From Nannobrachium achirus (Eukaryota > Chordata > Actinopteri > Myctophiformes > Myctophidae): a stretch of 64,000 nt of DNA. The notes beneath the pieces were generated by a model. It had not been told where the DNA came from. It searched no databases and saw nothing but the letters and a program-made list of their open reading frames with translations. The stretch covers positions 8,592,322 through 8,656,321 of the forward strand of contig OY997655.1 of the NCBI GenBank assembly GCA_963921795.1, written 5' to 3'. Position numbers and translations under genes: made by a program. Numbering within the stretch: position 1 is the first letter of the stretch; the number at the start of each line of letters is the position of its first letter. Positions 1-64,000 of the stretch are shown here, one piece after another.

Positions 1-342
1 GATCCGTGCACTATGAATTACATGGAAGTCTATGTAGACCATGGCATCGGGGACCTTCAAAGAGATTTAATTGATTGCAACGAGAGAGTTAACAAAATAA
101 TGAATAAATGAAAACGCTGGAGGTGTTTTTCTCTTGAATACGTTGTCCCAGCATGTTGTCCTCAGGTCCTCGCTTTGCTTTCTTTCCCATGTCCTCACCA
201 GCTCTGGGTCTGGTCTCCATGTCCTGACCAGGGACGTGCTGGGCCCCTGATTCAGCCCGGGAAAAAGAGTTGTAGAGGCCCTCATTTCCATTTCGGATCA
301 TGACAAGTGACAAGCCAGTGGGCCAATTACATGAGTTATATT

Positions 343-577
343 TCGTCGTTGTCGGGTGGAAACCTTGTTTGTCCATAACCATTTTAAAAATGATTTAAGC
401 TAGTGAAAACAGCCGATCTACAAGCACACAACGTGTGCTTGTAGATCTGCTGTTTTCCCTACTTTTGTGAGACGGCCTTGTATGATGAAGCAGGGCTTTG
501 CTTTTCGAAAAAATTAGGGTACCTACCCTATGGGATTTGAAACTTGGAGATACAAGGTTTCTGCCCGACAGTGACGA
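343..577. mobile_element. HP-B palindromic MITE, copy 1
   Basis: The ends are inverted copies: TCGTCGTTGTCGGGTGGAAA on the left and a matching TTTCTGCCCGACAGTGACGA on the right. The middle is a long hairpin at about 402-457 (arms with AGATCTACAAGCAC). Further copies lie at 38973-39232, 45065-45312 and 46253-46480. This copy and the 46-kb copy also share both flanks (about 232-720 and 46097-46640), so the pair was duplicated as a larger segment. It has no coding capacity, and the superfamily is not recognised. Confidence 0.75.
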
Positions 578-1161
578 TTTACTTGGTTGGCCGCCCAGCC
601 CCCAAAATGGAACGAAGGCAGATATTTTATTTTTATTTATTTTTTCCTAATGGCCGGCCTGGACCGGCCGGGAATGAAACGGCCTTTCGGGAGTTGTCCC
701 GCTTTTCCTAGTCTCGCGAGGCCAGAGTGTTGCCTCCACGATTTGGGCAAATGCTCCCGGCATACAGTCTGGCAAACGGAAATAGAAACGATGAGTGCGA
801 GATAAAGTGGATGTGACGCAACCGCTCCCTTGGTGCAGTAGCAACAACATGTCCTACTGGAAGCGTTATGTGTCCTTTCAATATTTCTGGGGACGTTATT
901 TCATCTTTCTCTGGTGTTATTGGTGTTACTTCCATGATGTTTTCAAACGTTTTCTTAAACTATACACCCATAACAAGAATAGGCAGCTCGAATGACTTTG
1001 TCTGAGCTATTGTGTTTCTGTTATGTTTCCTATGGGACTACAGTTCAGTGCAGCAGTGGCTACTTCCCATACTCGCCGTTCGGGAGCTGCCGTTCCAGAC
1101 TCTATATAGCATTCGGAGATTGTGGAATAGTTGTCTGGCTACGCGAGACTACGGCCCTAGT

Positions 1162-1523
1162 AACTTTAGCTATTGAAAAATAGCAGATCTACAAGCTCAC
1201 AGTGCGGCACCGAGTGCCGCACTGCAAGCTTGTAGATCTGCTATTTTTGAAAAGTCGTGAAAATGTGTGAAAATCTTTGAATATATGTATTTTTTAAGTG
1301 AACATTTGTAACTCAAATTTTGCTTCTGGGGGGTCCCTGGAACTAGATGTTTTGAGATGGGGGGTCCGTGGCCAAATGCATATCATCTTGGGGGTCCTTG
1401 ACATGAAAAAGTTTGAGCATCACTGACATGGAAACATAGGTTTCTTGCACACATTTTCAAAAATGTTCTAAAATAGCAGATCTACAAGCTTGCAGCGCGG
1501 CACTCTGTGCCACGCTGTGAATT
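1162..1523. mobile_element. HP-A hairpin-ended MITE, 3' damaged copy
   Basis: This is a copy of the HP-A family: a near-perfect hairpin at each end (1176-1248 intact, about 1471-1523 with the outer arm lost). Between them is a body containing GGGGGTCCCTGGAAC and GGGGGTCCTTGACATG blocks. The body matches that at 3291-3686, 25867-26300, 27957-28526, 40002-40525 and 46880-47442. It is non-coding and lies just upstream of the attractin exon. Confidence 0.7.
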
Positions 1524-1680
1524 TGGTGTGATGCCCCTGGACAGCGCTACCGACTGTGCCAACGTGCCCCCTGTTTCTTGTTGGCTACGCGAGACTACGC
1601 TTTTCCCAATGGCCATCACGTCCCTGGTCTTGTCTCCATGTCCTGACCCGCTCCTCCTGCTCTGTCTCCCCTCTCTGCAG

Positions 1681-1800
1681 CAGCTGATGCGGGAGCGCCA
1701 GCAGATGGCCAGCCGTCCCTTCGCCTCCGTGGCCGTGGCGCTGGACGCCCAGGGCAGCAAGCAGCCGGAGCTGTCGCCGCCGGCGCCCCCTGGAGTTGAC
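1681..1800 (+). CDS. atrn/atrnl1: Attractin-family gene, third-last exon (cytoplasmic tail)
   Basis: This 120-bp exon encodes 40 residues starting QLMRERQQMASRPFASVAVA. A pyrimidine-rich acceptor ending CTCTCTGCAG precedes it and a consensus donor GTGAGT follows. The MASRPFASV block is the conserved juxtamembrane/cytoplasmic motif of attractin (ATRN) and attractin-like 1 (ATRNL1), as I recall those tails. They are single-pass membrane proteins that, in mammals, act with the MGRN1 ubiquitin ligase pathway on melanocortin signalling. The exon ends in phase 0, matching the phase-0 start at 30750. The acceptor is a TGCAGCAG tandem (NAGNAG), so one glutamine may be optional. Upstream exons lie outside the window. 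The family is fairly certain; which paralogue is not. Confidence 0.82.
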
Positions 1801-2100
1801 GTGAGTACCATCGTGTAATGTTTTTACACACTTAACCTGGGTTCAGAGGGGCCACAAACACCGGAGAGCAGCCAAACATCAAATGTTTTTTTTTTTTTTT
1901 TTTTTTTTTTCTACTGGATCTCTACTCCGCTTGTCCAGGTTTTTGAGCGGTGGTAGACCGCTCCATAGCATGGCCGTGTGTGTATCCGTGTATGTATCCG
2001 TGTATGTGTGTATGTAATGAATACCACTGGTGGCCAGAGAGGGTGCTGCTGAGTCTAGTCTGAGCATCAACTGCAAAAGGCCTACAAACACACACTCTCT

Positions 2101-2120
2101 CTCTCTCACACACATGCACG

Positions 2121-2173
<53 letters not shown>

Positions 2174-2184
2174 CCCTGGATGAG

Positions 2185-2221
<37 letters not shown>
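2101..2221. repeat. (CA)n microsatellite
   Basis: Two long CA tracts are separated by a short TCACCCCTGGATGAGC spacer and preceded by CT/CA-mixed sequence from about 2090. Open frames reading Cys-Val or Thr-His runs here are translations of the microsatellite. Confidence 0.95.
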
Positions 2222-2224
<3 letters not shown>

Positions 2225-2549
2225 GTGCTGTTGCGTAGCCTCCGCGACCACCGCTCAGTTCACACTTGTGTGATTTTTATTTCTTGACAACATTTTCAAT
2301 ATGTTTAGTCTTAGTTTTAGTCATTATAGCTTAGATTTTATTTTGTGGTTTAGTTTTAGTGTGGTTTTCGTCTGGGGGAAAAAAAATGTAGTCGACCAGC
2401 ATTTTTCGCCATGGTTTTAGTCAACGAAGTTAACACTGCCCTCCACTCCCTCATGTGTAGTAGCATCAGGGTCTTGAGCTGTTATTAGCTCACTCTGTCG
2501 CACCGCCTCCTACTGTAGCTGTGCCCTGGGTCGCTTTGCTTGACATCTA

Positions 2550-2740
2550 ATGTAATCCATGGGCGCTACACTCCCTCTGCCAACCTGGGCAGAGCAACGG
2601 GCTGACCTCTAGCTTCCTTCTATGCATGAGGAGTCCAAGCCGCTTCTTTTCACCTGACATGGGGGAGTTTCCCCGGCTGGACGTAGCACTTGGAAGGAAC
2701 ACGTTATTCCAACCAGTTCCTTTCCCCTCCATCAGGCGCC
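2550..2740. repeat. Dispersed repeat, inverted partner at about 37150-37290
   Basis: The stretch contains TCACCTGACATGGGGGAG, CCCCGGCTGGACGTAGC and GGAACACGTTATTCC. All reappear in reverse complement at about 37160-37285, including the 'CCTCTGCCAAC' and 'GTAGCGCCC' edges. It is non-coding and the family is unknown. Confidence 0.6.
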
Positions 2741-3290
2741 CCGTCTGGCCAGGGGGAGGCAGTATAGAGACCAGGATTACCGCAAGTTTTTTGTGAGGGT
2801 ACCTACCCTACGGGATGCGGGGAGAACATGCAAACTCCACACACATTCATAGCATTATTTCTGGGCCTTTCCCTACATTGGAGCGTAGCGATGGTTGGAG
2901 TCTGTCTCTAAATGTTCTAATGAAATAAAAATAAATGTCGTCTTTATCCGCGGGAGACAGTCGCGGTCAACAGACGCTACCAAGACTCAAGTCGTACAGT
3001 GTTTTGAGCCGTTACCTAACGTTGTGATGTTTGAGCCGTTACCTAACGTTGTGATGTTTGCCAGGTGCAAAGTTAATGTTCCAGCCGTCATGGCTGTTGA
3101 GCATTTATTTATAGTAATTACACACTGACAGTATTGGATTAGAACAGAATCTCTGGGTTCTCACACAGTGGATGAAGAGGACACATTTCGTGGAATTGCA
3201 TTACGGTGTAATGCAACAGTACCAGGTCACTGTTCTGTAAACGGCTGATATATATTTTTTGGACATGTGCGTAAAAAAGAGCTTTTGCTT

Positions 3291-3686
3291 TTAACCCATT
3301 TAGGCCTAGGATTATTGACTGCTTCGGTGCCACGCTGTGAGCTTGTATATCTGCTATTTTTGAAAAATCATGAGTTTCTGAATATATCTATTTAAAAGCG
3401 AACATTTGTAACTCAAATATTTGCTTCAGGGTGGTCCCTGGAACAACATATTTTGAGATGGGAGTCCGCGGCCAAATTTTGGGGGTTCTTGACATGAAAA
3501 AGTTTGAGAACAACATGATTTAGAGGAAGGATTTAGAAGTCGGGTCAAAGATCGGGTCAAAGACTTGCACACATTTCCACGATTTAAAAAAAATAGCAGA
3601 TCTACAAGCTCGCAGCGCGGCACTCGGTGCCGCGCTGTGAGCTTGTATATCTGCTATTTTTCAATAGTTAAAGCATAAAATAATGG
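3291..3686. mobile_element. HP-A hairpin-ended MITE, 5' hairpin truncated
   Basis: It starts with TTAACCCATTTAGGCC. The first hairpin keeps only its right arm (3324-3361), and the second (3588-3661) is complete. It ends CAATAGTTAAAGCATAAAATA, the family 3' end. The body matches the other HP-A copies. Confidence 0.7.
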
Positions 3687-4066
3687 TTAAAGTGGTCCAA
3701 ATCTAACGCGACTCGGGCGCAATATGCTTTGCCATGCGATTAATTGTGAAAATAGCCGATCTACAAATGTCCTCCCTGTTGTGCCCTGCTGTAATACCCT
3801 GGCAGTCCAGCAGTGGGTCCCCAGCCCCCTCCATGTTGTGCCCTGCTGTTATGTTAGCCAGCTGAAGGTCAACTATATGAAGAAACTAATTACCTTTCAT
3901 AAAGGTTAATTGATGGACATCTGGCATCGCTTAAGCTGTTTAACATATGCTAATGACCGTTAGCGCAGCACTAACGCCAGCCCTGTGTCCACAGCCTTGT
4001 TTGTGGGGTGGGAAAAAAATGTTAATTTTTTTCATTATTTAAAAAAAGACTAAAAAAAGAAACGGT

Positions 4067-4140
4067 GAAAATAGCCGTTCTACAGGCTCACAGAGGCTCG
4101 CGGTGCGCAATGCTGTGAGCTTGTAGATCAGCTATTTTCG
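4067..4140. repeat. Solitary GATCTACAAGC-type hairpin
   Basis: The inverted repeat runs from GAAAATAGCCGTTCTACAGG to CTTGTAGATCAGCTATTTTC around a GC-rich apex. It is a degenerate member of the hairpin shared by the HP-A and HP-B families. A half copy lies just upstream at 3747-3768. Confidence 0.6.
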
Positions 4141-4226
4141 CTACTATTGTGCAACACTCTTGTATGATGAAGTAGGGCATTCATTTACAAAAGGGGGAAA
4201 AAAATCTAAAAATATATATATATTTT

Positions 4227-4385
4227 GTCCACAAAGCAGCCCCCTATAAATGTGGAACCCGTAAGTGTGACATATGCCTCTCAGAGACAGACCCAGCCAC
4301 CCTCATCAACAAGAAGGCAGAAATTGTCACCACTTGCAGGCACAGGGCTAAGTTTCGCTTCGACACAAGCAAGGACTGTATGTAA
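4227..4385 (+). pseudogene. Retroelement C-terminal fragment, Cys-rich
   Basis: An open stretch of 52 codons ending TAA reads VHKAAPYKCGTRKCDICLSE, then TLINKKAEIVTTCRHRAKFR. The CxxxxCxxC spacing followed by a LINKKAEIVTTCRHRAKF-type block resembles the extreme C-terminus of retroelement polyproteins that carry a reverse transcriptase (Penelope-like or a related class, from recalled family features). No reverse transcriptase or endonuclease precedes it. It is an isolated relic inside the attractin intron, and its exact class is uncertain. Confidence 0.5.
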
Positions 4386-4435
4386 CCACCTTATGTGTCT
4401 GTGCCCTCTACTCTACACAGCTACATGTATAGTAT

Positions 4436-4612
4436 GAGTGCATCTCTCCACTCCGACATGTCTCCTTTCCGACATGTCTCCATTCCGACACTAACCCTAT
4501 CTCTAACCCTAACCCTAAACCTTAGGCCCATGGGAGTGTCGCCACTCCGACAATAAGAAGTCAATTTCGGAGTGGCGACATGTCGGAATGGAGAGAGCCT
4601 CCCGTATAGTAT
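4436..4612. mobile_element. MITE with telomere-like core, copy 1
   Basis: The ends are inverted: CTCTCCACTCCGACATGTC on the left and GACATGTCGGAATGGAGAG on the right. The interior holds AACCCTAACCCTAAAC, a short TTAGGG-like run on the other strand, and a CGCCACTCCGACAATAAGAA palindrome arm. The same element lies in reverse orientation at 29449-29607. Confidence 0.7.
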
Positions 4613-4656
4613 GTATGGTTGTATGTATTGGCAGCCTTCAACCTCACACTCTAGCT

Positions 4657-5100
4657 CAGTGGTTCTCAACCTTTCTCGGGCCGCGACCCCCAAAATAATC
4701 ATATTTTAACTGGGGACCCCCCACCCTGACGAGCACTGAGGCAGAGTTGAGGCATTACGTATTGTATAACACGGTTCTATTGTGAAAATAGCAGATCTAC
4801 ATTCTCACAACGCCTCGCAAAACGTGAGGCGTTGTGAGCATGTAGATCGGCTATTTTCACAAATTCTGCCTCTAATAGGCCTATTTGGACAATGTTACAT
4901 GTTACAAAGGTATTAAAAGTCATTTAATTGTCACTTTATAAATGTGCAGATACCCTCTATACACTTATACTGCAAGTTCTTTTCTTTTTTTAATGTTGAG
5001 TGAGAAAACAGTGTTTCAAATTAATCAAATCATCTGGGGACCCCCCAAAATAATTTGGGGACCCCCCTGGGGGTCCCGACCCACAGGTTGAGAACCACTG
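4657..5100. mobile_element. hAT-type non-autonomous element with perfect 8-bp TSD
   Basis: The terminal inverted repeats CAGTGGTTCTCAACC and GGTTGAGAACCACTG are typical of hAT transposons. They are flanked by an exact 8-bp duplication CTCTAGCT (4649-4656 and 5101-5108). The element is 444 bp and has no transposase. Inside it, 4780-4862 is a GATCTACA-type hairpin like those in the HP-A and HP-B families. Confidence 0.92.
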
Positions 5101-5442
5101 CTCTAGCTGCCTGAGCTAATTCATGAAGCAGCTGAGTGTGGCTGGGTGTGGCTGTGTCAGTGTGACCTGATTGCTGTTTGACCACCTGTCAGTCTGCTAG
5201 TGGGGCTGCTTCAGTTCTGTCACCTGTATGCCCAAGGCACCACAGATATTAGCTATACATGGCAGCAATGTAATTCTGGTCGTTTCTTGCACTTTATTTG
5301 GTGAGTTATGCACTTTTGTTTGCACATACAGTATAGAACTTTGCATGTACTATGACTTTCCTCAGCCCTGGTCTGTTTACTGGATAGTAGTCTGAGTTAC
5401 TCTAGTCCATACCTGCTATCAACCTGATGTACACTCATGTTA

Positions 5443-8400
5443 ATCCAGTATCTGACTTAAAGTCCTGTTCGCAATTTGGTGTTAGGGGAGTTTCTCACCT
5501 GAACTGAGTCAGTGGGTCCCTAGACATGAATAATCACAGAGGTGCTCGTCCGCCATAGTGCCAGGAATGGCGCAATGGCCAAATCAAATATGGCTGCCAT
5601 CGGCTATGATGAAAATCCAACTTTTCTGTATATGCACATGTAATACCTCCATTTGGACTAATTGGGGTATGGGGAATTCATTTCTGATATTGTTTTGACC
5701 ATTTTGGGTGATTTGGACCTCAAAAGGTCATGGTCAAGGTCATTTTGCTATTCCGAAGACTGTGGGCCATAACTTGGCCATTGTTAGGAGTAAAAACAGG
5801 TGCAGTAGGTCTAAATCAACTAATGCTGACATGTATAATTCATTTCTGACATTGTTTTGACCATTAAGGATCATCTTGTCTTTGAAATATCAATGTCAAT
5901 GCCATTTTCCAAAAACGATTTTGTTCATTACTTGCACTTTTATAGTATTTTTTGTAAGTTTGTTACTATTTTATAGTAAGTTTGTTTTGTTTATAACAAA
6001 AGACATACTAGTGACAAATACAACAAGTAAACATCCACATTTAACTTTAAAGGGGGGTTTTAAATGGGTGTTTAAATGAGCAAATAAGACTATTTACGAA
6101 TAAAAGTGACAAATAAAATCACACAACAAAAGCACACACAAAATTAAATAACAATTTCCCTCAAAGTGCACCATATTGTGATTGTGTGCATCCAAGTTAG
6201 TATGATGTGTTTTTACAGGATGGATTTGCCATTGTTCCATGGCAAAATATGATGCACCGATCAGCAAGGCAGCCATATCCTCGAGAGTCGAAGTGTTCCT
6301 TGCATCCATCCATGTTCCATTGGTTCTAGTCTTTCCTCAGGTTCCTTGGCTGTTGCAAGCAGGTGGCAAGACATGCACTAGAAAGGTGCCTTGTTGGTAT
6401 CAGCAGTTGTACTTCTCTGCAACCAATGCTGTGTCTTGTTCTGTCAAGGTCTTTGCCTCTCCAAAGTGTGTTAGATATTGTATTTGGTCAGAAGCCATAG
6501 CTGCATGCTTAGTCCCCACCTGGCCCATGCAGTCATCTCCAGTTTCCAAGGCATATGTCCCCTGATCACTGTCTTGGCTAGTGGTGCTCCAAGATGAGAG
6601 ACTGCTTGATGCTGTAGAAGCATGTGCCGCTGCACACCTAGTGCCATACTGCTACCAGATCTACTTAATCCCCAGTGCTTGGAAGTATCACTACGACAAC
6701 TCTCTGGCGTCCACTCATAATCCTGGCGACCCATTATTCCCTCCATTAGGTTACGGTTATGGGTAGGTTTAGTTATAATAGGGCCAGTTGACTCCACAAT
6801 CCACATGTACCAGCAGCTTGGTGACAGCCTCCTCAATCTAGTTCAATCTTTGGGATCTCTTCACCTCCAGCCCCTTTTGCAGGGAGCCACTCATCATCAT
6901 CAGAGATAACAGACGCACCCATCCCTCATCAACTTTACAAATTCTGGGTGTCTGAGGAGAACACACAGCTCTCCAGCTGTGTGTTCGGAATATGGTGTCC
7001 ATTCAAGCTTGTGGCGATGTAGGTAGAACGGCTGCCTTGGAATCTGAAGGTTCCAGGGTCGATTTCTGGCTCCTCCTGCTTATTTGTCGAAGTGTCCTTA
7101 AGCAAGACACTGAACCCCTAACTGCTCCCGGTGAGCACCTTGCATGGTTTCACGGTGTGAATGTATGTGTGAATGTGTGTGTTAATGGGCAAATGTGAAA
7201 TATATTGTACAGTGCTTTGGAGAAGAGCGCTATATACTGTAAATGCAGTCCATTTACCATTATCAGCTCTGTTGTCTCTGTTGATGATGTCGCTAGTGGA
7301 GAAGAGATCCCAGACATCTTGAATAGGATTGAGGAGGCTGACACCTGGTGCATGTTCAGCCTCCATTATAACTAAGCCTATCCTAACCTTCACTAACCTA
7401 ATGGTCAGAATAATGAGATGTCGGAACTATGAGCGGACCCCAGAGAGTTGTTGTCTCCTTCACATTACTGCTATATTACACCCCATATTTCCAAGCACTG
7501 GGGATGAAGGAGATCTGGCAGCAGTATGGCTCTGGTGAGACTCACTTCTACTGCATCAAGCAGTCTCATCTTGGAGCACCACTAGCCAAGACAGTGATCA
7601 AGGCACATATGCCTTGGAGACAGGAAATGACTGCATGGGCCAGGTGAGGATTAAACATGTAGTTATGGCTTCTGACAACAAACTTTGGAGAGGCAAAGAC
7701 CTTGACAGAACAAGACACAGTATTGGTTGCAGAGAAGTACAACTGCTGAGAACAACAAGGCACCTTTCTAGCGCGTTTCTTGCCACTTGCTTGCAACAGC
7801 CAAGGAACCTGAGGAAAGACTAGAACCAATGGAAAATGGAACAGGACATGACATAAAGGCTTGTCCTGTTGTCCAGGACAAGTGCCCATACTATGGAGTG
7901 GAGGGAGCAAGGGGGGTCATTAGCCGTCCTTTTGTTATTATTTCAATGTATGAAATTTTTATCCGGACAAGTGACTTTTGTCCCCGGACAAGTGAATGGG
8001 AAATATACTTGTCCAAAGGACAACTGCCTCAAAAAGTCAATGTCAAGCTCTGATGGATGGAAGGAGCACTTTGACTTTTGTACACTCCTGCCATGTCTGA
8101 AACAAGACACTCGACACTGATGGAGTTCTGTGCATCATATTTTGCCATGGAACAATGACAAATCCATCCTGTAAAAACACCTCATACTAACTTGCATGCA
8201 CACAATCACAATATGGTGCACTTTGAGGTAAATTGTTATTTAATGTTGTGTGTGATTTTGTTGTGTAATTTTATTATGTCACTTTTATTCGTAAATAGTC
8301 TTATCTGCTCATTTAAACACCCATTTAAAACCCCCCTTTAAAGTTAAATGTGGATGTTTACTTGTTGTATTTCTCACTAGTATGTATTTTGTTATAAACA

Positions 8401-8945
8401 AAACAAACTTACTATAAAATAGTAACAAACTTACAAAAAATACTATAAAAGTGCAAGTAATGAACAAAATCGTTTTTGGAAAATGGCATTGACATTGATA
8501 TTTCAAAGACAAGATGATCCTTAATGGTCAAAACAATGTCAGAAATGAATTATACATGTCAGCATTAGTTGATTTAGACCTACTGCACCTGTTTTTACTC
8601 CTAACAATGGCCAAGTTATGGCCCACAGTCTTCGGAATAGCAAAATGACCTTGACCATGACCTTTTGAGGTCCAAATCACCCAAAATGGTCAAAACAATA
8701 TCAGAAATGAATTCCCCATACCCCAATTAGTCCAAATGGAGGTATTACATGTGCATATACAGAAAAGTTGGATTTTCATCATAGCCGATGGCAGCCATAT
8801 TTGATTTGGCCATTGCGCCATTCCTGGCACTATGGCGGACGAGCACCTCTGTGATTATTCATGTCTAGGGACCCACTGACTCAGTTCAGGTGAGAAACTC
8901 CCCTAACACCAAATTGCGAACAGGACTTTAAGTCAGATACTGTAT
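5443..8945. mobile_element. 3.5-kb fold-back: long inverted repeat around a SINE-bearing loop
   Basis: The left arm (about 5443-6920) is repeated in reverse complement by the right arm (about 7265-8945). The outer 700 bases are nearly perfect (AGTATCTGACTTAAAGTCCT against its complement). The inner part is more diverged, with an extra block at about 7860-8100 in the right arm. The loop carries a SINE. Both arms read an unrecognised coding-like stretch facing out of the loop (SHLGAPLAKTVI, then HMPW; plus strand at 7561-7647, minus strand at about 6505-6590). Outer ends are not flanked by an obvious target duplication. It may be a fold-back transposon or an inverted duplication. Confidence 0.8.
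7003..7262 (+). mobile_element. SINE-like element in the fold-back loop
   Basis: The head, with GTAGGTAGAACGGCTG and AGGGTCGATTTCTGGC, resembles tRNA-derived A and B boxes. It is followed by the fish-repeat phrases CAAGACACTGAACCCCTAAC, GTGTGAATGTGTGTGT and GCGCTATATACTGTAAATGC. It is a transposed pseudo-tRNA, not a functional tRNA gene. Confidence 0.65.
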
Positions 8946-9081
8946 TATGTACTGATTTTTGTGATTTTTGGATATGCCTGTATTTTTACAAATTTCATAT
9001 TATCTCATGTCTGTCCTTGTTGCAGGCTTTTTGCCTGATGATTGTCCTATGGCATGAAACTCTGAGTTGCAAAACCATGTG

Positions 9082-9090
<9 letters not shown>

Positions 9091-9137
<47 letters not shown>

Positions 9138-9138
9138 A
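9091..9138. repeat. (CT)n(TA)n microsatellite
   Basis: A pure CT tract runs directly into a TA tract, adjacent to the hAT-like element that follows. Confidence 0.9.
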
Positions 9139-9704
9139 TAGTAACTGAATCGAAAATAACTGAATCTAATTTGCAATGATCTACTATATCGTTTGCAAAA
9201 GCAAAATATCGTACCGTTTTGGCTTTGTATCGTAACTTTTTAAAATGTGGTAATCGGTATCGAATCGCTTTGCAATGCAAATAATTATTTGTGTATTTGT
9301 GCCTTGTATTTGGCAATTCTAAGAGGGAAAATGAAAATGAGGGGTCCAATTACCTTTCCATTCCTTATAGCTACTCTTGTTCTATCGATAAATGTGTGTA
9401 ATCTCTGTGTTCATGTCAAGGTGCGGGTTTGTCCATAAGTGTTGAAATATAATGTCCATGTATTTGCTAGATAATCCCAGTGTTTACTTCCATAATAATA
9501 GATTTTTTGACACATGACACATGAAGTTTGACACAGATTTAATTATTTTGCTAAATAGTTACTGTATCGATTTTAAATCATTGAATTGAATCGTATCGTA
9601 TCACCATGAATGAACCAATATCGTCCAATATCGTCCATGTATCGCATCGTTAACCATGTATCGTGATGCATATCGTATGGTTAAGATGTATCGTTACACC
9701 CCTA
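9139..9704. mobile_element. hAT-like element rich in TATCGAAT motifs, copy 1
   Basis: The right end is GTATCGTTACACCCCTA and the left part is ATAGTAACTGAATCGAAAAT. The body matches that at 54446-55014 (TCTATCGATAAATG, GTGTAATCTCTG, TTCATGTCAAGGTGC). CACCCCTA ends are typical of hAT families in fish. The left terminus appears eroded by the adjacent microsatellite, and no target duplication is visible. Confidence 0.65.
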
Positions 9705-9773
9705 ATATATACAGTATATTTGAGATTTGCCGATATGTACCGCAGACGACCTAGACACACTCAATAACACTAA

Positions 9774-9776
<3 letters not shown>

Positions 9777-9829
<53 letters not shown>
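9777..9829. repeat. (CA)n microsatellite
   Basis: A nearly pure CA tract of about 26 units. Confidence 0.95.
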
Positions 9830-9831
<2 letters not shown>

Positions 9832-10654
9832 TGTGTTTGACAGCTTCAGTTGCTAGCGTGTGAGCTTGTATAATCTATATGTTCATCTGCAGCAAAAAGT
9901 TAAAGAAGTGCTATAAGGTCCGTCTTATGCAGCCTGCCAAGTGTTTACCCTTCTGTCGTTTTTAACCCGCATTGGAAGACAAAACGACAACATCAGACAT
10001 GGTTTGCTTCCCCCTTTAACCAAGAAAACATGCCAACCCTGTTGTTGTAACGCTATTTTATTACTTTATCAAATCTCTAATCGGCAATGAAACCTGTTAG
10101 ATTATTGAATGTCTTATTTTGGGGGGCTGGGCGAATAAATTAGAGGCATGCCTCACTGTGCTTTAAATAATCAGAGCATGCATGCATCCTCCCCCAGCGA
10201 GCGAACAAGCAAGCAAGCTGCTATTTAAACTGCCTAATGGCTTCCTCTCCTCCCCGGCATCCACAGACATTTGTGTTGGTTCATTCAGAGCCACTTCACT
10301 TAAAAGGTGAAAGCCATGGCTTCTAATTAAAGCCTCTTCATTGCTGTTTGTGTGCGGCGCTGTGTTAAAAAGCTAATGCTGCAGAAACAAAGCGGAGAGC
10401 AAATGTTAATGCTTAATGCACGCATGCACCCAGACACACGCTGGGAGGATGGAAATAAATGAGAAGACAAATAAGTTATTGTTATCAGGGTAAACAATGG
10501 CAACGGCCCGGAAAGAACAAAATAAACACTGTCATCCCTGCCACTCAAGAAAACTAAAGAAAAGAAAATGCTGGTGATTAATAATAGTAGTTTTCTTAAT
10601 CCTTGAAGGGTGTATTTTAAGATTCTGCCAGGTGCCAAGCTGAAATAATGTCAA

Positions 10655-10760
10655 TTCAATTTTAATTCAAAGGTGCTTTATTGGCATGAGAAAACGTACC
10701 TTTACTTTGCCAAAGCAAGTGTCACAAATACAATTAAAACAGTTGAAAATGGGGAACATA
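10655..10760. repeat. Dispersed repeat fragment (TGCTTTATTGGCATG type)
   Basis: The phrase AATTCAAAGGTGCTTTATTG with a following GCCAAAGCAAGTGTCAC is a common fish interspersed-repeat signature, as I recall. Boundaries are approximate and the class is unresolved. Confidence 0.4.
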
Positions 10761-11059
10761 TGTACTGTACATTGGGAGGGGGTACAGCATTGTGTAAACA
10801 GAGCTATCTCGCATTGTGACATTTTATATATATACAGGGTATCAAGCTTTTGGAACAAATAACAACATACTTTTTTCTCAAATTGCATTTAAAGGTAGCA
10901 GCTCTGTTCCATACTGTATGCAGTGGGTCTAGATGTCAAGCCATGGTTTCTAGTCCTTAGGGTGGTTGTGTTTCTAGCCTTCGTTTGTCGCAACGGTTCA
11001 CAAATCTTGCTGCTGTGTTCGCACATTGTTGTATTTCTCCCTGTAGGTATGGGAGTTTT

Positions 11060-11460
11060 TCATCATTGTCTCCACCAGCCGAAGGCTGAGGGAGAGTATG
11101 TTTTCCCCTCTGTCCGTCCGTCCGTCCGTCCGTCCGTGCGTGCGTCCTCGCAGTTTGTGAACAGCTAATCTCAGTCACCGTTGGCCCGATCGCTGCCAAA
11201 CTGAGCACACACACTCCCTGGATGCCAATCTAGAACCTCTGCCCCACATTTTTCAAATCAGCCTCATGGTGGCGCTATAACAGGCCGATTTGTGTGGCCT
11301 GGTTGTTACCAGCGAATCTCCGGCGCCGTTGGCCCGATCGCTGCCAAACTGAGCACACACACTCCCTGGATGCTAATTCAGAACCTCTGCCCCACATTTT
11401 TTAAATCAGCCTCATGGTGGCGCTATAACAGGCCGATTTGTGTGGCCTGGTGGAGACCTG
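11060..11460. repeat. Tandem copies of the 'TGGTGGCGCTATAAC' dispersed repeat
   Basis: A (CCGT)n tract is followed by two direct copies, about 140 bases each, of a block containing CGTTGGCCCGATCGCTGCC and CCTCATGGTGGCGCTATAAC. Related pieces occur at 14325-14360, 15905-16125, 18066-18180 and 35107-35798, usually close to GACGGAC runs. Confidence 0.75.
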
Positions 11461-11519
11461 TGCTCGGAAGAGCACTGCTTCTAGTTGGTCATGTTTTCAA
11501 ACTCACTTCGGGTGTGTGT

Positions 11520-12058
11520 AATCTGTGGGAAGTATGAGTCTCTGATGTCTTGGTATAGTGGGCAGGTGGTCAGTATGTGTCTCTGATGTCTTGGTATAGT
11601 GGGCAGGTGTTCAGTATGTGTCTCTGATGTCTTGGTATAGTGGCCAGGTGGTCAGTATGTGTCTCTGATGTCTTGGTATAGTGGCCAGGTGGTCAGTATG
11701 TGTCTCTGATATCTTGGTATAGTGGCCAGGTGGTCAGTATGTGTCTCTGATGTCTTGGTATAGTGGGCAGGTGTTCAGTATGTGTGTCTTGATGTCTTGG
11801 TATAGTGGGCAGGTGGTCAGTATGTGTCTCTGATGTCTTGGTATAGTGGCCAGGTGGTCAGTATGTGTCTCTGATGTCTTGGTATAGTGGCCAGGTGGTC
11901 AGTATGTGTCTCTGATGTCTTGGTATAGTGGGCAGGTGGTCAGTATGTGTGTCTGATGTCTTGGTATAGTGGGCAGGTGGTCAGTATGTGTGTCTGATGT
12001 CTTGGTATAGTGGGCAGGTGGTCAGTATGTGTGTCTGATGTCTTGGTATAGTGGGCAG
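11520..12058. repeat. 41-bp minisatellite (TCTTGGTATAGTGGGCAGGT)
   Basis: About 13 head-to-tail units vary between GGGCAG and GGCCAG. The array resumes for part of a unit at 13260-13278, beyond the hAT element that split it. Confidence 0.93.
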
Positions 12059-13259
12059 TAGGGGTGCAACGGTTCACGGTATAAAACCGAACCGTACGGT
12101 ACGCCCTGCACGGTTCAATACGCCTTTATGAACCGCGGACTTTCGGTTTTGCAATTAATTAATTTCTTACAGCTGGACAGCCACTGTGCATCGTGCACAA
12201 GACAATCTCCACTTAACCCCGCTCCGCGATTAAACACGCACTAATGTCCAATCACCGTAGCCCTCCTACTCTGTAACAAGAGCGACATTCACACTCGCAG
12301 CAGAGCAGAGCAGTTGAGTCCTCACAGAGATGGAAACACAAAACGAAGCCAGTCTTGGTAGTCGCTAAACTGTGCAGTGCGGAGCACACGCACTGTAGGC
12401 TAGTTGTTGTAACATGGAGAACAAGTCCAGGAGAAATCTGCTTGTTGTTGTTAGTCCCATACATCATTACAGACTGTTTTTAGACTGGCCATAGCAGGCA
12501 GCGTCAGCAAGCAACAAAGCCAAACGTAGCGTAGCCCCCAGCCAGTGTCAGACACCCGCTTGTCTCAGTGGCTCTGTGGCTGCATAGTGGAGGGACAACG
12601 CATGGTGTGCTGCCATGTCTGATTATTATAAGCCACGTTGAGCTTGTTTTTATGTAAAGTTGCTTGTATGCTAAATAATGGTGGATGCGGTGGTGAGCTT
12701 GTAGATCGGCTCGGCCACTTTCAAATAGCCGACGTATATAGGTTTAAAGACCTCACGTGGCCTATATTCACTTATTTAAGCCTTGTTTTCATAGACCTGG
12801 TTGCTTATTCCTCTCGCAAAATCTGGCCACACAGTGAACACACTCACACTCGTCTATTTTGGTTATAGTAATGACTGAAAACTTACAGAGGCTATTTGCT
12901 CAAGCTTGAAGCCTACTATAGTATCTATTGTTGTGTGCAAAACAATTTGTTCATAAATAAAGCACCTTGTAACTGAAGACGACGGCCAATAGGCCTATTG
13001 ATGATAATGATAATAGAAAAGAAAATCTTTTTTCCCCCTTTTTATTTTAATTTTATATTGTTATTTTTTTTTACCCACGTTAAGGCTAAGAGGCACTGTC
13101 ATAATTCAATTTGCTTAGAAGCAAAATAAAAATAGATTTTTGGAAAGTCAAACTTCTTGTTTTTTTTTATGGAAAACACGTACCGAACCGTACCGAAACC
13201 GTGACCCCAAAACCGAGGTACGAACCGAACCGTGGACTACACGAACCGTGGCACCCCTA
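12059..13259. mobile_element. hAT-type non-autonomous element inserted in the minisatellite
   Basis: The ends are TAGGGGTGCAACGGTTC and GAACCGTGGCACCCCTA. An exact 8-bp duplication GTGGGCAG flanks it (12051-12058 and 13260-13267), taken from the minisatellite unit. It is 1,201 bp long. Subterminal ACCGTACGGTAC-type repeats are present and no transposase frame survives. A half hairpin (GAGCTTGTAGATCGGCT) lies at about 12692-12730. Confidence 0.93.
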
Positions 13260-13554
13260 GTGGGCAGGTGGTTAGAAAGTCCCATGTTCTGCTGGGGAAA
13301 CTGCACGACAGGGCATTTCTGTATGGATGGACAGTCTTGGTCAATATAAGTAGGAAAATGCATAGACATGGCAAGGGACTAAGGGATTCTGCGTCGCTTA
13401 CGCTTACTAAAACTAAAACTTTTCAGGTGACTAAATTATGACTAAAACTAAAATACATTTTATTCAAAAGACTGACTAAAACTAAATCAAAATTTGCTGT
13501 CAAAAACAACACTGGGCGGATGAGGTGTTATGTTGTTTAGTGCGGAGTTGTCCT

Positions 13555-13644
13555 TTAGTTGCCCTGCCCCCTCTGGTGACTGATATACTCCCTGCGGGAT
13601 CAACAAAGGTATATCTATCTATCTATCTGTCTATCTATCAATCT
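13555..13644 (+). mobile_element. LINE-like 3' tail with (ATCT)n end
   Basis: The phrase CTCCCTGCGGGATCAACAAA leading into TATCTATCTATC repeats resembles the 3' tail of fish L2/CR1-type LINEs or SINEs that borrow it. Only the tail is present. Confidence 0.5.
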
Positions 13645-14390
13645 AGAACGAAAAGGAACATTTTCTAAACACGCAAGGTTTCCACCTGACCGAGACAATA
13701 TGAAAGGTCCACAGGTGTGAGAGGAGGAAGCCATTTAAGAGCAGACACCTCAGGACCGGGGTCTGGATGACACGGATGTCTCCGTTCAACGTGTTCCCCC
13801 GTCCAACATATGGAGCCGCCAACGGACAGCTAGCATGATGGACGACATCTGTCAAACAGCACTGAGCGCTGCTATTACTAGACTGGCTGTGAGGGCCAAA
13901 TATATCCTCGCCGTTTGATCTCTCCTGGTACTCGAAAGAGAGAGAAATTAACTTTACATAGCAGGCCACCACAGAATACTTGATCTCATAACAAAGGACA
14001 TAACTAAACTAGGGAGGTCCCGATGCTCCCGATCCCGATCACATCCCGATTCGATCCCGATCCTTCCCGATCCGATCTTTCGGCAATGCATTAAGGAAAA
14101 AGAAAAGGAAAAATGATTTTATGATGTCCCTTAAGGTTGTTTTATTTATTTATTTATATAACAGTATCCATTCTATCCAAGCGTCTTTTTTCACTTAGTG
14201 CAACATTGTATCAAAACAAATTAAAAACAAGTAAGACTCCCTAATCGGGAGATAAGCGACCATCAGGTCGCAGCGTGATTTTAGGGTAAAATGTGTAGGA
14301 GCAGTGTCCAAAAATGTGTTTTAAAAAATCGGCCTGAAGGTGGCGCTAAATGGGACAGATCCGTGTTGATGACATGAGTGTAGACATAGT

Positions 14391-15840
14391 GGCCCTCATT
14401 TATCAATGGAGTGTAAAAACTGGTCTATTTTTTTCACCAAATTTTGCGTAGGGCAACGTGTGCACGGCATTTATCAATGCTTCCTAAACAGACACACCTG
14501 CCCTACATTTGATCCCAGCGTTGATAAATGCGCAGGCTGAAATTTAAATAACACGCCCTTAATTATTCTAGAAACGCCCCGATTTTACGACCAGAACAAT
14601 CCGAATACGACCTAACAACCAAAGAAAAGCTATGTCCGCGTCCCACACAGACCACGCACACATGCACGCACGCACGCACACACCTACACACGAAACTAGG
14701 CTACTTGGAACAGCAGCATTTTGGTTTACACAGCAGTCTTTGACAGTGGAAACGTGGGATTAACCAACGGTACAATTTTTGACAAGGACGCTATAGCACT
14801 GCAGCCGACATGAATGACACAAGTCACTGCCATGAATACTTTTGGATATTAATTTAAACCATAACCTACCCGTGCCGTGCGTGCGCAGACAGAGCGCGTT
14901 CATTTGGTTACAAGCAATCATAATTCCCCATGGCCATGATCTCGCGGCTCGCCACGTCGGGTTTCCAGCATAGTGTACAATAGCTAGGCTACTGTATAAA
15001 TTGAGAGACCCCACGGTTACGTTTTGGATATTAATTTAACCCAATTTCGGCGACGAGCGCTATGCACGTTTGAGTGCTTAAACTAGCAATCATGTAGGTG
15101 GGTCTACCGTTGCTGTGCGCTGGTCTTCTCCCCGGTGGGCCGTGGACCATAGAGTTATAGCCGTGGACCCCCAAATAAATCATCCGCAGCGTGCGTGCTG
15201 AGCGTGCGGGCTGGGCACAGCCAAGCCAGGTTGGACCTTCGGTTTTATCCATATTTAAAAGGACTCAAGACTCACAGCGGCGTCGCGCTGGGCCCGAAAA
15301 TGCTCTCGCATGCGTTCGTATCTGTGCTTGTTCTGAGCCAGATCTCCAATCTTAAGATTTATTCTGTTAAAGCAATTAACAGTAGATTTCTTCCATATAT
15401 AATTTAAATATATATGGAAGAAATCTACTGTTAATTGCTTTAACAGAATAAATCTTAAGATTGGAGATCTGGCTCTTAATGCTTGTCATTGTAACTTGAA
15501 AATAAAATCGGCGTGAATGTCCATGATGTAGCCGGCTATAGGCTATGCTTTTATAAAATGTTATATTTTCACAGGATTATTTATTATTGTGTTGGATATA
15601 CATTTTCGAGTGGATACATGTGTCCATTGCCTGTCAGATAATTAAACAATGGTGCTCCGCACGTCTACAATGGAACAAAGTGGTGTAGGATGATTCCTAC
15701 ACCACCTCAGGACTTGACGTGAGATTTGATCCTACCCTAGACCAAAGTCAAAGTCAAGTTGAAATGATAAATGCCGAGACTTGCCTAAATTTCGGTGTAC
15801 ACCCAAATTTTGATCTGCACCACGTTGATAAATGAGGGCC
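14391..15840. mobile_element. PIF/Harbinger-like non-autonomous element, 3-bp TSD
   Basis: The termini are GGCCCTCATTTATCAA and TTGATAAATGAGGGCC, flanked by AGT on both sides (14388-14390 and 15841-15843). GGCC-start ends and a 3-bp duplication fit the PIF/Harbinger superfamily. It is 1,450 bp with no transposase frame recognised. A perfect hairpin is embedded at 15335-15475. Confidence 0.8.
15335..15475. repeat. Perfect 141-bp hairpin
   Basis: The arms begin GAGCCAGATCTCCAATCTTA and end in its exact complement. They are about 65 bp each with a short AT-rich centre (AATTTAA). I see no mismatch. Perfect symmetry implies either recent formation or an assembly or cloning fold-back. Confidence 0.9.
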
Positions 15841-16546
15841 AGTGTGTACCGATTTGCGTGATTTTTGGCCAAAAATGTAGGCTGTGTCCATAAATGTGTT
15901 TTGCAAGAACCAGCCTCATGGTGGCGCTAGAAGAGGGTCATGTGAGAATTGATGGGTTGTGGTTGTGTTTGGCAGGCAAGGAGTGTGTGTGCAAAATTTG
16001 GCATGGATCGGGGCAACGGTTGCGGAGATATGAGCAGGGGAAAAGTGTGACGTGTGACAGACTGACGGACAGCTGGTCGAGGTTTTGATAGTAAATGCGA
16101 CCTGGCGGTTGCAATAAAGCTCATCGGCTTATATATTTTTTAAATGTATAAAGACAAGGTGTTTCCAGATCTTTTTCTCCCGATTCCGATCTTTTGAAAA
16201 CGGCACCGATCTCCCCGATTTCCGATCTCCCGATCCAATCGCGACATCCATAATCTAAACATTTTGCACTCTCCGTGAGAATGTACAAACATTCCTGTGT
16301 CAAACCTTCCACGTTTCATCTCTGCACTGAAAATCCTGAAATCTTTGCACATCTCGCTGCTAATACACCAGATGTTGTTGTTGTCAGTGAAGGAGACACC
16401 TTTGATTCTAGCCTTTATGACTAAAGTCGCAGAGCCCAGGTCCACACATCTTAAACAGATGGACAACAAATCTGCCCCCTGCTGTCTGTTGCTGGGACTC
16501 TTTTACTCTCTCTCGTTTTGTTTCTGTCACCACTATTATCAGTCAG

Positions 16547-16780
16547 CAAATAAACAACACCTTCAGCCATAACCTCAAATAAACAACACCTTCAGCCATA
16601 ACCTCAAATAAACAACACCTTCAGCCATAACCTCAAATAAACAACACCTTCAGCCATAACCTCAAATAAACAACACCTTCAGCCATAACCTCAAATAAAC
16701 AACACCTTCAGCCATAACCTCAAATAAACAACACCTTCAGCCATAACCTCAAATAAACAACACCTTCAGCCATAACCTCG
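16547..16780. repeat. 29-bp minisatellite (AACAACACCTTCAGCCATAA)
   Basis: Eight head-to-tail 29-bp units are practically identical, indicating recent expansion. Confidence 0.95.
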
Positions 16781-17369
16781 CGTCACCAGGCTTTCCTTTG
16801 GTGGCCGGGCTACACCAAACCTTTTCACACACGTCAGTGCGTATGCGGGGAGTGCGTGCACGCGTACTCGCGTTTTGGAAAGATCCAATGTATATCAATT
16901 CAGCTGGCTAGTGGCTACACCAGCCTCAACCTGCATTCACACCAAGAAAAAAAAACACGCCGTAAAAGCGCATAGGAACGCAATTCTGTGCAACTTCAGT
17001 CCGCGAGGCTGTTGATTCACACAGCCACACCTACACGCAGAGCAGCACTGCTTTCATTGGCTTCAAGAGCTCACTCACACACAAGATTTGAATAATGTTG
17101 GTCGAGACGAACTTCATTCAAATTTCCCCGGATATGGCCGAGCTACAGTACCAAGCTCTTTACGTGTGTCAGTGCGTACGTGCGTTTTGGAAAGATCCAA
17201 TGATATTAGGCTACATCAGGCTCAGGCTTTTCGCACACGCACAGACAGTGCACGTGTGCGCGCACATTCTTTGGTTTAGCCCGGCCGTTAAACAGGCTGT
17301 GTCATCCGGTCTAGGCGTGGCCTAAACCGGCAACAGGCCAGTTGTCCATACATGGTCATTCCCCAAAAC

Positions 17370-18480
17370 AAATCCCCTTTTATGCCCATATATGGAGATT
17401 TCTGATATCATCAATCCCAGGCCCTGACTGGCCCAAGAGTCTGCTTTACTCTGATTTACACCCTACCTTCCCCGAAAACATTAATATTAAGTCCATATAT
17501 TTACAGTATATGGATACCAGTAAGACTCCCTAATCGGGAGATAAGCGACCGTTGGTCGCTTATCTCCACAAATAGGCCAAAAGTTTGTTTTACCAATTAT
17601 TACACTCTATGTGAACATTTACATCAACAAATCCCAAGTACTATGCAGAACGACCCATTTCAAGTGTTTAATGTACAACAATATTTAGAAAATAGATCTA
17701 CAAGCTGATGATGTGGCGTGATGTCATACTGTACAATACACAAACAAGCCCTATATAAAGGGGCAATTCTCACCAGGGAAGAGAGCATTGCCTGGAATGT
17801 TGAATCTCCATATATGGAGATAACCTACGCATCACACAAAGTCTGACCTCACCAGCCCATACTTGGGCATGGACGACTTATATCTCCATATACGGAGATG
17901 GCCATATATGGAGATACGATGACATCACAGAGTCCACAGCTGATGATGTGGCATGATGTCATACAATAAACAAACAAGCCCTATATACTGATGCGATACG
18001 ATGACATCACAGAGTCCACAGCTGATGATGTGGCGTGATGTCATACAATAAACAAACAAGCCCTATATACTGATGCGGAGATATGAGCAGGGCAAAGGTG
18101 TGACGTGTGACAGACCGACGGACGGACGGCCGGTGGAGGTTTTCATAGTAAACTGCTCCCTGACGGTCGCAATAAGATGTCCATTTACAGTATGGGCATT
18201 CCCAGATGATGCCCTGTTAGCTAGGGTACCCCCTTATGCCCATATATGGACATCCCCAGGCATCAAACCCAGGCCCTAACTTGCCAAGGCCCTGCTTGGC
18301 TTTACTAATTAACATACGTTGTATGGCCATACATGGAGATCCCTGTCCCAATGTTATCAATATAAAGGCCTATCTGGGAATGCCCATATTTGGTAATGCC
18401 CATATATGAGCATGTTTTGACATAACATTGTTGACTATCATGCAGGGGTCTCCATATATGAGTAACCGGTCCCATATACA
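17370..18480. repeat. CCATATATGG-rich repeat block 1, flanking the RARS1-like array
   Basis: Repeated CCATATATGGAGAT and variants are mixed with duplicated phrases (GATGTGGCATGATGTCATAC, CAAACAAGCCCTATATA). The part from about 18195 to 18480 is repeated at 21380-21660 and, in part, at 24300-24490, so it belongs to the duplicated unit that carries the RARS1-like genes. Confidence 0.75.
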
Positions 18481-18589
18481 TCACTGGCCAGATGGCCAAG
18501 AATTGGCACGACCTTGTGTTGCCCTGAGCTGTCTTACTAGTTTTATTTTACAGACACGGTCGGCCACTGGGCCCCAAATGGCTGTGCTG

Positions 18590-18656
18590 TTTTCTTTTCT
18601 TTTTCTTTTTTTCTTTCTTTTTTTGTTTAAAAAGATTAGTTTTGGGGCTTTTATTC
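18590..18656 (-). terminator. Poly(A) signal and A-rich tract, RARS1-like copy 1
   Basis: Read on the minus strand, AATAAA (18650-18655) lies about 90 bases past the stop codon. It is followed by an A-rich tract (18590-18628, A runs broken by G). The layout is that of a decayed retroposition tail. Equivalent A-rich tracts lie at 21766-21783 and 24597-24620. Confidence 0.65.
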
Positions 18657-18743
18657 CCCAGAATTGCAAGTGTTCTCATAATAACTCCCAAATGTGACTC
18701 ACGTCAGGGCAACCGCACTCGCAATTTCCATAATTGCATCTTT

Positions 18744-20597
18744 CTAGTTGCAGCCCCCTGGGAAGATAAGACAGGCGTCTTCGGGGTTGATGCCCAGGAT
18801 GTGGAAGCCCGCGGCCATGACGGCCGTGGTGGCCTCAGACAGCAGCATCCGGGACATGTCCACCTTCACCACCTGGCCCGTCCGCCGGTCCTTCTCCAAT
18901 ACGCAGTGGTGACTGCGTGAGTAGAAGTCGTTGAAGGCGATCGCCAGCTCGTACATGTACGTGCACAGTGCGTTCGGCTGCAGGTCGTCCGCCATGCGTT
19001 GGAGGACCTCGGGGAAGCGCACCACGCACCTCCCCAGCTTCCACTCCTTGTAGTGTTCCAGCCGCACCTTCTCGGTCGCCGCCGCCCTCCGCAGTGCCTC
19101 CCCGTTCAGGCCAGCCAAGTGCCTGATGGCCCTTATACGCGCGAACGCGTACAGCAGGTACAGCAGGTCCGGCATCCTGTCGAAGGAGAACACATAGTCG
19201 TAGAGGCGGTTGTGCAACAGGTCGGCGTACTTGATGTAGCCGAACGCCAAGGCGCGTTGCGCCCTCTGCTGCTTGTCTGCGCTCAGCGCCTTGTCCCGCC
19301 CGCGCTCCTTCAGCTTGTCCATGGACCTCCTGAGCCCCTCGTCCAGCAGGTCCATCAGCCGCACCGTCTCCCCGGAGGGGGTCTTGAGCTTCTTCCTGTC
19401 CTCGCCCAGCACCACCCCGAAGCCCACGTGTTCGATCCTGGTCGCCCGCGGGTCGTACCAGCCGGCCATCCGGGCGGCGGCGAACTCCAGCTGGAAGTGG
19501 CCCGCCTGGCTGCTGTCCGTCACGTAGATGATGACGTCGGCCTTCTCCTCGCAGATCCGGTGCTTGAGCGCCGCCAGTTCCGAGGTGTCGTACGTATAGC
19601 CACCGTCTGAATTCACCACAGGCAGAGGGCGGGACCTGCCAGGGGCGAACACGACCTTGCGCCCGTCCTCGACCTTCACCAGCCCTTTGTCTTCTAACTC
19701 CTTGACCACGTCGGTCATCAGGTCCTGGTAGAAAGACTCTCCCCTCTCCACGAGCCGGACGTCCAGGCAGTCGTACACCCTCTGGAACTCCTTCCTGGAC
19801 ACGTCGCAGATGAGCTTCCAGGCCTTGGTCAGGTCGTCCTTCTTGCCCTGCAGGTCGATGACGCACTGGTACGCTCGCCTCTTAAAGGCCTCGTCCTGAT
19901 CGAAGCGCTCCTTGGACTCCTTGTAGAAGGCCCGCAGGTCCCCGATGTCCGGGCTGGTGCTCAGGTAGTCAGGGAAGCTGTCCTGCAGGTGGGCGATGAG
20001 CATCCCCAACTGGGTGCCCCAGTCGCCCACGTGGTTCAGCCGGAGCACCTCGTGGCCCAGGAACTCGAACAGGCGACACAGGCTGTCGCCGATGACGGTG
20101 GAGCGCAGGTGGCCCACATGCATCTCCTTGCCGATGTTGGGCGAGGAGAAGTCCACCACCACCTTCTTCTTCGTCTCTGGCGGTGGCGGGCGGACCCCGT
20201 GGACCAGCAGGCCGGACAGCAGGCCGGACACGAAGGTCCTCCTCAGGTGGACGTTGATGTACCCGGGGCCCGCCACCTCCGTCCGCTGGATGAGCTCGTT
20301 GTCGGGCACGGCCCGCTGGATCCTCTCTGCGACCTGTCTGGAACTGGCGCGGCTGCCGCCAGGAGGATTCTTCTCCAGCATCTTGGCGAGGGTCATGGCG
20401 CCGTTGCATTGGTATTCCTCGATCTGGTCCTGCCGCCTGGGCACCACAGACACCAGGCCGGGGTGTCCGTCCACGTCCAGCTCCGGATACGCTGCCCGGA
20501 TGGCCTGGCCCAAGATCTCCCTCAGCCGCTGGTTGATGTTCACCATGGAGGATGATACGCTCCTCGACTCTTCCTCCTGAAGGCTCCTCTTCAGCAT
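18744..20597 (-). CDS. rars1-like: Intronless arginyl-tRNA synthetase-like retrogene, copy 1
   Basis: A single 617-codon open frame is colinear with cytosolic ArgRS, which charges tRNA-Arg. The Met at 20597 is the first ATG after an in-frame TAA. RARS1-like coding ([15 protein letters not shown]) extends a few codons upstream of it, so the N-terminal leucine-zipper part is truncated. An alternative start MVNINQR lies 17 codons in. Visible features: N-terminal add-on domain; [16 protein letters not shown] with the class I HIGH motif as HVGH (residues 160-163); [22 protein letters not shown]; the KMSK-like loop as KLKTPSG; and the C-terminal anticodon-binding domain. About five residues of the conserved DDRGNTAAY region are missing before LLYAF. 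It has no introns, whereas vertebrate RARS1 has many. It lies antisense in the attractin intron. Aminoacylation is doubtful. Confidence 0.9.
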
Positions 20598-20899
20598 TTT
20601 CAGTCTGTATTTCAGACGAGCGTTTTCTTCTTGCAGCTCATCCAGACGGATGGGGGACAGGGACCATTAAATACTACTAAGAAAGGACTGTTATTCACAG
20701 GTTGGAACTAGGACCCGCCAGACTTAAACCGGGATATTTAACGATATGGTCAAGGTAGTCAAAGGTTTGTGTGGTACAAAGATATCTGGGCTGTAAGGCC
20801 AAATATCTTGTGGACTGAATATGAGTTGGCTGAGGTTGGAGTGTCCTTGAAGATCTGTGGATAGTCTTGCTGGAGATCCTCAGGTGCGATGGTTGAATC

Positions 20900-21065
20900 T
20901 GAAGATACCATGGGAATGCGGACTGCTTTTATACCTGCAGTGGTTGAGTAACTTTTGGTGATGTCATGATGACGAGTCAGGGTGGTTGATTGCCTGGCTC
21001 CAGCCCATAGACCCGCCCACTCTTTGAGCGACTGGTTTTGCATAATGAACCTAGAGTTTCTCTGG
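20900..21065 (-). promoter_or_regulatory. Conserved TATA promoter of RARS1-like copy 1
   Basis: On the minus strand, GGTATAAAAGCAGTCCGC (TATA at 20926-20933) lies about 330 bases before the start codon. TGACTCGTCATCATGACATC (AP-1/CRE-like) lies about 35 bases further upstream. The block is conserved at all three copies (24071-24200 and 25234-25340). A transcription start near 20900 is inferred, giving a leader of about 300 bases. Confidence 0.5.
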
Positions 21066-21379
21066 TCTGAGGCAAGACCTGGCCAATGAGAGTCGGAGCC
21101 TCGAAGGAGGGGTTGGGTCTAATGAGACAGCAAATCAGCAGACACAGAAAATCAACAGACACAGTGGTGGGAGGGTGTTCGGGAACTATTGGTTGAGGTT
21201 AGGGTGTCCTTGAAGATTTGTGGATTTATACATGCCCATATATATGGGCATGTTTTGACATAACATTGTTGACTATCCATATACATATGGAGTTCAATAT
21301 TGACGTTTTCGAGGGAGGTATGATGTAATTGTATGCTACTTTGTAAGGGGCCTCGGATTAGATACTACATCACATATGG

Positions 21380-21660
21380 GCATTCCCAGATGATGCCCTG
21401 TTAGGATACACGCTTATGCCCAAATATGGAGATCCCAAGGCATCAAACCCAGGCCCTAAGTCGCCATGGCCCTGCTTGTCTTTAACATACGTTTTATGCC
21501 CATTTATGGAGATTCCTGTCCCAATGTTATCAATATTAAGGATATATCTGGGAATGCCCATATTTGTTAATGCCCATGCATGTTTTGACATAACATTGTT
21601 GACTATCATGCAGGGGTCCCCATATATGAATAACTGGTCCCATATACATCACTGGCCAGA
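21380..21660. repeat. CCATATATGG-type repeat block 2
   Basis: This copies 18195-18480 (GGGCATTCCCAGATGATGCC, GACATAACATTGTTGACTAT and CATCACTGGCCAGATGGCCA all recur in order). It marks the start of the second RARS1-like duplication unit. Confidence 0.8.
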
Positions 21661-21854
21661 TGGCCAAGAATTGGCGCGACCTTGTGTCGCCCTGAGCTGT
21701 CTTACTAGTTTTATTTTACAGACAGCACGGTCGGCCACTGGGCTCCAATTGGCTGTGCTGTGCTGTTTTTCTTTTTCTTTGTTCAAAAAGATTCGTTTTT
21801 GGGCTTTTTCCCCAGAATTGCAAGTGTTCTGATAATAGAATTCCCAAATGTGAC

Positions 21855-23702
21855 TCACGTCAGGACAACCGCACTCGCAATTTCCGACATTGCATCCTTC
21901 TCTTTGCAGCCCCCTGGGAAGATAAGACAGGCGTCTTCGGGGTTGATGCCCAGGATGTAGAAGCCCTGGGCCATGACGGCCGCGGTGGCCTCGCACAGAA
22001 GCATCCGGGACATGTGCACCTTCACCACCTGGCCCGTCCGCCGGTCCTTCTCCAACACGCAGTGGTGACTGCGTGAGTAGAAGTCGTTGAAGGCGATCGC
22101 CAGCTCGTACATGTACGCGCACAGCGCGTTCGGCAGCAGGTTGTCCGCCATGCGGTGCAGGACCTCTGGGAAGCGCACCACGCACCTCCCCAGCTTCCAC
22201 TCCTTGTCGCGTTCCAGCCGCACCTCCTCTGTTGCCGCCGCCGTCCGCAGCGCCGCCCCGTCCAGGCCAGCCAGGTGCGCAATGGCCTTTATGCGCGCGA
22301 ACGCGTACAGCAGGTACAGCAGGTCCGGCATCCTGTCGAAGAAGAACACGTAGTCGTAGAGGCGGTTGTGCGACAGGTCAGCGTACTTGATGCAGCCGAA
22401 CGCCAAGGCGCGCTGCGCCCGCCGCAGCTCGTCTGCGCTCAGCGTCGCGTCCCGCCCACGCTCCTTCAGCTTGTCCATGGACCTCCTAAGCCCCTCGTCC
22501 AGCAGGTCCGTCAGCCGCACCGTCTCCCCGGAGCGGGTCTGGAACTTCTTCCTGTCCTCGCCCAGCACCACCCCGAAGCCCGCCTGTTCGATCCTGGTCG
22601 CCCGGGGGTCGTACCAGCCGGCCATCCGGGCGGCGGCGAACTCCAGCTGGAAGTGGCCCTCCTGGCTGCTGTCCGTCACGTAGATGATGACGTCGGCCTT
22701 CTCCTCGCAGATCCGGTGCTTGAGCGCCGCCAGGTCCGAGGTGTCGTACGTGTAGCCGCCGTCCGACTTCACCACGGTCAGAGGGAGGGACCTGCCAGGG
22801 GCGAACACGACCTTGCGCCCGTCCTCGACCTTCACCAGCCCTTTGTCTTCTAACTCCTTGACCACGTCGGTCATCAGGTCCTGGTAGAAGGACTCTCCCC
22901 TCTCCACGAGCCGGACGTCCAGGCAGTCGTACACCCTCTGGAACTCCTTCCTGGACACGTCGCAGATGAGCTTCCAGGCCTTGGTCAGGTCGTCCTTCTT
23001 GCTCTGCAGGTCGACGACGCAGCGGTACGCTCGCCTCTTAAAGGCCTCGTCGCGGTCGAAGCGCTCCTTGGACTCCTTGTAGAAGGCCTGCAGGTCCCCG
23101 ATGTCCGGGCTGGTGCTCAGGTAGTCGGGGAAGCTGTCCTGCAGGTGGGCGATGAGCATCCCCAACTGGGTGCCCCAGTCGCCCACGTGGTTCAGCCGGA
23201 GCACCTCGTGGCCCAGGAACTCGAACAGGCGACACAGGCTGTCGCCGATGACGGTGGAGCGCAGGTGGCCCACGTGCATCTCCTTGCCGATGTTGGGCGA
23301 GGAGAAGTCCACCACCACCTTCTTCTTCTTCTCCGGCGGAGGCGGGTGGACCCCGTGGACCAGCAGGCCGGACAGCAGGCCGGACACGAAGGTCCTCCTC
23401 AGGTGGACGTTGATGAACCCGGGGCCCGTCACCTTTGTCCGCTGGATGAGCTCGTTGTCAGGCACGGCCCGCTGGATCCTCTCGGCGACCTGTCTGGGAC
23501 TGGCACGGCTGCCGCCAGGGGGATTCTTCTCCAGCATCTTGGCGAGGGCCATGGCGCTGTTGCACTGGTATTCCCCGATCTGGTCCTGTCGCCTGGGCAC
23601 CACAGACACCAGGCTGGGGTGTCTGTCCACGTCCAGCTCAGGATACGCTGCCCGGATGGCCTGGCCGAAGATCTCCCTCAGCCGCTGGTTGATGTTCACC
23701 AT
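21855..23702 (-). CDS. rars1-like: Intronless arginyl-tRNA synthetase-like retrogene, copy 2
   Basis: This 615-residue frame starts [11 protein letters not shown] 2-base loss just upstream removes the in-frame leucine-zipper extension that copy 1 keeps. The domain order is the same as copy 1, with HVGH at residues 143-146, [12 protein letters not shown], a KMSK-like loop changed to KFQTRSG, and the same short deletion before LLYAF. The ancestral stop after CLIFPGGC is lost (TAG became GAG), adding a tail of about 15 residues that ends AVVLT. Differences from copy 1 are scattered and mostly conservative, and no stop codon has arisen. That suggests either youth or some constraint. It sits 3.1 kb from copy 1 in the same orientation with duplicated flanks. 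Enzyme activity is doubtful. Confidence 0.88.
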
Positions 23703-24070
23703 GGAGGATGATACGCTCCTCGACTCTTCCTCCTGGAGGCCTCTTCAGGATGTTCAGTCTGTATTTCAGACGAGCGTTCTCTTCTTGCAGCTCGTCCAGA
23801 GGGGTGGGGGACGGGCACTGTTAAATAGTACTAAGAAAGGGCTGTTATTCAAAGGTTGGAACTAGGACCCGCCACAGTGGTGTCTGACCAGACTTGAACC
23901 GGGATATTTAACAATATGGTCAAGGTAGTCAAGATATCTGGGCTGTAAGGACAAATATCTTGTGGACTGAATATGAGTTGGCTGAGGTTGGAGTGTCCTT
24001 GAAGATCCGTGGATAGTCTTGCTGTAGATTCTCAGGTGCGATGGTTGAATCTGAAGATGAATGCAAACTG

Positions 24071-24200
24071 CTTTTATACCCGCAGTGGTTGAGTCATTCT
24101 TGGTGATGTCATGATGACGAGTCAGGGTGGTTGATTGCCTGTCTTGGTGATGTCATGATGACGAGTCAGGGTGGTTGATTGCCTGGCTCCAGCCCATAGA
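24071..24200 (-). promoter_or_regulatory. TATA promoter of RARS1-like copy 2
   Basis: TATAAAAG on the minus strand at 24071-24078 is in the same context as copy 1. The upstream GATGTCATGATGACGAGTCA block is present twice in tandem here (about 24102-24120 and 24148-24166), a local duplication not seen in copies 1 or 3. Confidence 0.5.
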
Positions 24201-24734
24201 CCCGCCCACTCTCTGAGCGACTGGTTTTGCATAATGAACCTAGAGTTTTTCTGGTCTGAGGCAAGACCTGGCCAATGAGAGTCGGAGCCTCGAAGGAGGT
24301 CCCTGCTTGGCTTTAACATACGTTTTATGCCCATATATGGAGATCCCTGTCCCAGGGATCTCCATAAAAAGCAATCAACATTAAGGACATATCTGGGAAT
24401 GCCCTTATTTGGTAATGCCCATGCATGTTTTGACATAACATTGTTGACTATCATGCAGGGGTCTCCATATATGAATAGCTGGTCCCATATGCATCACTGG
24501 CCAGATGGCCAAGAATCTCGTGTCGCCCTGAGCTAGCTTACTAGTTTTATTTTACCGACAGCACGGTCGGCCTCTGGGCCCCAAATGGCTGTGCTGTTTT
24601 CTTTTCTTTTCTTTTTGTTTAAAAAGATTAGTTTTTGGGTTTTTCCCCAGAATTGCAAGTGTTCTGATAATAGAATTCCCAGATGTGACTCACGTCAGTG
24701 CAACCGCACTCGCAATTTCCAAAATTGCATCTTT

Positions 24735-24945
24735 CTAGTTGCAGCCCCATGGGAAGATAAGACAGGCGTCTTCGGGGTTGATGCCGAGGATGTGGAAGCC
24801 CGCGGCCATGAGGCCGCTGGTTGATGTTCACCATGGAGGATGATACGCTCCTCGACTCTTCCTCCTGGATGCTCTTTTTCAGGAAGTTCGGTCTGTATTT
24901 CAGACGAGCGTTCTCTTGCAGCTCGTCCATACGGGTGGGGGACAG
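24735..24945 (-). pseudogene. RARS1-like copy 3, internally deleted
   Basis: Only both ends of the gene remain. The 5' part (leucine-zipper remnant, then MVNINQR from 24834) joins directly to the last 30 or so codons. The junction shifts the frame, so the tail reads [12 protein letters not shown] instead of the [17 protein letters not shown] end. About 1.7 kb of coding sequence is absent. The shared 3' flank (to about 24600) and 5' flank with TATA box remain, showing it arose from the same duplicated unit. Confidence 0.88.
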
Positions 24946-25233
24946 GGACTATTAAATACTACTAAGAAATGTCTGTTATTCAAAAGTTGGAACTAGGCAC
25001 TAGACACAGTGGTGTCCGACTGGACTTGAACCGGGATATTTAACGATATGGTCAAGGTAGTCAAAGGTTTGTGCGGTACAAAGATATCTGGGTTGTAAGG
25101 CCAAATATCTGGGGAACTGAATATGAGTTCAAGGTTCTAGTGTCCTTGAAGATCCGTGGATAGTCTTGCTGGTAGAGTTGGAGATTCTCAGGTGCGATGG
25201 TTGAATCTGAAGATACCATGGGAATGCGGACTG

Positions 25234-25340
25234 CTTTTATACCCGCAGTGGTTGAGTCATTCTTGGTGATGTCATGATGACGAGTCAGGGTGCGTGGTTG
25301 ATTACCTAGCTCCAGCCCATAGACCCGCCCAAAATTTGGT
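25234..25340 (-). promoter_or_regulatory. TATA block of deleted RARS1-like copy 3
   Basis: TATAAAAG on the minus strand (25234-25241) is preserved with the upstream TGACTCGTCATCATGACATC element, although the gene body is gone. It could still drive a short non-coding transcript. Confidence 0.4.
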
Positions 25341-25866
25341 TTTACGCAATATTATTATATATATTTTGTCTGTATATTATACATTTATTTAACAAATTAC
25401 AAAATCTTAATGCCCCTTTAATGCTTATTTTAACAGAAATATATCACTTACAGTACCAGCACCTTTTCATTTACTGACATTCAACAGAATAATTTAGCTT
25501 CAGCAGGTCTTTCAAATATGTCTACCAAACCCAAACATAGTCCACATGTGTCCAGTGTCCACAGATCTGCCTGCTGTGACAGCAGTAAAGATGTTTACAG
25601 TTATAGAAGCACGGTAATGTCCATTTCAAAGCCAGCGATGCATGCATGCACGCACGCACGCCGTAGCGCTCGCGCCGGGAATCAAATTTGCATGGTAAGT
25701 TGCATTAGTTCACTGTCGGTGAGCGTGGGGCCTGTCTCTCTCTCTCTCTCTATCCATCGCTATTCATTAGCGGCCATCGCTTCGCTGCTCTTCAAATGGC
25801 CCCGCGATGTAATTGTCCTTCCGTGTGTTTCGTGCTACATTTAACCGATCAAGACCGGGAACCACT

Positions 25867-26300
25867 TTAAACATTATTGTATGCTTTAACTATTGAACAA
25901 ATAGCAGATATAGAAACTCATAGAGCTTGTAGATATGCAATTTTTTGAAAAAACATGATATTTTTGAAAAATCTTTTAATATATATTTTAAAAAATGTAC
26001 ATTTGTAACTCAAATATTTGCTTCTGGGGGTCCCTGGAACAAAATATTTTGTGATTGGGAGCCTGGGGCCAAATACATGTAATTTTGGGGATCCTTGACA
26101 TGAAAAAGTTTGAGAACCACTGATTTAGAAGAAGGATTTAGATGACATTTATAGAATCGAGTCAAAAATATTCAAAGACTTGCACAAATTTTCAAGATTT
26201 TTCAAAAATGGCAGATCTACAAGCTCACAGTGCGGCACTCTGTGCCATGCTGTGAGCTTTTACATCTGCCATTTTTCACAGCTAAAGCAAAAAATAATGC
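25867..26300. mobile_element. HP-A hairpin-ended MITE
   Basis: A degenerate first hairpin (25903-25951) and a nearly complete second one (26205-26277) flank the standard body with GGGGGTCCCTGGAAC and GGATCCTTGACATG. Confidence 0.65.
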
Positions 26301-27059
26301 TCAAAGCGGTTCAAGTCTTAAGGCCATGTCCATAGTTTCTCCGAATTCAGACTTTTCTTCTGAGAGTTCCGACTTTCCGATGTGCAGATTTACACCAAAC
26401 TCTACTGTAATTCAGTGTAATACTTTTCAGAAGTTACGACTGACGTCATTATGTAGTCGAACCGGACCTTTCCGACAAAAGGTTTTGATTTCGGAGGAGA
26501 GACTATACAGGCCTTAACGCGACACAGTTGCGTTCCCGGTGTAAATGGGTGAATTATGCCCCCCCTCCCCTCTCAGAACATCACTACCTGGACAGTGTGC
26601 AGCGGCGCTGCTAAAGGTTATGTTTGCTGATGAGGGTTATTATGCACAGAGCCCAGGCAGGCATGTTGTTGTTGTGCGTCACTTTACCGTAACGATGGCA
26701 TGTTCTTCATTGTATGACCCCCCAACCATTTAAAATGGAATATGAACATGAACATGAACGTATGTTTGGATGCATTGTATCTTTAAACCCTGTACACATC
26801 ACTGACTAGGGCGGTGGGGTGGCGTCAGTCCATGGGTGACGCAGAATAATCTGATGATATTTGGAATTCATCAATATCACTAGATCAATATCACTTCACT
26901 ATGCTTAATAAAACAGACCTGATTTGCAGTGATTTGTTTCCGCCTTAATACCAAATATCTTTGCCAGCGCGTTGTGACGCATTGTGAACTTGTAGATTTG
27001 CTTTTTGCAAATGGCCGAAATGGTTAAGTGTATGTTCTCTATTAATAATCAAAATATCA

Positions 27060-27740
27060 AAATATACCTCTAACTAGTAACTAGTTTGCATTATTTGTAG
27101 TGGAGTAAAAATAATAATATTTGCCTCCGAGATGTAGGGGACTGTGTACTGAAAATAGGAAATACTCCTTTATTCCAAGTAAAAGAAAAAGCCTCAAAAC
27201 TTTTACTTAAAGTTATACTATGTAACTTTTTTAATAAAACAAATCTTAAAATTGTCCTAACTATTAAATCGCTAAAGTTTTAGAACCCCCACTCTGTTAA
27301 TTTCAGCTCCCAAAGCCTTTTCTTTATATGTGTTCTACTGAGCCCTGGTGGCCGTGACCGGGGCTGTTTTTCCCGGCAAAATTACGTCATATGCATCATT
27401 CTGTACACGTGTCTCCCTACCGGCCAATCAAAGCCCAGATCATACACTGCTGAGCTCTTCAGGAAGTACACTGCCGTGTTTACACTGGGCTAGGAGTCTA
27501 GCATGTAACTCCCCAACCGAGGCTCGTAGAGGGACACGAAATACCTCTATGGATAGGTCTCGGCGAGGCGAGGCGGACGCGGTGGTCTGAATGCCCGGTC
27601 CGCGGCGAAAAACGGCCGAAAAAAGCAGACGCGACCGCGGTTTGCTCTACTGCTACTGACCACTAGTTGAGCAACTTACACAGTATAGCTTTAAGTACAC
27701 TACTTGATTAAATGTACTTACTTTACACAAGTGGTCCCGG
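27060..27740. mobile_element. AAGTACATTTA-type element split by a nested TTAA fold-back element
   Basis: Outer sequence (GTAGTGGAGTAAAAATAATA at 27098; AGTACACTACTTGATTAAAT after 27693) is the reverse of the element at 63851-64000. Nested at about 27208-27693 is a second element with ends AAGTTATACTATGTAAC and ACTTACACAGTATAGCTT flanked by TTAA. No coding capacity is seen; GC-rich DNA occupies 27340-27650. Confidence 0.6.
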
Positions 27741-27956
27741 AGGTAATATTTTAACAAATCAGCAATCAAATGGGAGTTAAATAAGAAGACCTCATTTAAA
27801 GGTGGAAAAAACAGAGTGAAGAAGTGATTGTGTACAGGATGGTGAGTGGATGGTTTGTGTGAGCAGAGCCAATGATGTGTGCAGTGCATCGCTTCAATTA
27901 TACACACTTCCTGGACAAATTAGAGGCGTGATGTGTTGCCCTGAAAAACAAACCGT

Positions 27957-28526
27957 TTAAAACCCATTCAGAACGGGTACACATTATAGTGCATTATTAT
28001 TTTATGCTTTAACTATTGAAAAATAGCAGATCTACAAGCTCACAGCGCGGCACCGAGTGCCGCGCTACGAGCTTGTAGATCTGCTATTTTTGAAAAATCA
28101 TTACATTTTGAATTTTGACCTGATTCTATAAGTGTCTTTTGAATCCTTCCTTCTAAGGTTTTTTGAAAAACCTATGTTTCTATGTCAGCAATCTGGCCAG
28201 CCATCGTCAAAGAAAAAGTCCTTTTCACTTAACTGGAGCTCAGTTAGTCTGTTCTCGAGAGACTACTATGTCAGTGGTTCTCAAACTTTTTCATGTGAGG
28301 GACCCCCAAAATTATATTTATTTGGCCACGGACCCCCATCTCAAAAGCAAAATTTGAGTTCCAGACGTTCGCTTTAAAAATACATATATTCAAAGATTTG
28401 CACACATTTTCACAACTTTTTCAAAAAAATAGTATACAAGCTCGCAGCGCGGCACTCGGTGAGCTTGTATATCTGCTATTTTTCAATAGCTAAAGCATTA
28501 AATAATACTAGGCCTAAATGGGTTAA
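27957..28526. mobile_element. HP-A hairpin-ended MITE, full length, TTAA-flanked
   Basis: TTAA precedes AACCCATTCAGAACGGGTAC and the far end is CCTAAATGGGTTAA. Hairpins lie at 28018-28091 (near perfect) and 28421-28483 (apex deleted). TTAA targets with CCC/GGG termini point to a piggyBac-like origin, though no transposase is present. Confidence 0.75.
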
Positions 28527-28878
28527 TGACTCTGATTACTGATCAGAAGTGTGTTCTGGACCGCAACGTTCTCCGTCATTCACAACCCAGTGCAGTGAAA
28601 CTTTTTTTTGCCGTGCCAAAGCCAAAAATATCAAATAAAGTTTGGCTTTGTTTATACAGTAGTGCGCCGCAGGCTTAAAAGTAGCAACACATTAGCTTTT
28701 TCAAACTAATTCACCAACTACTAAATCATTAATGTCTTTGATTTATGCCAAACAACATTGCATAAATTCAAGTAACTACAGCCTCTCGGGAAGTACGAAC
28801 CTCGAGGTTGCCATTTCGCTGCCGTGCATTTGCAAAAGAAATGTGTGAGTTTGACTTGGGGAGAGTTGAAAGATAGTA

Positions 28879-28894
28879 CACACACACACACACA

Positions 28895-28984
<90 letters not shown>
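28879..28984. repeat. (CA)n(CT)n microsatellite
   Basis: A short CA tract leads into about 45 CT units. Arg-Glu or Ser-Leu open frames here are artefacts of the repeat. Confidence 0.95.
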
Positions 28985-28986
<2 letters not shown>

Positions 28987-29266
28987 TGGGGTCTCATATA
29001 TTTGACATCTAACATTTCTTTGTAACATTTCTTTACTGGTGATTCAAATCGTAGTGACAGACAGACAGAGTGGTCAGATCAGTTCAGTAGTCTCTATTTA
29101 TCTGTGAGCCAGCCTGACACTGTCTGATGTTTGTGTTTGTGTCAGCGTGTGCAGCCTGTGAAAGAGATGTGGTCTGCTGTACATCATCACACTGCGCTCA
29201 GCGAAGACGAACCCGCTCGTCTGTCGCTCCAGTGTTTGATCGCTGGCTGTGAAAGCATGGCTGTCG

Positions 29267-29289
29267 TCGGGGGGGGGGGGGGGGGGGGA
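29267..29289. repeat. Poly-G homopolymer
   Basis: A run of roughly 20 G sits beside an HP-A-like body remnant (29320-29455). The exact length is unreliable in sequencing. Confidence 0.85.
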
Positions 29290-29448
29290 ACTCTTATCTC
29301 CATATTCTGACTGCTTGTAGATCTGCCCTTTTTTTTTTTTTTTAGTTCATGGAGATTTTTGCAAATCTTTGAATATATATTTTTCAAAGCAAACTTTGGT
29401 AACTCAAATCTCTGCTTCTGGGGGTATTTGAGATGGGGAGTCCGTGGC

Positions 29449-29607
29449 CAAATACGGGAGGCTCTCCATTCCGACATGTCGCCACTCCAAAATTGACTTC
29501 TTATTGTCGGAGTGGCGACACTCCCATGGGGGTTAGGTTTAGGGTTAGGGTTAGAGATAGGGTTAGTGTCGGAATGGAGACATGTCGGAGTGGAGAGATG
29601 CACCCGC
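29449..29607. mobile_element. MITE with telomere-like core, copy 2
   Basis: This is the reverse-orientation copy of 4436-4612: CTCTCCATTCCGACATGTC opens it, TTTAGGGTTAGGGTTAG lies inside, and GACATGTCGGAGTGGAGAG closes it. It is inserted inside an HP-A body (CCGTGGCCAAATA is interrupted and resumes). Confidence 0.72.
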
Positions 29608-29700
29608 CAAATACATGTAATTTTGGGGGTCCTTGACATGTCTAAAGCGACACACATGCGCTCCAGGTTTTAAAGGGTGAACTGCGTCACACAAAAGCAT

Positions 29701-29775
29701 CAAAAGTAGCAGATTCCCAAGCTCGAACCGCAACACGAAGCGACGCGTTTCGAGCTCGTAGATCTGCTACTTTTG
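29701..29775. repeat. Solitary GATCTGCTAC-type hairpin
   Basis: The arms CAAAAGTAGCAGATTCCCAA and TAGATCTGCTACTTTTG pair around CGAACCGCAACACGAAG. An extra G in one arm (AAAGTAGC instead of AAATAGC) is matched by an extra C in the other, so pairing is kept. Confidence 0.7.
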
Positions 29776-30749
29776 CTGTTTTCAAATTTGAATAACTGTT
29801 TTGGACATACAGTATGAGGTTTCCAGCCGACAGCTATGACATGTTCCGGATCAACATCTCCTGACGATCCTTGATTGATTTGGTAAAAACTGCAATTATC
29901 TTTATTCAGCTGAGTGCAATGGATGATGTCCTCTCTCCGGTGTCTGGAGTGATCTCCTTCACACCTTTTAGTACAAACATGACAAGAGAAAGAAAACGTA
30001 CACACTCCAGTGCTGGAGGAGGATGCCAGCTGGGTTGAATATAATAGCCTTCATGTGGACACAGTGCTGTGAACACAGATGAATATTTGGCATAAAGTTG
30101 GCATCTACCTGTGATTGCTTCTCTCTTCATACCAGTATGTTTGAGCGCTGCCAGCTGCTCCATCAAGTGACCGAGTGTGTTTGTCGTATTCCTTTATGAA
30201 GCCAAGACAGCAACCTGCCGCTTGGTGGCGCTCTTGAGCTGCCTTGAAATGGATGGACAGAGATTTAACGTGGTTCCTCTAGTTCATATAGCTTAATGAA
30301 TTGAACCACTCACTTCACACTGGGTGTGATTTTTTTCTCTCCCATAAATGGTGTGCCTTAGCATGGAAATATGGAAAGCTATAGTATTAATGATTGTGAT
30401 GATTAGCCTACTGACCAGGTGATTACAATCTCTACACGTGTTACATGTGTGAAAAAGGGTAAGTACGAGGGCTTAGAAGAAAGTATACAACATGATATTA
30501 CATGATCAGCTTTCACAGAAATGTGTCTTGCGACTAAGTAGCCAATGCAACATGTAATACACACATGTTGACATTATATATCTTCCACTGTCCATTAGAT
30601 ATAATACTATTGACTATGTGAAAAAATATGTATGAACATTTGTAACCATATCTGGTTGTAGAGCATGTCTCTGGTTTTGTAATGGTTAGGCAATGCTAGC
30701 CATGGTTAAACATGTAATCTTTTCTGTGAATGTGTTTTTGTGTCCGCAG

Positions 30750-30864
30750 GGCCCGCCCAAACCCATCGCCATGGAACCCTGTTCTAGTGGGAAAGCTGCC
30801 GTGTTGACTGTCCTCTTGAGCCTGCCGTCTGGAGCCAACGGCCTGCCTCCCCCCGGACAGTCTG
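30750..30864 (+). CDS. atrn/atrnl1: Attractin-family gene, penultimate exon
   Basis: The acceptor TGTCCGCAG precedes 115 bases reading GPPKPIAMEPCSSGKAAVLT, then VLLSLPSGANGLPPPGQS, and the first base of a Gly codon. The donor is GTAAGA. The KPIA-EPC-KAAVLTV and LPPPGQSG blocks are the conserved attractin/ATRNL1 cytoplasmic tail. The phase (0 in, 1 out) matches both neighbours. The last 19 bases and the donor are the founder unit of the adjacent minisatellite, so this exon's 5' splice site is followed by about 42 near-copies of itself. Use of any downstream copy would add an in-frame TAG, since the unit reads Gly-Lys-Asn-Leu-stop after the exon end. Confidence 0.83.
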
Positions 30865-32336
30865 GTAAGAACTTATAGTACCTCCCCCCGGACAGTCTGG
30901 TAAGAACTTATAGTACCTCCCCCCGGACAGTCTGGTAAGAACTTATAGTACCTCCCCCCGGACAGTCTGGTAAGAACTTATAGTACCTCCCCCCGGACAG
31001 TCTGGTAAGAACTTATAGTACCTCCCCCCGGACAGTCTGGTAAGAACTTATAGTACCTCCCCCCGGACAGTCTGGTAAGAACTTATAGTACCTCCCCCTG
31101 GACAGTCTGGTAAGAACTTATAGTACCTCCCCCTGGACAGTCTGGTAAGAACTTATAGTACCTCCCTCTGGACAGTCTGGTAAGAACTTATAGTACCTCC
31201 CTCTGGACAGTCTGGTAAGAACTTATAGTACCTCCCTCTGGACAGTCTGGTAAGAACTTATAGTACCTCCCCCGGACAGTCTGGTAAGAACTTATAGTAC
31301 CTCCCTCTGGACAGTCTGGTAAGAACTTATAGTACCTCCCTCTGGACAGTCTGGTAAGAACTTATAGTACCTCCCCCCGGACAGTCTGGTAAGAACTTAT
31401 AGTACCTCCCTCTGGACAGTCTGGTAAGAACTTATAGTACCTCCCTCTGGACAGTCTGGTAAGAACTTATAGTACCTCCCCCCGGACAGTCTGGTAAGAA
31501 CTTATAGTACCTCCCTCTGGACAGTCTGGTAAGAACTTATAGTACCTCCCTCTGGACAGTCTGGTAAGAACTTATAGTACCTCCCTCTGGACAGTCTGGT
31601 AAGAACTTATAGTACCTCCCCCTGGACAGTCTGGTAAGAACTTATAGTACCTCCCTCTGGACAGTCTGGTAAGAACTTATAGTACCTCCCTTTGGACAGT
31701 CTGGTAAGAACTTATAGTACCTCCCTCTGGACAGTCTGGTAAGAACTTATAGTACCTCCCTCTGGACAGTCTGGTAAGAACTTATAGTACCTCCCTTTGG
31801 ACAGTCTGGTAAGAACTTATAGTACCTCCCCCCGGACAGTCTGGTAAGAACGTATAGTACCTCCCCCCGGACAGTCTGGTAAGAACTTATTGTACCTCCC
31901 CCTGGACAGTCTGGTAAGAACTTATAGTACCTCCCTTTGGACAGTCTGGTAAGAACTTATAGTACCTCCCTTTGGACAGTCTGGTAAGAACTTATAGTAC
32001 CTCCCCCCAGACAGTCTGGTAAGAACTTATAGTACCTCCCTCTGGACAGTCTGGTAAGAACTTATAGTACCTCCCCCTGGACAGTCTGGTAAGAACTTAT
32101 AGTACCTCCTCTGGACAGTCTGGTAAGAACTTATAGTACCTCCCTCTGGACAGTCTGGTAAGAACTTATAGTACCTCCCTCGGACAGTCTGGTAAGAACT
32201 TATAGTACCTCCCCCCGGACAGTCTGGTAAGAACTTACAGTACCTCCCCCCGGACAGTCTGGTAAGAACTTATAGTACCTCCCCCCAGACAGTCTGGTAA
32301 GAACTTATAGTACCTCCCCCCGGACAGTCTGGTAAG
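30846..32336 (+). repeat. 35-bp minisatellite made of an exon end plus splice donor
   Basis: About 42 head-to-tail units carry a CCCCGGACAGTCTG core followed by GTAAGAACTTATAGTA. Variants are mostly within the C-run (CCCCCC, CCCCCT, CCCTCT, CCCTTT). Almost every unit keeps GGTAAGAA, a consensus-like 5' splice site. The first unit is the real end of the attractin exon. Confidence 0.96.
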
Positions 32337-32519
32337 AAACGCTATAGAGTGGAATAGAACAGAGTGCTTTTACTTGCAATGTGCACTGAAGTTTAGAGCA
32401 ACCTCTTCTCAGCGACACTCCTATATTCAAATTGGCTGAGTAGTTCACCCAAAAGAAAGTACTTATTTTCTATCAATTACACGCCCTATGAAGCATTGAA
32501 AAACAAATACAAATACAAG

Positions 32520-32565
32520 ACAAATACAAAACAATCTCCATGAAGGAGATTGTTTTGTATTTGTC
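32520..32565. repeat. Short perfect hairpin
   Basis: ACAAATACAAAACAATCTCC pairs exactly with its complement after a short ATGAA centre. Confidence 0.85.
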
Positions 32566-32713
32566 CCATTTTTCAAGGCAATAATTTGATGTATCCGGCT
32601 GAGTACTACTCTACCCCTGAACCACTGCTGCCCCAACCTGTACCTGTACAACAAGCTGCCTCACACCACAGAAGGAGATAGGCTCCTGACCTATGGGCCA
32701 CATGCTGCTTACT

Positions 32714-33452
32714 TTAAAGGAGAAGTATTAAAGAGAATTCCGGACTAGCCTTTTTCTTCCCTTACTTATATGATGTTATTAAACCCCATAACTCCATCCT
32801 CAGTCCTCCGCAGTTCCGAGCATGAGCGTAGCGGCTACGGTGACGTTTGGGACACAAACACCGTGGAGAGATTTAAAGCAGAAATAAGCAGTTTTCTGCT
32901 GACATGAGCTGGAATCATGCAATTGCTTATTTTTATTTTTTATTTTTATTTTATTATATTCAGGCGGCTAACAATGCTCCCTAAAAAACCTAGTCTCTGT
33001 GGCGCTTCTAGGAGCTGCAGTCTACCTCCAAAACTATTATTGTATCTGTAAGAAGCTCTGTCATTAGCAGCTCATTGGTGCATGAACCAGCCGACCGGGG
33101 CTAAAAGGATTGACAGACAGGTCAACCAATCTGAACAAGAACAAGAGGCGGTCCTGATTGGTCTGTTATTTTGGATGGGTGACCCAGTTTAATCGACCAA
33201 TGACAGAACTTCTCACAGATAAAAATAATAGTTTTGGAGGCAGATTGTAGCCCCAGGAAGTGTCACACACACAACATTTCTTTAGGAAGCATTGTTAGCC
33301 ACCTGAATACAATAAAAATTAAATACATTTTTAAAATAAGCAATTGCATGATTCCTGCTTATGTCAGCAGAAAACTGCTTATTTCTGCTTTAAGTTATTA
33401 AGAATTTTTGAGCAGGTAAGAAAAAAGGCTACTCCGGGAATTCTCCCTTTAA
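32714..33452. mobile_element. TTAA-flanked fold-back element
   Basis: TTAA flanks AGGAGAAGTATTAAAGAGAA on the left and GGGAATTCTCCCT on the right. The arms stay complementary deep into the element (AAGCAGAAATAAGCAGTTTT against its complement near 33370). It is non-autonomous, of Kolobok or piggyBac type on target-site grounds. Confidence 0.75.
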
Positions 33453-33839
33453 CTCTGCACTCTCCAGATCTTGACTATACCGTGAGTGCGACGTGAAGAG
33501 ATTATTATACACCTTTCAGGGAGCACTCAAAACATATCAGCGTCGCCATCTAAAAGCCTCCTTCTGACTTAGCGTACAGTATATCAACACATATCGCCAG
33601 CACCATCTCAAAAGCCTTCTGACTCACTACAGTATATCAAGTGACTTGTTTCTTGCCAAGATTCTCCCAAGCCAAAAGATCACACACACATTTGCACGAG
33701 CAAGTGTATGTCCATGGGTGTCGCACAAATTCTGGGCCCTGGGTACAATGATTCACTGCGGGCCCCCCATGAATGTTCTTCATAGGGGGAGGGGGTTTAA
33801 CCCATTAGACTGGGAACGCATTATCTTTTTTTTGAAAAA

Positions 33840-34045
33840 CCTACGTTTCCCATCTCAAAATATTTAGTTCCAGGGACCTCCCAGAAGCAAAATTTGAGTT
33901 ACAAATGTTTGCTTAAAAAATACATATATACAAAGATTTGCACACATTTTCACGATTTGTTAAAAATATCAGATCTACAAGCTTGCAGTGTGAGCTTGTA
34001 TATCTGCTATTTGTCAATATCTAAAGTATAAAATAATTAAGGCCC
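33840..34045. mobile_element. HP-A MITE remnant
   Basis: It holds the reverse body (TTAGTTCCAGGGACC, TTTGAGTTACAAATG) and a shortened hairpin (33966-34012) lacking the GC apex, inserted in a GC-rich repeat. Confidence 0.6.
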
Positions 34046-35106
34046 CTCCACCTTGGGCCCTAGTAACTCAGTCCCACTGTTCCCCCCCCTTGTGACGCCC
34101 CTGTCTCCAAGCCAAAAGATCACACACACATTCGTGCGTGCGAGCAAGTGTATGGGTGGCACATTAGTTCTGGGTTGGTCTCTAAAGGGGGATAAACACT
34201 TCACATGATGTTGCAGAAAGAGGAGTTGGAAGCTCTTTTCTCAGACATAAACTCTCTGCTGTGACGGTGAACCCCCTAAAAAAACATGTACTTAAAAGCA
34301 CTCAACATCCAAGGATGTGTGGTACTAGCACTCGTATCACCAATAACATCGGCGGCCTCAATTTCAGCAGTTTATTTTGGCCAGAATAAATAAATGCAAA
34401 CTTTGTTCTGCCCTAGTTGGTCTTCTGTGCTCTGATGGTAGATATAAAAGTTTATGGAAATGTTTTTTATTTTTATTTTTTATCTCAAACTGATTTCTCT
34501 TTTGGAAAGTCAAGTTTATTCTTTATAAAAACATTTATTCAACAAGAATTCAATGTGCATCAAATTCAAGACACGTAATAAAGTGTAATAAACACAAGTG
34601 ACTGAAACCGAGGTACATAAATGTTTTACAAAAATTCAAACAGATTATTGGAACACAACACATTCCTTTGAGATCGCTCTGACATTGGCGCATGATCAGA
34701 TTGTCAAGTGTAATCGTCTTGTTTTTGGAGCTGTGTGAAGCACAGGCTCCCTATACGTGGCCGTGTGGGTCTGTCTGTCTGTGTGTGTGTGTGTGTGTCT
34801 GTATGTAGCCTGAACTTCCTAAACTTCGGCACGCTACTAGTCCCACAGTTTTGCCACCACACACTCGCGCCATATGTCAAATCGACCGGCTTACTCGGGA
34901 ATGGTGGGCTAGTAACTTGCTAAGAGAAAGGTTCAATAGTTTAATTGATATTAATTTATTAGTGAATTAATTTTTCCCATTGACTTATAATGGGAATCGC
35001 AAAAACTCACATTCAATTATTTGTCTCTCGCAAACCATAGGGGCTACAGTTTCAAGACTTGGAGAGGAGGTTCATAATGATTTCAAGGATTAAATAAAAA
35101 ATAATT

Positions 35107-35798
35107 GTGTCATTTGGCCTCATGGTGGCGCTATAACAGCCCAGTTTACGTTTTGGCCTATAACTGTTGAACCGTAGGTCGGAAAATTAAAATTATTTTT
35201 ACCCTGGATTCCCTGGGTCAAGACGCATCTCCCGATATAGGCCACGCCCATTTGCGCCAGGATAGATTTTCCGCCATTTTGAATTTTCTCCAAAACACAC
35301 TTTTTGTTCCTTTTCCTACATATTTTCTTCAAATGTCTTAAAAACCGGTACACATGATCTATGAACCTATGCAATGAACATACTCAAGGGATATTGCGAT
35401 AGTCCATTCCGTTCGTTCGTAACGGGCTTCCAAAGTTAGCGGGAGGGGCCCGTTTTGCAAACAATAGCCATAAATCACAAACAAAAGGTCCAGTCAACAC
35501 TGAATTTCAACCACAGGTCGGGGGTGGCATACTCAACGAATCCCCAAAAGCATTTCCACTCTGCCTCATGGTGGCGCTATAACGGCCTACTTGTCTCGTA
35601 ACTCTTGAACCGTAGGTCGAAAAATTAAAATTATTTTTTCCCTGGATTCCTTGGGTCAAGACGCATCTCCCCATATAGGCCACGCCCATTTGCGTCAGGA
35701 TAGATTTTCCGCCATCTTGAATTTTCTCCAAAACACACTTTTTGCTCCTTTTCCTACATATTTTCGTCAAATGTCACAAAAATCGGTACACATGATCC
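35107..35798. repeat. Direct repeat, two copies of about 235-260 bp
   Basis: CCTCATGGTGGCGCTATAAC to GGTACACATGATC occurs at about 35107-35370 and again at 35565-35798 with small differences. It belongs to the same dispersed family as 11060-11460. Confidence 0.8.
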
Positions 35799-35850
35799 TG
35801 GGTGACCAGAGAGGTGCCGTTGAGTCTAGCCTGCCCTGAGCATCAACTGC

Positions 35851-35897
<47 letters not shown>
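35851..35897. repeat. (CA)n microsatellite
   Basis: A pure CA tract. A (CAAT)n tract follows at 36272-36302, directly before the fold-back element. Confidence 0.95.
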
Positions 35898-36269
35898 CTC
35901 CACTTCACACGGGTGTGATTTTTTTTTTCATGGAAACCAGCTTATATAGCTATTTTCCCAGCTTTTCTCAGCTCTTGCTAGTTGCCATCTATCTATTTGG
36001 CACTCCTAATACTCGTTGGCTGGGCTGTTTAAACCATCTCAGCACATAAAAGCATGTTTTCCACCTAATGTGAGTCTTTTCCGAGCAAACAGAGTTCGTT
36101 ATAACCCAGCGCACAGTCAACCTTTCACCAAACTCTTCCCATCTTGTTTTTATGAATTGACTACAAAAGGACCCCAATATGAACAAGCCATTGTGCTTTC
36201 TTGTGGTTTTAATCCTATTTGTAGACCTTGTATCTGGCCTGTACTGTCCTGCAACTTTCCTATGCAAAC

Positions 36270-36304
<35 letters not shown>

Positions 36305-36959
36305 GCCGGGGAGCCACAGGCCCAAAAGCTCAAAGAATAGGATGTTACCTGTGATGTCATGACATACTTTTAATTTTTGTTTTTTCTATTAATTTGGTCA
36401 TCAAGGTCCACAGAATGAGAGGCCTGCTTTGCCGGAAATCCTGCGAAAAAAAGTTATGGCCATTTGTATATTCACTCCATCGACTTCAATATAAAGGAAA
36501 GAAACACACCAAAAAAAATATGCTTTAAGTAGCATGTGAGGGGTCAAACTAGGGATTCTTGATGATTCTGAATCCATTGCAAGCATTTGTTTTGCATGAA
36601 AAACATTCCTTGTGCTAGAAAACGGACCAAAATAACGGTGAAAAGTGATGACTCATCACTTTTCACAGGTTTGAGAGGCTGAAATCTAGCCCAAGGAATG
36701 TTTTTCATGCAAAACAAATGCTTGCAATGGATTCAGAATCATGAAGAACCCTTAGTTTGACCCCTCACATGCTACTTTTTTTGGTGTGTTTTTTTCCAGT
36801 ATAGTGAAGTCAATGGGAAACTTTTTTTCGCAGGACTTCCGGCAGAGCAGGCCTCTCATTCTGTGTACCTTATTGACCAAATTAATAGGACAAACAAAAA
36901 TTTGGAGTATGTCATGACATCACAGGTCCTCTCTCATTTTGGCCCAGTGGCTCCCCGGC
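36305..36959. mobile_element. HP-C fold-back element, TA-flanked
   Basis: GCCGGGGAGCCACAGGCCC pairs with the far end (GGGCC-GTGGCTCCCCGGC), with TA on both sides. Inner arms carry TGCAAGCATTTGTTTTGCAT and its complement around GTGATGACTCATCAC. Inner-arm relatives occur at 48330-48767 and 50628-51293. Confidence 0.78.
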
Positions 36960-37489
36960 TACAATCTATCTGTCTGTCGTTTGCGTGCACTCATACTTCA
37001 GTCCCATGAACCTTGAGTAAGCAGCACATGTACTCAAGGTGCGTATCAAAGAGTACATAAGGCTTTACTCATCTCTCTACTCCCTCTGCCTCTGGCCTTC
37101 AAGACCTCACAGCTTGATATTTGTAAGAAACCAGAAAAATGGGTTTCTGAAAATGGGTTTCTGAAAGGAACTGTTTGGGATAACGTGTTCCTTCCACGCG
37201 CTACGTCCAGCCGGGGAAACTCCCCCTGTCAGGTGAAAAGAAGTCGCTTGGCCTCCTCATGTTGGCAGAGGGAGTGTAGCGCCCAGGATTACAATAAGAC
37301 GTTTGACACCGGGTGAAAAAAAAATGGGTTACAAAAATCGTGGGATAAAACAGGGTTTCTGCCACTACACAGTCAAATAGATCGACTATCTATTTAGATT
37401 GATTATTATAATTCAATCCATCATCAGTTTGATTAACTGCACCCTACTCATGTCCCACATTCTTTTCCCCCCTCCCATCCTCTCTGCAG

Positions 37490-37614
37490 GGATCTCCATT
37501 GCCAGTGCGCTGATAGATACGTCCCAGCAGAAGCCCATGGACTACAAGGACAAGTCCCTGGGACTGAAGAACCGCAAGGCGCACCCCCCGGCCCACCAAG
37601 GCACCTGTGTCTGA
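37490..37614 (+). CDS. atrn/atrnl1: Attractin-family gene, last exon and stop
   Basis: After acceptor TCTCTGCAG the phase-1 frame reads (G)ISIASALIDTSQQKPMDY, then KDKSLGLKNRKAHPPAHQGT and CV before TGA. This matches the end of attractin-family tails (SGxxxASALxDxSQQ, then KNRK/RNRK, ending GTCV or GTCI). The final T-C-V also fits a class I PDZ ligand; that is an inference, not a known property I can cite. It completes a tail segment of about 120 residues over three exons. The -GTCV end favours ATRNL1 as I recall it, but HPPA and KPIA resemble ATRN. Confidence 0.84.
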
Positions 37615-39870
37615 GGAGGAGGGGAGGGGGACGCACACAGACCTCTCCCCACCCCAAACCCACCCACCCACCGCTTGCCCTGCCCTGCCTGGGGCCTGGC
37701 TGGCTGGCTGTGTGGCTGACTGACTGGGGAGGAAAGGGACTGAACTAATCTGCCGCTTTGCACCGCGGGGTTTCCCCAGACGGGAAGACAAGGATGGACG
37801 ACCAGGGCCTAAAGACCTTAATTTATGCTCCTCTTTGTCATCGCTTTGGGTCTGAGAGCGGAACGATGTACGAAGGGCCGAGGACAGTCGGACTGTTAAG
37901 CTCGCCACGTGGGACTGACGGGCCGACTGTTCTCGCCCCACTCACGACGAAGTGTCCCAGACATAAGACTAAAGGAGGGCGAACCGGGGCGTAAAAAGAC
38001 ATTTGTTTTAGGCTCTGTCGCGCTTTGTCGTCGGTTCGAGAACGACTGGCCCATAAACCCGACTGTCCATAAGACGCGTGACGAAGTACGGATGCGGGGC
38101 GTAACGCAGCCCCCCCCCCCCCCCCCGGTTCCATCTGGCTGCTACTACAGTACAAACCACGTTTTCACCGTTTTGACTGAAACCTCAAGCATTCCTTGCC
38201 TCACCATCTTTTCCACCATCTCCCTCCTTCCCCCTCCTCTACCGCCGGGATTTGCTCACGACCCTGACACTCGACCCCACCGCCGCCTCCACCACCAACA
38301 CTACCAACACCGTACGTCTTTCTTTTCCAATTTAACCTCTGTGGATTTATCTGTTGTTTGGTCCCTAAGCCGCAGCTTCTCCCATCAAATCGCCCCCCAG
38401 CCTCTCCTACCTGAACCTGTGAACTTTGGGGGAAAACGCAAGACCATTGGTCATCAACGTGGTTAGCCAATGGCGGCGCCCACAGGATTAACACACACCC
38501 CTCCCTCCCTCCACACCGACCACTGACCCCGGAAAAAACGGGGAATCGGCAGGCGAGAGAAACCGACCAATGAATAAGCTCCTTCATGCCACTCAGAGCA
38601 CCGTGTGTGTGCGTGTGACTGTGTGTGTGTGCGTGCGTGCATTCTTGTATTACTGTACTTGTGAGTGTCCAAATGGTCGTCCCCGCAAGCACTCTAGCAT
38701 TTGAGAAATAGACATTATGAGTAACTAAAAAAAATTTTGCTTTGAGATAATGATAATTAAACAAAAACAAAAGGCTTACAATGAGTAAAGGTTTTCAGTT
38801 TAGGATGAACACATTTAGAGGTTCATTGTATTTTCCAAGTTGGACACATGCCAGATTCATAGCTGGTCGTTCGTGTAGCTTTTAGCTTTACGTTTAGGGA
38901 CAAAAATAGCACTGAATTGTATAGAGCATTCATAATTTCGGTGCCCCAAAAGTGTTGATATCCTCAGAGTTATCGTCGTTGGCGGGTGGAAACCTCGTAT
39001 CTCCAAGTTTCAAATTTGTACGTTCTTTCGCAAAGCAAAGAAATCCCTGCTTCATCATACAAGTCTGTGGCACAAAAGTAGTGAAAACAGCAGATCTACA
39101 AGCACGCAACGCCTCGCGGTGCGAGGCGTTGTGTGCTTGTAGATCGGCTGTTTTCACTACTTTAAATCATTTTAAAATGATAAATGCAACAAACGATATT
39201 GGACATACAAGGTTTTCACCCGACAACGACATTATAGTAATACAAGCGCGCGCACGCCTGTGTGTGTGTGTGTGTGTGGTCGAGTGTTCGCCTACGTTTA
39301 CGTTGCCAACTAATGCTGTTCCGCGGTGCTGAAGCCTTGGATTTGTCTTTTTTTCCTCTCTCACACAACTCTCGCTGTCGCTGCATCAACTCAATTATCT
39401 CTGCTGCCTTTTCCCCCCTCTTCTTCTTCGTGGAAGGAACGGCGGACGGATCACACTCACAGTCGGAGGCATTGTCAAGGTCATTCTGACCCCAACCACC
39501 ACCACACACCACCTGCTGATAATAGAAATAAACAAATACGAAAAAGCTTTTCCCACAGTCTCCTCCTGTACATAAGTGTACCACGATATTGTTACCATTC
39601 ACTGGTACCATGTTGGAATATACCTTTCCCATATCCAGCCAAGCTGAAGCAAAAAGTCTGTATTTTATCCCCTGGGGGCGGGCCGAATACAACGTATTAC
39701 ACAAAGAGACGGCGGAGGCTAAACAACGACTGCAACACCGTTAAGAGCTGAATGTTTGTGGCAAAAAGACGGCAAATTACGGTGGGGAGGGGGGACGCAA
39801 CTACCGGATCGGACTGTACCGGATTGGATTGGACCAGACCGTCGGCTCTGGTTTAACAATAAAAAAAAGG
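37615..39870 (+). other. Probable 3' UTR of the attractin-family gene
   Basis: GC-rich sequence follows the stop, with a C-run (38110-38127) and TG microsatellites. The first strong poly(A) signal I see is AATAAA at 39858-39863 inside AACAATAAAAAAAAGG. The HP-B element at 38973-39232 would lie within this UTR. A longer UTR, to the AT-rich region near 42600, is equally possible. Confidence 0.4.
38973..39232. mobile_element. HP-B palindromic MITE, copy 2
   Basis: The ends are TCGTCGTTGGCGGGTGGAAA and TTTTCACCCGACAACGAC. The central hairpin (39080-39160) is nearly perfect, with arms GTGAAAACAGCAGATCTACA and apex CGCCTCGC-GGT-GCGAGGCG. Confidence 0.78.
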
Positions 39871-40001
39871 CCTGGAATCTTTATAAATCTATAGAGGGAA
39901 ACGACAGAGACACTTTGAACGGTGCGACTTGACTTGAGGTTTTCTGCTGTTGGTGAGTCAGCAGCAGACCCTGATGTACAATAGTAAGTTATGTATTATT
40001 A

Positions 40002-40525
40002 TTAACCCATTCAGAACGGGTGCACATTATTGTGTATCATTATTTTATGCTTTAACTAATTGAAAAATGGCAGATATACAAGCTCACAGCGCGGCACCGA
40101 GTGCCGCGCTGCGAGCTTGTAGATCTGCTATTTTTGAAAAATCGTGAAAATTAGAATTTTGACCCGATTCTATAAGTGTCTTTTGAATCCTTCTAAGGTT
40201 TTTTGAAAAACCTACTGTATGTTTCTATGTCAGCAATCTGGCTATAGCCATCGTCAAAGAAAAGGTCCTTTTCACTCAACTGGAGCTCAGTTAGTTCTTG
40301 AGAGACTACTATGTCAATGGGTTCTCAAACATTTTCATGTGAAGGACCCCCAAAATGATTCTTATTTGGCCACGCACGGACCCCCATCTCAAAATATTTA
40401 GTTCCAGGGACCACCCCAGAAGCAACATTTGAGTTACAAACGTTCGCTTTGAAAATGCATATATTCAAAGATTTGCACACATCTTTCACGACTTTTTCAA
40501 AAATAGCTAAAGCATTCAATAATTC
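40002..40525. mobile_element. HP-A hairpin-ended MITE
   Basis: It starts TTAACCCATTCAGAACGGGT. The first hairpin (40063-40135) is nearly perfect; the second is deleted down to AAAAATAGCTAAAGCATTC. The body is as in the 28-kb copy, including CTCAGTTAGTTCTTGAGAGA. Confidence 0.72.
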
Positions 40526-41178
40526 TACCCCAGAGGATCACAGCAACTCTAGAAATGCAACGGTTGTTGTGGCGTCTTTTTATATACAGTATATATATAT
40601 AAAACAATGGTACGGTACAGATTTGTGATTTTTTGTTTTTTCGTATTATTTCTCTCGCTGCTGCCAAACACTCTCTCGGATCGCGGAACTTCGGAGGACG
40701 ATGTTTTTACTTTGCCTTTCGTGGCGTTCGTTTCGGATGTGCTTCAGAACAACGTGGTTCCCCCCCAAACCTTATCATGCTTGAGACCCCAAAAAGATCA
40801 ACCTTGGCGTCTCGGATGGACATTGTGAAAGCCCTGTTTCAAAATGAGCTAGAATCACAATCTTGGCGATAGTTGGCAATTATCACTATTTTGTTTGACA
40901 TTTTGAAAAATGTTTGGCAGGCATTATTGCTGTTGGAAATGTTCTGAAAACCCATTTGAAAAGTCAAGTTAATGTAATTGATCATAGATTGAAACAATTT
41001 AGAAATAATAATGATCAATAGAAATTGTAGCGAGAAAATCTAATAAATTAATAAGTGGGTCAGTGACCCGAACAGGGGTCCTGAACCATAGTTTGGTTCA
41101 GAAACAGAAGCCACAGTCACATCTGGTTTGCACCACCAAATGATCTAATTTGTCTTTCTTTTTTCTCCCCCCGAAATC

Positions 41179-41354
41179 AGTGGTTATGGGTCCAGGGACC
41201 CCCAGGGGACCTTGAAGGGGTTTCAGGGTGGTCCCCAGCGATATTAGTTAAATATAGCATTTTAAAAAGTTTAACCACTTTAACCTTTTTTAGACTGGGC
41301 CAAATTCATATACATTTTGGGGGTCCTTTACAAAAGTTTGGGAACCAACCACTG
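41179..41354. mobile_element. Short hAT-like MITE
   Basis: CAGTGGTTATGGGTCCAGGG on the left and GGGAACCAACCACTG on the right are approximate inverted termini around GGGGGTCC blocks. No clear target duplication is seen. Confidence 0.5.
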
Positions 41355-41373
41355 CTTTTACTCCATGCTAACT

Positions 41374-41689
41374 CAGGGGTTGAATGCTAACGTTTGCCCG
41401 ATATGCACGTAGCAAGTAAATCAGACGTCGGGGCAAGTGGAGCTTTGCTTTCAGGTTGCCCCGATGACGGGCAAGTGCGTTTGGGTGGGTAAGCAACCGT
41501 CTTCATTAAATATGATTGCTTATTCCTGAAAGAACAAACAATGCTAACGTTTTACAATTATCACTCGATCAGACGTTCACAGTGATATCGATTGGATTTA
41601 ACATTGATTTGATGTACTTTTCGGGCAAGTGGGCATGACCTTTGGGCAAGTAGAACTTGACGTGTTTGAGACCTTAGTGTCAACCCCTG
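41374..41689. mobile_element. hAT-type MITE with near-perfect 8-bp TSD
   Basis: Termini CAGGGGTTGA and TGTCAACCCCTG are flanked by TGCTAACT (41366-41373) and AGCTAACT (41690-41697). It is 316 bp with repeated GGGCAAGTG motifs inside. Confidence 0.8.
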
Positions 41690-41798
41690 AGCTAACTTGA
41701 TGCAAACCTGAGCGAGAGAGAGAGAGGGGGCGATAGAGCGTGTGTGTGTGTGCACCGGACTCTTCAGAGGTAAACAATGTGAATCTCTTTTGTTGCTG

Positions 41799-42112
41799 TT
41801 AAAGGACCAGGTCACCTCTGGGACAACCAGATCTTATTTTATTGTTGTGTGGGACACGATCAACACAATCCTGAATTATTTTTTTGTGTTCAATCTGTGT
41901 TTTTAGATATGTTAGTATTTCAGCATGCTACAACTGGTCATATGATGCATTTTGCATCATATGACCAGTTGTAGCATGCTGAAATCGGCTGAAATACTAA
42001 AATATCTAAAAACACAGATTGAACACAAAGAATAACTCAGGATTGTGTTGATCGTGTCCCACACAACAATAAAATAAGATCTGGTTGTCCCAGAGGTGAC
42101 CTGGTCCTTTAA
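41799..42112. mobile_element. TTAA-flanked near-perfect fold-back MITE
   Basis: TTAA on both sides flanks AGGACCAGGTCACCTCTGGG and its exact complement. The whole 306 bp folds on itself, with apex CATATGATGCATTTTGCATC. It has no coding capacity. Confidence 0.9.
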
Positions 42113-42119
42113 TTTCTGC

Positions 42120-42877
42120 TGGGTTATCATTTTGTATTTTTTATTTTAATGTCTTTCATTTTAATGATGTTTTTTTTCACTGAATACGGCGAGAAGACAA
42201 GATTAATCGTTCACTTCTGTTGTTGTGGGCCTTGTCACCTTGTTTAACTATCACAATATGATATTATATAAAAGTGGGAAGCGTCGGCGCGAAAACAAAT
42301 ATTTTACAGTTCAGTATGAGAGCGTTTCTGTATGTTTTTTGTTTTGATATTTAATGGATTCCTGTGTAGTATCACGTTTCAATTGACTTATCCTTGACTG
42401 AAAAAAAAATGTCGATGTCCAGTATTTTTTTATGTTATTGTTTTTTTTTTCTTAAGTTGTGCATCTTTATGGACTATTAATATGGGCATTGCTTACTCTG
42501 TTTAAAAAAAGTGTTCAATCATGATGCATTTCAAAAGGATAGTATTCAAGCTATTGTTTATTATTATTATTATTTTATTGTAGGTTGTGTTATGTTTTTA
42601 TATATAAAGTAAAGCCTGTAACAGTGTTAATACACGGGAATCACTCTCTCACTGTAACATGTAAAAAAAAAGAATCATAACGGTAATATTCTATGTATTT
42701 TAAAAACTTGAAAACATGCCAGAAAAAAAAATACAAATAAAAATATAAACTAAAAAAAAAATTATATCCTGGATATCCTGTTTTGCAAAGCAAAATGTAA
42801 TTCTGCTCCAGCCTCCGTGTATAATATTTTTGCACAGTCATGCTGCTACAGTCACCTTCATTCCATTCCGTCACTAT
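42120..42877. other. AT-rich stretch without a recognised gene
   Basis: Homopolymer A and T runs and short palindromes only, with several AATAAA-like hexamers. It could be the distal UTR or flank of the attractin-family gene, but nothing decides this. Confidence 0.4.
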
Positions 42878-43313
42878 TCACACTAACCTGACTGCGCCTG
42901 ATGGTGGCAGCAGTGCGTATGCCTGGCTGAATACCGCTCTGCTTACCATCATCTGGGATCGCTCGGGCAGACCCGATGTAAGGGGGCGGGCCATTTTTTT
43001 TTAAATTCTTTAGCAGGTGATTGGATGGGGTCGTCTCTCTATCACAGTCTGGGAGTGCCAACTCCAACCACTCATATTGGCCTGTCTGCATGAGTTTACA
43101 CCCAGAATCCGCCTCCTGGGTTTCCACGTGGTCTGCAATCAGACTCTATTGGCTCAGAGCCGCTCAGAGCCCGCCCGTAGCTGCGGCTGATTCTTCCGGC
43201 CCGGGACTTTACGAGTGTTATCAACTCTCCCCGAGCAATCTCAGATGGTAAAGTAGGGCGGTACGCACTACTGCCACCATCTGGCGCAGTCAGGTTATGT
43301 TCACACTGTTTCT
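42878..43313. mobile_element. TIR element (MITE), GC-rich interior
   Basis: TTCACACTAACCTGACTGCGCC on the left is mirrored by GGCGCAGTCAGGTTATGTTC on the right. Complementarity continues through GGTGGCAGCAGTGCGTA and GGGATCGCTCGGG with mismatches. A 3- or 8-bp duplication is not evident. After it, 43320-44230 holds unassigned sequence and a degenerate hairpin (43714-43770). Confidence 0.65.
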
Positions 43314-44236
43314 TCACAACCATCATTTATGAGCTTCAGATTTACAGTATCTGTGTTCGTTGTTCCAATTTGAATGTCTGTTCATTTCACTTGGCTTCCA
43401 GGTCCACTTGTTTACAGGCACATGCACACATAGACATCAAAGGGGGCTTGAGCCCCTGCCAATTTATCCGTCGGTAAAAAGTGCCCTCTCCAGACCATGA
43501 ATGCAGTTTTCACTATGGTGAAAGAAATGCAAATGCCCCCTCTTTCCATGCCATACCTGAAGGCAGCATTCAAGAGAATTGCCTTAATTGTCCAAACTAA
43601 CTAACGCACCATATGTTGAAAGAATGTCCCTCTCTGTGTAGAAATCCATGCCGTTGCGCCACATCTCCAGTATTGACTTGATTATGCTTAGTTCAGTGTG
43701 GTATCGAGCCCCGAAAATAGCCGACCTCGCAGCTGCGACGCGTTGTGAGCTTGGAGGACTGCTATTTTCGATATTTTCACGAAAAGGCCCTTTTAGAAAA
43801 CATTCTCTGCACGTCCCTGCTTGTTTATCCTGTAGAAATACTCTCTCAGGATTAGATGAAATTGGTTTCCTGAAACGTATTTTTGGTTTGCTAGAGGTGG
43901 AGAGACAGATCTCTGTCTCTGAACAAACACTATAGCAATGATTACTATCACGATATAGAAATTGAAATTCTTGTCTGTCTTTATGCAAGTTACAGTAATT
44001 CCTTCGCACGCAGTTGTCTGTTGTTGTATCGTATCCTACCTGCTCACCTGCCAGCGAGGAGCCCCCACCGGGAGGAAGTAGCGGTGAAATCTCGCTATTT
44101 CTACGTGTCATTACTTCGACTACAGGAGTCGGCAGGTATAGCTACTCACCAGCGTCGGGCTTACTGAGGTTAGGGTTTGGCCCTTCAAATATGTCACCAT
44201 TTCTTTCACAGCTTGTTAGCTTTTTTTTAATTATTA

Positions 44237-44362
44237 TTCTTACTGATTTACAGTTTATGATAATATCATAAACTGTAAATCAGTAAGAATTATTTCTGTA
44301 TTTTTTTATTTCTATATATTATATAGAAATTAAAAATACATAGAAATTAAAAATACAGAAAT
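44237..44362. repeat. Two adjacent palindromes
   Basis: The first is perfect (ATTCTTACTGATTTACAGTT to its complement, 44237-44292). It is followed by an AT-rich imperfect one whose arms read ATTTCTGTATTTTT and AAAAATACAGAAAT. Confidence 0.85.
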
Positions 44363-44439
44363 AAAAAATAAAAGTCCATGATTAATAAGAGGCCTAAGGA
44401 CGAAAAGAGAGGTTGTGCCATGTCTGGGCCATCTGGCCA

Positions 44440-44760
44440 AAGGGATTCGGTTCGCCCTGCATCAGAGGGATCTCCATATATGGCAATAAAAGGGATTTGG
44501 TTCCCCTGACATCACAGTGATTATATATTGGCATTTACAGATATGATGACATCAGGGCTCTCCATGTATGAGCATAAAAGGGATTTGGTTCTCCTGGCAT
44601 CACAGGGATCTCCATATATGGCAATAAAACGGATTTGGTTCCCATGACATCACAGTGATGTCAGAGCGTGAGAGTCAATCAACAAAAAAGACAAGTGTTA
44701 CCCATACAGACAGACAGATACGGTCAAGATGTGACTGTTCTGATAGTAAACTTCAGTAAT
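44440..44760. repeat. CCATATATGG-associated repeat
   Basis: Direct repeats of TCTCCATATATGGCAATAAA and GGATTTGGTTCCC-TGACAT are followed by ACAGACAGACAGATACGG. This is the same motif family as the blocks flanking the RARS1-like genes. Confidence 0.65.
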
Positions 44761-45064
44761 AAATAGGCTAAAATAGCATTTCTGCCACTTTTTGTGGTCA
44801 CATATTCAGATACTGGATTCTGATTGGCTTAAAACAGTGGTAAATCAGTCAACAACCTTAAGTTGGCTCATGGACCCCGCCCACTGTTGTGTTGCAGTTG
44901 TATAACTAAATAACCTTGCAAGTTACAACTGTGTTTTCTTTCATTTATATGGTAGAAGTGGTAGAAAAGCAATTTAACATTCGAGGGTCATGGGTTGTTG
45001 GCTGATTTACCACTGATTCATGGTTTCATGGTTGTTCACAACCTCGCGGTAAATGGCTTACATT

Positions 45065-45312
45065 TGTCATTGTCGGGTGGAATGTGTCCAAAACTGTTCA
45101 TTTTGTATTTATAGTTTTAAAAATTATTTAAACTATTGAAAATAGACGATCTACAAGCACACACCGCTTCACATCGCTATTTTCACTAGTTTCGTGCACC
45201 AGTCTAGCTTGTATGAAGCAGGCTTTACTTCTTTACGAAAAAGAAAGAAAGAAAAAAAAAAAAACGTACAAATGTGAAACTTGGAGATACGAGATTTCTC
45301 CCCGACTGACGA
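45065..45312. mobile_element. HP-B MITE, degenerate copy
   Basis: The termini TTGTCATTGTCGGGTGGAA and TTTCTCCCCGACTGACGA remain, while the central hairpin is largely lost (45138-45185). Confidence 0.6.
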
Positions 45313-46252
45313 TATCTAGAAGCTCACAATGTCAGGGGTTTGGTCATTTCTAGCCGATCCCGAGTATACTTGTGAAAAATACTGTATAGAGTAACGCCGG
45401 TTCTCCTACCCTATAGCCCGGCGGAAGGTCCTGGCACGATCGGCCTCGCCGATTCATCATCATCACGGATCCACGTGCACAAAATAGTAATCCCATAACA
45501 TGGAGGCCGACGGGGAATTCATCTTTAATGTCCATTTTCTCCAAACAACACTTTTAAAGCCAAGGATGGCATTAGATTCTCGCTACAATAACATAACAAA
45601 GGCATTGATCGGCCATTTTAGAAACGGCATGGGGTGACGATCGCTCCCGTTGAATGACGTCATGACGTCAACCCGGAAGTGTTTACGCAATGGACTTCTG
45701 GCCTTCAAAATAAGACAATGGATGCGTATGGAGCCTGCGAGAGGCACGCTAGACATTTAACCCGTTCATGTCTGGAGCACTAAATGGGTTAAAAGGTAAT
45801 TTCATAATTCACGTTTTGTACGTTTAATTCCTGGGGGAGTTAAAACCAACTTCATCTTCTGGAGTCTTCCCCTGACAACAGAGCAGAGAAATGCTCCCAT
45901 GATGCAGTCTGTTCACAAACGGCGAGGTTCTGTCTCTTCCTGTCGAGGGAAGAGAAGATTCCATTCAGCGCCAGAGAAAGAGAGAGAGAGAGAGTGATTA
46001 CGTTAATTGTCCATCATGTTAACAAAGGCTGCCCTATTTGTTCCCCATGTGTGTCCATGTCTCTCTGTGGTTAGAAGTCTAACCTCCCCCAGAAGGGACG
46101 TGCTGGGCCCCTGATTCAGCCTGGGAAAAAGAGTTGGAGAGGCCCGCATTGCGTGCTATAGAGAGAGATCTCTCTCTATAGCGCTGCTGCCTGCTACTCA
46201 AAGATTTTATGACAAAGTGACAAGCCAGTGGGCCAATTACATGAGTTATATT

Positions 46253-46480
46253 TCGTCATTGTCGGGGTGGAAACTTTGTATTCCAAAACCATTTTAAAAA
46301 TGATTTAAACTAGTGAAAACAGCAGATCACGCCTCGCACCGCGAGGCGTTGAGTGCTTGTAGATCTGCTGTTTTCACTACTTTTGTGCGACAGCCTTGTA
46401 TGATGAAGCAGGGCTTTGCTTTACGAAAAAATTACAAATTTGAAACTTGGAGATACGGGGTTTCTGCCCGACAGTGACGA
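46253..46480. mobile_element. HP-B MITE, copy sharing flanks with 343-577
   Basis: The termini are as in copy 1. The hairpin (46312-46378) has lost part of one arm. The flanks GTGACAAGCCAGTGGGCCAA and GGACGTGCTGGGCCCCTG also occur at the window start. Confidence 0.75.
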
Positions 46481-46879
46481 TTTACTTGGTTGGCCAGCCC
46501 AGCCCCCAAAATGGAACGAAGGCCGACATTTTATATTGATTTTTTTCCTAATGGTCGGCTTGGACCGGCCGGGAATGAACCGGCCGTTCGGGAGTTGCCC
46601 CGCTTTTCCCAATGGCCAGCACGTCCCTGTCCATGTCTCTCTGTGGTTAGAAGTCTAATAGCTGATGAAAGAGAATGGCCCTTGACTAATGGTCCAGGCA
46701 ATGGTCCCTGAGATGGAATGTCAGCCTGAGTGACAACCGCTAAAATATGTCCAGGCCTTTTTTTTGTTCTGACACTTAACAGACAGCCTAATGGTGCCCA
46801 AATGGAATGTCAAAAGACCCGCAGCAAAGAACTGTGTTTTTTTTCTATACTGCCAGGGAGTAGCAGACATAGAGGCTAT

Positions 46880-47442
46880 TAGGCCTAGGATTATTGACTG
46901 CTTTAACTATTGAAAAATAGCAGATATACAAGCTCACAGCGCGGCACTCGGTGCCGCGCTGTGAGCTTGTAGATCTGCTATTTTTGAAAAAGTTGTGAAA
47001 ATGTGTGCAAATCTTTGAATATATGTATTTTTAAAGTGAACGTTTGTGACTCAAATTTTGCTTCTGGGGGGGTCCCTGGAACTAGATATTTTGAATTGGG
47101 GGTCCGTGGCCAAATAAATATCATTTTGGGAGTCCTTCACATGAAAATGTTTGAGTACCACTGACATAATAGTCTCTCAAGAACAGACTAACTGAGCTCC
47201 AGTTAAGTGAAAAGGACCTTTTCTTTGACGATGGCTGGCCAGATTGCTGTCATAGAAACATAGGTTTTCTCCAAAAATCTTAGAAGGATTCAAAAGACAC
47301 TTATAGAATCGGGTCAAAATTCTAATTTTCACGATTTTTCAAAAATAGCAGATCTACAAGCTCGCAGCATATCTGCTATTTTTCAATAGTTAAAGCATAA
47401 AATAATGAAACACAAAATGTGTACCCGTTCTAAACGGGTTAA
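46880..47442. mobile_element. HP-A hairpin-ended MITE, complete body
   Basis: The first hairpin (46906-46988) is nearly perfect and the second (47334-47388) has lost its apex. Subterminal TTTAACTATTGAAAAATAGC and GCTATTTTTCAATAGTTAAA are inverted. The right end ACCCGTTCTAAACGGGTTAA abuts the next TTAA element. Confidence 0.78.
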
Positions 47443-47765
47443 CCCTTAAGTGCTGTTCGGGTCATTTTGACCCGTTTTACATTTTCATTTGGAAAAAAAA
47501 GGTAGAAGTTAAAAATGTTTCCACCTGAAACTCACTGGCCTTAAAGATTCTTCTGAGATGAACATGTAAAAAAAATATTTTTGCACTACACCCATGCTAC
47601 ACCCCCCTCATATTTTTTGAACCTTAAGTGCTGTTCGGGTCATTTTGACCCGGAAGCACAGAAATACACAGTATTATGCCAAAACACAGACACACAGTCA
47701 CCCCCACTTCTAACACCCCCCTTCCGAAGCCCCATTCCGAACCCCATTAACCCCTTAAGGGTTAA
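47439..47765. mobile_element. piggyBac-like MITE (TTAA, CCCTTAAG ends)
   Basis: TTAA flanks CCCTTAAGTGCTGTTCGGGT on the left and CCCCTTAAGGG on the right. The TGCTGTTCGGGTCATTTTGA block is repeated inside in direct orientation. TTAA targets and CCCTT ends are piggyBac hallmarks; the transposase is absent. Confidence 0.78.
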
Positions 47766-47799
47766 TGGGGTTGAGCTATTGTTATCTTTCTGCTATCTG

Positions 47800-48270
47800 T
47801 TATCTATCGGTTCCCATGTGTGTCCCCAACGTCCATATATGGTCATTTCAGTCCAGAATGAACAGGTTTTTATCTGTCCCGTACGTCCAGAATATGTGTG
47901 TAGTGTCCGTCCCGGTCTGATGATTGGATGATTACAAAATGTCCAATAGTTTGAGGATTGGTCAAGCTTCACATGACAATTCGGCCCTCCAGATAAAATC
48001 ATTAATTCATTCAGAATTCAGAATTCTGAAGCTCTAGAACACATACCGCTTCACTTCGAACCGAGTGTATATACAGAGTTCATAGCTCTAGAACACATAG
48101 AATAAAAGTTCACCACTTCACTTCGAACCGAGGTTTGATTTTGTATATTCCATATCTGCTTTGAAAGGCCTTCATCTTCCCACTATCCCACTGTGGTTCA
48201 CACTACTCAACTAGTACCATTGCGTGCTCTTCAGGGAATTATTAGACCCAGTAGTCAGCAGAATAACTGT
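47800..48270. other. Duplicated non-coding flank, partner near 55070-55620
   Basis: CCATATATGGTCATTTCAGT and TCCAGAATGAACAGG recur at 55260-55620. The stretch GCTTTGAAAGGCCTTCATCT to GCGTGCTCTTCAG recurs at 55090-55165. This ties the area to the duplicated KLHDC3-like segments. No gene is seen. Confidence 0.55.
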
Positions 48271-48899
48271 CAAATCTGGGAATAAATTCCTTACCAAACA
48301 ATTTCTTCACCAATGTGTTCGTAAAGGTGTCTAGTAACATATCTAACAAAGATTGAAATTCAACATCCCTAGCAAAAATGTTTGACAGCTAGGGTAATTC
48401 TGGGTCTCATTCACTTACTATACACTGTACTATAAGGGAAAAAATCACTCACAAAAATATGCTTTAAGTGGGATGTGAGGGGTCTAACTAGGTGTTTTTA
48501 ATTATTCTGAATCCATTGCAAGCATTGGACCCCATACACCTTGTGAAAAGTGATGACTCATCACTAAACCATCGTTTATTTTGCGTCTGATTTTGGACCA
48601 ATGAATGTTTTTCGTGCAAAACAAATGCTTGCAAAGGATTTTCAGAATAATTAAAAACACCTAGTTCTACCCCTAACATGCATATTTTTGGGAGTGAATT
48701 ACCCTAGCTGTCAAATATTTTGCTAGGGATGTTGAATTTCAATCTTTGTTAGATACTAGAAGCTGGGCCGCCCTTCGGGCAGCCCAGCGTCTAGTCGGCG
48801 ACCTGGCCAACTCGGAACAATGTAAATAGGGAATGAATGCCCCGCCCTTTAATGCAAACCCCATTATACCTGTTTTCATAGGACCCGTTTTGACCATCT

Positions 48900-49960
48900 G
48901 TCTGCCTGTGTCCATTTATGCCCATATATGGAGATATCTGTATCTGTCTGTCTGTCTGTCTGTCGGCGTCCATTTTATGTCCATATATGGAGATCACTGC
49001 AGTTATAGTTCTGGGTCCATTTTATGCCCATATATGGAGATATCTGTCTGTGCCTCCAACTGTGTTGCAGACACAGTGCCGGTTCCCCCTTTAATGCAAA
49101 CCTCATTATACCTGTTGTCATAGGACCCGTTTTGAACATCTGTTTGCCTGTGTCCATTTATGCCCATATATGGAGATATCTGTATCTGTCTGTCTGCGTC
49201 CATTTTATGCCCATATATGGAGATCTTTGACCATCTGTTTGCCTCTGTCCATTTATGTCCATATATGGAGATATCTGTATCTGTCTGTCTGCAATCCATT
49301 TTATGCCCATATATGGGGGCATTCATTTTATGCCCATATATGGAGAACGCGCGTGCCCGTGGGACGAACTTTTGTTGACTCATGTGGCGTACGTGATGTC
49401 AGAGCCTTTTATGAGTGATGTCACAATGAGTCAGCGCTTGCGCCGATTTCCTCCGGAACAGCCTGATGTCAACAATCAACCCCGCATAAGTTTGACCATC
49501 TGTTTGCCTGTGTCCATTTATGCCCATATATGGAGATATCTGTTATCTGTCTGTCTGTCAGCGTCCATTTTATGTCCATATATGGAGATCACTGCAGATA
49601 TAGTTCTGGGTGCATTCTATGCCCATATATGCCCATATATGGGTATATCTGTCTATTTGCGTCCATTTCATGCCCATATATGGAGATCTCTGTATCTGTC
49701 TGTCTGTGTCCCTTTATGCCCGTATATGGAGCCCATATATGGAGATCTCTGTATCTGTCTGTCTGTGTCCCTTTATGCCCGTATATGGAGATCTTTGTGA
49801 TTCTGCGTAAATGTTATGCCCATATATGCCATTTGCGTCCATTTTATGCCCATTTATGATCTCTGTATCCGTCTGTCTGTGTCCCTTTATGCCCGTATAT
49901 GGAGATCTTTGTGATTCTGCGTCCATTTTATGCCCATATATGCTATATATGGAGATATTC
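48900..49960. repeat. CCATATATGGAGAT array
   Basis: About a dozen exact CCATATATGG decamers, plus CCGTATATGG variants, recur every 40-100 bases with TATCTGTCTGTCTG and TCCATTTTATGCC spacers. The decamer fits the CC(A/T)6GG consensus bound by serum response factor. The open frames through it repeat a Met-Pro-Ile-Tyr-Gly-Asp phrase and are repeat translations. Confidence 0.85.
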
Positions 49961-50089
49961 AGAGATTTTTTGTTGACTCATGTGGTGTACGTGATGTCAG
50001 AGCCTTTTATGAGTGATGTCACAATGAGTCAGCGCTTGCGCCGATTTCCTCCGGAACAGCCTGATGTCAACAATCAACCCCGCATAAGG
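49374..50089. repeat. Duplicated 116-bp block with AP-1-like sites
   Basis: GTTGACTCATGTGG to CAACCCCGCATAAG occurs at 49374-49490 and again at 49974-50089. Each copy has TGACTCA and TGAGTCA (AP-1 consensus), and the CArG array lies between and around them. Confidence 0.75.
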
Positions 50090-50627
50090 AGATTCCGAAC
50101 GTTTCGCGCCGGTTCGGGAAAACCGCGTGTCGGGTCGGGTCGAGACCCGGCACTGCACTCCGTGCCGCGGCGGGGAACGCGCGTGCCGAATCTGAAGCCG
50201 GTGGGACGAACGGTTCTCGAGATACGCGGGTTACATACACGCAGACAGAGACTTCTCGCATTTATAGATAGATGTTACTAGACACCTTTTCCAACACATT
50301 GGTGAAGAAATTGTTTGGTAAGGAATTTATTCCCAGGGTTTTATTAAAATTCCCTGACTACAGGCACAAACTTGTGAAACAAATACAAAACTAGAAATAC
50401 TGTTCCTACGAAACAGTGTGGGCTCGCTCGTTACTATATTCTACAGCGTGCTAACTGTCATGTGAAGCTCAACCAATACTCCACCACTCTCAGATTTTCC
50501 GCACCTCATTGGCTAAGGGCCCTGCCTTTGTACTGTTGTGGCAGAACTTGGTAATAGTATAATAAATAAATAATGAAGATGGCAAAGTGGTCTCGTCTTT
50601 CAGGCGAGCCCACAATAACAATAGTCC

Positions 50628-51293
50628 AGTCATTATATGAAAAAAACTCAAACAAATTGCAATAGTAGCAAACTCAACTGATTCTGTATCTCATTATGTC
50701 CTTAGTGAGGGAAAAAAAGTCCCAAGGAATCCCATCGGGGCAAAGTTTTGAAAACGACCTACCTACCTTCACTTACTATACACTACAATATAAAGGAAAA
50801 AATTACTGAAAAAAAATCTGCTTTAAGTGGGATGTGAGGGGTCAAACTAGGGGTTTTTAATTATTCTGAATCCATTGCAAACATTTGTTTTGCATGAAAA
50901 ACATTCCTTGGGCTAAACACGGACCCAAAAGACTGTGAAAATTGATGACTCATCACTAAACCATCGTTTTGAGTGGCCATTTCTTGCCCAAGGAATGTTT
51001 TTCGTGCAAAACAAATGCTTGCAATGGATTCAGAATAATTAAAAACCCCTAGTTTGACCCCTCACATCCCACTTAAAGCAGATTTTTTTTCAGTCATTTT
51101 TTTCCTTTATATTGTAGTGTATAAGTAAGTGAAGGTAGGTAGGTCGTTTTCAAAACTTTGCCCTGGTGGGATTCCTTGGGACTTTTTTTCTCTCACTAAG
51201 GACATATTGAGGATACAAAATCAGTTGAGTTTGCTACTATTGCAATTTGTTTGAGGTTTAGCCTAATTTTGGCCTAAAATGACTGGACTACAA
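50628..51293. mobile_element. HP-C related fold-back element
   Basis: TAGTCCAGTCATT and AATGACTGGACTA are the ends, with complementarity through most of the 665 bp. The inner arms (GCAAACATTTGTTTTGCATG and partner) match 36305-36959. It lies directly upstream of the first KLHDC3-like gene. Confidence 0.75.
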
Positions 51294-51404
51294 CCCTTCC
51301 TCGGTTTTGAACCAAGAACCTTTTACTTTCGCTAAGCATGGACGTTTCTCATGCACCACAGAAGAACACAAGAATATTGTGACAACTAATTCCGTAGCAT
51401 TTAA

Positions 51405-51450
51405 ATACAGAGTAACCAACCAAGCACCTGTTTGGCTTCTCTCATTGGCC

Positions 51451-51483
<33 letters not shown>

Positions 51484-51604
51484 CTGTCAGGCTTCATGGA
51501 TTGGACAGGGTTTGCTTCACGTTCGTGCCACTGTTTCAATATGAGTGGCAGCGGGCTCACTAACTCTGTGTTCTGTTTGCGGTCGGTAACTCTTTCTTAA
51601 AGCG
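51405..51604 (+). promoter_or_regulatory. Conserved 5' flank of KLHDC3-like copy 1
   Basis: Two inverted CCAAT boxes (CTCATTGGCC near 51440 and ATGGATTGGACA near 51495) and the GTTTCAATATGAGTGGCAGC block are shared with 56248-56438 and 60873-61060. There is no TATA. A poly-C run of about 34 (51449-51482) has expanded between the CCAAT boxes only in this copy. Confidence 0.5.
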
Positions 51605-52672
51605 ATGCTGTGCTGGACACGGCATCTGGAAGGAGAGGAAAAAGAGGACGGTTGTCCAGAGGGAGAACGATACTGCGCTGCTATAGCGGCGAGGCACAAG
51701 GTGTACTTTTTTGGACACTACGAGAAGTACGAGAAGAACACGAAGGATGTGAAGAGCTGGCAGATTGATGTTCACATCTTCAACACAGTGTCTTTAGGCT
51801 GGGTAAAGTTGCCTCCAAAGACCCCTGGAGGAGGAGTAAGTCGCTATGAGGTTCCCTCCATGCGCTGGGGACACACAGCTGTGCTCATAGAAGATACGGT
51901 CTTCATTTGGGGAGAGTGCTGGAGAGGGCGGAGAGGGAGGTACTACGATGAGCTTTTTGCATTTGACGTTGATGCCCACAGATGGTTCAGACCCAGGGCT
52001 TATGGGGAAGTTCCAGAGGGGAGGAGGAACCACTCTGCCTGTGTGTTGGAGAAGGTTATGTTTATCTTTGGAGGATCGACCAAGCGGACTAGATATACGT
52101 ATGATATCTACAAATTGGACACCAGCACAATGGTCTGGTCTTTAATTAACAGCGGAGGAACTCCACCATCTGCTTCAAAAGGTCCCTCTGCCACCATCAT
52201 CGGGACAAAGATGTTTGTATTGGGAGGAATCAAGTGCAACAGAATCACAGTGTTTGACACAGAGACAAACTGCTGGCTGAGCACACCTGCACGGCGTCTT
52301 ACAGAAGAACTCATGTGTCGTTCAACCTTTACCTACAATGGAGAGCTGTACATATTTGGTGGACTTCAACAGAACCAGTCCTTTAGACCTCTGTGGAAAT
52401 ACAACCCAAAGACCTCCTTCTGGAAGAAGTTTGAGCCCAAGGGGAGAGGACCATGTACAATGGAAGGCATGTGCTGTTGCGTGGTGGGAGATCGTATCGT
52501 CTTCTTTAAAGGACCCAAACCCAGAGACACACCCGCCTATGACGTGTACATCTTAGACATGAGTACTCCCAGTCTTAAGACACTGTGCGAGCTGGCAGTT
52601 ATTCAGTACGGACTGGAGCAGTCTGGACTCCCACACAACGTCAGGTGGGAACTGGCAGCCATGACAAAATAG
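51605..52672 (+). CDS. klhdc3-like: Intronless KLHDC3-like kelch protein, copy 1
   Basis: This 355-residue frame starts MLCWTRHLEGEEKED. The first Met aligns with the start of KLHDC3 (MLRWTVHLEGG), a substrate receptor of CUL2 ubiquitin ligases that reads C-terminal degrons. Kelch blades are visible (IDVHIFNTVSLGWVKLPP; LFAFDVDAHRWFRPR; IYKLDTSTMVWSLI; FDTETNCWL; LWKYNPKTSFWKK). However, the Gly-Gly doublets of three blades are lost (FFGHY, WGECW, FFKGP). The C-terminus SLKTLCELAVIQYGLEQSGL, then PHNVRWELAAM, keeps the BC-box (SLxxxC) and Cul2-box-like part. The parent gene is about 380 residues with introns; this copy has none. It is about 30 residues shorter, part of which is a deletion before VFDTETNCW. 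It may be an adaptor with altered substrate choice, or decaying. Confidence 0.86.
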   Translation: MLCWTRHLEGEEKEDGCPEGERYCAAIAARHKVYFFGHYEKYEKNTKDVKSWQIDVHIFNTVSLGWVKLPPKTPGGGVSRYEVPSMRWGHTAVLIEDTVFIWGECWRGRRGRYYDELFAFDVDAHRWFRPRAYGEVPEGRRNHSACVLEKVMFIFGGSTKRTRYTYDIYKLDTSTMVWSLINSGGTPPSASKGPSATIIGTKMFVLGGIKCNRITVFDTETNCWLSTPARRLTEELMCRSTFTYNGELYIFGGLQQNQSFRPLWKYNPKTSFWKKFEPKGRGPCTMEGMCCCVVGDRIVFFKGPKPRDTPAYDVYILDMSTPSLKTLCELAVIQYGLEQSGLPHNVRWELAAMTK

Positions 52673-52875
52673 CATTCGTGGCATGTTGTGCAAAACGGGC
52701 CACTCCCACAAAAAAAGGTCACTTCCACAGGCCACTTTGGAAAACAATCGTAGAGAGTCGCAAATGAAATGTCACAAATCTGACGCGTGGTCATGTGACC
52801 ACAGAGATAAAGGTGTAGAGGTCATCTCTGGCACCGCTGGACCCAGCAGCGTGGAACTGTCAATAGGCTAAGGCA

Positions 52876-53206
52876 ATGTTTCCCAACCACTGTGCCACAG
52901 ATGTTGGTGTTCCCTTTGACATTTGAAAGTGAAGTCACAATTAAAGGACTTTTAAAAATGTTTTAATACCCCAAGAAGAAAAAGGAAAAAAAAAAAGACT
53001 AAGACCTAACCCTAACTCTACTACATCAAAAGTAATTAACAAACTATATAAAAACTGGTAAAACATTGGCCAAATGGTCAAATAATAAAAGAAAGAGGAA
53101 AACATTTTGAAAATAGCACAAACATCTAGGTGTGCCCTGGGATCTTTTGGCTATGAAATGTGTGCCCTTGCAGAAAAAAAGGTTGGGAAACACACTAAGG
53201 TACAAA
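52876..53206. mobile_element. hAT-like MITE (GTTTCCCAACCAC ends)
   Basis: AATGTTTCCCAACCACTGTG on the left and AAGGTTGGGAAACAC on the right are inverted termini, and the interior is AT-rich. A remnant of the same right end lies past copy 2 at about 60290-60350. Confidence 0.65.
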
Positions 53207-53213
53207 GAACATC

Positions 53214-53215
<2 letters not shown>

Positions 53216-53287
<72 letters not shown>
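53216..53287. repeat. (CA)n microsatellite
   Basis: A pure CA tract of about 36 units. Confidence 0.96.
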
Positions 53288-53290
<3 letters not shown>

Positions 53291-53609
53291 TGTCTCGTTT
53301 GTGCTGCTCCACACTGATTGCACTCGGCTGCGACCCCTGCCTGGGTGCATATCATATCTGTGTTGGAGCGACAGACTGACATCGAAATGGACCGTCAAAT
53401 TTCCATAGATAAGAGTTTATTTTCATGATTCAGATAGACCTGACCATTGATTATTAAACCTCCTTAATAGTGCGTAACGTTGCCTTTCATGTGCCCAGGT
53501 CTCACTGCATCCATGTGCTGTCTCACTGATTGACAAGGGCATGCAGCTAGTCTCTGATATGTGTGTGTGTGTGTGTGTGTACATTGCCAGATTTATGCTG
53601 ACAATTTGT

Positions 53610-54074
53610 TTAAAGGACGACTTTGTTTTTTTACAACAAGGGTTCATATTTTATTAGATTGTAATTAGAGAAAAGAAAAAGTGAGTGTTAAAATGTTTTA
53701 ATTTGCTTTGTTCTATTGTTTTATCGCATTTACCGTGTTAAAATGTGGGGCATGCGTACGCATGGGGGCATGGCTAAATATGTATTTTTAGACACAAAAA
53801 GACAGCAGTTTCTTTATTGCTATTTAAAGTAGCACTTCTAGCCCCCATAAGTCACATCTAACCATGATAGATTGTGTTGTATCTTGGGAATGGGTTTATT
53901 CTGTGTAAAATGACGTATTTAGCCACTTGTAAGCATGCCCCCAACCACTGAAATAAGAATCTCTAAAACAATAGAAAGAAGTAAATTAAATAATTTTAAC
54001 ACTCATCTTTTATATTCTTTAATTACAATCTAAAACATGAACCCTTGTTGTAAAAAACTAAAGTTGTCCTTTAA
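53610..54074. mobile_element. TTAA-flanked fold-back element
   Basis: TTAA flanks AGGACGACTTTG on the left and AAAGTTGTCCT on the right. The arms continue through ACAACAAGGGTTCAT and its complement. The centre contains GCATGCGTACGCATG. Confidence 0.78.
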
Positions 54075-54114
54075 GTCTGTTTCCCCGTGCTCTTCGGTCG
54101 CTTCTCACCCTTAA

Positions 54115-54310
54115 GACATCTTACTTGTTCAGTAATTTTCTTCTTTCTTTATATAGTATTTCTTCAAACTAGTACCCGTTTCCGTTTCCTAGTCGCACTG
54201 CAACAGAAGTGCTCCACTTGCTCCACTTCCGCAAGATGATGCATTTCCTAGTGAAACGGGCCAGGAAGGTGGGACAGAGCACTGGGAGGAATGTGATTTG
54301 ACGGTCAAAA
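54115..54310. repeat. Segmental-duplication 3' flank, partner at 62330-62500
   Basis: AACTAGTACCCGTTTCC, GAAGTGCTCCACTTGCT and GAAACGGGCCAGGAAGGTGG recur in order downstream of KLHDC3-like copy 3. This shows that the duplicated unit extends past the genes. Confidence 0.75.
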
Positions 54311-54445
54311 AGGATGTCTGAACTAGATATTATGTTGATATCATAGATATTTTATATCATATAGGAGAATTCCTATTATTTTTGTACCTACTACAACCAC
54401 CTGTTCATGAACGCCACTGTACTACCGGTTATTGTGTGCTCTTCA

Positions 54446-55014
54446 GTGGTGTAACGATATAGTAACTGTATCGAAATATCGTTTTTTAACTTCGAAATCG
54501 AAGTATATCGAAATGAAAACAGCTAAAATCGATGCGTATCGTTTTATTTTGTATGGTATGGTATCAAATCGGCAGTGCAAAGAATTGATTTTATCGATAC
54601 TACCTAATTGTGCATTGTATTTAGCATTTTTAAGAAGAAAGAATTAAAAGGAGGGGTTTAATTATTTTTCTCCCCCGATATAGCTACACTGGTCTATCGA
54701 TAAATGAGTGTAATCTCTGGGTTCATGTCAAGGTGCAGGTTTGTCAATATACAATATCCATGTATTTGCAAGATAATCACTGCGTTTACTTATTTATATC
54801 CATAATAATACATGTTTCCCTTAAAAACCTGCACTATCCACACCTTTCACACAGATTACATTTCTTTGCTAAATAGTTACTATATTGATTTTAAATCATT
54901 GAATCGAATCGTATCGTATCGCCATGAATGAACCAATATCGTCCATGTATCGTATTGTAAACCATGTATCGTGATATGTATCGAATCGCTATTAAAATGT
55001 ATCGTTACACCCCT
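54446..55014. mobile_element. hAT-like element rich in TATCGAAT motifs, copy 2
   Basis: TGGTGTAACGATATAGTAAC on the left and TATCGTTACACCCCTA on the right are inverted termini, and the body matches 9139-9704. No matching 8-bp duplication is seen. Flanks carry the GTGCTCTTCAG phrase that is duplicated around the KLHDC3-like units. Confidence 0.7.
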
Positions 55015-55316
55015 ATTGAAAACTATGCAAAAATATGCTTTTTTGAAGTCAAAGACTTCTCTGCATGACTTCTTTATATACCATATCTGCTTTGAAAGGC
55101 CTCCATCTTCCCACTATCCCACTGTGGTTCACACTACTCAACTAGTACCATTGCGTGCTCTTCAGTGAATGATTAGAGCCAGGCACAAACTTGGGAAACA
55201 AATAAAAAAATAACAACCCTTCCTAGATTTTTGAAGCGGTGAAAACCGCTTCCTATGAGTGGCTTTGTGTGTATCACGCCCATATATGGTGATTTTAGTC
55301 CAGAATGAACAGGCTT

Positions 55317-55404
55317 TTTCAAAAACAGAATGTCCGTTTAATTACCATAATATGGTAATTAATTACCATAATATGGTAATTAAACGGACATTCTGTTTTT
55401 GAAA
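55317..55404. repeat. Perfect 88-bp palindrome without loop
   Basis: TTTTCAAAAACAGAATGTCC to its exact complement, with centre GGTAATTAATTACC. It interrupts a duplicated CCAGAATGAACAGG repeat. Confidence 0.9.
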
Positions 55405-56066
55405 ATGGTGACTGAGATCAGCATATATTATATGGTGATCTCAGTCCAGAATGAACAGGGTTTTTCAAAAACACAATGTATGTCACCTCATGTCCATATA
55501 TGGTCACTCCAGGCCAGAATGAACAGTTTTTTTTCTGTCCCGTACGTGCAGAATATCAGTCCAGAATGAATAGGCTTTTTCAAAAAGCAAAATGTGTGTC
55601 CCATGTCCATATATGGTCATTTCAGAAACATCTAATAGGTCTCACCTATTGCAGCAATGACAAATAGCCGCATAAGAGCAAAAGCAAAGGCACAATAAGA
55701 ATATACAGATGCTAACAGAATGGTAAAAAGGAGCATTAAGGCAGACAAGAGTAAATACATTGAAAATCAAGTCATTGAAAAATGTAGTAGGCCACAAAGA
55801 TAACAGAAACTGAAATAATTATGGGATGCAGTTGACAAACAACTAAGAGACCAGCAAGCAGGATTTTTTATATATTCTTTTAAAACCTATTATACCGGCT
55901 GTCATACCGGCTCTCCAGACAATTCTATACTAAGATTCACCGCTTCACTTCGAACCGAGGTTTGATTTTTTAACCAAGAAACCTATTTTTGCTAAGCATG
56001 GACATTTCTCATGCACCACAGAAGAACACAAGAATATTGTGACAATTAATTCCGTAGCCTTTAAAA

Positions 56067-56245
56067 CTAGACCAGGTCAACCTGGTTGTGCCAGACCCCC
56101 TGTCTGTCATCATCATTTATGACATCATGCCTTTTGTAGGCATGTTATCATCATGTCATCATCATATATACCCTTTATATAGAAAACCCGGACAGACAGA
56201 CCGACATTTGCTTATGTAGGCCTACCCATTTCATGGGTCTGGCAA
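56067..56245. mobile_element. MITE with TGCCAGACCC ends, copy 1
   Basis: TGTGCCAGACCC and GGGTCTGGCA are inverted, preceded by the small palindrome CCAGGTCAACCTGG. Comparison with copies 1 and 3 of the KLHDC3-like flank shows the uninterrupted site, so this is a clean insertion. A second copy is at 56989-57170. Confidence 0.8.
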
Positions 56246-56247
56246 AC

Positions 56248-56438
56248 AGTAACCAATCAAGCACCTGTTCGGCTTCTCTCATTGGCCAACCCCCAAACCG
56301 TCAGGCTTCATGGATTGGACAGGGTTTGCGTCACGTTCGTGCCACTGTTTCAATATGAGTGGCAGCGGGCACACAAGCTCTGTATTCTGTTTGCAGTCGG
56401 GCACTCTTTCTTAGCGTCGGGTTTTTTTGTTTACTGCG
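56248..56438 (+). promoter_or_regulatory. Conserved 5' flank of KLHDC3-like copy 2
   Basis: The inverted CCAAT boxes (CTCATTGGCC, ATGGATTGGACA) and GTTTCAATATGAGTGGCAGC are in the same order and spacing as the other copies. The C-run is short here (CAACCCCCAAACC). Confidence 0.5.
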
Positions 56439-56988
56439 ATGCTGCGCTGGACCGTGCATCTGGAAGGAGAGGAAAAAGAGGACTGTTGTCCAGAGGGAGA
56501 ACGATACTGCGCTGCTATAGCGGTGAGGCACAAGGTATACTTTTTTGGACGCTACGAGAAGAACACAAAGGATATGAAGAGCTGGCACATTGATGTTCAT
56601 ATCTTCAACACAGTGTCTTTAGGCTGGGAGAAGATGCCTCCAGTGCCCCCTGGAGAACATCACCATAAGATTCCCTCCAGGCGCTTGGGGGACACAGCTG
56701 TGCTCATAGAAGATACGGTCTTCATCTGGGGAGGGTACTGGATAGCAAGGAGAGGGAGGTACTACGATGAGCTTTTTGCATTTGACGTTGATGCCCACAG
56801 ATGGTTCAGACCCAGGGTTTCTGGGGAAGTTCCACAGGGGAGGAGGAACCACTCAGCCTGTGTGTTGGAGAAGATCATGTTTATCTATGGAGGATCGACC
56901 AAGCGGACTACATACACTGATGACATCTGGGTGGGTGACGTGACGTAACGTTTTCGCTGTCCTCGGTGTCAAACATGTATAAATAAAC

Positions 56989-57170
56989 TAGACCAGGTCA
57001 ACCTGGTTGTGCCAGACCCCCTGTCTGTCATCATCATTTATGACATCATGCCTTTTGTAGGCATGTCATCATCATGTCATCATCATATATACCCTTTATA
57101 TAGAAAACCCGGACAGACAGACAGACCGACATTTGCTTATGTAGGCCTACCCATTTCATGGGTCTGGCAA
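56989..57170. mobile_element. MITE with TGCCAGACCC ends, copy 2 (nested)
   Basis: Nearly identical to 56067-56245, including CCAGGTCAACCTGG and GGGTCTGGCA, inserted inside the 2.6-kb transposon. Confidence 0.8.
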
Positions 57171-58163
57171 AAATATATTTGTCAAAAACCTTCTGAATAT
57201 TGTGCAGGACATTAAGCTTTATGTGAACTTACTCAAGATTAAAACATTTCATTCCTCATTTCTTCAGAATGTTCAACCAAACATGGCAAAACTCATATGG
57301 TGTGACTGTCCTGACCTTGTTTCTCAAAGTGGGAACTTGAATAAAACTAAGAAAAAGAATTGCTAAAAATCATTTGAAAATGAATTTAGGCTAAAAAAAA
57401 ATCTATTTGTGAGCCTATATCTTTTCAAAGTCAAAGCATAATGTTTTCAGTCATTTCTGATCAAAAACATTTTGTCCCCCAAACCAAAATCATTTGGTGT
57501 GACACTAGTTTGGACAAATTAAACAGGCAATTATTTGGACACCTATTGGCTAGAGAGGTCCTTCTTCTGTAAGGCTATTCAGCACTCCCAGCACAACTGC
57601 AAGACAGGTGTCTGAGGTGAGTTATGATTTTAACATTTTCATGAAATGCCATCTTGTTGAAACTTTGACAAACTCACCACTTTGGATGTCTGTTGGTGTG
57701 ACACCTTTTCATTAAAAAAAAGCTTAAGTTATTTGAAGTTTTGGTCATATTTCCATGTAGATCTAGGTTGCTTTGTTATAGCTAGCATGCTGTTAACATG
57801 CTAATGTGTACATAGTAGCCTCAAGGTAAACCTAAATGCAGAAAAACGTAATATGGTGTGACACTTAATCATAATGGTGTGACATCTGCTTGTCACGCCA
57901 TATGACTTGATTGTCACACCATATGATTTATACTGTATTTAACTACAGATATAACAATAAATAACAAAGTTCCATGTTTCTTTTGTACATTTAAACATTT
58001 GTTTTAAACATTTTTACATAAAATGTAATTTAGCTTCATTCAGTGATACTTCAAATTCATCAGACAGAGCAGAAACCCCTTCACAGAAACCTTAACATAT
58101 TGTTTCAATCTAAACAATATTTTCTCTTTGTCTTAAACTATACATTCCATTTTCTTTTGTCAG

Positions 58164-58365
58164 CTGGAAAATTACAAGTGCTGAGAGAACGAGAAAGTAC
58201 AGGGAGAAACTAAACAATGACCCAGCAAGGAGAGAGGAGCCAAAGGGGCGAGACTGCATTTTCTACGAAGAGCAGGAGGTTGTCTGTGGCATAGCAGAAC
58301 CGCAACAAGGCAGCCGGTTTGCTACCCTCACCAAATACGACTGGCTGATGTACAATACAGTCTAA
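58164..58365 (+). pseudogene. Exon-like relic inside the 2.6-kb transposon
   Basis: After an acceptor-like TTCTTTTGTCAG, an open stretch reads ITSAERTRKYREKLNNDPAR, then a region with DCIFYEEQEVV and LTKYDWLMYNTV before TAA. The AERTRKYREKL start resembles basic N-terminal motifs of uncharacterised fish mobile-element-linked proteins. The join to an unrelated C-terminal part suggests an internal deletion of the parent gene. Function unknown. Confidence 0.5.
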
Positions 58366-58457
58366 ATGTATAATCTAATCTGATCTAATACTTTTGTACT
58401 TTCACTCACTGGACTGGACAGTGGACAGTGTTATGGTAGGACCCGAGACAAAACTAG

Positions 58458-58524
58458 CGAAAATAGCTGATCTACAAGCTCTCAACACGTTGTGCTGCGA
58501 GAGCTTGTAGATCAGCTATTTTTG
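58458..58524. repeat. GATCTACAAGC hairpin with compensatory changes
   Basis: The arms AAAATAGCTGATCTACAAGC and GCTTGTAGATCAGCTATTTT pair perfectly. The usual GCAGATC/GATCTGC is changed to GCTGATC/GATCAGC on both sides. Confidence 0.8.
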
Positions 58525-60194
58525 GAGTTGCGCAACCCAGCACTCTTTAGCTAGTGGAGATGTGGTGTAATGTCATGATTCCTAATTACATTTGTTCAAC
58601 ACAAAATGCTGTGTTCAAGTTCAGGAGACTTCGGAAAAAAGCAATTTACCTGAATGCTGAGTTCTGTTTCCACTAATTGGTGTTAATAAAATGTTGCCTT
58701 GGCTCCAAGTGTGGCTATGCGCCTTATTGTCTCTTTAGGATCCTTCTGCCGTGGGCCGGCACAAGACTTAGGTGTGCGTAGCATTCCTGTGCACATCCTC
58801 ATCATCCATCTACTACTACAATTCTTTCTTATCCCATGTTAAAACCCTACAATAATATCCTGTACAGAAATATTAAGGCCATGTTATCCTGGGTAATTGT
58901 TTAATCAATCAGTAAAGTTCAGTACTCACTAATAGGTAGGTTAAAACACAGTTTGCTTTGACACATGAAGATATGATCATACGGTGTGACACTAAATCAT
59001 TTGGTGTGACATTCCAAATAGTGAAAAATCATACCTTTATTAATGATTAAACCAAAAAAATGTTTATGGATTACATAGAGAATATTATCAGGAAGAGTCA
59101 CAAATATTTGTGTAATTTTAGAGAAAGTTTTGACAGAATACATTTAAAATATGTTGTAAGATCATGAACATGGGCCTCACACAGAGTGTCGATTATGAAA
59201 AAAATATACAGACATAATTAATTTTCAAAAAACTATAGTGGATCACTGGTTAGTTATGATAAAGGACTTTGATAAAGTGAGTAACTTAAGAAAGATGTAC
59301 TCCATTTTCATTTTATGAACAATTATTTTCATGTCACACCATATGACGATTTTAGGCACAAGTACAACAAACTGCTGAATAAAGTCTGATTCCAATAAAA
59401 TATCTAAAAACAAAATGTATTTCCATAAGGTTGAGAGTGAGTAGAACAAAAGTAAATAACTTTTATGCCTGCATTTTAAAGTTTTTTTAAAAACAATTTT
59501 TTTGGGGCGTCACGTCACTGACCCATCTACAAGTTGGACACCAGCACAATGGTCTGGTCTTCAATTAACAGCAGAGGAACTCCACCGCCTGCTTCAGAAC
59601 GTTACTTTGCCACCATCATCGGAATGAAGATGTTTGTATTTGGGGGCTGGGAGGAAAGCGACTACGACAGCATCACAGTGTTTGACACAGAGACAAACTG
59701 CTGGCTGAACACACCTGCACGGCTTCTTCCAGGAGAACTTGTGTGTTGGTCAGCCTTTACCTACAATGGAGAGCTGTACATATTTGGTGACCGGGAATTA
59801 AGTCATCTGTGGTGGAAATACAACCCACAGACCTTCTCCTGGAAGAAGGTTGAGCCCAAGGGGAAAGTACCATGTTCAACGCATGGCATGTGCTGTTGCA
59901 TGGTGGGAGATCGTATCGTCTTTAAAGGACACAAACCCGGAGACACACCCGTTTATGAGCTGTACATCTTAGACATGAGTCCCAGTCTTAAGACGCTGTG
60001 CGAGCTGGCAGTTATTCAGTACGGACTGGAGCAGTCTGGACTCCCACACAACGTCAGGTGGGAACTGGCAGCCATGACAAACTAGCATTTGTGGCATGTT
60101 GTGCAAAACGGGCCACTCCCACAAAACAGGTAATGTTCCAATGAAATGTCACAAATCCGACACGTGGTCATGTGACCACAGAGATAAAGGTGTA

Positions 60195-60272
60195 GAGGTG
60201 TGTGTGCGTGCGTGCGTGTGTGTGCGTGTGTGTGTGTGTGTGCGCGCGCGCGCGCGTGCGTGCGTGCGTGCA
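60195..60272. repeat. (TG)n/(CG)n/(CGTG)n tract
   Basis: A TG repeat with an internal CGCGCGCGCG stretch, replacing the sequence that follows GTAGAGGT in copy 1's 3' flank. Confidence 0.93.
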
Positions 60273-60872
60273 GAAGTTCTTGGTACCTTCGCCCAACCTT
60301 TTTTTCTGCCAGGGCACACTTTTCATAGCCAAAAGATCACAGGGTACACCTAGCCTCGCGTAGCCAGGCTTACTCATCTCTGAAGAGAAAAGCCTGGTGA
60401 CAATAGAAGGCAGAAAGCGTTCAACTTCCGCCGTAGGAATTTCACCGGAAGCTGTATTTTTTTCACGGTGCGGTGTTCCTGCAAACGTATTCCCTGCACG
60501 AAATTAACTCTGGTCTACGTCTCCTGCTCCGTCGGTTGCGCTCGCAATAAACAATATGCAAACAAAAACATTGATTCAAGCAATGTTACACCTATTATGA
60601 GTGAGTTAAGAGCTACAATCTATTTTAGTTTTTTCGCTGGGGAATGTAAACAGACCCGCACCGCATGACGTAACGTCCGTTAAACGCAGACTTCCGCTAG
60701 AAATCTTGGAACGCGTGTGTTTACAGGGTGGGGTACACCTAGATATAAGGCGTGTGTGGCTATTCTCAAAATGTTTGACTCTTTCTTATATTATTTTCTA
60801 TTTGGCCAATGTTTTACCTTTGCGTCAACAGCAAAGGGGGAAAGACACGCCATTTGTAGAATCAATAGCAAC

Positions 60873-61060
60873 CAACCAGGCATCTGTTCGGCTCCTCTGA
60901 TTGGCGATCCCCTAGCCGTCAGGCTTCATGGATTGGACAGGGTTTGCGTCACGTTCGTGCCACTGTTTCAATATGAGTGGCAGCGGGCTCACAAGCTCTG
61001 TTTACAGACTCTTATTGTCAGTCACCCCTTCTTAAAGTCAAGCTTTTACTGTTTACTGAG
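60873..61060 (+). promoter_or_regulatory. Conserved 5' flank of KLHDC3-like copy 3
   Basis: The inverted CCAAT boxes (CTGATTGGCG, ATGGATTGGACA) and CACTGTTTCAATATGAGTGG match the other copies. Sequence upstream of about 60865 is different. Confidence 0.5.
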
Positions 61061-62137
61061 ATGCTGCGCTGGACACTGCAACTGGAAGGAGAGGAAAAGG
61101 AGCTAGGTTGTCCAAAGGGAAACCGATACCGCGCTGCTATAGCGGCGAGGCACAAGGTGTACTCTTTTGAAAGCTACAAGAACGTAAAGGATATGAAGAG
61201 CCGGACGATTGTCGTTCACATCTTCAACACAGTGTCTTTATGCTGGGTGAAGATGCCTCCAGAGACCCCTGAGGTTCCCTCCGGGCGCTGGGGACACACA
61301 GCTGTGCTCATAGAAGATACAGTCTTCATTTGGGGAGGGTACTGGAGAGCAAGGAGAGGGAGGTACTACGATGAGCTTTTTGCATTTGATGTTGATGCCC
61401 ACAGATGGTCTAGACCCAGGGTTTCTGGGGAAGTTCCACAGGGGAGGAGGAACCACTCTGCCTGTGTGTTGGAGAATGTTATGTTTATCTATGGAGGATG
61501 GAACCAATGGAGTAGATATCCTAATGACATCTTCAAGTTGGACACCAGTACAATGGTGTGGTCTTTAGTTAACAGCAGAGGAAGTCCACCATCTACTTTC
61601 GACCGTCACTCTGCCACCATCATCGGGACGCAGATGTTTGTATTTGGGGGCTATTTGGGGGGTACGGGGCCATACAGCAACAACGAAATGGTCTACAACC
61701 ACATCGGCGTGTTTGACACAGAGACCAACTGCTGGCTGAACACACCTGAACAGCTTTTTCCAGAGGAACTTCATTCAGCCTTTACCTACAATGGAGAACT
61801 GTACATATTCCGTGGCCGCAATTTGAAGCAGACCTTCAGTGACCTGTGGAGTTTCAGTCCAGAGTCCTTCTGGAAGAAACATGAGACCAAGGGTAGAGGA
61901 CCGTTTACAATGTATGGCATGTGCTGTTGCATGGTGGGAGATCGTATTGTCTTCTTTGGAGGATACAAACCAGGAGATGGCACGCCCGCTGATAAGCTGT
62001 ACATCTTGGACATGAGTACCAGTCTTAAGACACTGTGCAAGCTAGCAGTTATTCAGTACCGTCTGGAGAAGTCTGGACTCCCACACAACGTCAGGTGGGA
62101 ACTGGCAGCCATGAAAAATTCATATAAATTAAACTAG
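61061..62137 (+). CDS. klhdc3-like: Intronless KLHDC3-like kelch protein, copy 3
   Basis: This 358-residue frame is counted from the ATG that aligns with KLHDC3 Met1 (MLRWTLQLEGEEKELG). The frame is open for 28 codons further upstream, but that part lies in the shared non-coding flank. It is the most parent-like copy: it keeps FGGYLGGTGPYSNNEMVYNH before the VFDTETNCW blade, which copies 1 and 2 have lost, and WGGYW, YGGW and FFGGYKPGDG doublets. Blade 1 is changed to SFESY and a later one to IFRGR. The C-terminus SLKTLCKLAVIQYRLEKSGL, then PHNVRWELAAMKN, preserves the BC-box and Cul2-box-like region. It is the likeliest of the three to be functional as a CUL2 adaptor. It shares its 5' flank with the other copies. 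Confidence 0.88.
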   Translation: MLRWTLQLEGEEKELGCPKGNRYRAAIAARHKVYSFESYKNVKDMKSRTIVVHIFNTVSLCWVKMPPETPEVPSGRWGHTAVLIEDTVFIWGGYWRARRGRYYDELFAFDVDAHRWSRPRVSGEVPQGRRNHSACVLENVMFIYGGWNQWSRYPNDIFKLDTSTMVWSLVNSRGSPPSTFDRHSATIIGTQMFVFGGYLGGTGPYSNNEMVYNHIGVFDTETNCWLNTPEQLFPEELHSAFTYNGELYIFRGRNLKQTFSDLWSFSPESFWKKHETKGRGPFTMYGMCCCMVGDRIVFFGGYKPGDGTPADKLYILDMSTSLKTLCKLAVIQYRLEKSGLPHNVRWELAAMKNSYKLN

Positions 62138-62329
62138 CAAAATAGAGCACACTATTCCCGATGAAACTGGTCGATTTGACAAGCTTTGGGTGGTCTTTTT
62201 TGCATCTTCCAATTAAAGTAAAAATGGGAGAATTGAATCCACTAATACATTCATATAAATTAAACTATTCAATATGTATCTTAGCAAAATGCCAGTCGAT
62301 TATTTTTTATTTTTTTTATTTTTTTTTAT

Positions 62330-62500
62330 ATTTCTTACACTATTTCTTTAAACTAGTACCCGCTTCCTTAAAGTCGCATTGCAACGGAAGTGCTCCACTT
62401 GCTTCACTTCCGTAAGGTGACGCATTTCCTAGTGAAACGGGCCAGGAAGGTGGGACATAGCGCTGGGAGGTATGTGATTTGACGGTCAGAAAAGTAGGCG
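62330..62500. repeat. Segmental-duplication 3' flank of copy 3
   Basis: Partner of 54115-54310: AACTAGTACCCGCTTCC, GAAGTGCTCCACTTGC and GAAACGGGCCAGGAAGGTGG in the same order, only about 220 bases after the stop codon. Confidence 0.75.
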
Positions 62501-62925
62501 GGCCATAACTCATTGAAGACACGGGATAGGCGGGCTTTCCCCGCTCGTCTGTCCCAGAAATGTATTCCATACACACGGGCGACAGAGAAGACTGGAATGA
62601 AAACACAACACGCACAAACTCGTGCAAAAAGAGGCAATTATCTGTGAAATTAATGATAAATAAATCAGATGTTGCCATTTTGTCATTTGAATGCAATTTT
62701 ACAGAGCGCATTTCGGGGTTAGGCTCTATTCAAGTAAACCAACTATCCCGTTGTTGCACCAAAAGTTTTGACCAAATCCCGGTTGGGTCTGGTTATATGG
62801 AAACATGAGCAGAACAGGTCTCGGAACTTCACAGGTTCTTGAAAGTTCTTGGTTATAGTTCTGGGTTAGCCCTATAGTGGAGAAGGGGCTATGGTTATCT
62901 CTGCCGTGCCAAAGATTAGAGCTTG

Positions 62926-62927
<2 letters not shown>

Positions 62928-62972
<45 letters not shown>

Positions 62973-63006
62973 GTGCGTGCGCGTGCGTGCGTGCGTGCGT
63001 GCGTGT
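62928..63006. repeat. (TG)n/(CGTG)n microsatellite
   Basis: A TG tract passes into CGTG repeats, followed by a short C-run near 63047. The next 500 bases hold half of a GATCTACAAGC hairpin (63228-63253) and dispersed repeat pieces. Confidence 0.95.
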
Positions 63007-63539
63007 GTCCTCCCCATCCACCTCTCTACATCTTCATCTACAGTACCCCCCCCCCTCTCTTTTAGTTAGTTTACCCTTCTTTATTGCTAAACTAAGGGTG
63101 ATGGTACAGAATATAGTGATTAGCTCAAAGAACAACCTCACAACATGTAGTAACAGTAACACTCTTTGTATGTCTCCTCTCTGTATAGGCTGTTGAAGGA
63201 GAGATAATTATGGTACATTACTCATTGTTGAGCTTGTAGATCTGTTATTTTCAAATGGCCGAAATGTATAGGGTTGAAGTGCAGGCTGCCACGAAACTGG
63301 TAAAAAATTTAAAAATGTAACCTCTCTGCTTGTTTTTATTTTTTATTATTACTATATTTTCTGCATAGTACTGTGTCAGGCCGGGTACACATTTTAGTGT
63401 ATGGGAGGGGCTTACAGTACATGTACAGTATGTTGCATCATATTTGTTTTTGTAGGCTAAATTCAGATTTAGGCCTAACTATAGGTCAGGCCTAAATGGG
63501 TTAAAAAGAAACAAGCCTGCCGGGTTTCTTGCGGTGTTC

Positions 63540-63611
63540 CTTAGTTGACCCTGTACCATTGAACTAACTGTACTGTCATGAAACTGTACCTTTTCCTGTG
63601 CAAACCAAACC

Positions 63612-63655
<44 letters not shown>

Positions 63656-63674
63656 CCAACCAATCAATCAATCC
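63540..63674. repeat. (CAAT)n tract with LINE-like lead-in
   Basis: The lead-in (GAAACTGTACCTTTTCC, GCAAACCAAACCT) precedes about 15 CAAT units. A similar arrangement is at 36220-36302, which suggests a retroelement 3' tail. Confidence 0.55.
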
Positions 63675-63850
63675 CATGTGACCACAGCACCTTATCTCCT
63701 CCTTAGCTCTTGCAGCTGGACTTTGCTCTTGACCAAAAACATCTGCACTTTGCTCTGTCTTGACAAAACATGCTCTATTTTTTTTGGCTGTTGCTATAAA
63801 TGAGAGCTGATTTTGGTGTTCCTCACATTACATTCATCAGCCTCATCTGC

Positions 63851-64000
63851 AGTGGTGGAAAGTAACTAAGTACATTTACGTACAGTACTTAATTAAGTAC
63901 TGTACATCTTTGAGGTACTTTTACTTTACTGGAGTATTTGCAATTGTCGATACTTTTTCTTCTACTCCACTACATCTCAGAGGTAAATATTGTACTTTTA
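63851..64000 (+). mobile_element. CAGTGGTGGAAAGTAACTAAG element, cut by window end
   Basis: It starts CAGTGGTGGAAAGTAACTAA and continues with GTACTTTTACTTTACTGGAG and CTCCACTACATCTCAGAGG, a widespread fish hAT-like repeat as I recall. Reverse-orientation pieces flank 27208-27693. Confidence 0.7.

Follow-up and report, generated by a model that had tools for sequence, protein, structure and literature searches.

A palindromic DNA hairpin common to MITE families that differ in their ends in Nannobrachium achirus

Hairpin copies in the window and the genome

The window, a 64,000-nucleotide stretch of Nannobrachium achirus contig OY997655.1, contains many copies of a DNA hairpin of about 75–90 bp that is common to unrelated MITE families. 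Its arms are about 35–43 bp long and enclose a 3-nt loop. The core was matched 33 times at one mismatch or fewer (24 exact), compared with 0.92 matches expected, and none of 100 shuffles equalled this number, which bears out the repetition across the window described in the initial annotation. The copies are as follows (strand is given where one was assigned).

401–461: B-type hairpin with a shortened apex
1176–1248: A-type hairpin
3589–3661: A-type hairpin
4067–4140: hairpin with an unpaired stretch close to the apex
4780–4862: hairpin of the family C element
26204–26276: A-type hairpin with several stem mismatches
28019–28091: family A hairpin, first of the element's pair
28425–28486 (approximate ends): family A hairpin, second of the element's pair, imperfect and shortened
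29702–29774: divergent hairpin copy
33966–34012: A-type hairpin with the apex deleted
39075–39163: palindrome at the centre of the family B MITE, with loop GGT
40063–40135: A-type hairpin, loop CGA
46312–46378: B-type hairpin with one arm partly deleted
46913–46985: A-type hairpin whose loop is inverted (TCG, the arm with GATATAC being on the left)
58458–58524: hairpin with the pair change GCTGATC/GATCAGC
63232–63247, reverse strand: half hairpin, a single arm

All 14 intervals originally proposed as hairpins folded as such when 10 flanking bases per side were included (−22 to −76 kcal/mol). The fold at 33966–34012 is short, and that at 46312–46378 is lopsided because one arm is partly deleted. 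The T-run reported at the hairpin ends is present and represents the distal arm of the palindrome, AAAAATAGC...GCTATTTTT. Two of the A-type hairpins are contained in inverted 117-nt arms at 1164–1280 and 3557–3673; these arms are what was seen of the putative 2.6-kb transposon of the initial annotation.

In the 1.66-Gb genome, the core gave 231,940 + 231,644 matches, compared with 54 + 43 for the reversed pattern used as a control. We counted 74,013 near-intact TAGC-type, 13,315 B-type and 2,576 E-type hairpins, and each control gave zero. A search of viral contigs with one 22-base pattern yielded no matches, and a literature search with the core sequence returned a single match, which was unrelated.

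Host MITE families

At least five families of MITEs that differ in their ends (A, B, C, D and E) carry the hairpin internally, not as their terminal inverted repeat. Three host elements were delineated in the window.

4657–5100, forward strand: family C hAT-type MITE with ends CAGTGGTTCTCAACC...GGTTGAGAACCACTG and the target site duplication (TSD) CTCTAGCT at 4649–4656 and 5101–5108
27955–28526 (approximate ends): family A TTAA-type element with one hairpin near each end
38974–39231, forward strand: family B MITE of 258 bp with terminal inverted repeats (TIRs) CGTCGTTG...CAACGACA and the direct repeat TTAT at 38970–38973 and 39232–39235

Family A uses TTAA targets, family B has a TSD of about 4 bp, and families C, D and E are hAT-type with 8-bp TSDs. 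All five possess TIRs and a TSD of constant length per family, and the hosts are about 258–590 bp long and putatively non-coding, with thousands of candidates per family (3,647 for B, 8,170 for C, 10,410 for D, 8,616 for E and 7,987 for A, with 40 scored in each), as is characteristic of MITEs. Among 34 readable copies of family B, an exact 4-bp repeat was found in 20 and none in eight. The TSD of family D, GTCAAGAG, was read in one copy, whereas perfect 8-bp TSDs were found in four copies of family E (L061, L065, L067 and L068). The family C element is missing from three copies of its surrounding repeat (C7, C9 and C17). A family F (L001–L004 and L020) was also seen.

Three of the element-level descriptions in the initial annotation held up. 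Its hAT element with a perfect 8-bp TSD is the family C MITE, and the element with a hairpin at its centre (HP-B) is the family B MITE flanked by TTAT on both sides. The hairpins assigned to both ends of the TTAA-type element (HP-A) lie near, not at, the ends of family A elements; this arrangement is clearest in a genomic copy (L009, 8708–9292) with TTAA at both ends and in the window element at about 27955–28526. In families B, C, D and E, the hairpin is internal to the host element, whose ends carry the TSDs.

Variation of the loop, stem and arms

The loop deviates from the consensus in 30% of cells in the B, D and E copies, mostly by exact inversion, and in families B and D and among the E rows the most frequent loop is followed in frequency by its exact inverse. 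Family B has GGT in 51 and ACC in 18 of 77 full-length rows (23 of 100 rows were dropped because of other lengths, and three of the ACC rows lie less than 3 kb apart and may represent one duplicated copy). The corresponding counts are 50 ATC and seven GAT among 63 rows in family E (37 of 100 were dropped because they had other lengths or were not typed) and 11 AGC and seven GCT among 21 rows in family D. In family A the inverted loop is rare, with one case in 24 rows, the rows used being confined to those assigned to this family that carry GATATAC in one arm. Without templating, each inversion would require three base changes. A tree of 61 family B copies, built from the flanks only and of low resolution (36 of its 58 inner branches are open), gave 14 changes of the loop state, at least five of which are forced by well-supported branches; the sample was deliberately enriched for ACC and left-C copies, and five of the 61 rows were dropped for the loop count. 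The number of changes was as low in 70–77 of 500 shuffles. Six ACC copies fall in one clade, and therefore the loop variation is partly inherited.

A standing A/C mismatch is present in families B, D and E. At this position in family B (site 10), the left A changed to C ten times, to T once and never to G among the 77 rows, and the 12 C's in the tree require 12 changes. The mismatch at site 10 has been resolved to the matching base repeatedly, as by correction from the opposite arm, and only partially (5/21 in B, 3/19 in E and 6/21 in D). Together, the loop inversions in B, D and E and the resolution of an old mismatch point to template switching in folded DNA as their probable source. The hairpin-templated change suggested in the initial annotation is hence supported within copies.

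The stems vary less than their surroundings. At non-CpG sites, 1.3–1.6% of the stem cells were changed compared with 3.7% of the flank cells. These copies are the best-scoring 20 of 40 scored out of thousands of candidates. Because part of the stem is specified in the search patterns, rates taken from the matched rows refer to the positions left free and may be biased to hairpins with fewer mutations. The counts for stem and flank were 9/1386 and 91/3142 in family B, 16/1301 and 337/7669 in family D, and 29/1321 and 207/6612 in family E (p = 0.08, not significant, with equal private rates). When CpG sites were included, the gap was smaller (0.9% vs 3.8% in B, 2.8% vs 4.5% in D and 3.5% vs 3.7% in E). 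In the pooled B, D and E data, shared variants amounted to 0.40% in the stem and 1.83% in the flanks, and private variants to 0.95% and 1.82%, respectively. Variability in the B and D stems is several-fold below that of the flanks, and the gap is wider for shared variants than for private ones. The B stems are nearly identical even in copies with strongly diverged flanks (18 of 40 rows were dropped in the well-aligned set, and the set of all 40 agrees). These rates support a constraint that appears to act on the stem in B and D, with little sign of it in E. Self-repair alone was rejected as the reason for the slow stems because the mismatch resolution is too partial and slow.

Matched changes in the two arms, which the initial annotation had reported, were recovered, as 16 of 35 pairs vary on both sides between copies. 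The covariation score was 0.195 compared with 0.107 for shuffled alignments (reached in none of 500) and at most 0.052 when the partner was slid. The number of additional pair types was less extreme (reached in 15 of 500 shuffles). The alignment contained 27 of 39 full-length hairpins (36 distinct), and because near-duplicates and copies with broken outer arms were excluded, it leans to well-paired hairpins. The arms differ by matched changes between families, whereas most changes within families are one-armed (48 one-armed changes and two compensated pairs in family B).

Origin and maintenance of the module

The initial annotation had left open selection on the folded form and a repair process that copies and spreads the hairpin. 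As to the former, a milder statement, that of stem constraint in B and D, is supported, whereas selection on RNA is not required for the matched changes and finds no support. The stem is nearly perfect and ends in a T-run, and human miR-548 genes derive from the palindromic element Made1 (PMC1784062), as would suit a miRNA-, siRNA- or pol III-type transcript. However, one-armed changes that keep a G·U pair showed no excess for RNA of either strand (plus vs minus: 20 vs 16 in B and 15 vs 22 in E), compensated changes are far outnumbered within families, the A/C mismatch persists in B, D and E, and the window gave no Rfam match. A scan of the window for tRNAs found none. Because of the templating footprints and the mostly one-armed private stem changes, matched arms alone are no proof of RNA selection. 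We consider selection as RNA very unlikely, while these counter-arguments are compatible with RNA made from a few copies.

Spreading by hairpin templating is unsupported: the copies travel inside MITEs that have ends and TSDs of their own. Nested elements are frequent in this genome, and the hairpin might simply be the TIR of one family inserted into the others, the case that the initial annotation named as refuting its reading; however, its internal position in B, C, D and E, with the TSDs elsewhere, contradicts such ordinary nesting in these families and leaves it hardly any probability. A Made1- or Angel-like palindromic MITE could also have inserted into other MITEs and been copied along as passive cargo with no role in amplification. 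The borders of B and E (TA-GTG...CAC-TA) are those that a TA-target palindromic MITE would leave, but they do not occur in A, C, D or F, and beyond the common part the palindrome is extended by a few family-specific bases that form an inverted rather than a direct repeat. A search for pre-insertion copies among 17 hairpin-less E copies and 10 hairpin-less B copies found none that is unambiguous: 13 of the former retain at least 10 nt of the hairpin and the other four also lack neighbouring flank, and four of the latter retain at least 13 nt. One hairpin-less B copy (L110) resembles an empty site, but it is equally explained by a deletion between TAGT repeats. A stem slower than its flanks is not predicted for passive cargo either, and we regard this origin as somewhat unlikely. 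Ectopic gene conversion or recombination between copies, which would homogenise stems genome-wide and move the hairpin between elements, could account for the nearly identical B stems beside strongly diverged flanks. B stems seldom carry bases diagnostic of other families, however (2/308 cells at two diagnostic sites in 77 rows), which speaks against exchange between families, and we regard exchange overall as improbable.

Our preferred explanation, which we consider probable on the whole, is that an old palindromic module rides in at least five non-autonomous MITE families whose ends and target sites fall into three or more kinds, is spread by their transposition, is templated in folded DNA and has a constrained stem. 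The module would have been present in each family prior to that family's expansion, and its abundance is the result of host transposition. Template switching during replication or repair inside the folded hairpin would invert loops and resolve mismatches, and the matched changes between families may be the outcome of this templating acting on source copies. If the stem was constrained during the amplification of source copies, it probably acts in cis, through protein binding or its fold; a putative cis-acting role in amplification is our leading guess. More tentatively, the module might be a parasite of parasites that boosts its carrier in MITEs using unrelated transposases, keeps its shape by template switching and is the reason for the MITE numbers. 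A stem that aids amplification across transposase types would boost non-autonomous transposons in general.

Hairpin changes that match between the arms are often taken as a sign of a selected RNA structure. The loop inversions and mismatch resolutions seen here point to a DNA-level process able to yield them in transposon hairpins, which has a bearing on previous interpretations, for example that of Angel. Near-intact copies in alignable elements number in the tens of thousands, so that this genome could be used to measure template-switch rates per hairpin.

The initial statement that no similar element has been described was too strong, because an internal region is common to coral CMITE families, and Angel and Made1 are examples of palindromic MITEs. 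The CMITE families of Acropora differ in their TIRs but have in common about 75 bp of internal sequence, which is better conserved between families than the TIRs and for which a role in transposition was suggested (PMC2872659). The module resembles it in this sharing, but is a hairpin, which the part of the CMITE report cited here does not mention, and has far more copies than the approximately 1,600 CMITEs of about 100 bp (PMC2872659). All CMITEs have TTAA TSDs, whereas only family A does here, with about 4 bp in B and 8 bp in C, D and E (PMC2872659). Zebrafish Angel is an abundant MITE with foldable long inverted repeats and compensatory changes in some copies (PMC3636048). Those changes were reportedly interpreted as RNA selection, whereas loop inversion and mismatch resolution here suggest a DNA process. 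Made1, the source of hsa-mir-548, is a nearly perfect palindrome with 37-bp arms and a 6-bp centre; it is similar in size and palindromy, but according to its description its arms are its own TIRs, whereas the palindrome here is internal to other elements (PMC1784062). Template switching in hairpins was described mainly in rRNA and microRNA genes, with inverted loops and compensatory stem changes of several bases as its footprints (PMC8794818); the same footprints appear here in interspersed transposon copies.

Abundance, architecture and host elements of the hairpin

The core GATCTACAAGC matches the window 33 times with at most one mismatch, compared with 0.92 matches expected. In the genome searched (1,658,514,493 bases in 564 contigs, with C1–C24 of 49–90 Mb each), it occurs 231,940 times in the forward and 231,644 times in the reverse orientation, whereas a reversed-pattern control gave 54 and 43. 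Folding and palindrome scans indicate a unit with arms of at least 35 bp and a 3-nt loop, and a pattern count gave 74,013 near-intact hairpins with TAGC arms (0 in the control). The sample outside the window consisted of 20 stretches of 10 kb and eight 3-kb loci.

Clustering of the flanks revealed several contexts of the hairpin. Element borders were determined from whole-genome alignments, in which 40 candidates were scored per search (from 7,987 for family A, 3,647 for B, 8,170 for C, 10,410 for D, and 8,616 for E). The superfamily label hAT is based on the ends and the TSD length, not on a transposase.

MITE families hosting the hairpin (L-numbers denote stretches sampled outside the window)
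Family A: L009 8708–9292; TTAA at both ends, one hairpin near each end
Family B: approximately 258 bp; hairpin central; of 34 readable copies, 20 have an exact 4-bp repeat
Family C, hAT-type: window 4657–5100; CTCTAGCT at either side
Family D: L027 898–1340; start CAGGGGTCTTCAAC, with GTCAAGAG at either side
Family E: L022 ~5664–6200; ends TAGGGCTGT/ACAGCCCTA

C7, C9, and C17, which carry the sequence surrounding the family C element, lack the element itself, and perfect 8-bp TSDs flank family E elements in L061, L065, L067, and L068. The borders of families A–E place the hairpin inside elements of differing ends; it is thus a module internal to five or more families, among which three or more kinds of ends occur. 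A TTAA-type insert without the hairpin, with family A-like ends, is nested within the E element (L022 6001–6131).

The origin search used elements with the hairpin deleted as queries. For family E, 17 copies were fetched: 13 retain at least 10 nt of the hairpin, and the remaining 4 lack the neighbouring flank as well. The 10 copies fetched for family B have ragged junctions, and 4 of them retain at least 13 nt; one B copy (L110) is readable either as an empty site or as a deletion between TAGT repeats. Beside the common segment, the palindrome is extended by a few bases particular to each family. A free palindromic MITE is one possible origin of the hairpin.

Other features of the window
5441–8947: two arms of 678 nt in inverted orientation, 99% complementary and spaced 2151 nt, forming a large structure with more inverted arms within
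15335–15475 and 55316–55405: two more near-perfect palindromes, without relation to the core
18747–20666, minus strand: arginyl-tRNA synthetase-like ORF; 640 stop-free codons, GC-rich
~21650–23700: parallel frames resembling a copy of this ORF; GC-rich
30846–32338: 35-bp unit repeated 42.7 times in tandem (96% matches)
51590–52669, 56415–56945, and 59522–60082, plus strand: Kelch-repeat ORFs, apparently a local family (Pfam search of the first ORF only)

The synthetase-like ORF matches a cytoplasmic arginine-tRNA ligase (PDB 4r3z, a human protein; E 5.6e-261). Together with the 24 large contigs, this match suggests a vertebrate source, perhaps a ray-finned fish.

Variation of the stem, its arms, and the flanks

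In 21 copies of family B, 9 of 1386 non-CpG stem cells are off consensus, excluding the loop and site 10 (the stem position of an old A/C mismatch), compared with 91 of 3142 in the flanks. The corresponding values are 16/1301 and 337/7669 for D, and 29/1321 and 207/6612 for E (p = 0.08). With CpG sites included, stem and flank vary by 0.9% and 3.8% in B, 2.8% and 4.5% in D, and 3.5% and 3.7% in E. Pooled non-CpG variability is 1.28% in the outer stem, 1.59% in the apical stem, 29.9% in the loop, 2.92% in the outermost 20 bp per end, and 3.74% in the remaining flank. In 40 B copies, selected with a pattern in which the scored stem sites were free, the stem varies by 0.68% and the flanks, which are partly misaligned or foreign, by 11.7%; the 22 copies with well-aligned flanks gave 0.30% and 5.0%. 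When B, D, and E are pooled, shared variants amount to 0.40% in the stem versus 1.83% in the flank, and private variants to 0.95% versus 1.82%, with equal private rates in stem and flank in E. The gap between stem and flank is larger for shared than for private variants, and we interpret this as constraint acting on the stem in those lineages that underwent amplification.

Between the arms of 36 distinct full-length hairpins, identity is above the independent-arm expectation mainly at positions 1, 19, 22, 25, 27, 31, 32, and 34, which separate the families, and most other positions are near this expectation. In 27 of these hairpins, two-sided changes occur at 16 of 35 pairs and the covariation score of 0.195 exceeds that of shuffled (0.107) and of slid structures (0.052 or lower), but these figures are not probabilities, since the rows have common ancestry. 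Within B (77 of 100 oriented rows were full length), matched sites carry 29 left and 23 right changes, with two compensated pairs versus 0.7 expected; within E (63 rows), there are 19 left and 34 right changes, with two compensated pairs versus 0.95 expected. Decay of the copies therefore mostly affects a single arm at a time. Changes on one arm that preserve G.U pairs in plus versus minus RNA number 20 and 16 in B, and 15 and 22 in E.

Loop inversion and the mismatch at site 10

No other part of the hairpin varies as much as the loop, which frequently changes by exact inversion (replacement by its reverse complement), a step that would require three base changes by ordinary substitution. In B, GGT is found in 51 of 77 rows and ACC in 18 (three of them within 3 kb), with six further loops in 8 rows. 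The E loops are ATC (50/63) and GAT (7/63), and the remaining 6 rows, counted as three other loops, are listed as four (ATT 3, AGT 1, ATA 1, and ATG 1); 21 alignment-found E copies have GAT 9, ATT 6, AAT 3, ATC 1, and two loops of other length. The 21 D loops are AGC 11, GCT 7, AGT 2, and AAT 1. Inversion is rare in A (CGA 22, TCG 1, and CAA 1 in 24 rows). A flank-only tree of 61 B copies needs 14 loop-state changes (56 copies scored), at least five of which are forced by well-supported branches; shuffling gave a mean of 16, and 70–77 of 500 shuffles were equally low. The loop of B has flipped more than once, but the exact number is uncertain because the copies were deliberately enriched for ACC and left-C, the resolution is poor, and a single clade holds 6 ACC copies.

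At site 10, the 21 B copies include 16 with the A/C mismatch and 5 with a matched pair; among the 19 E copies these numbers are 16 and 3, and among the 21 D copies, where the mismatch is in reverse orientation, 13 and 6. The mismatch is shared by most copies of these families (L029–L048 and L119–L158), though single copies resolve it, and may reflect either shared descent or a mark of polarity that has been conserved. Among the B rows, A on the left arm changed to C, the matching base, 10 times, to T once, and never to G; 12 C's on the B tree require 12 changes.

In PMC8794818, loop inversion and stem correction are described as footprints of template switching. The loop inversion and site 10 correction of the hairpin match these footprints and point to template switching in folded DNA. 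Part of the pattern is explicable by inheritance within subfamilies. Mismatch resolution affects between a sixth and a quarter of the copies, too few to slow the stem several-fold by itself. In the B rows, two sites that are diagnostic for other families carry the foreign base in only 2 of 308 cells, a result that speaks against exchange between families being frequent.

Comparison with known elements

No description of the hairpin module was found in the literature searched, which covered few subscription papers and no repeat databases, and it may be described elsewhere. Made1 is a palindromic MITE and the source of miR-548 (PMC1784062). Compensatory changes in Angel copies within zebrafish lncRNAs were interpreted as RNA selection (PMC3636048). 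According to PMC2872659, the coral CMITEs have a 75-bp internal region common to families with different TIRs; all CMITE families have a TTAA TSD.
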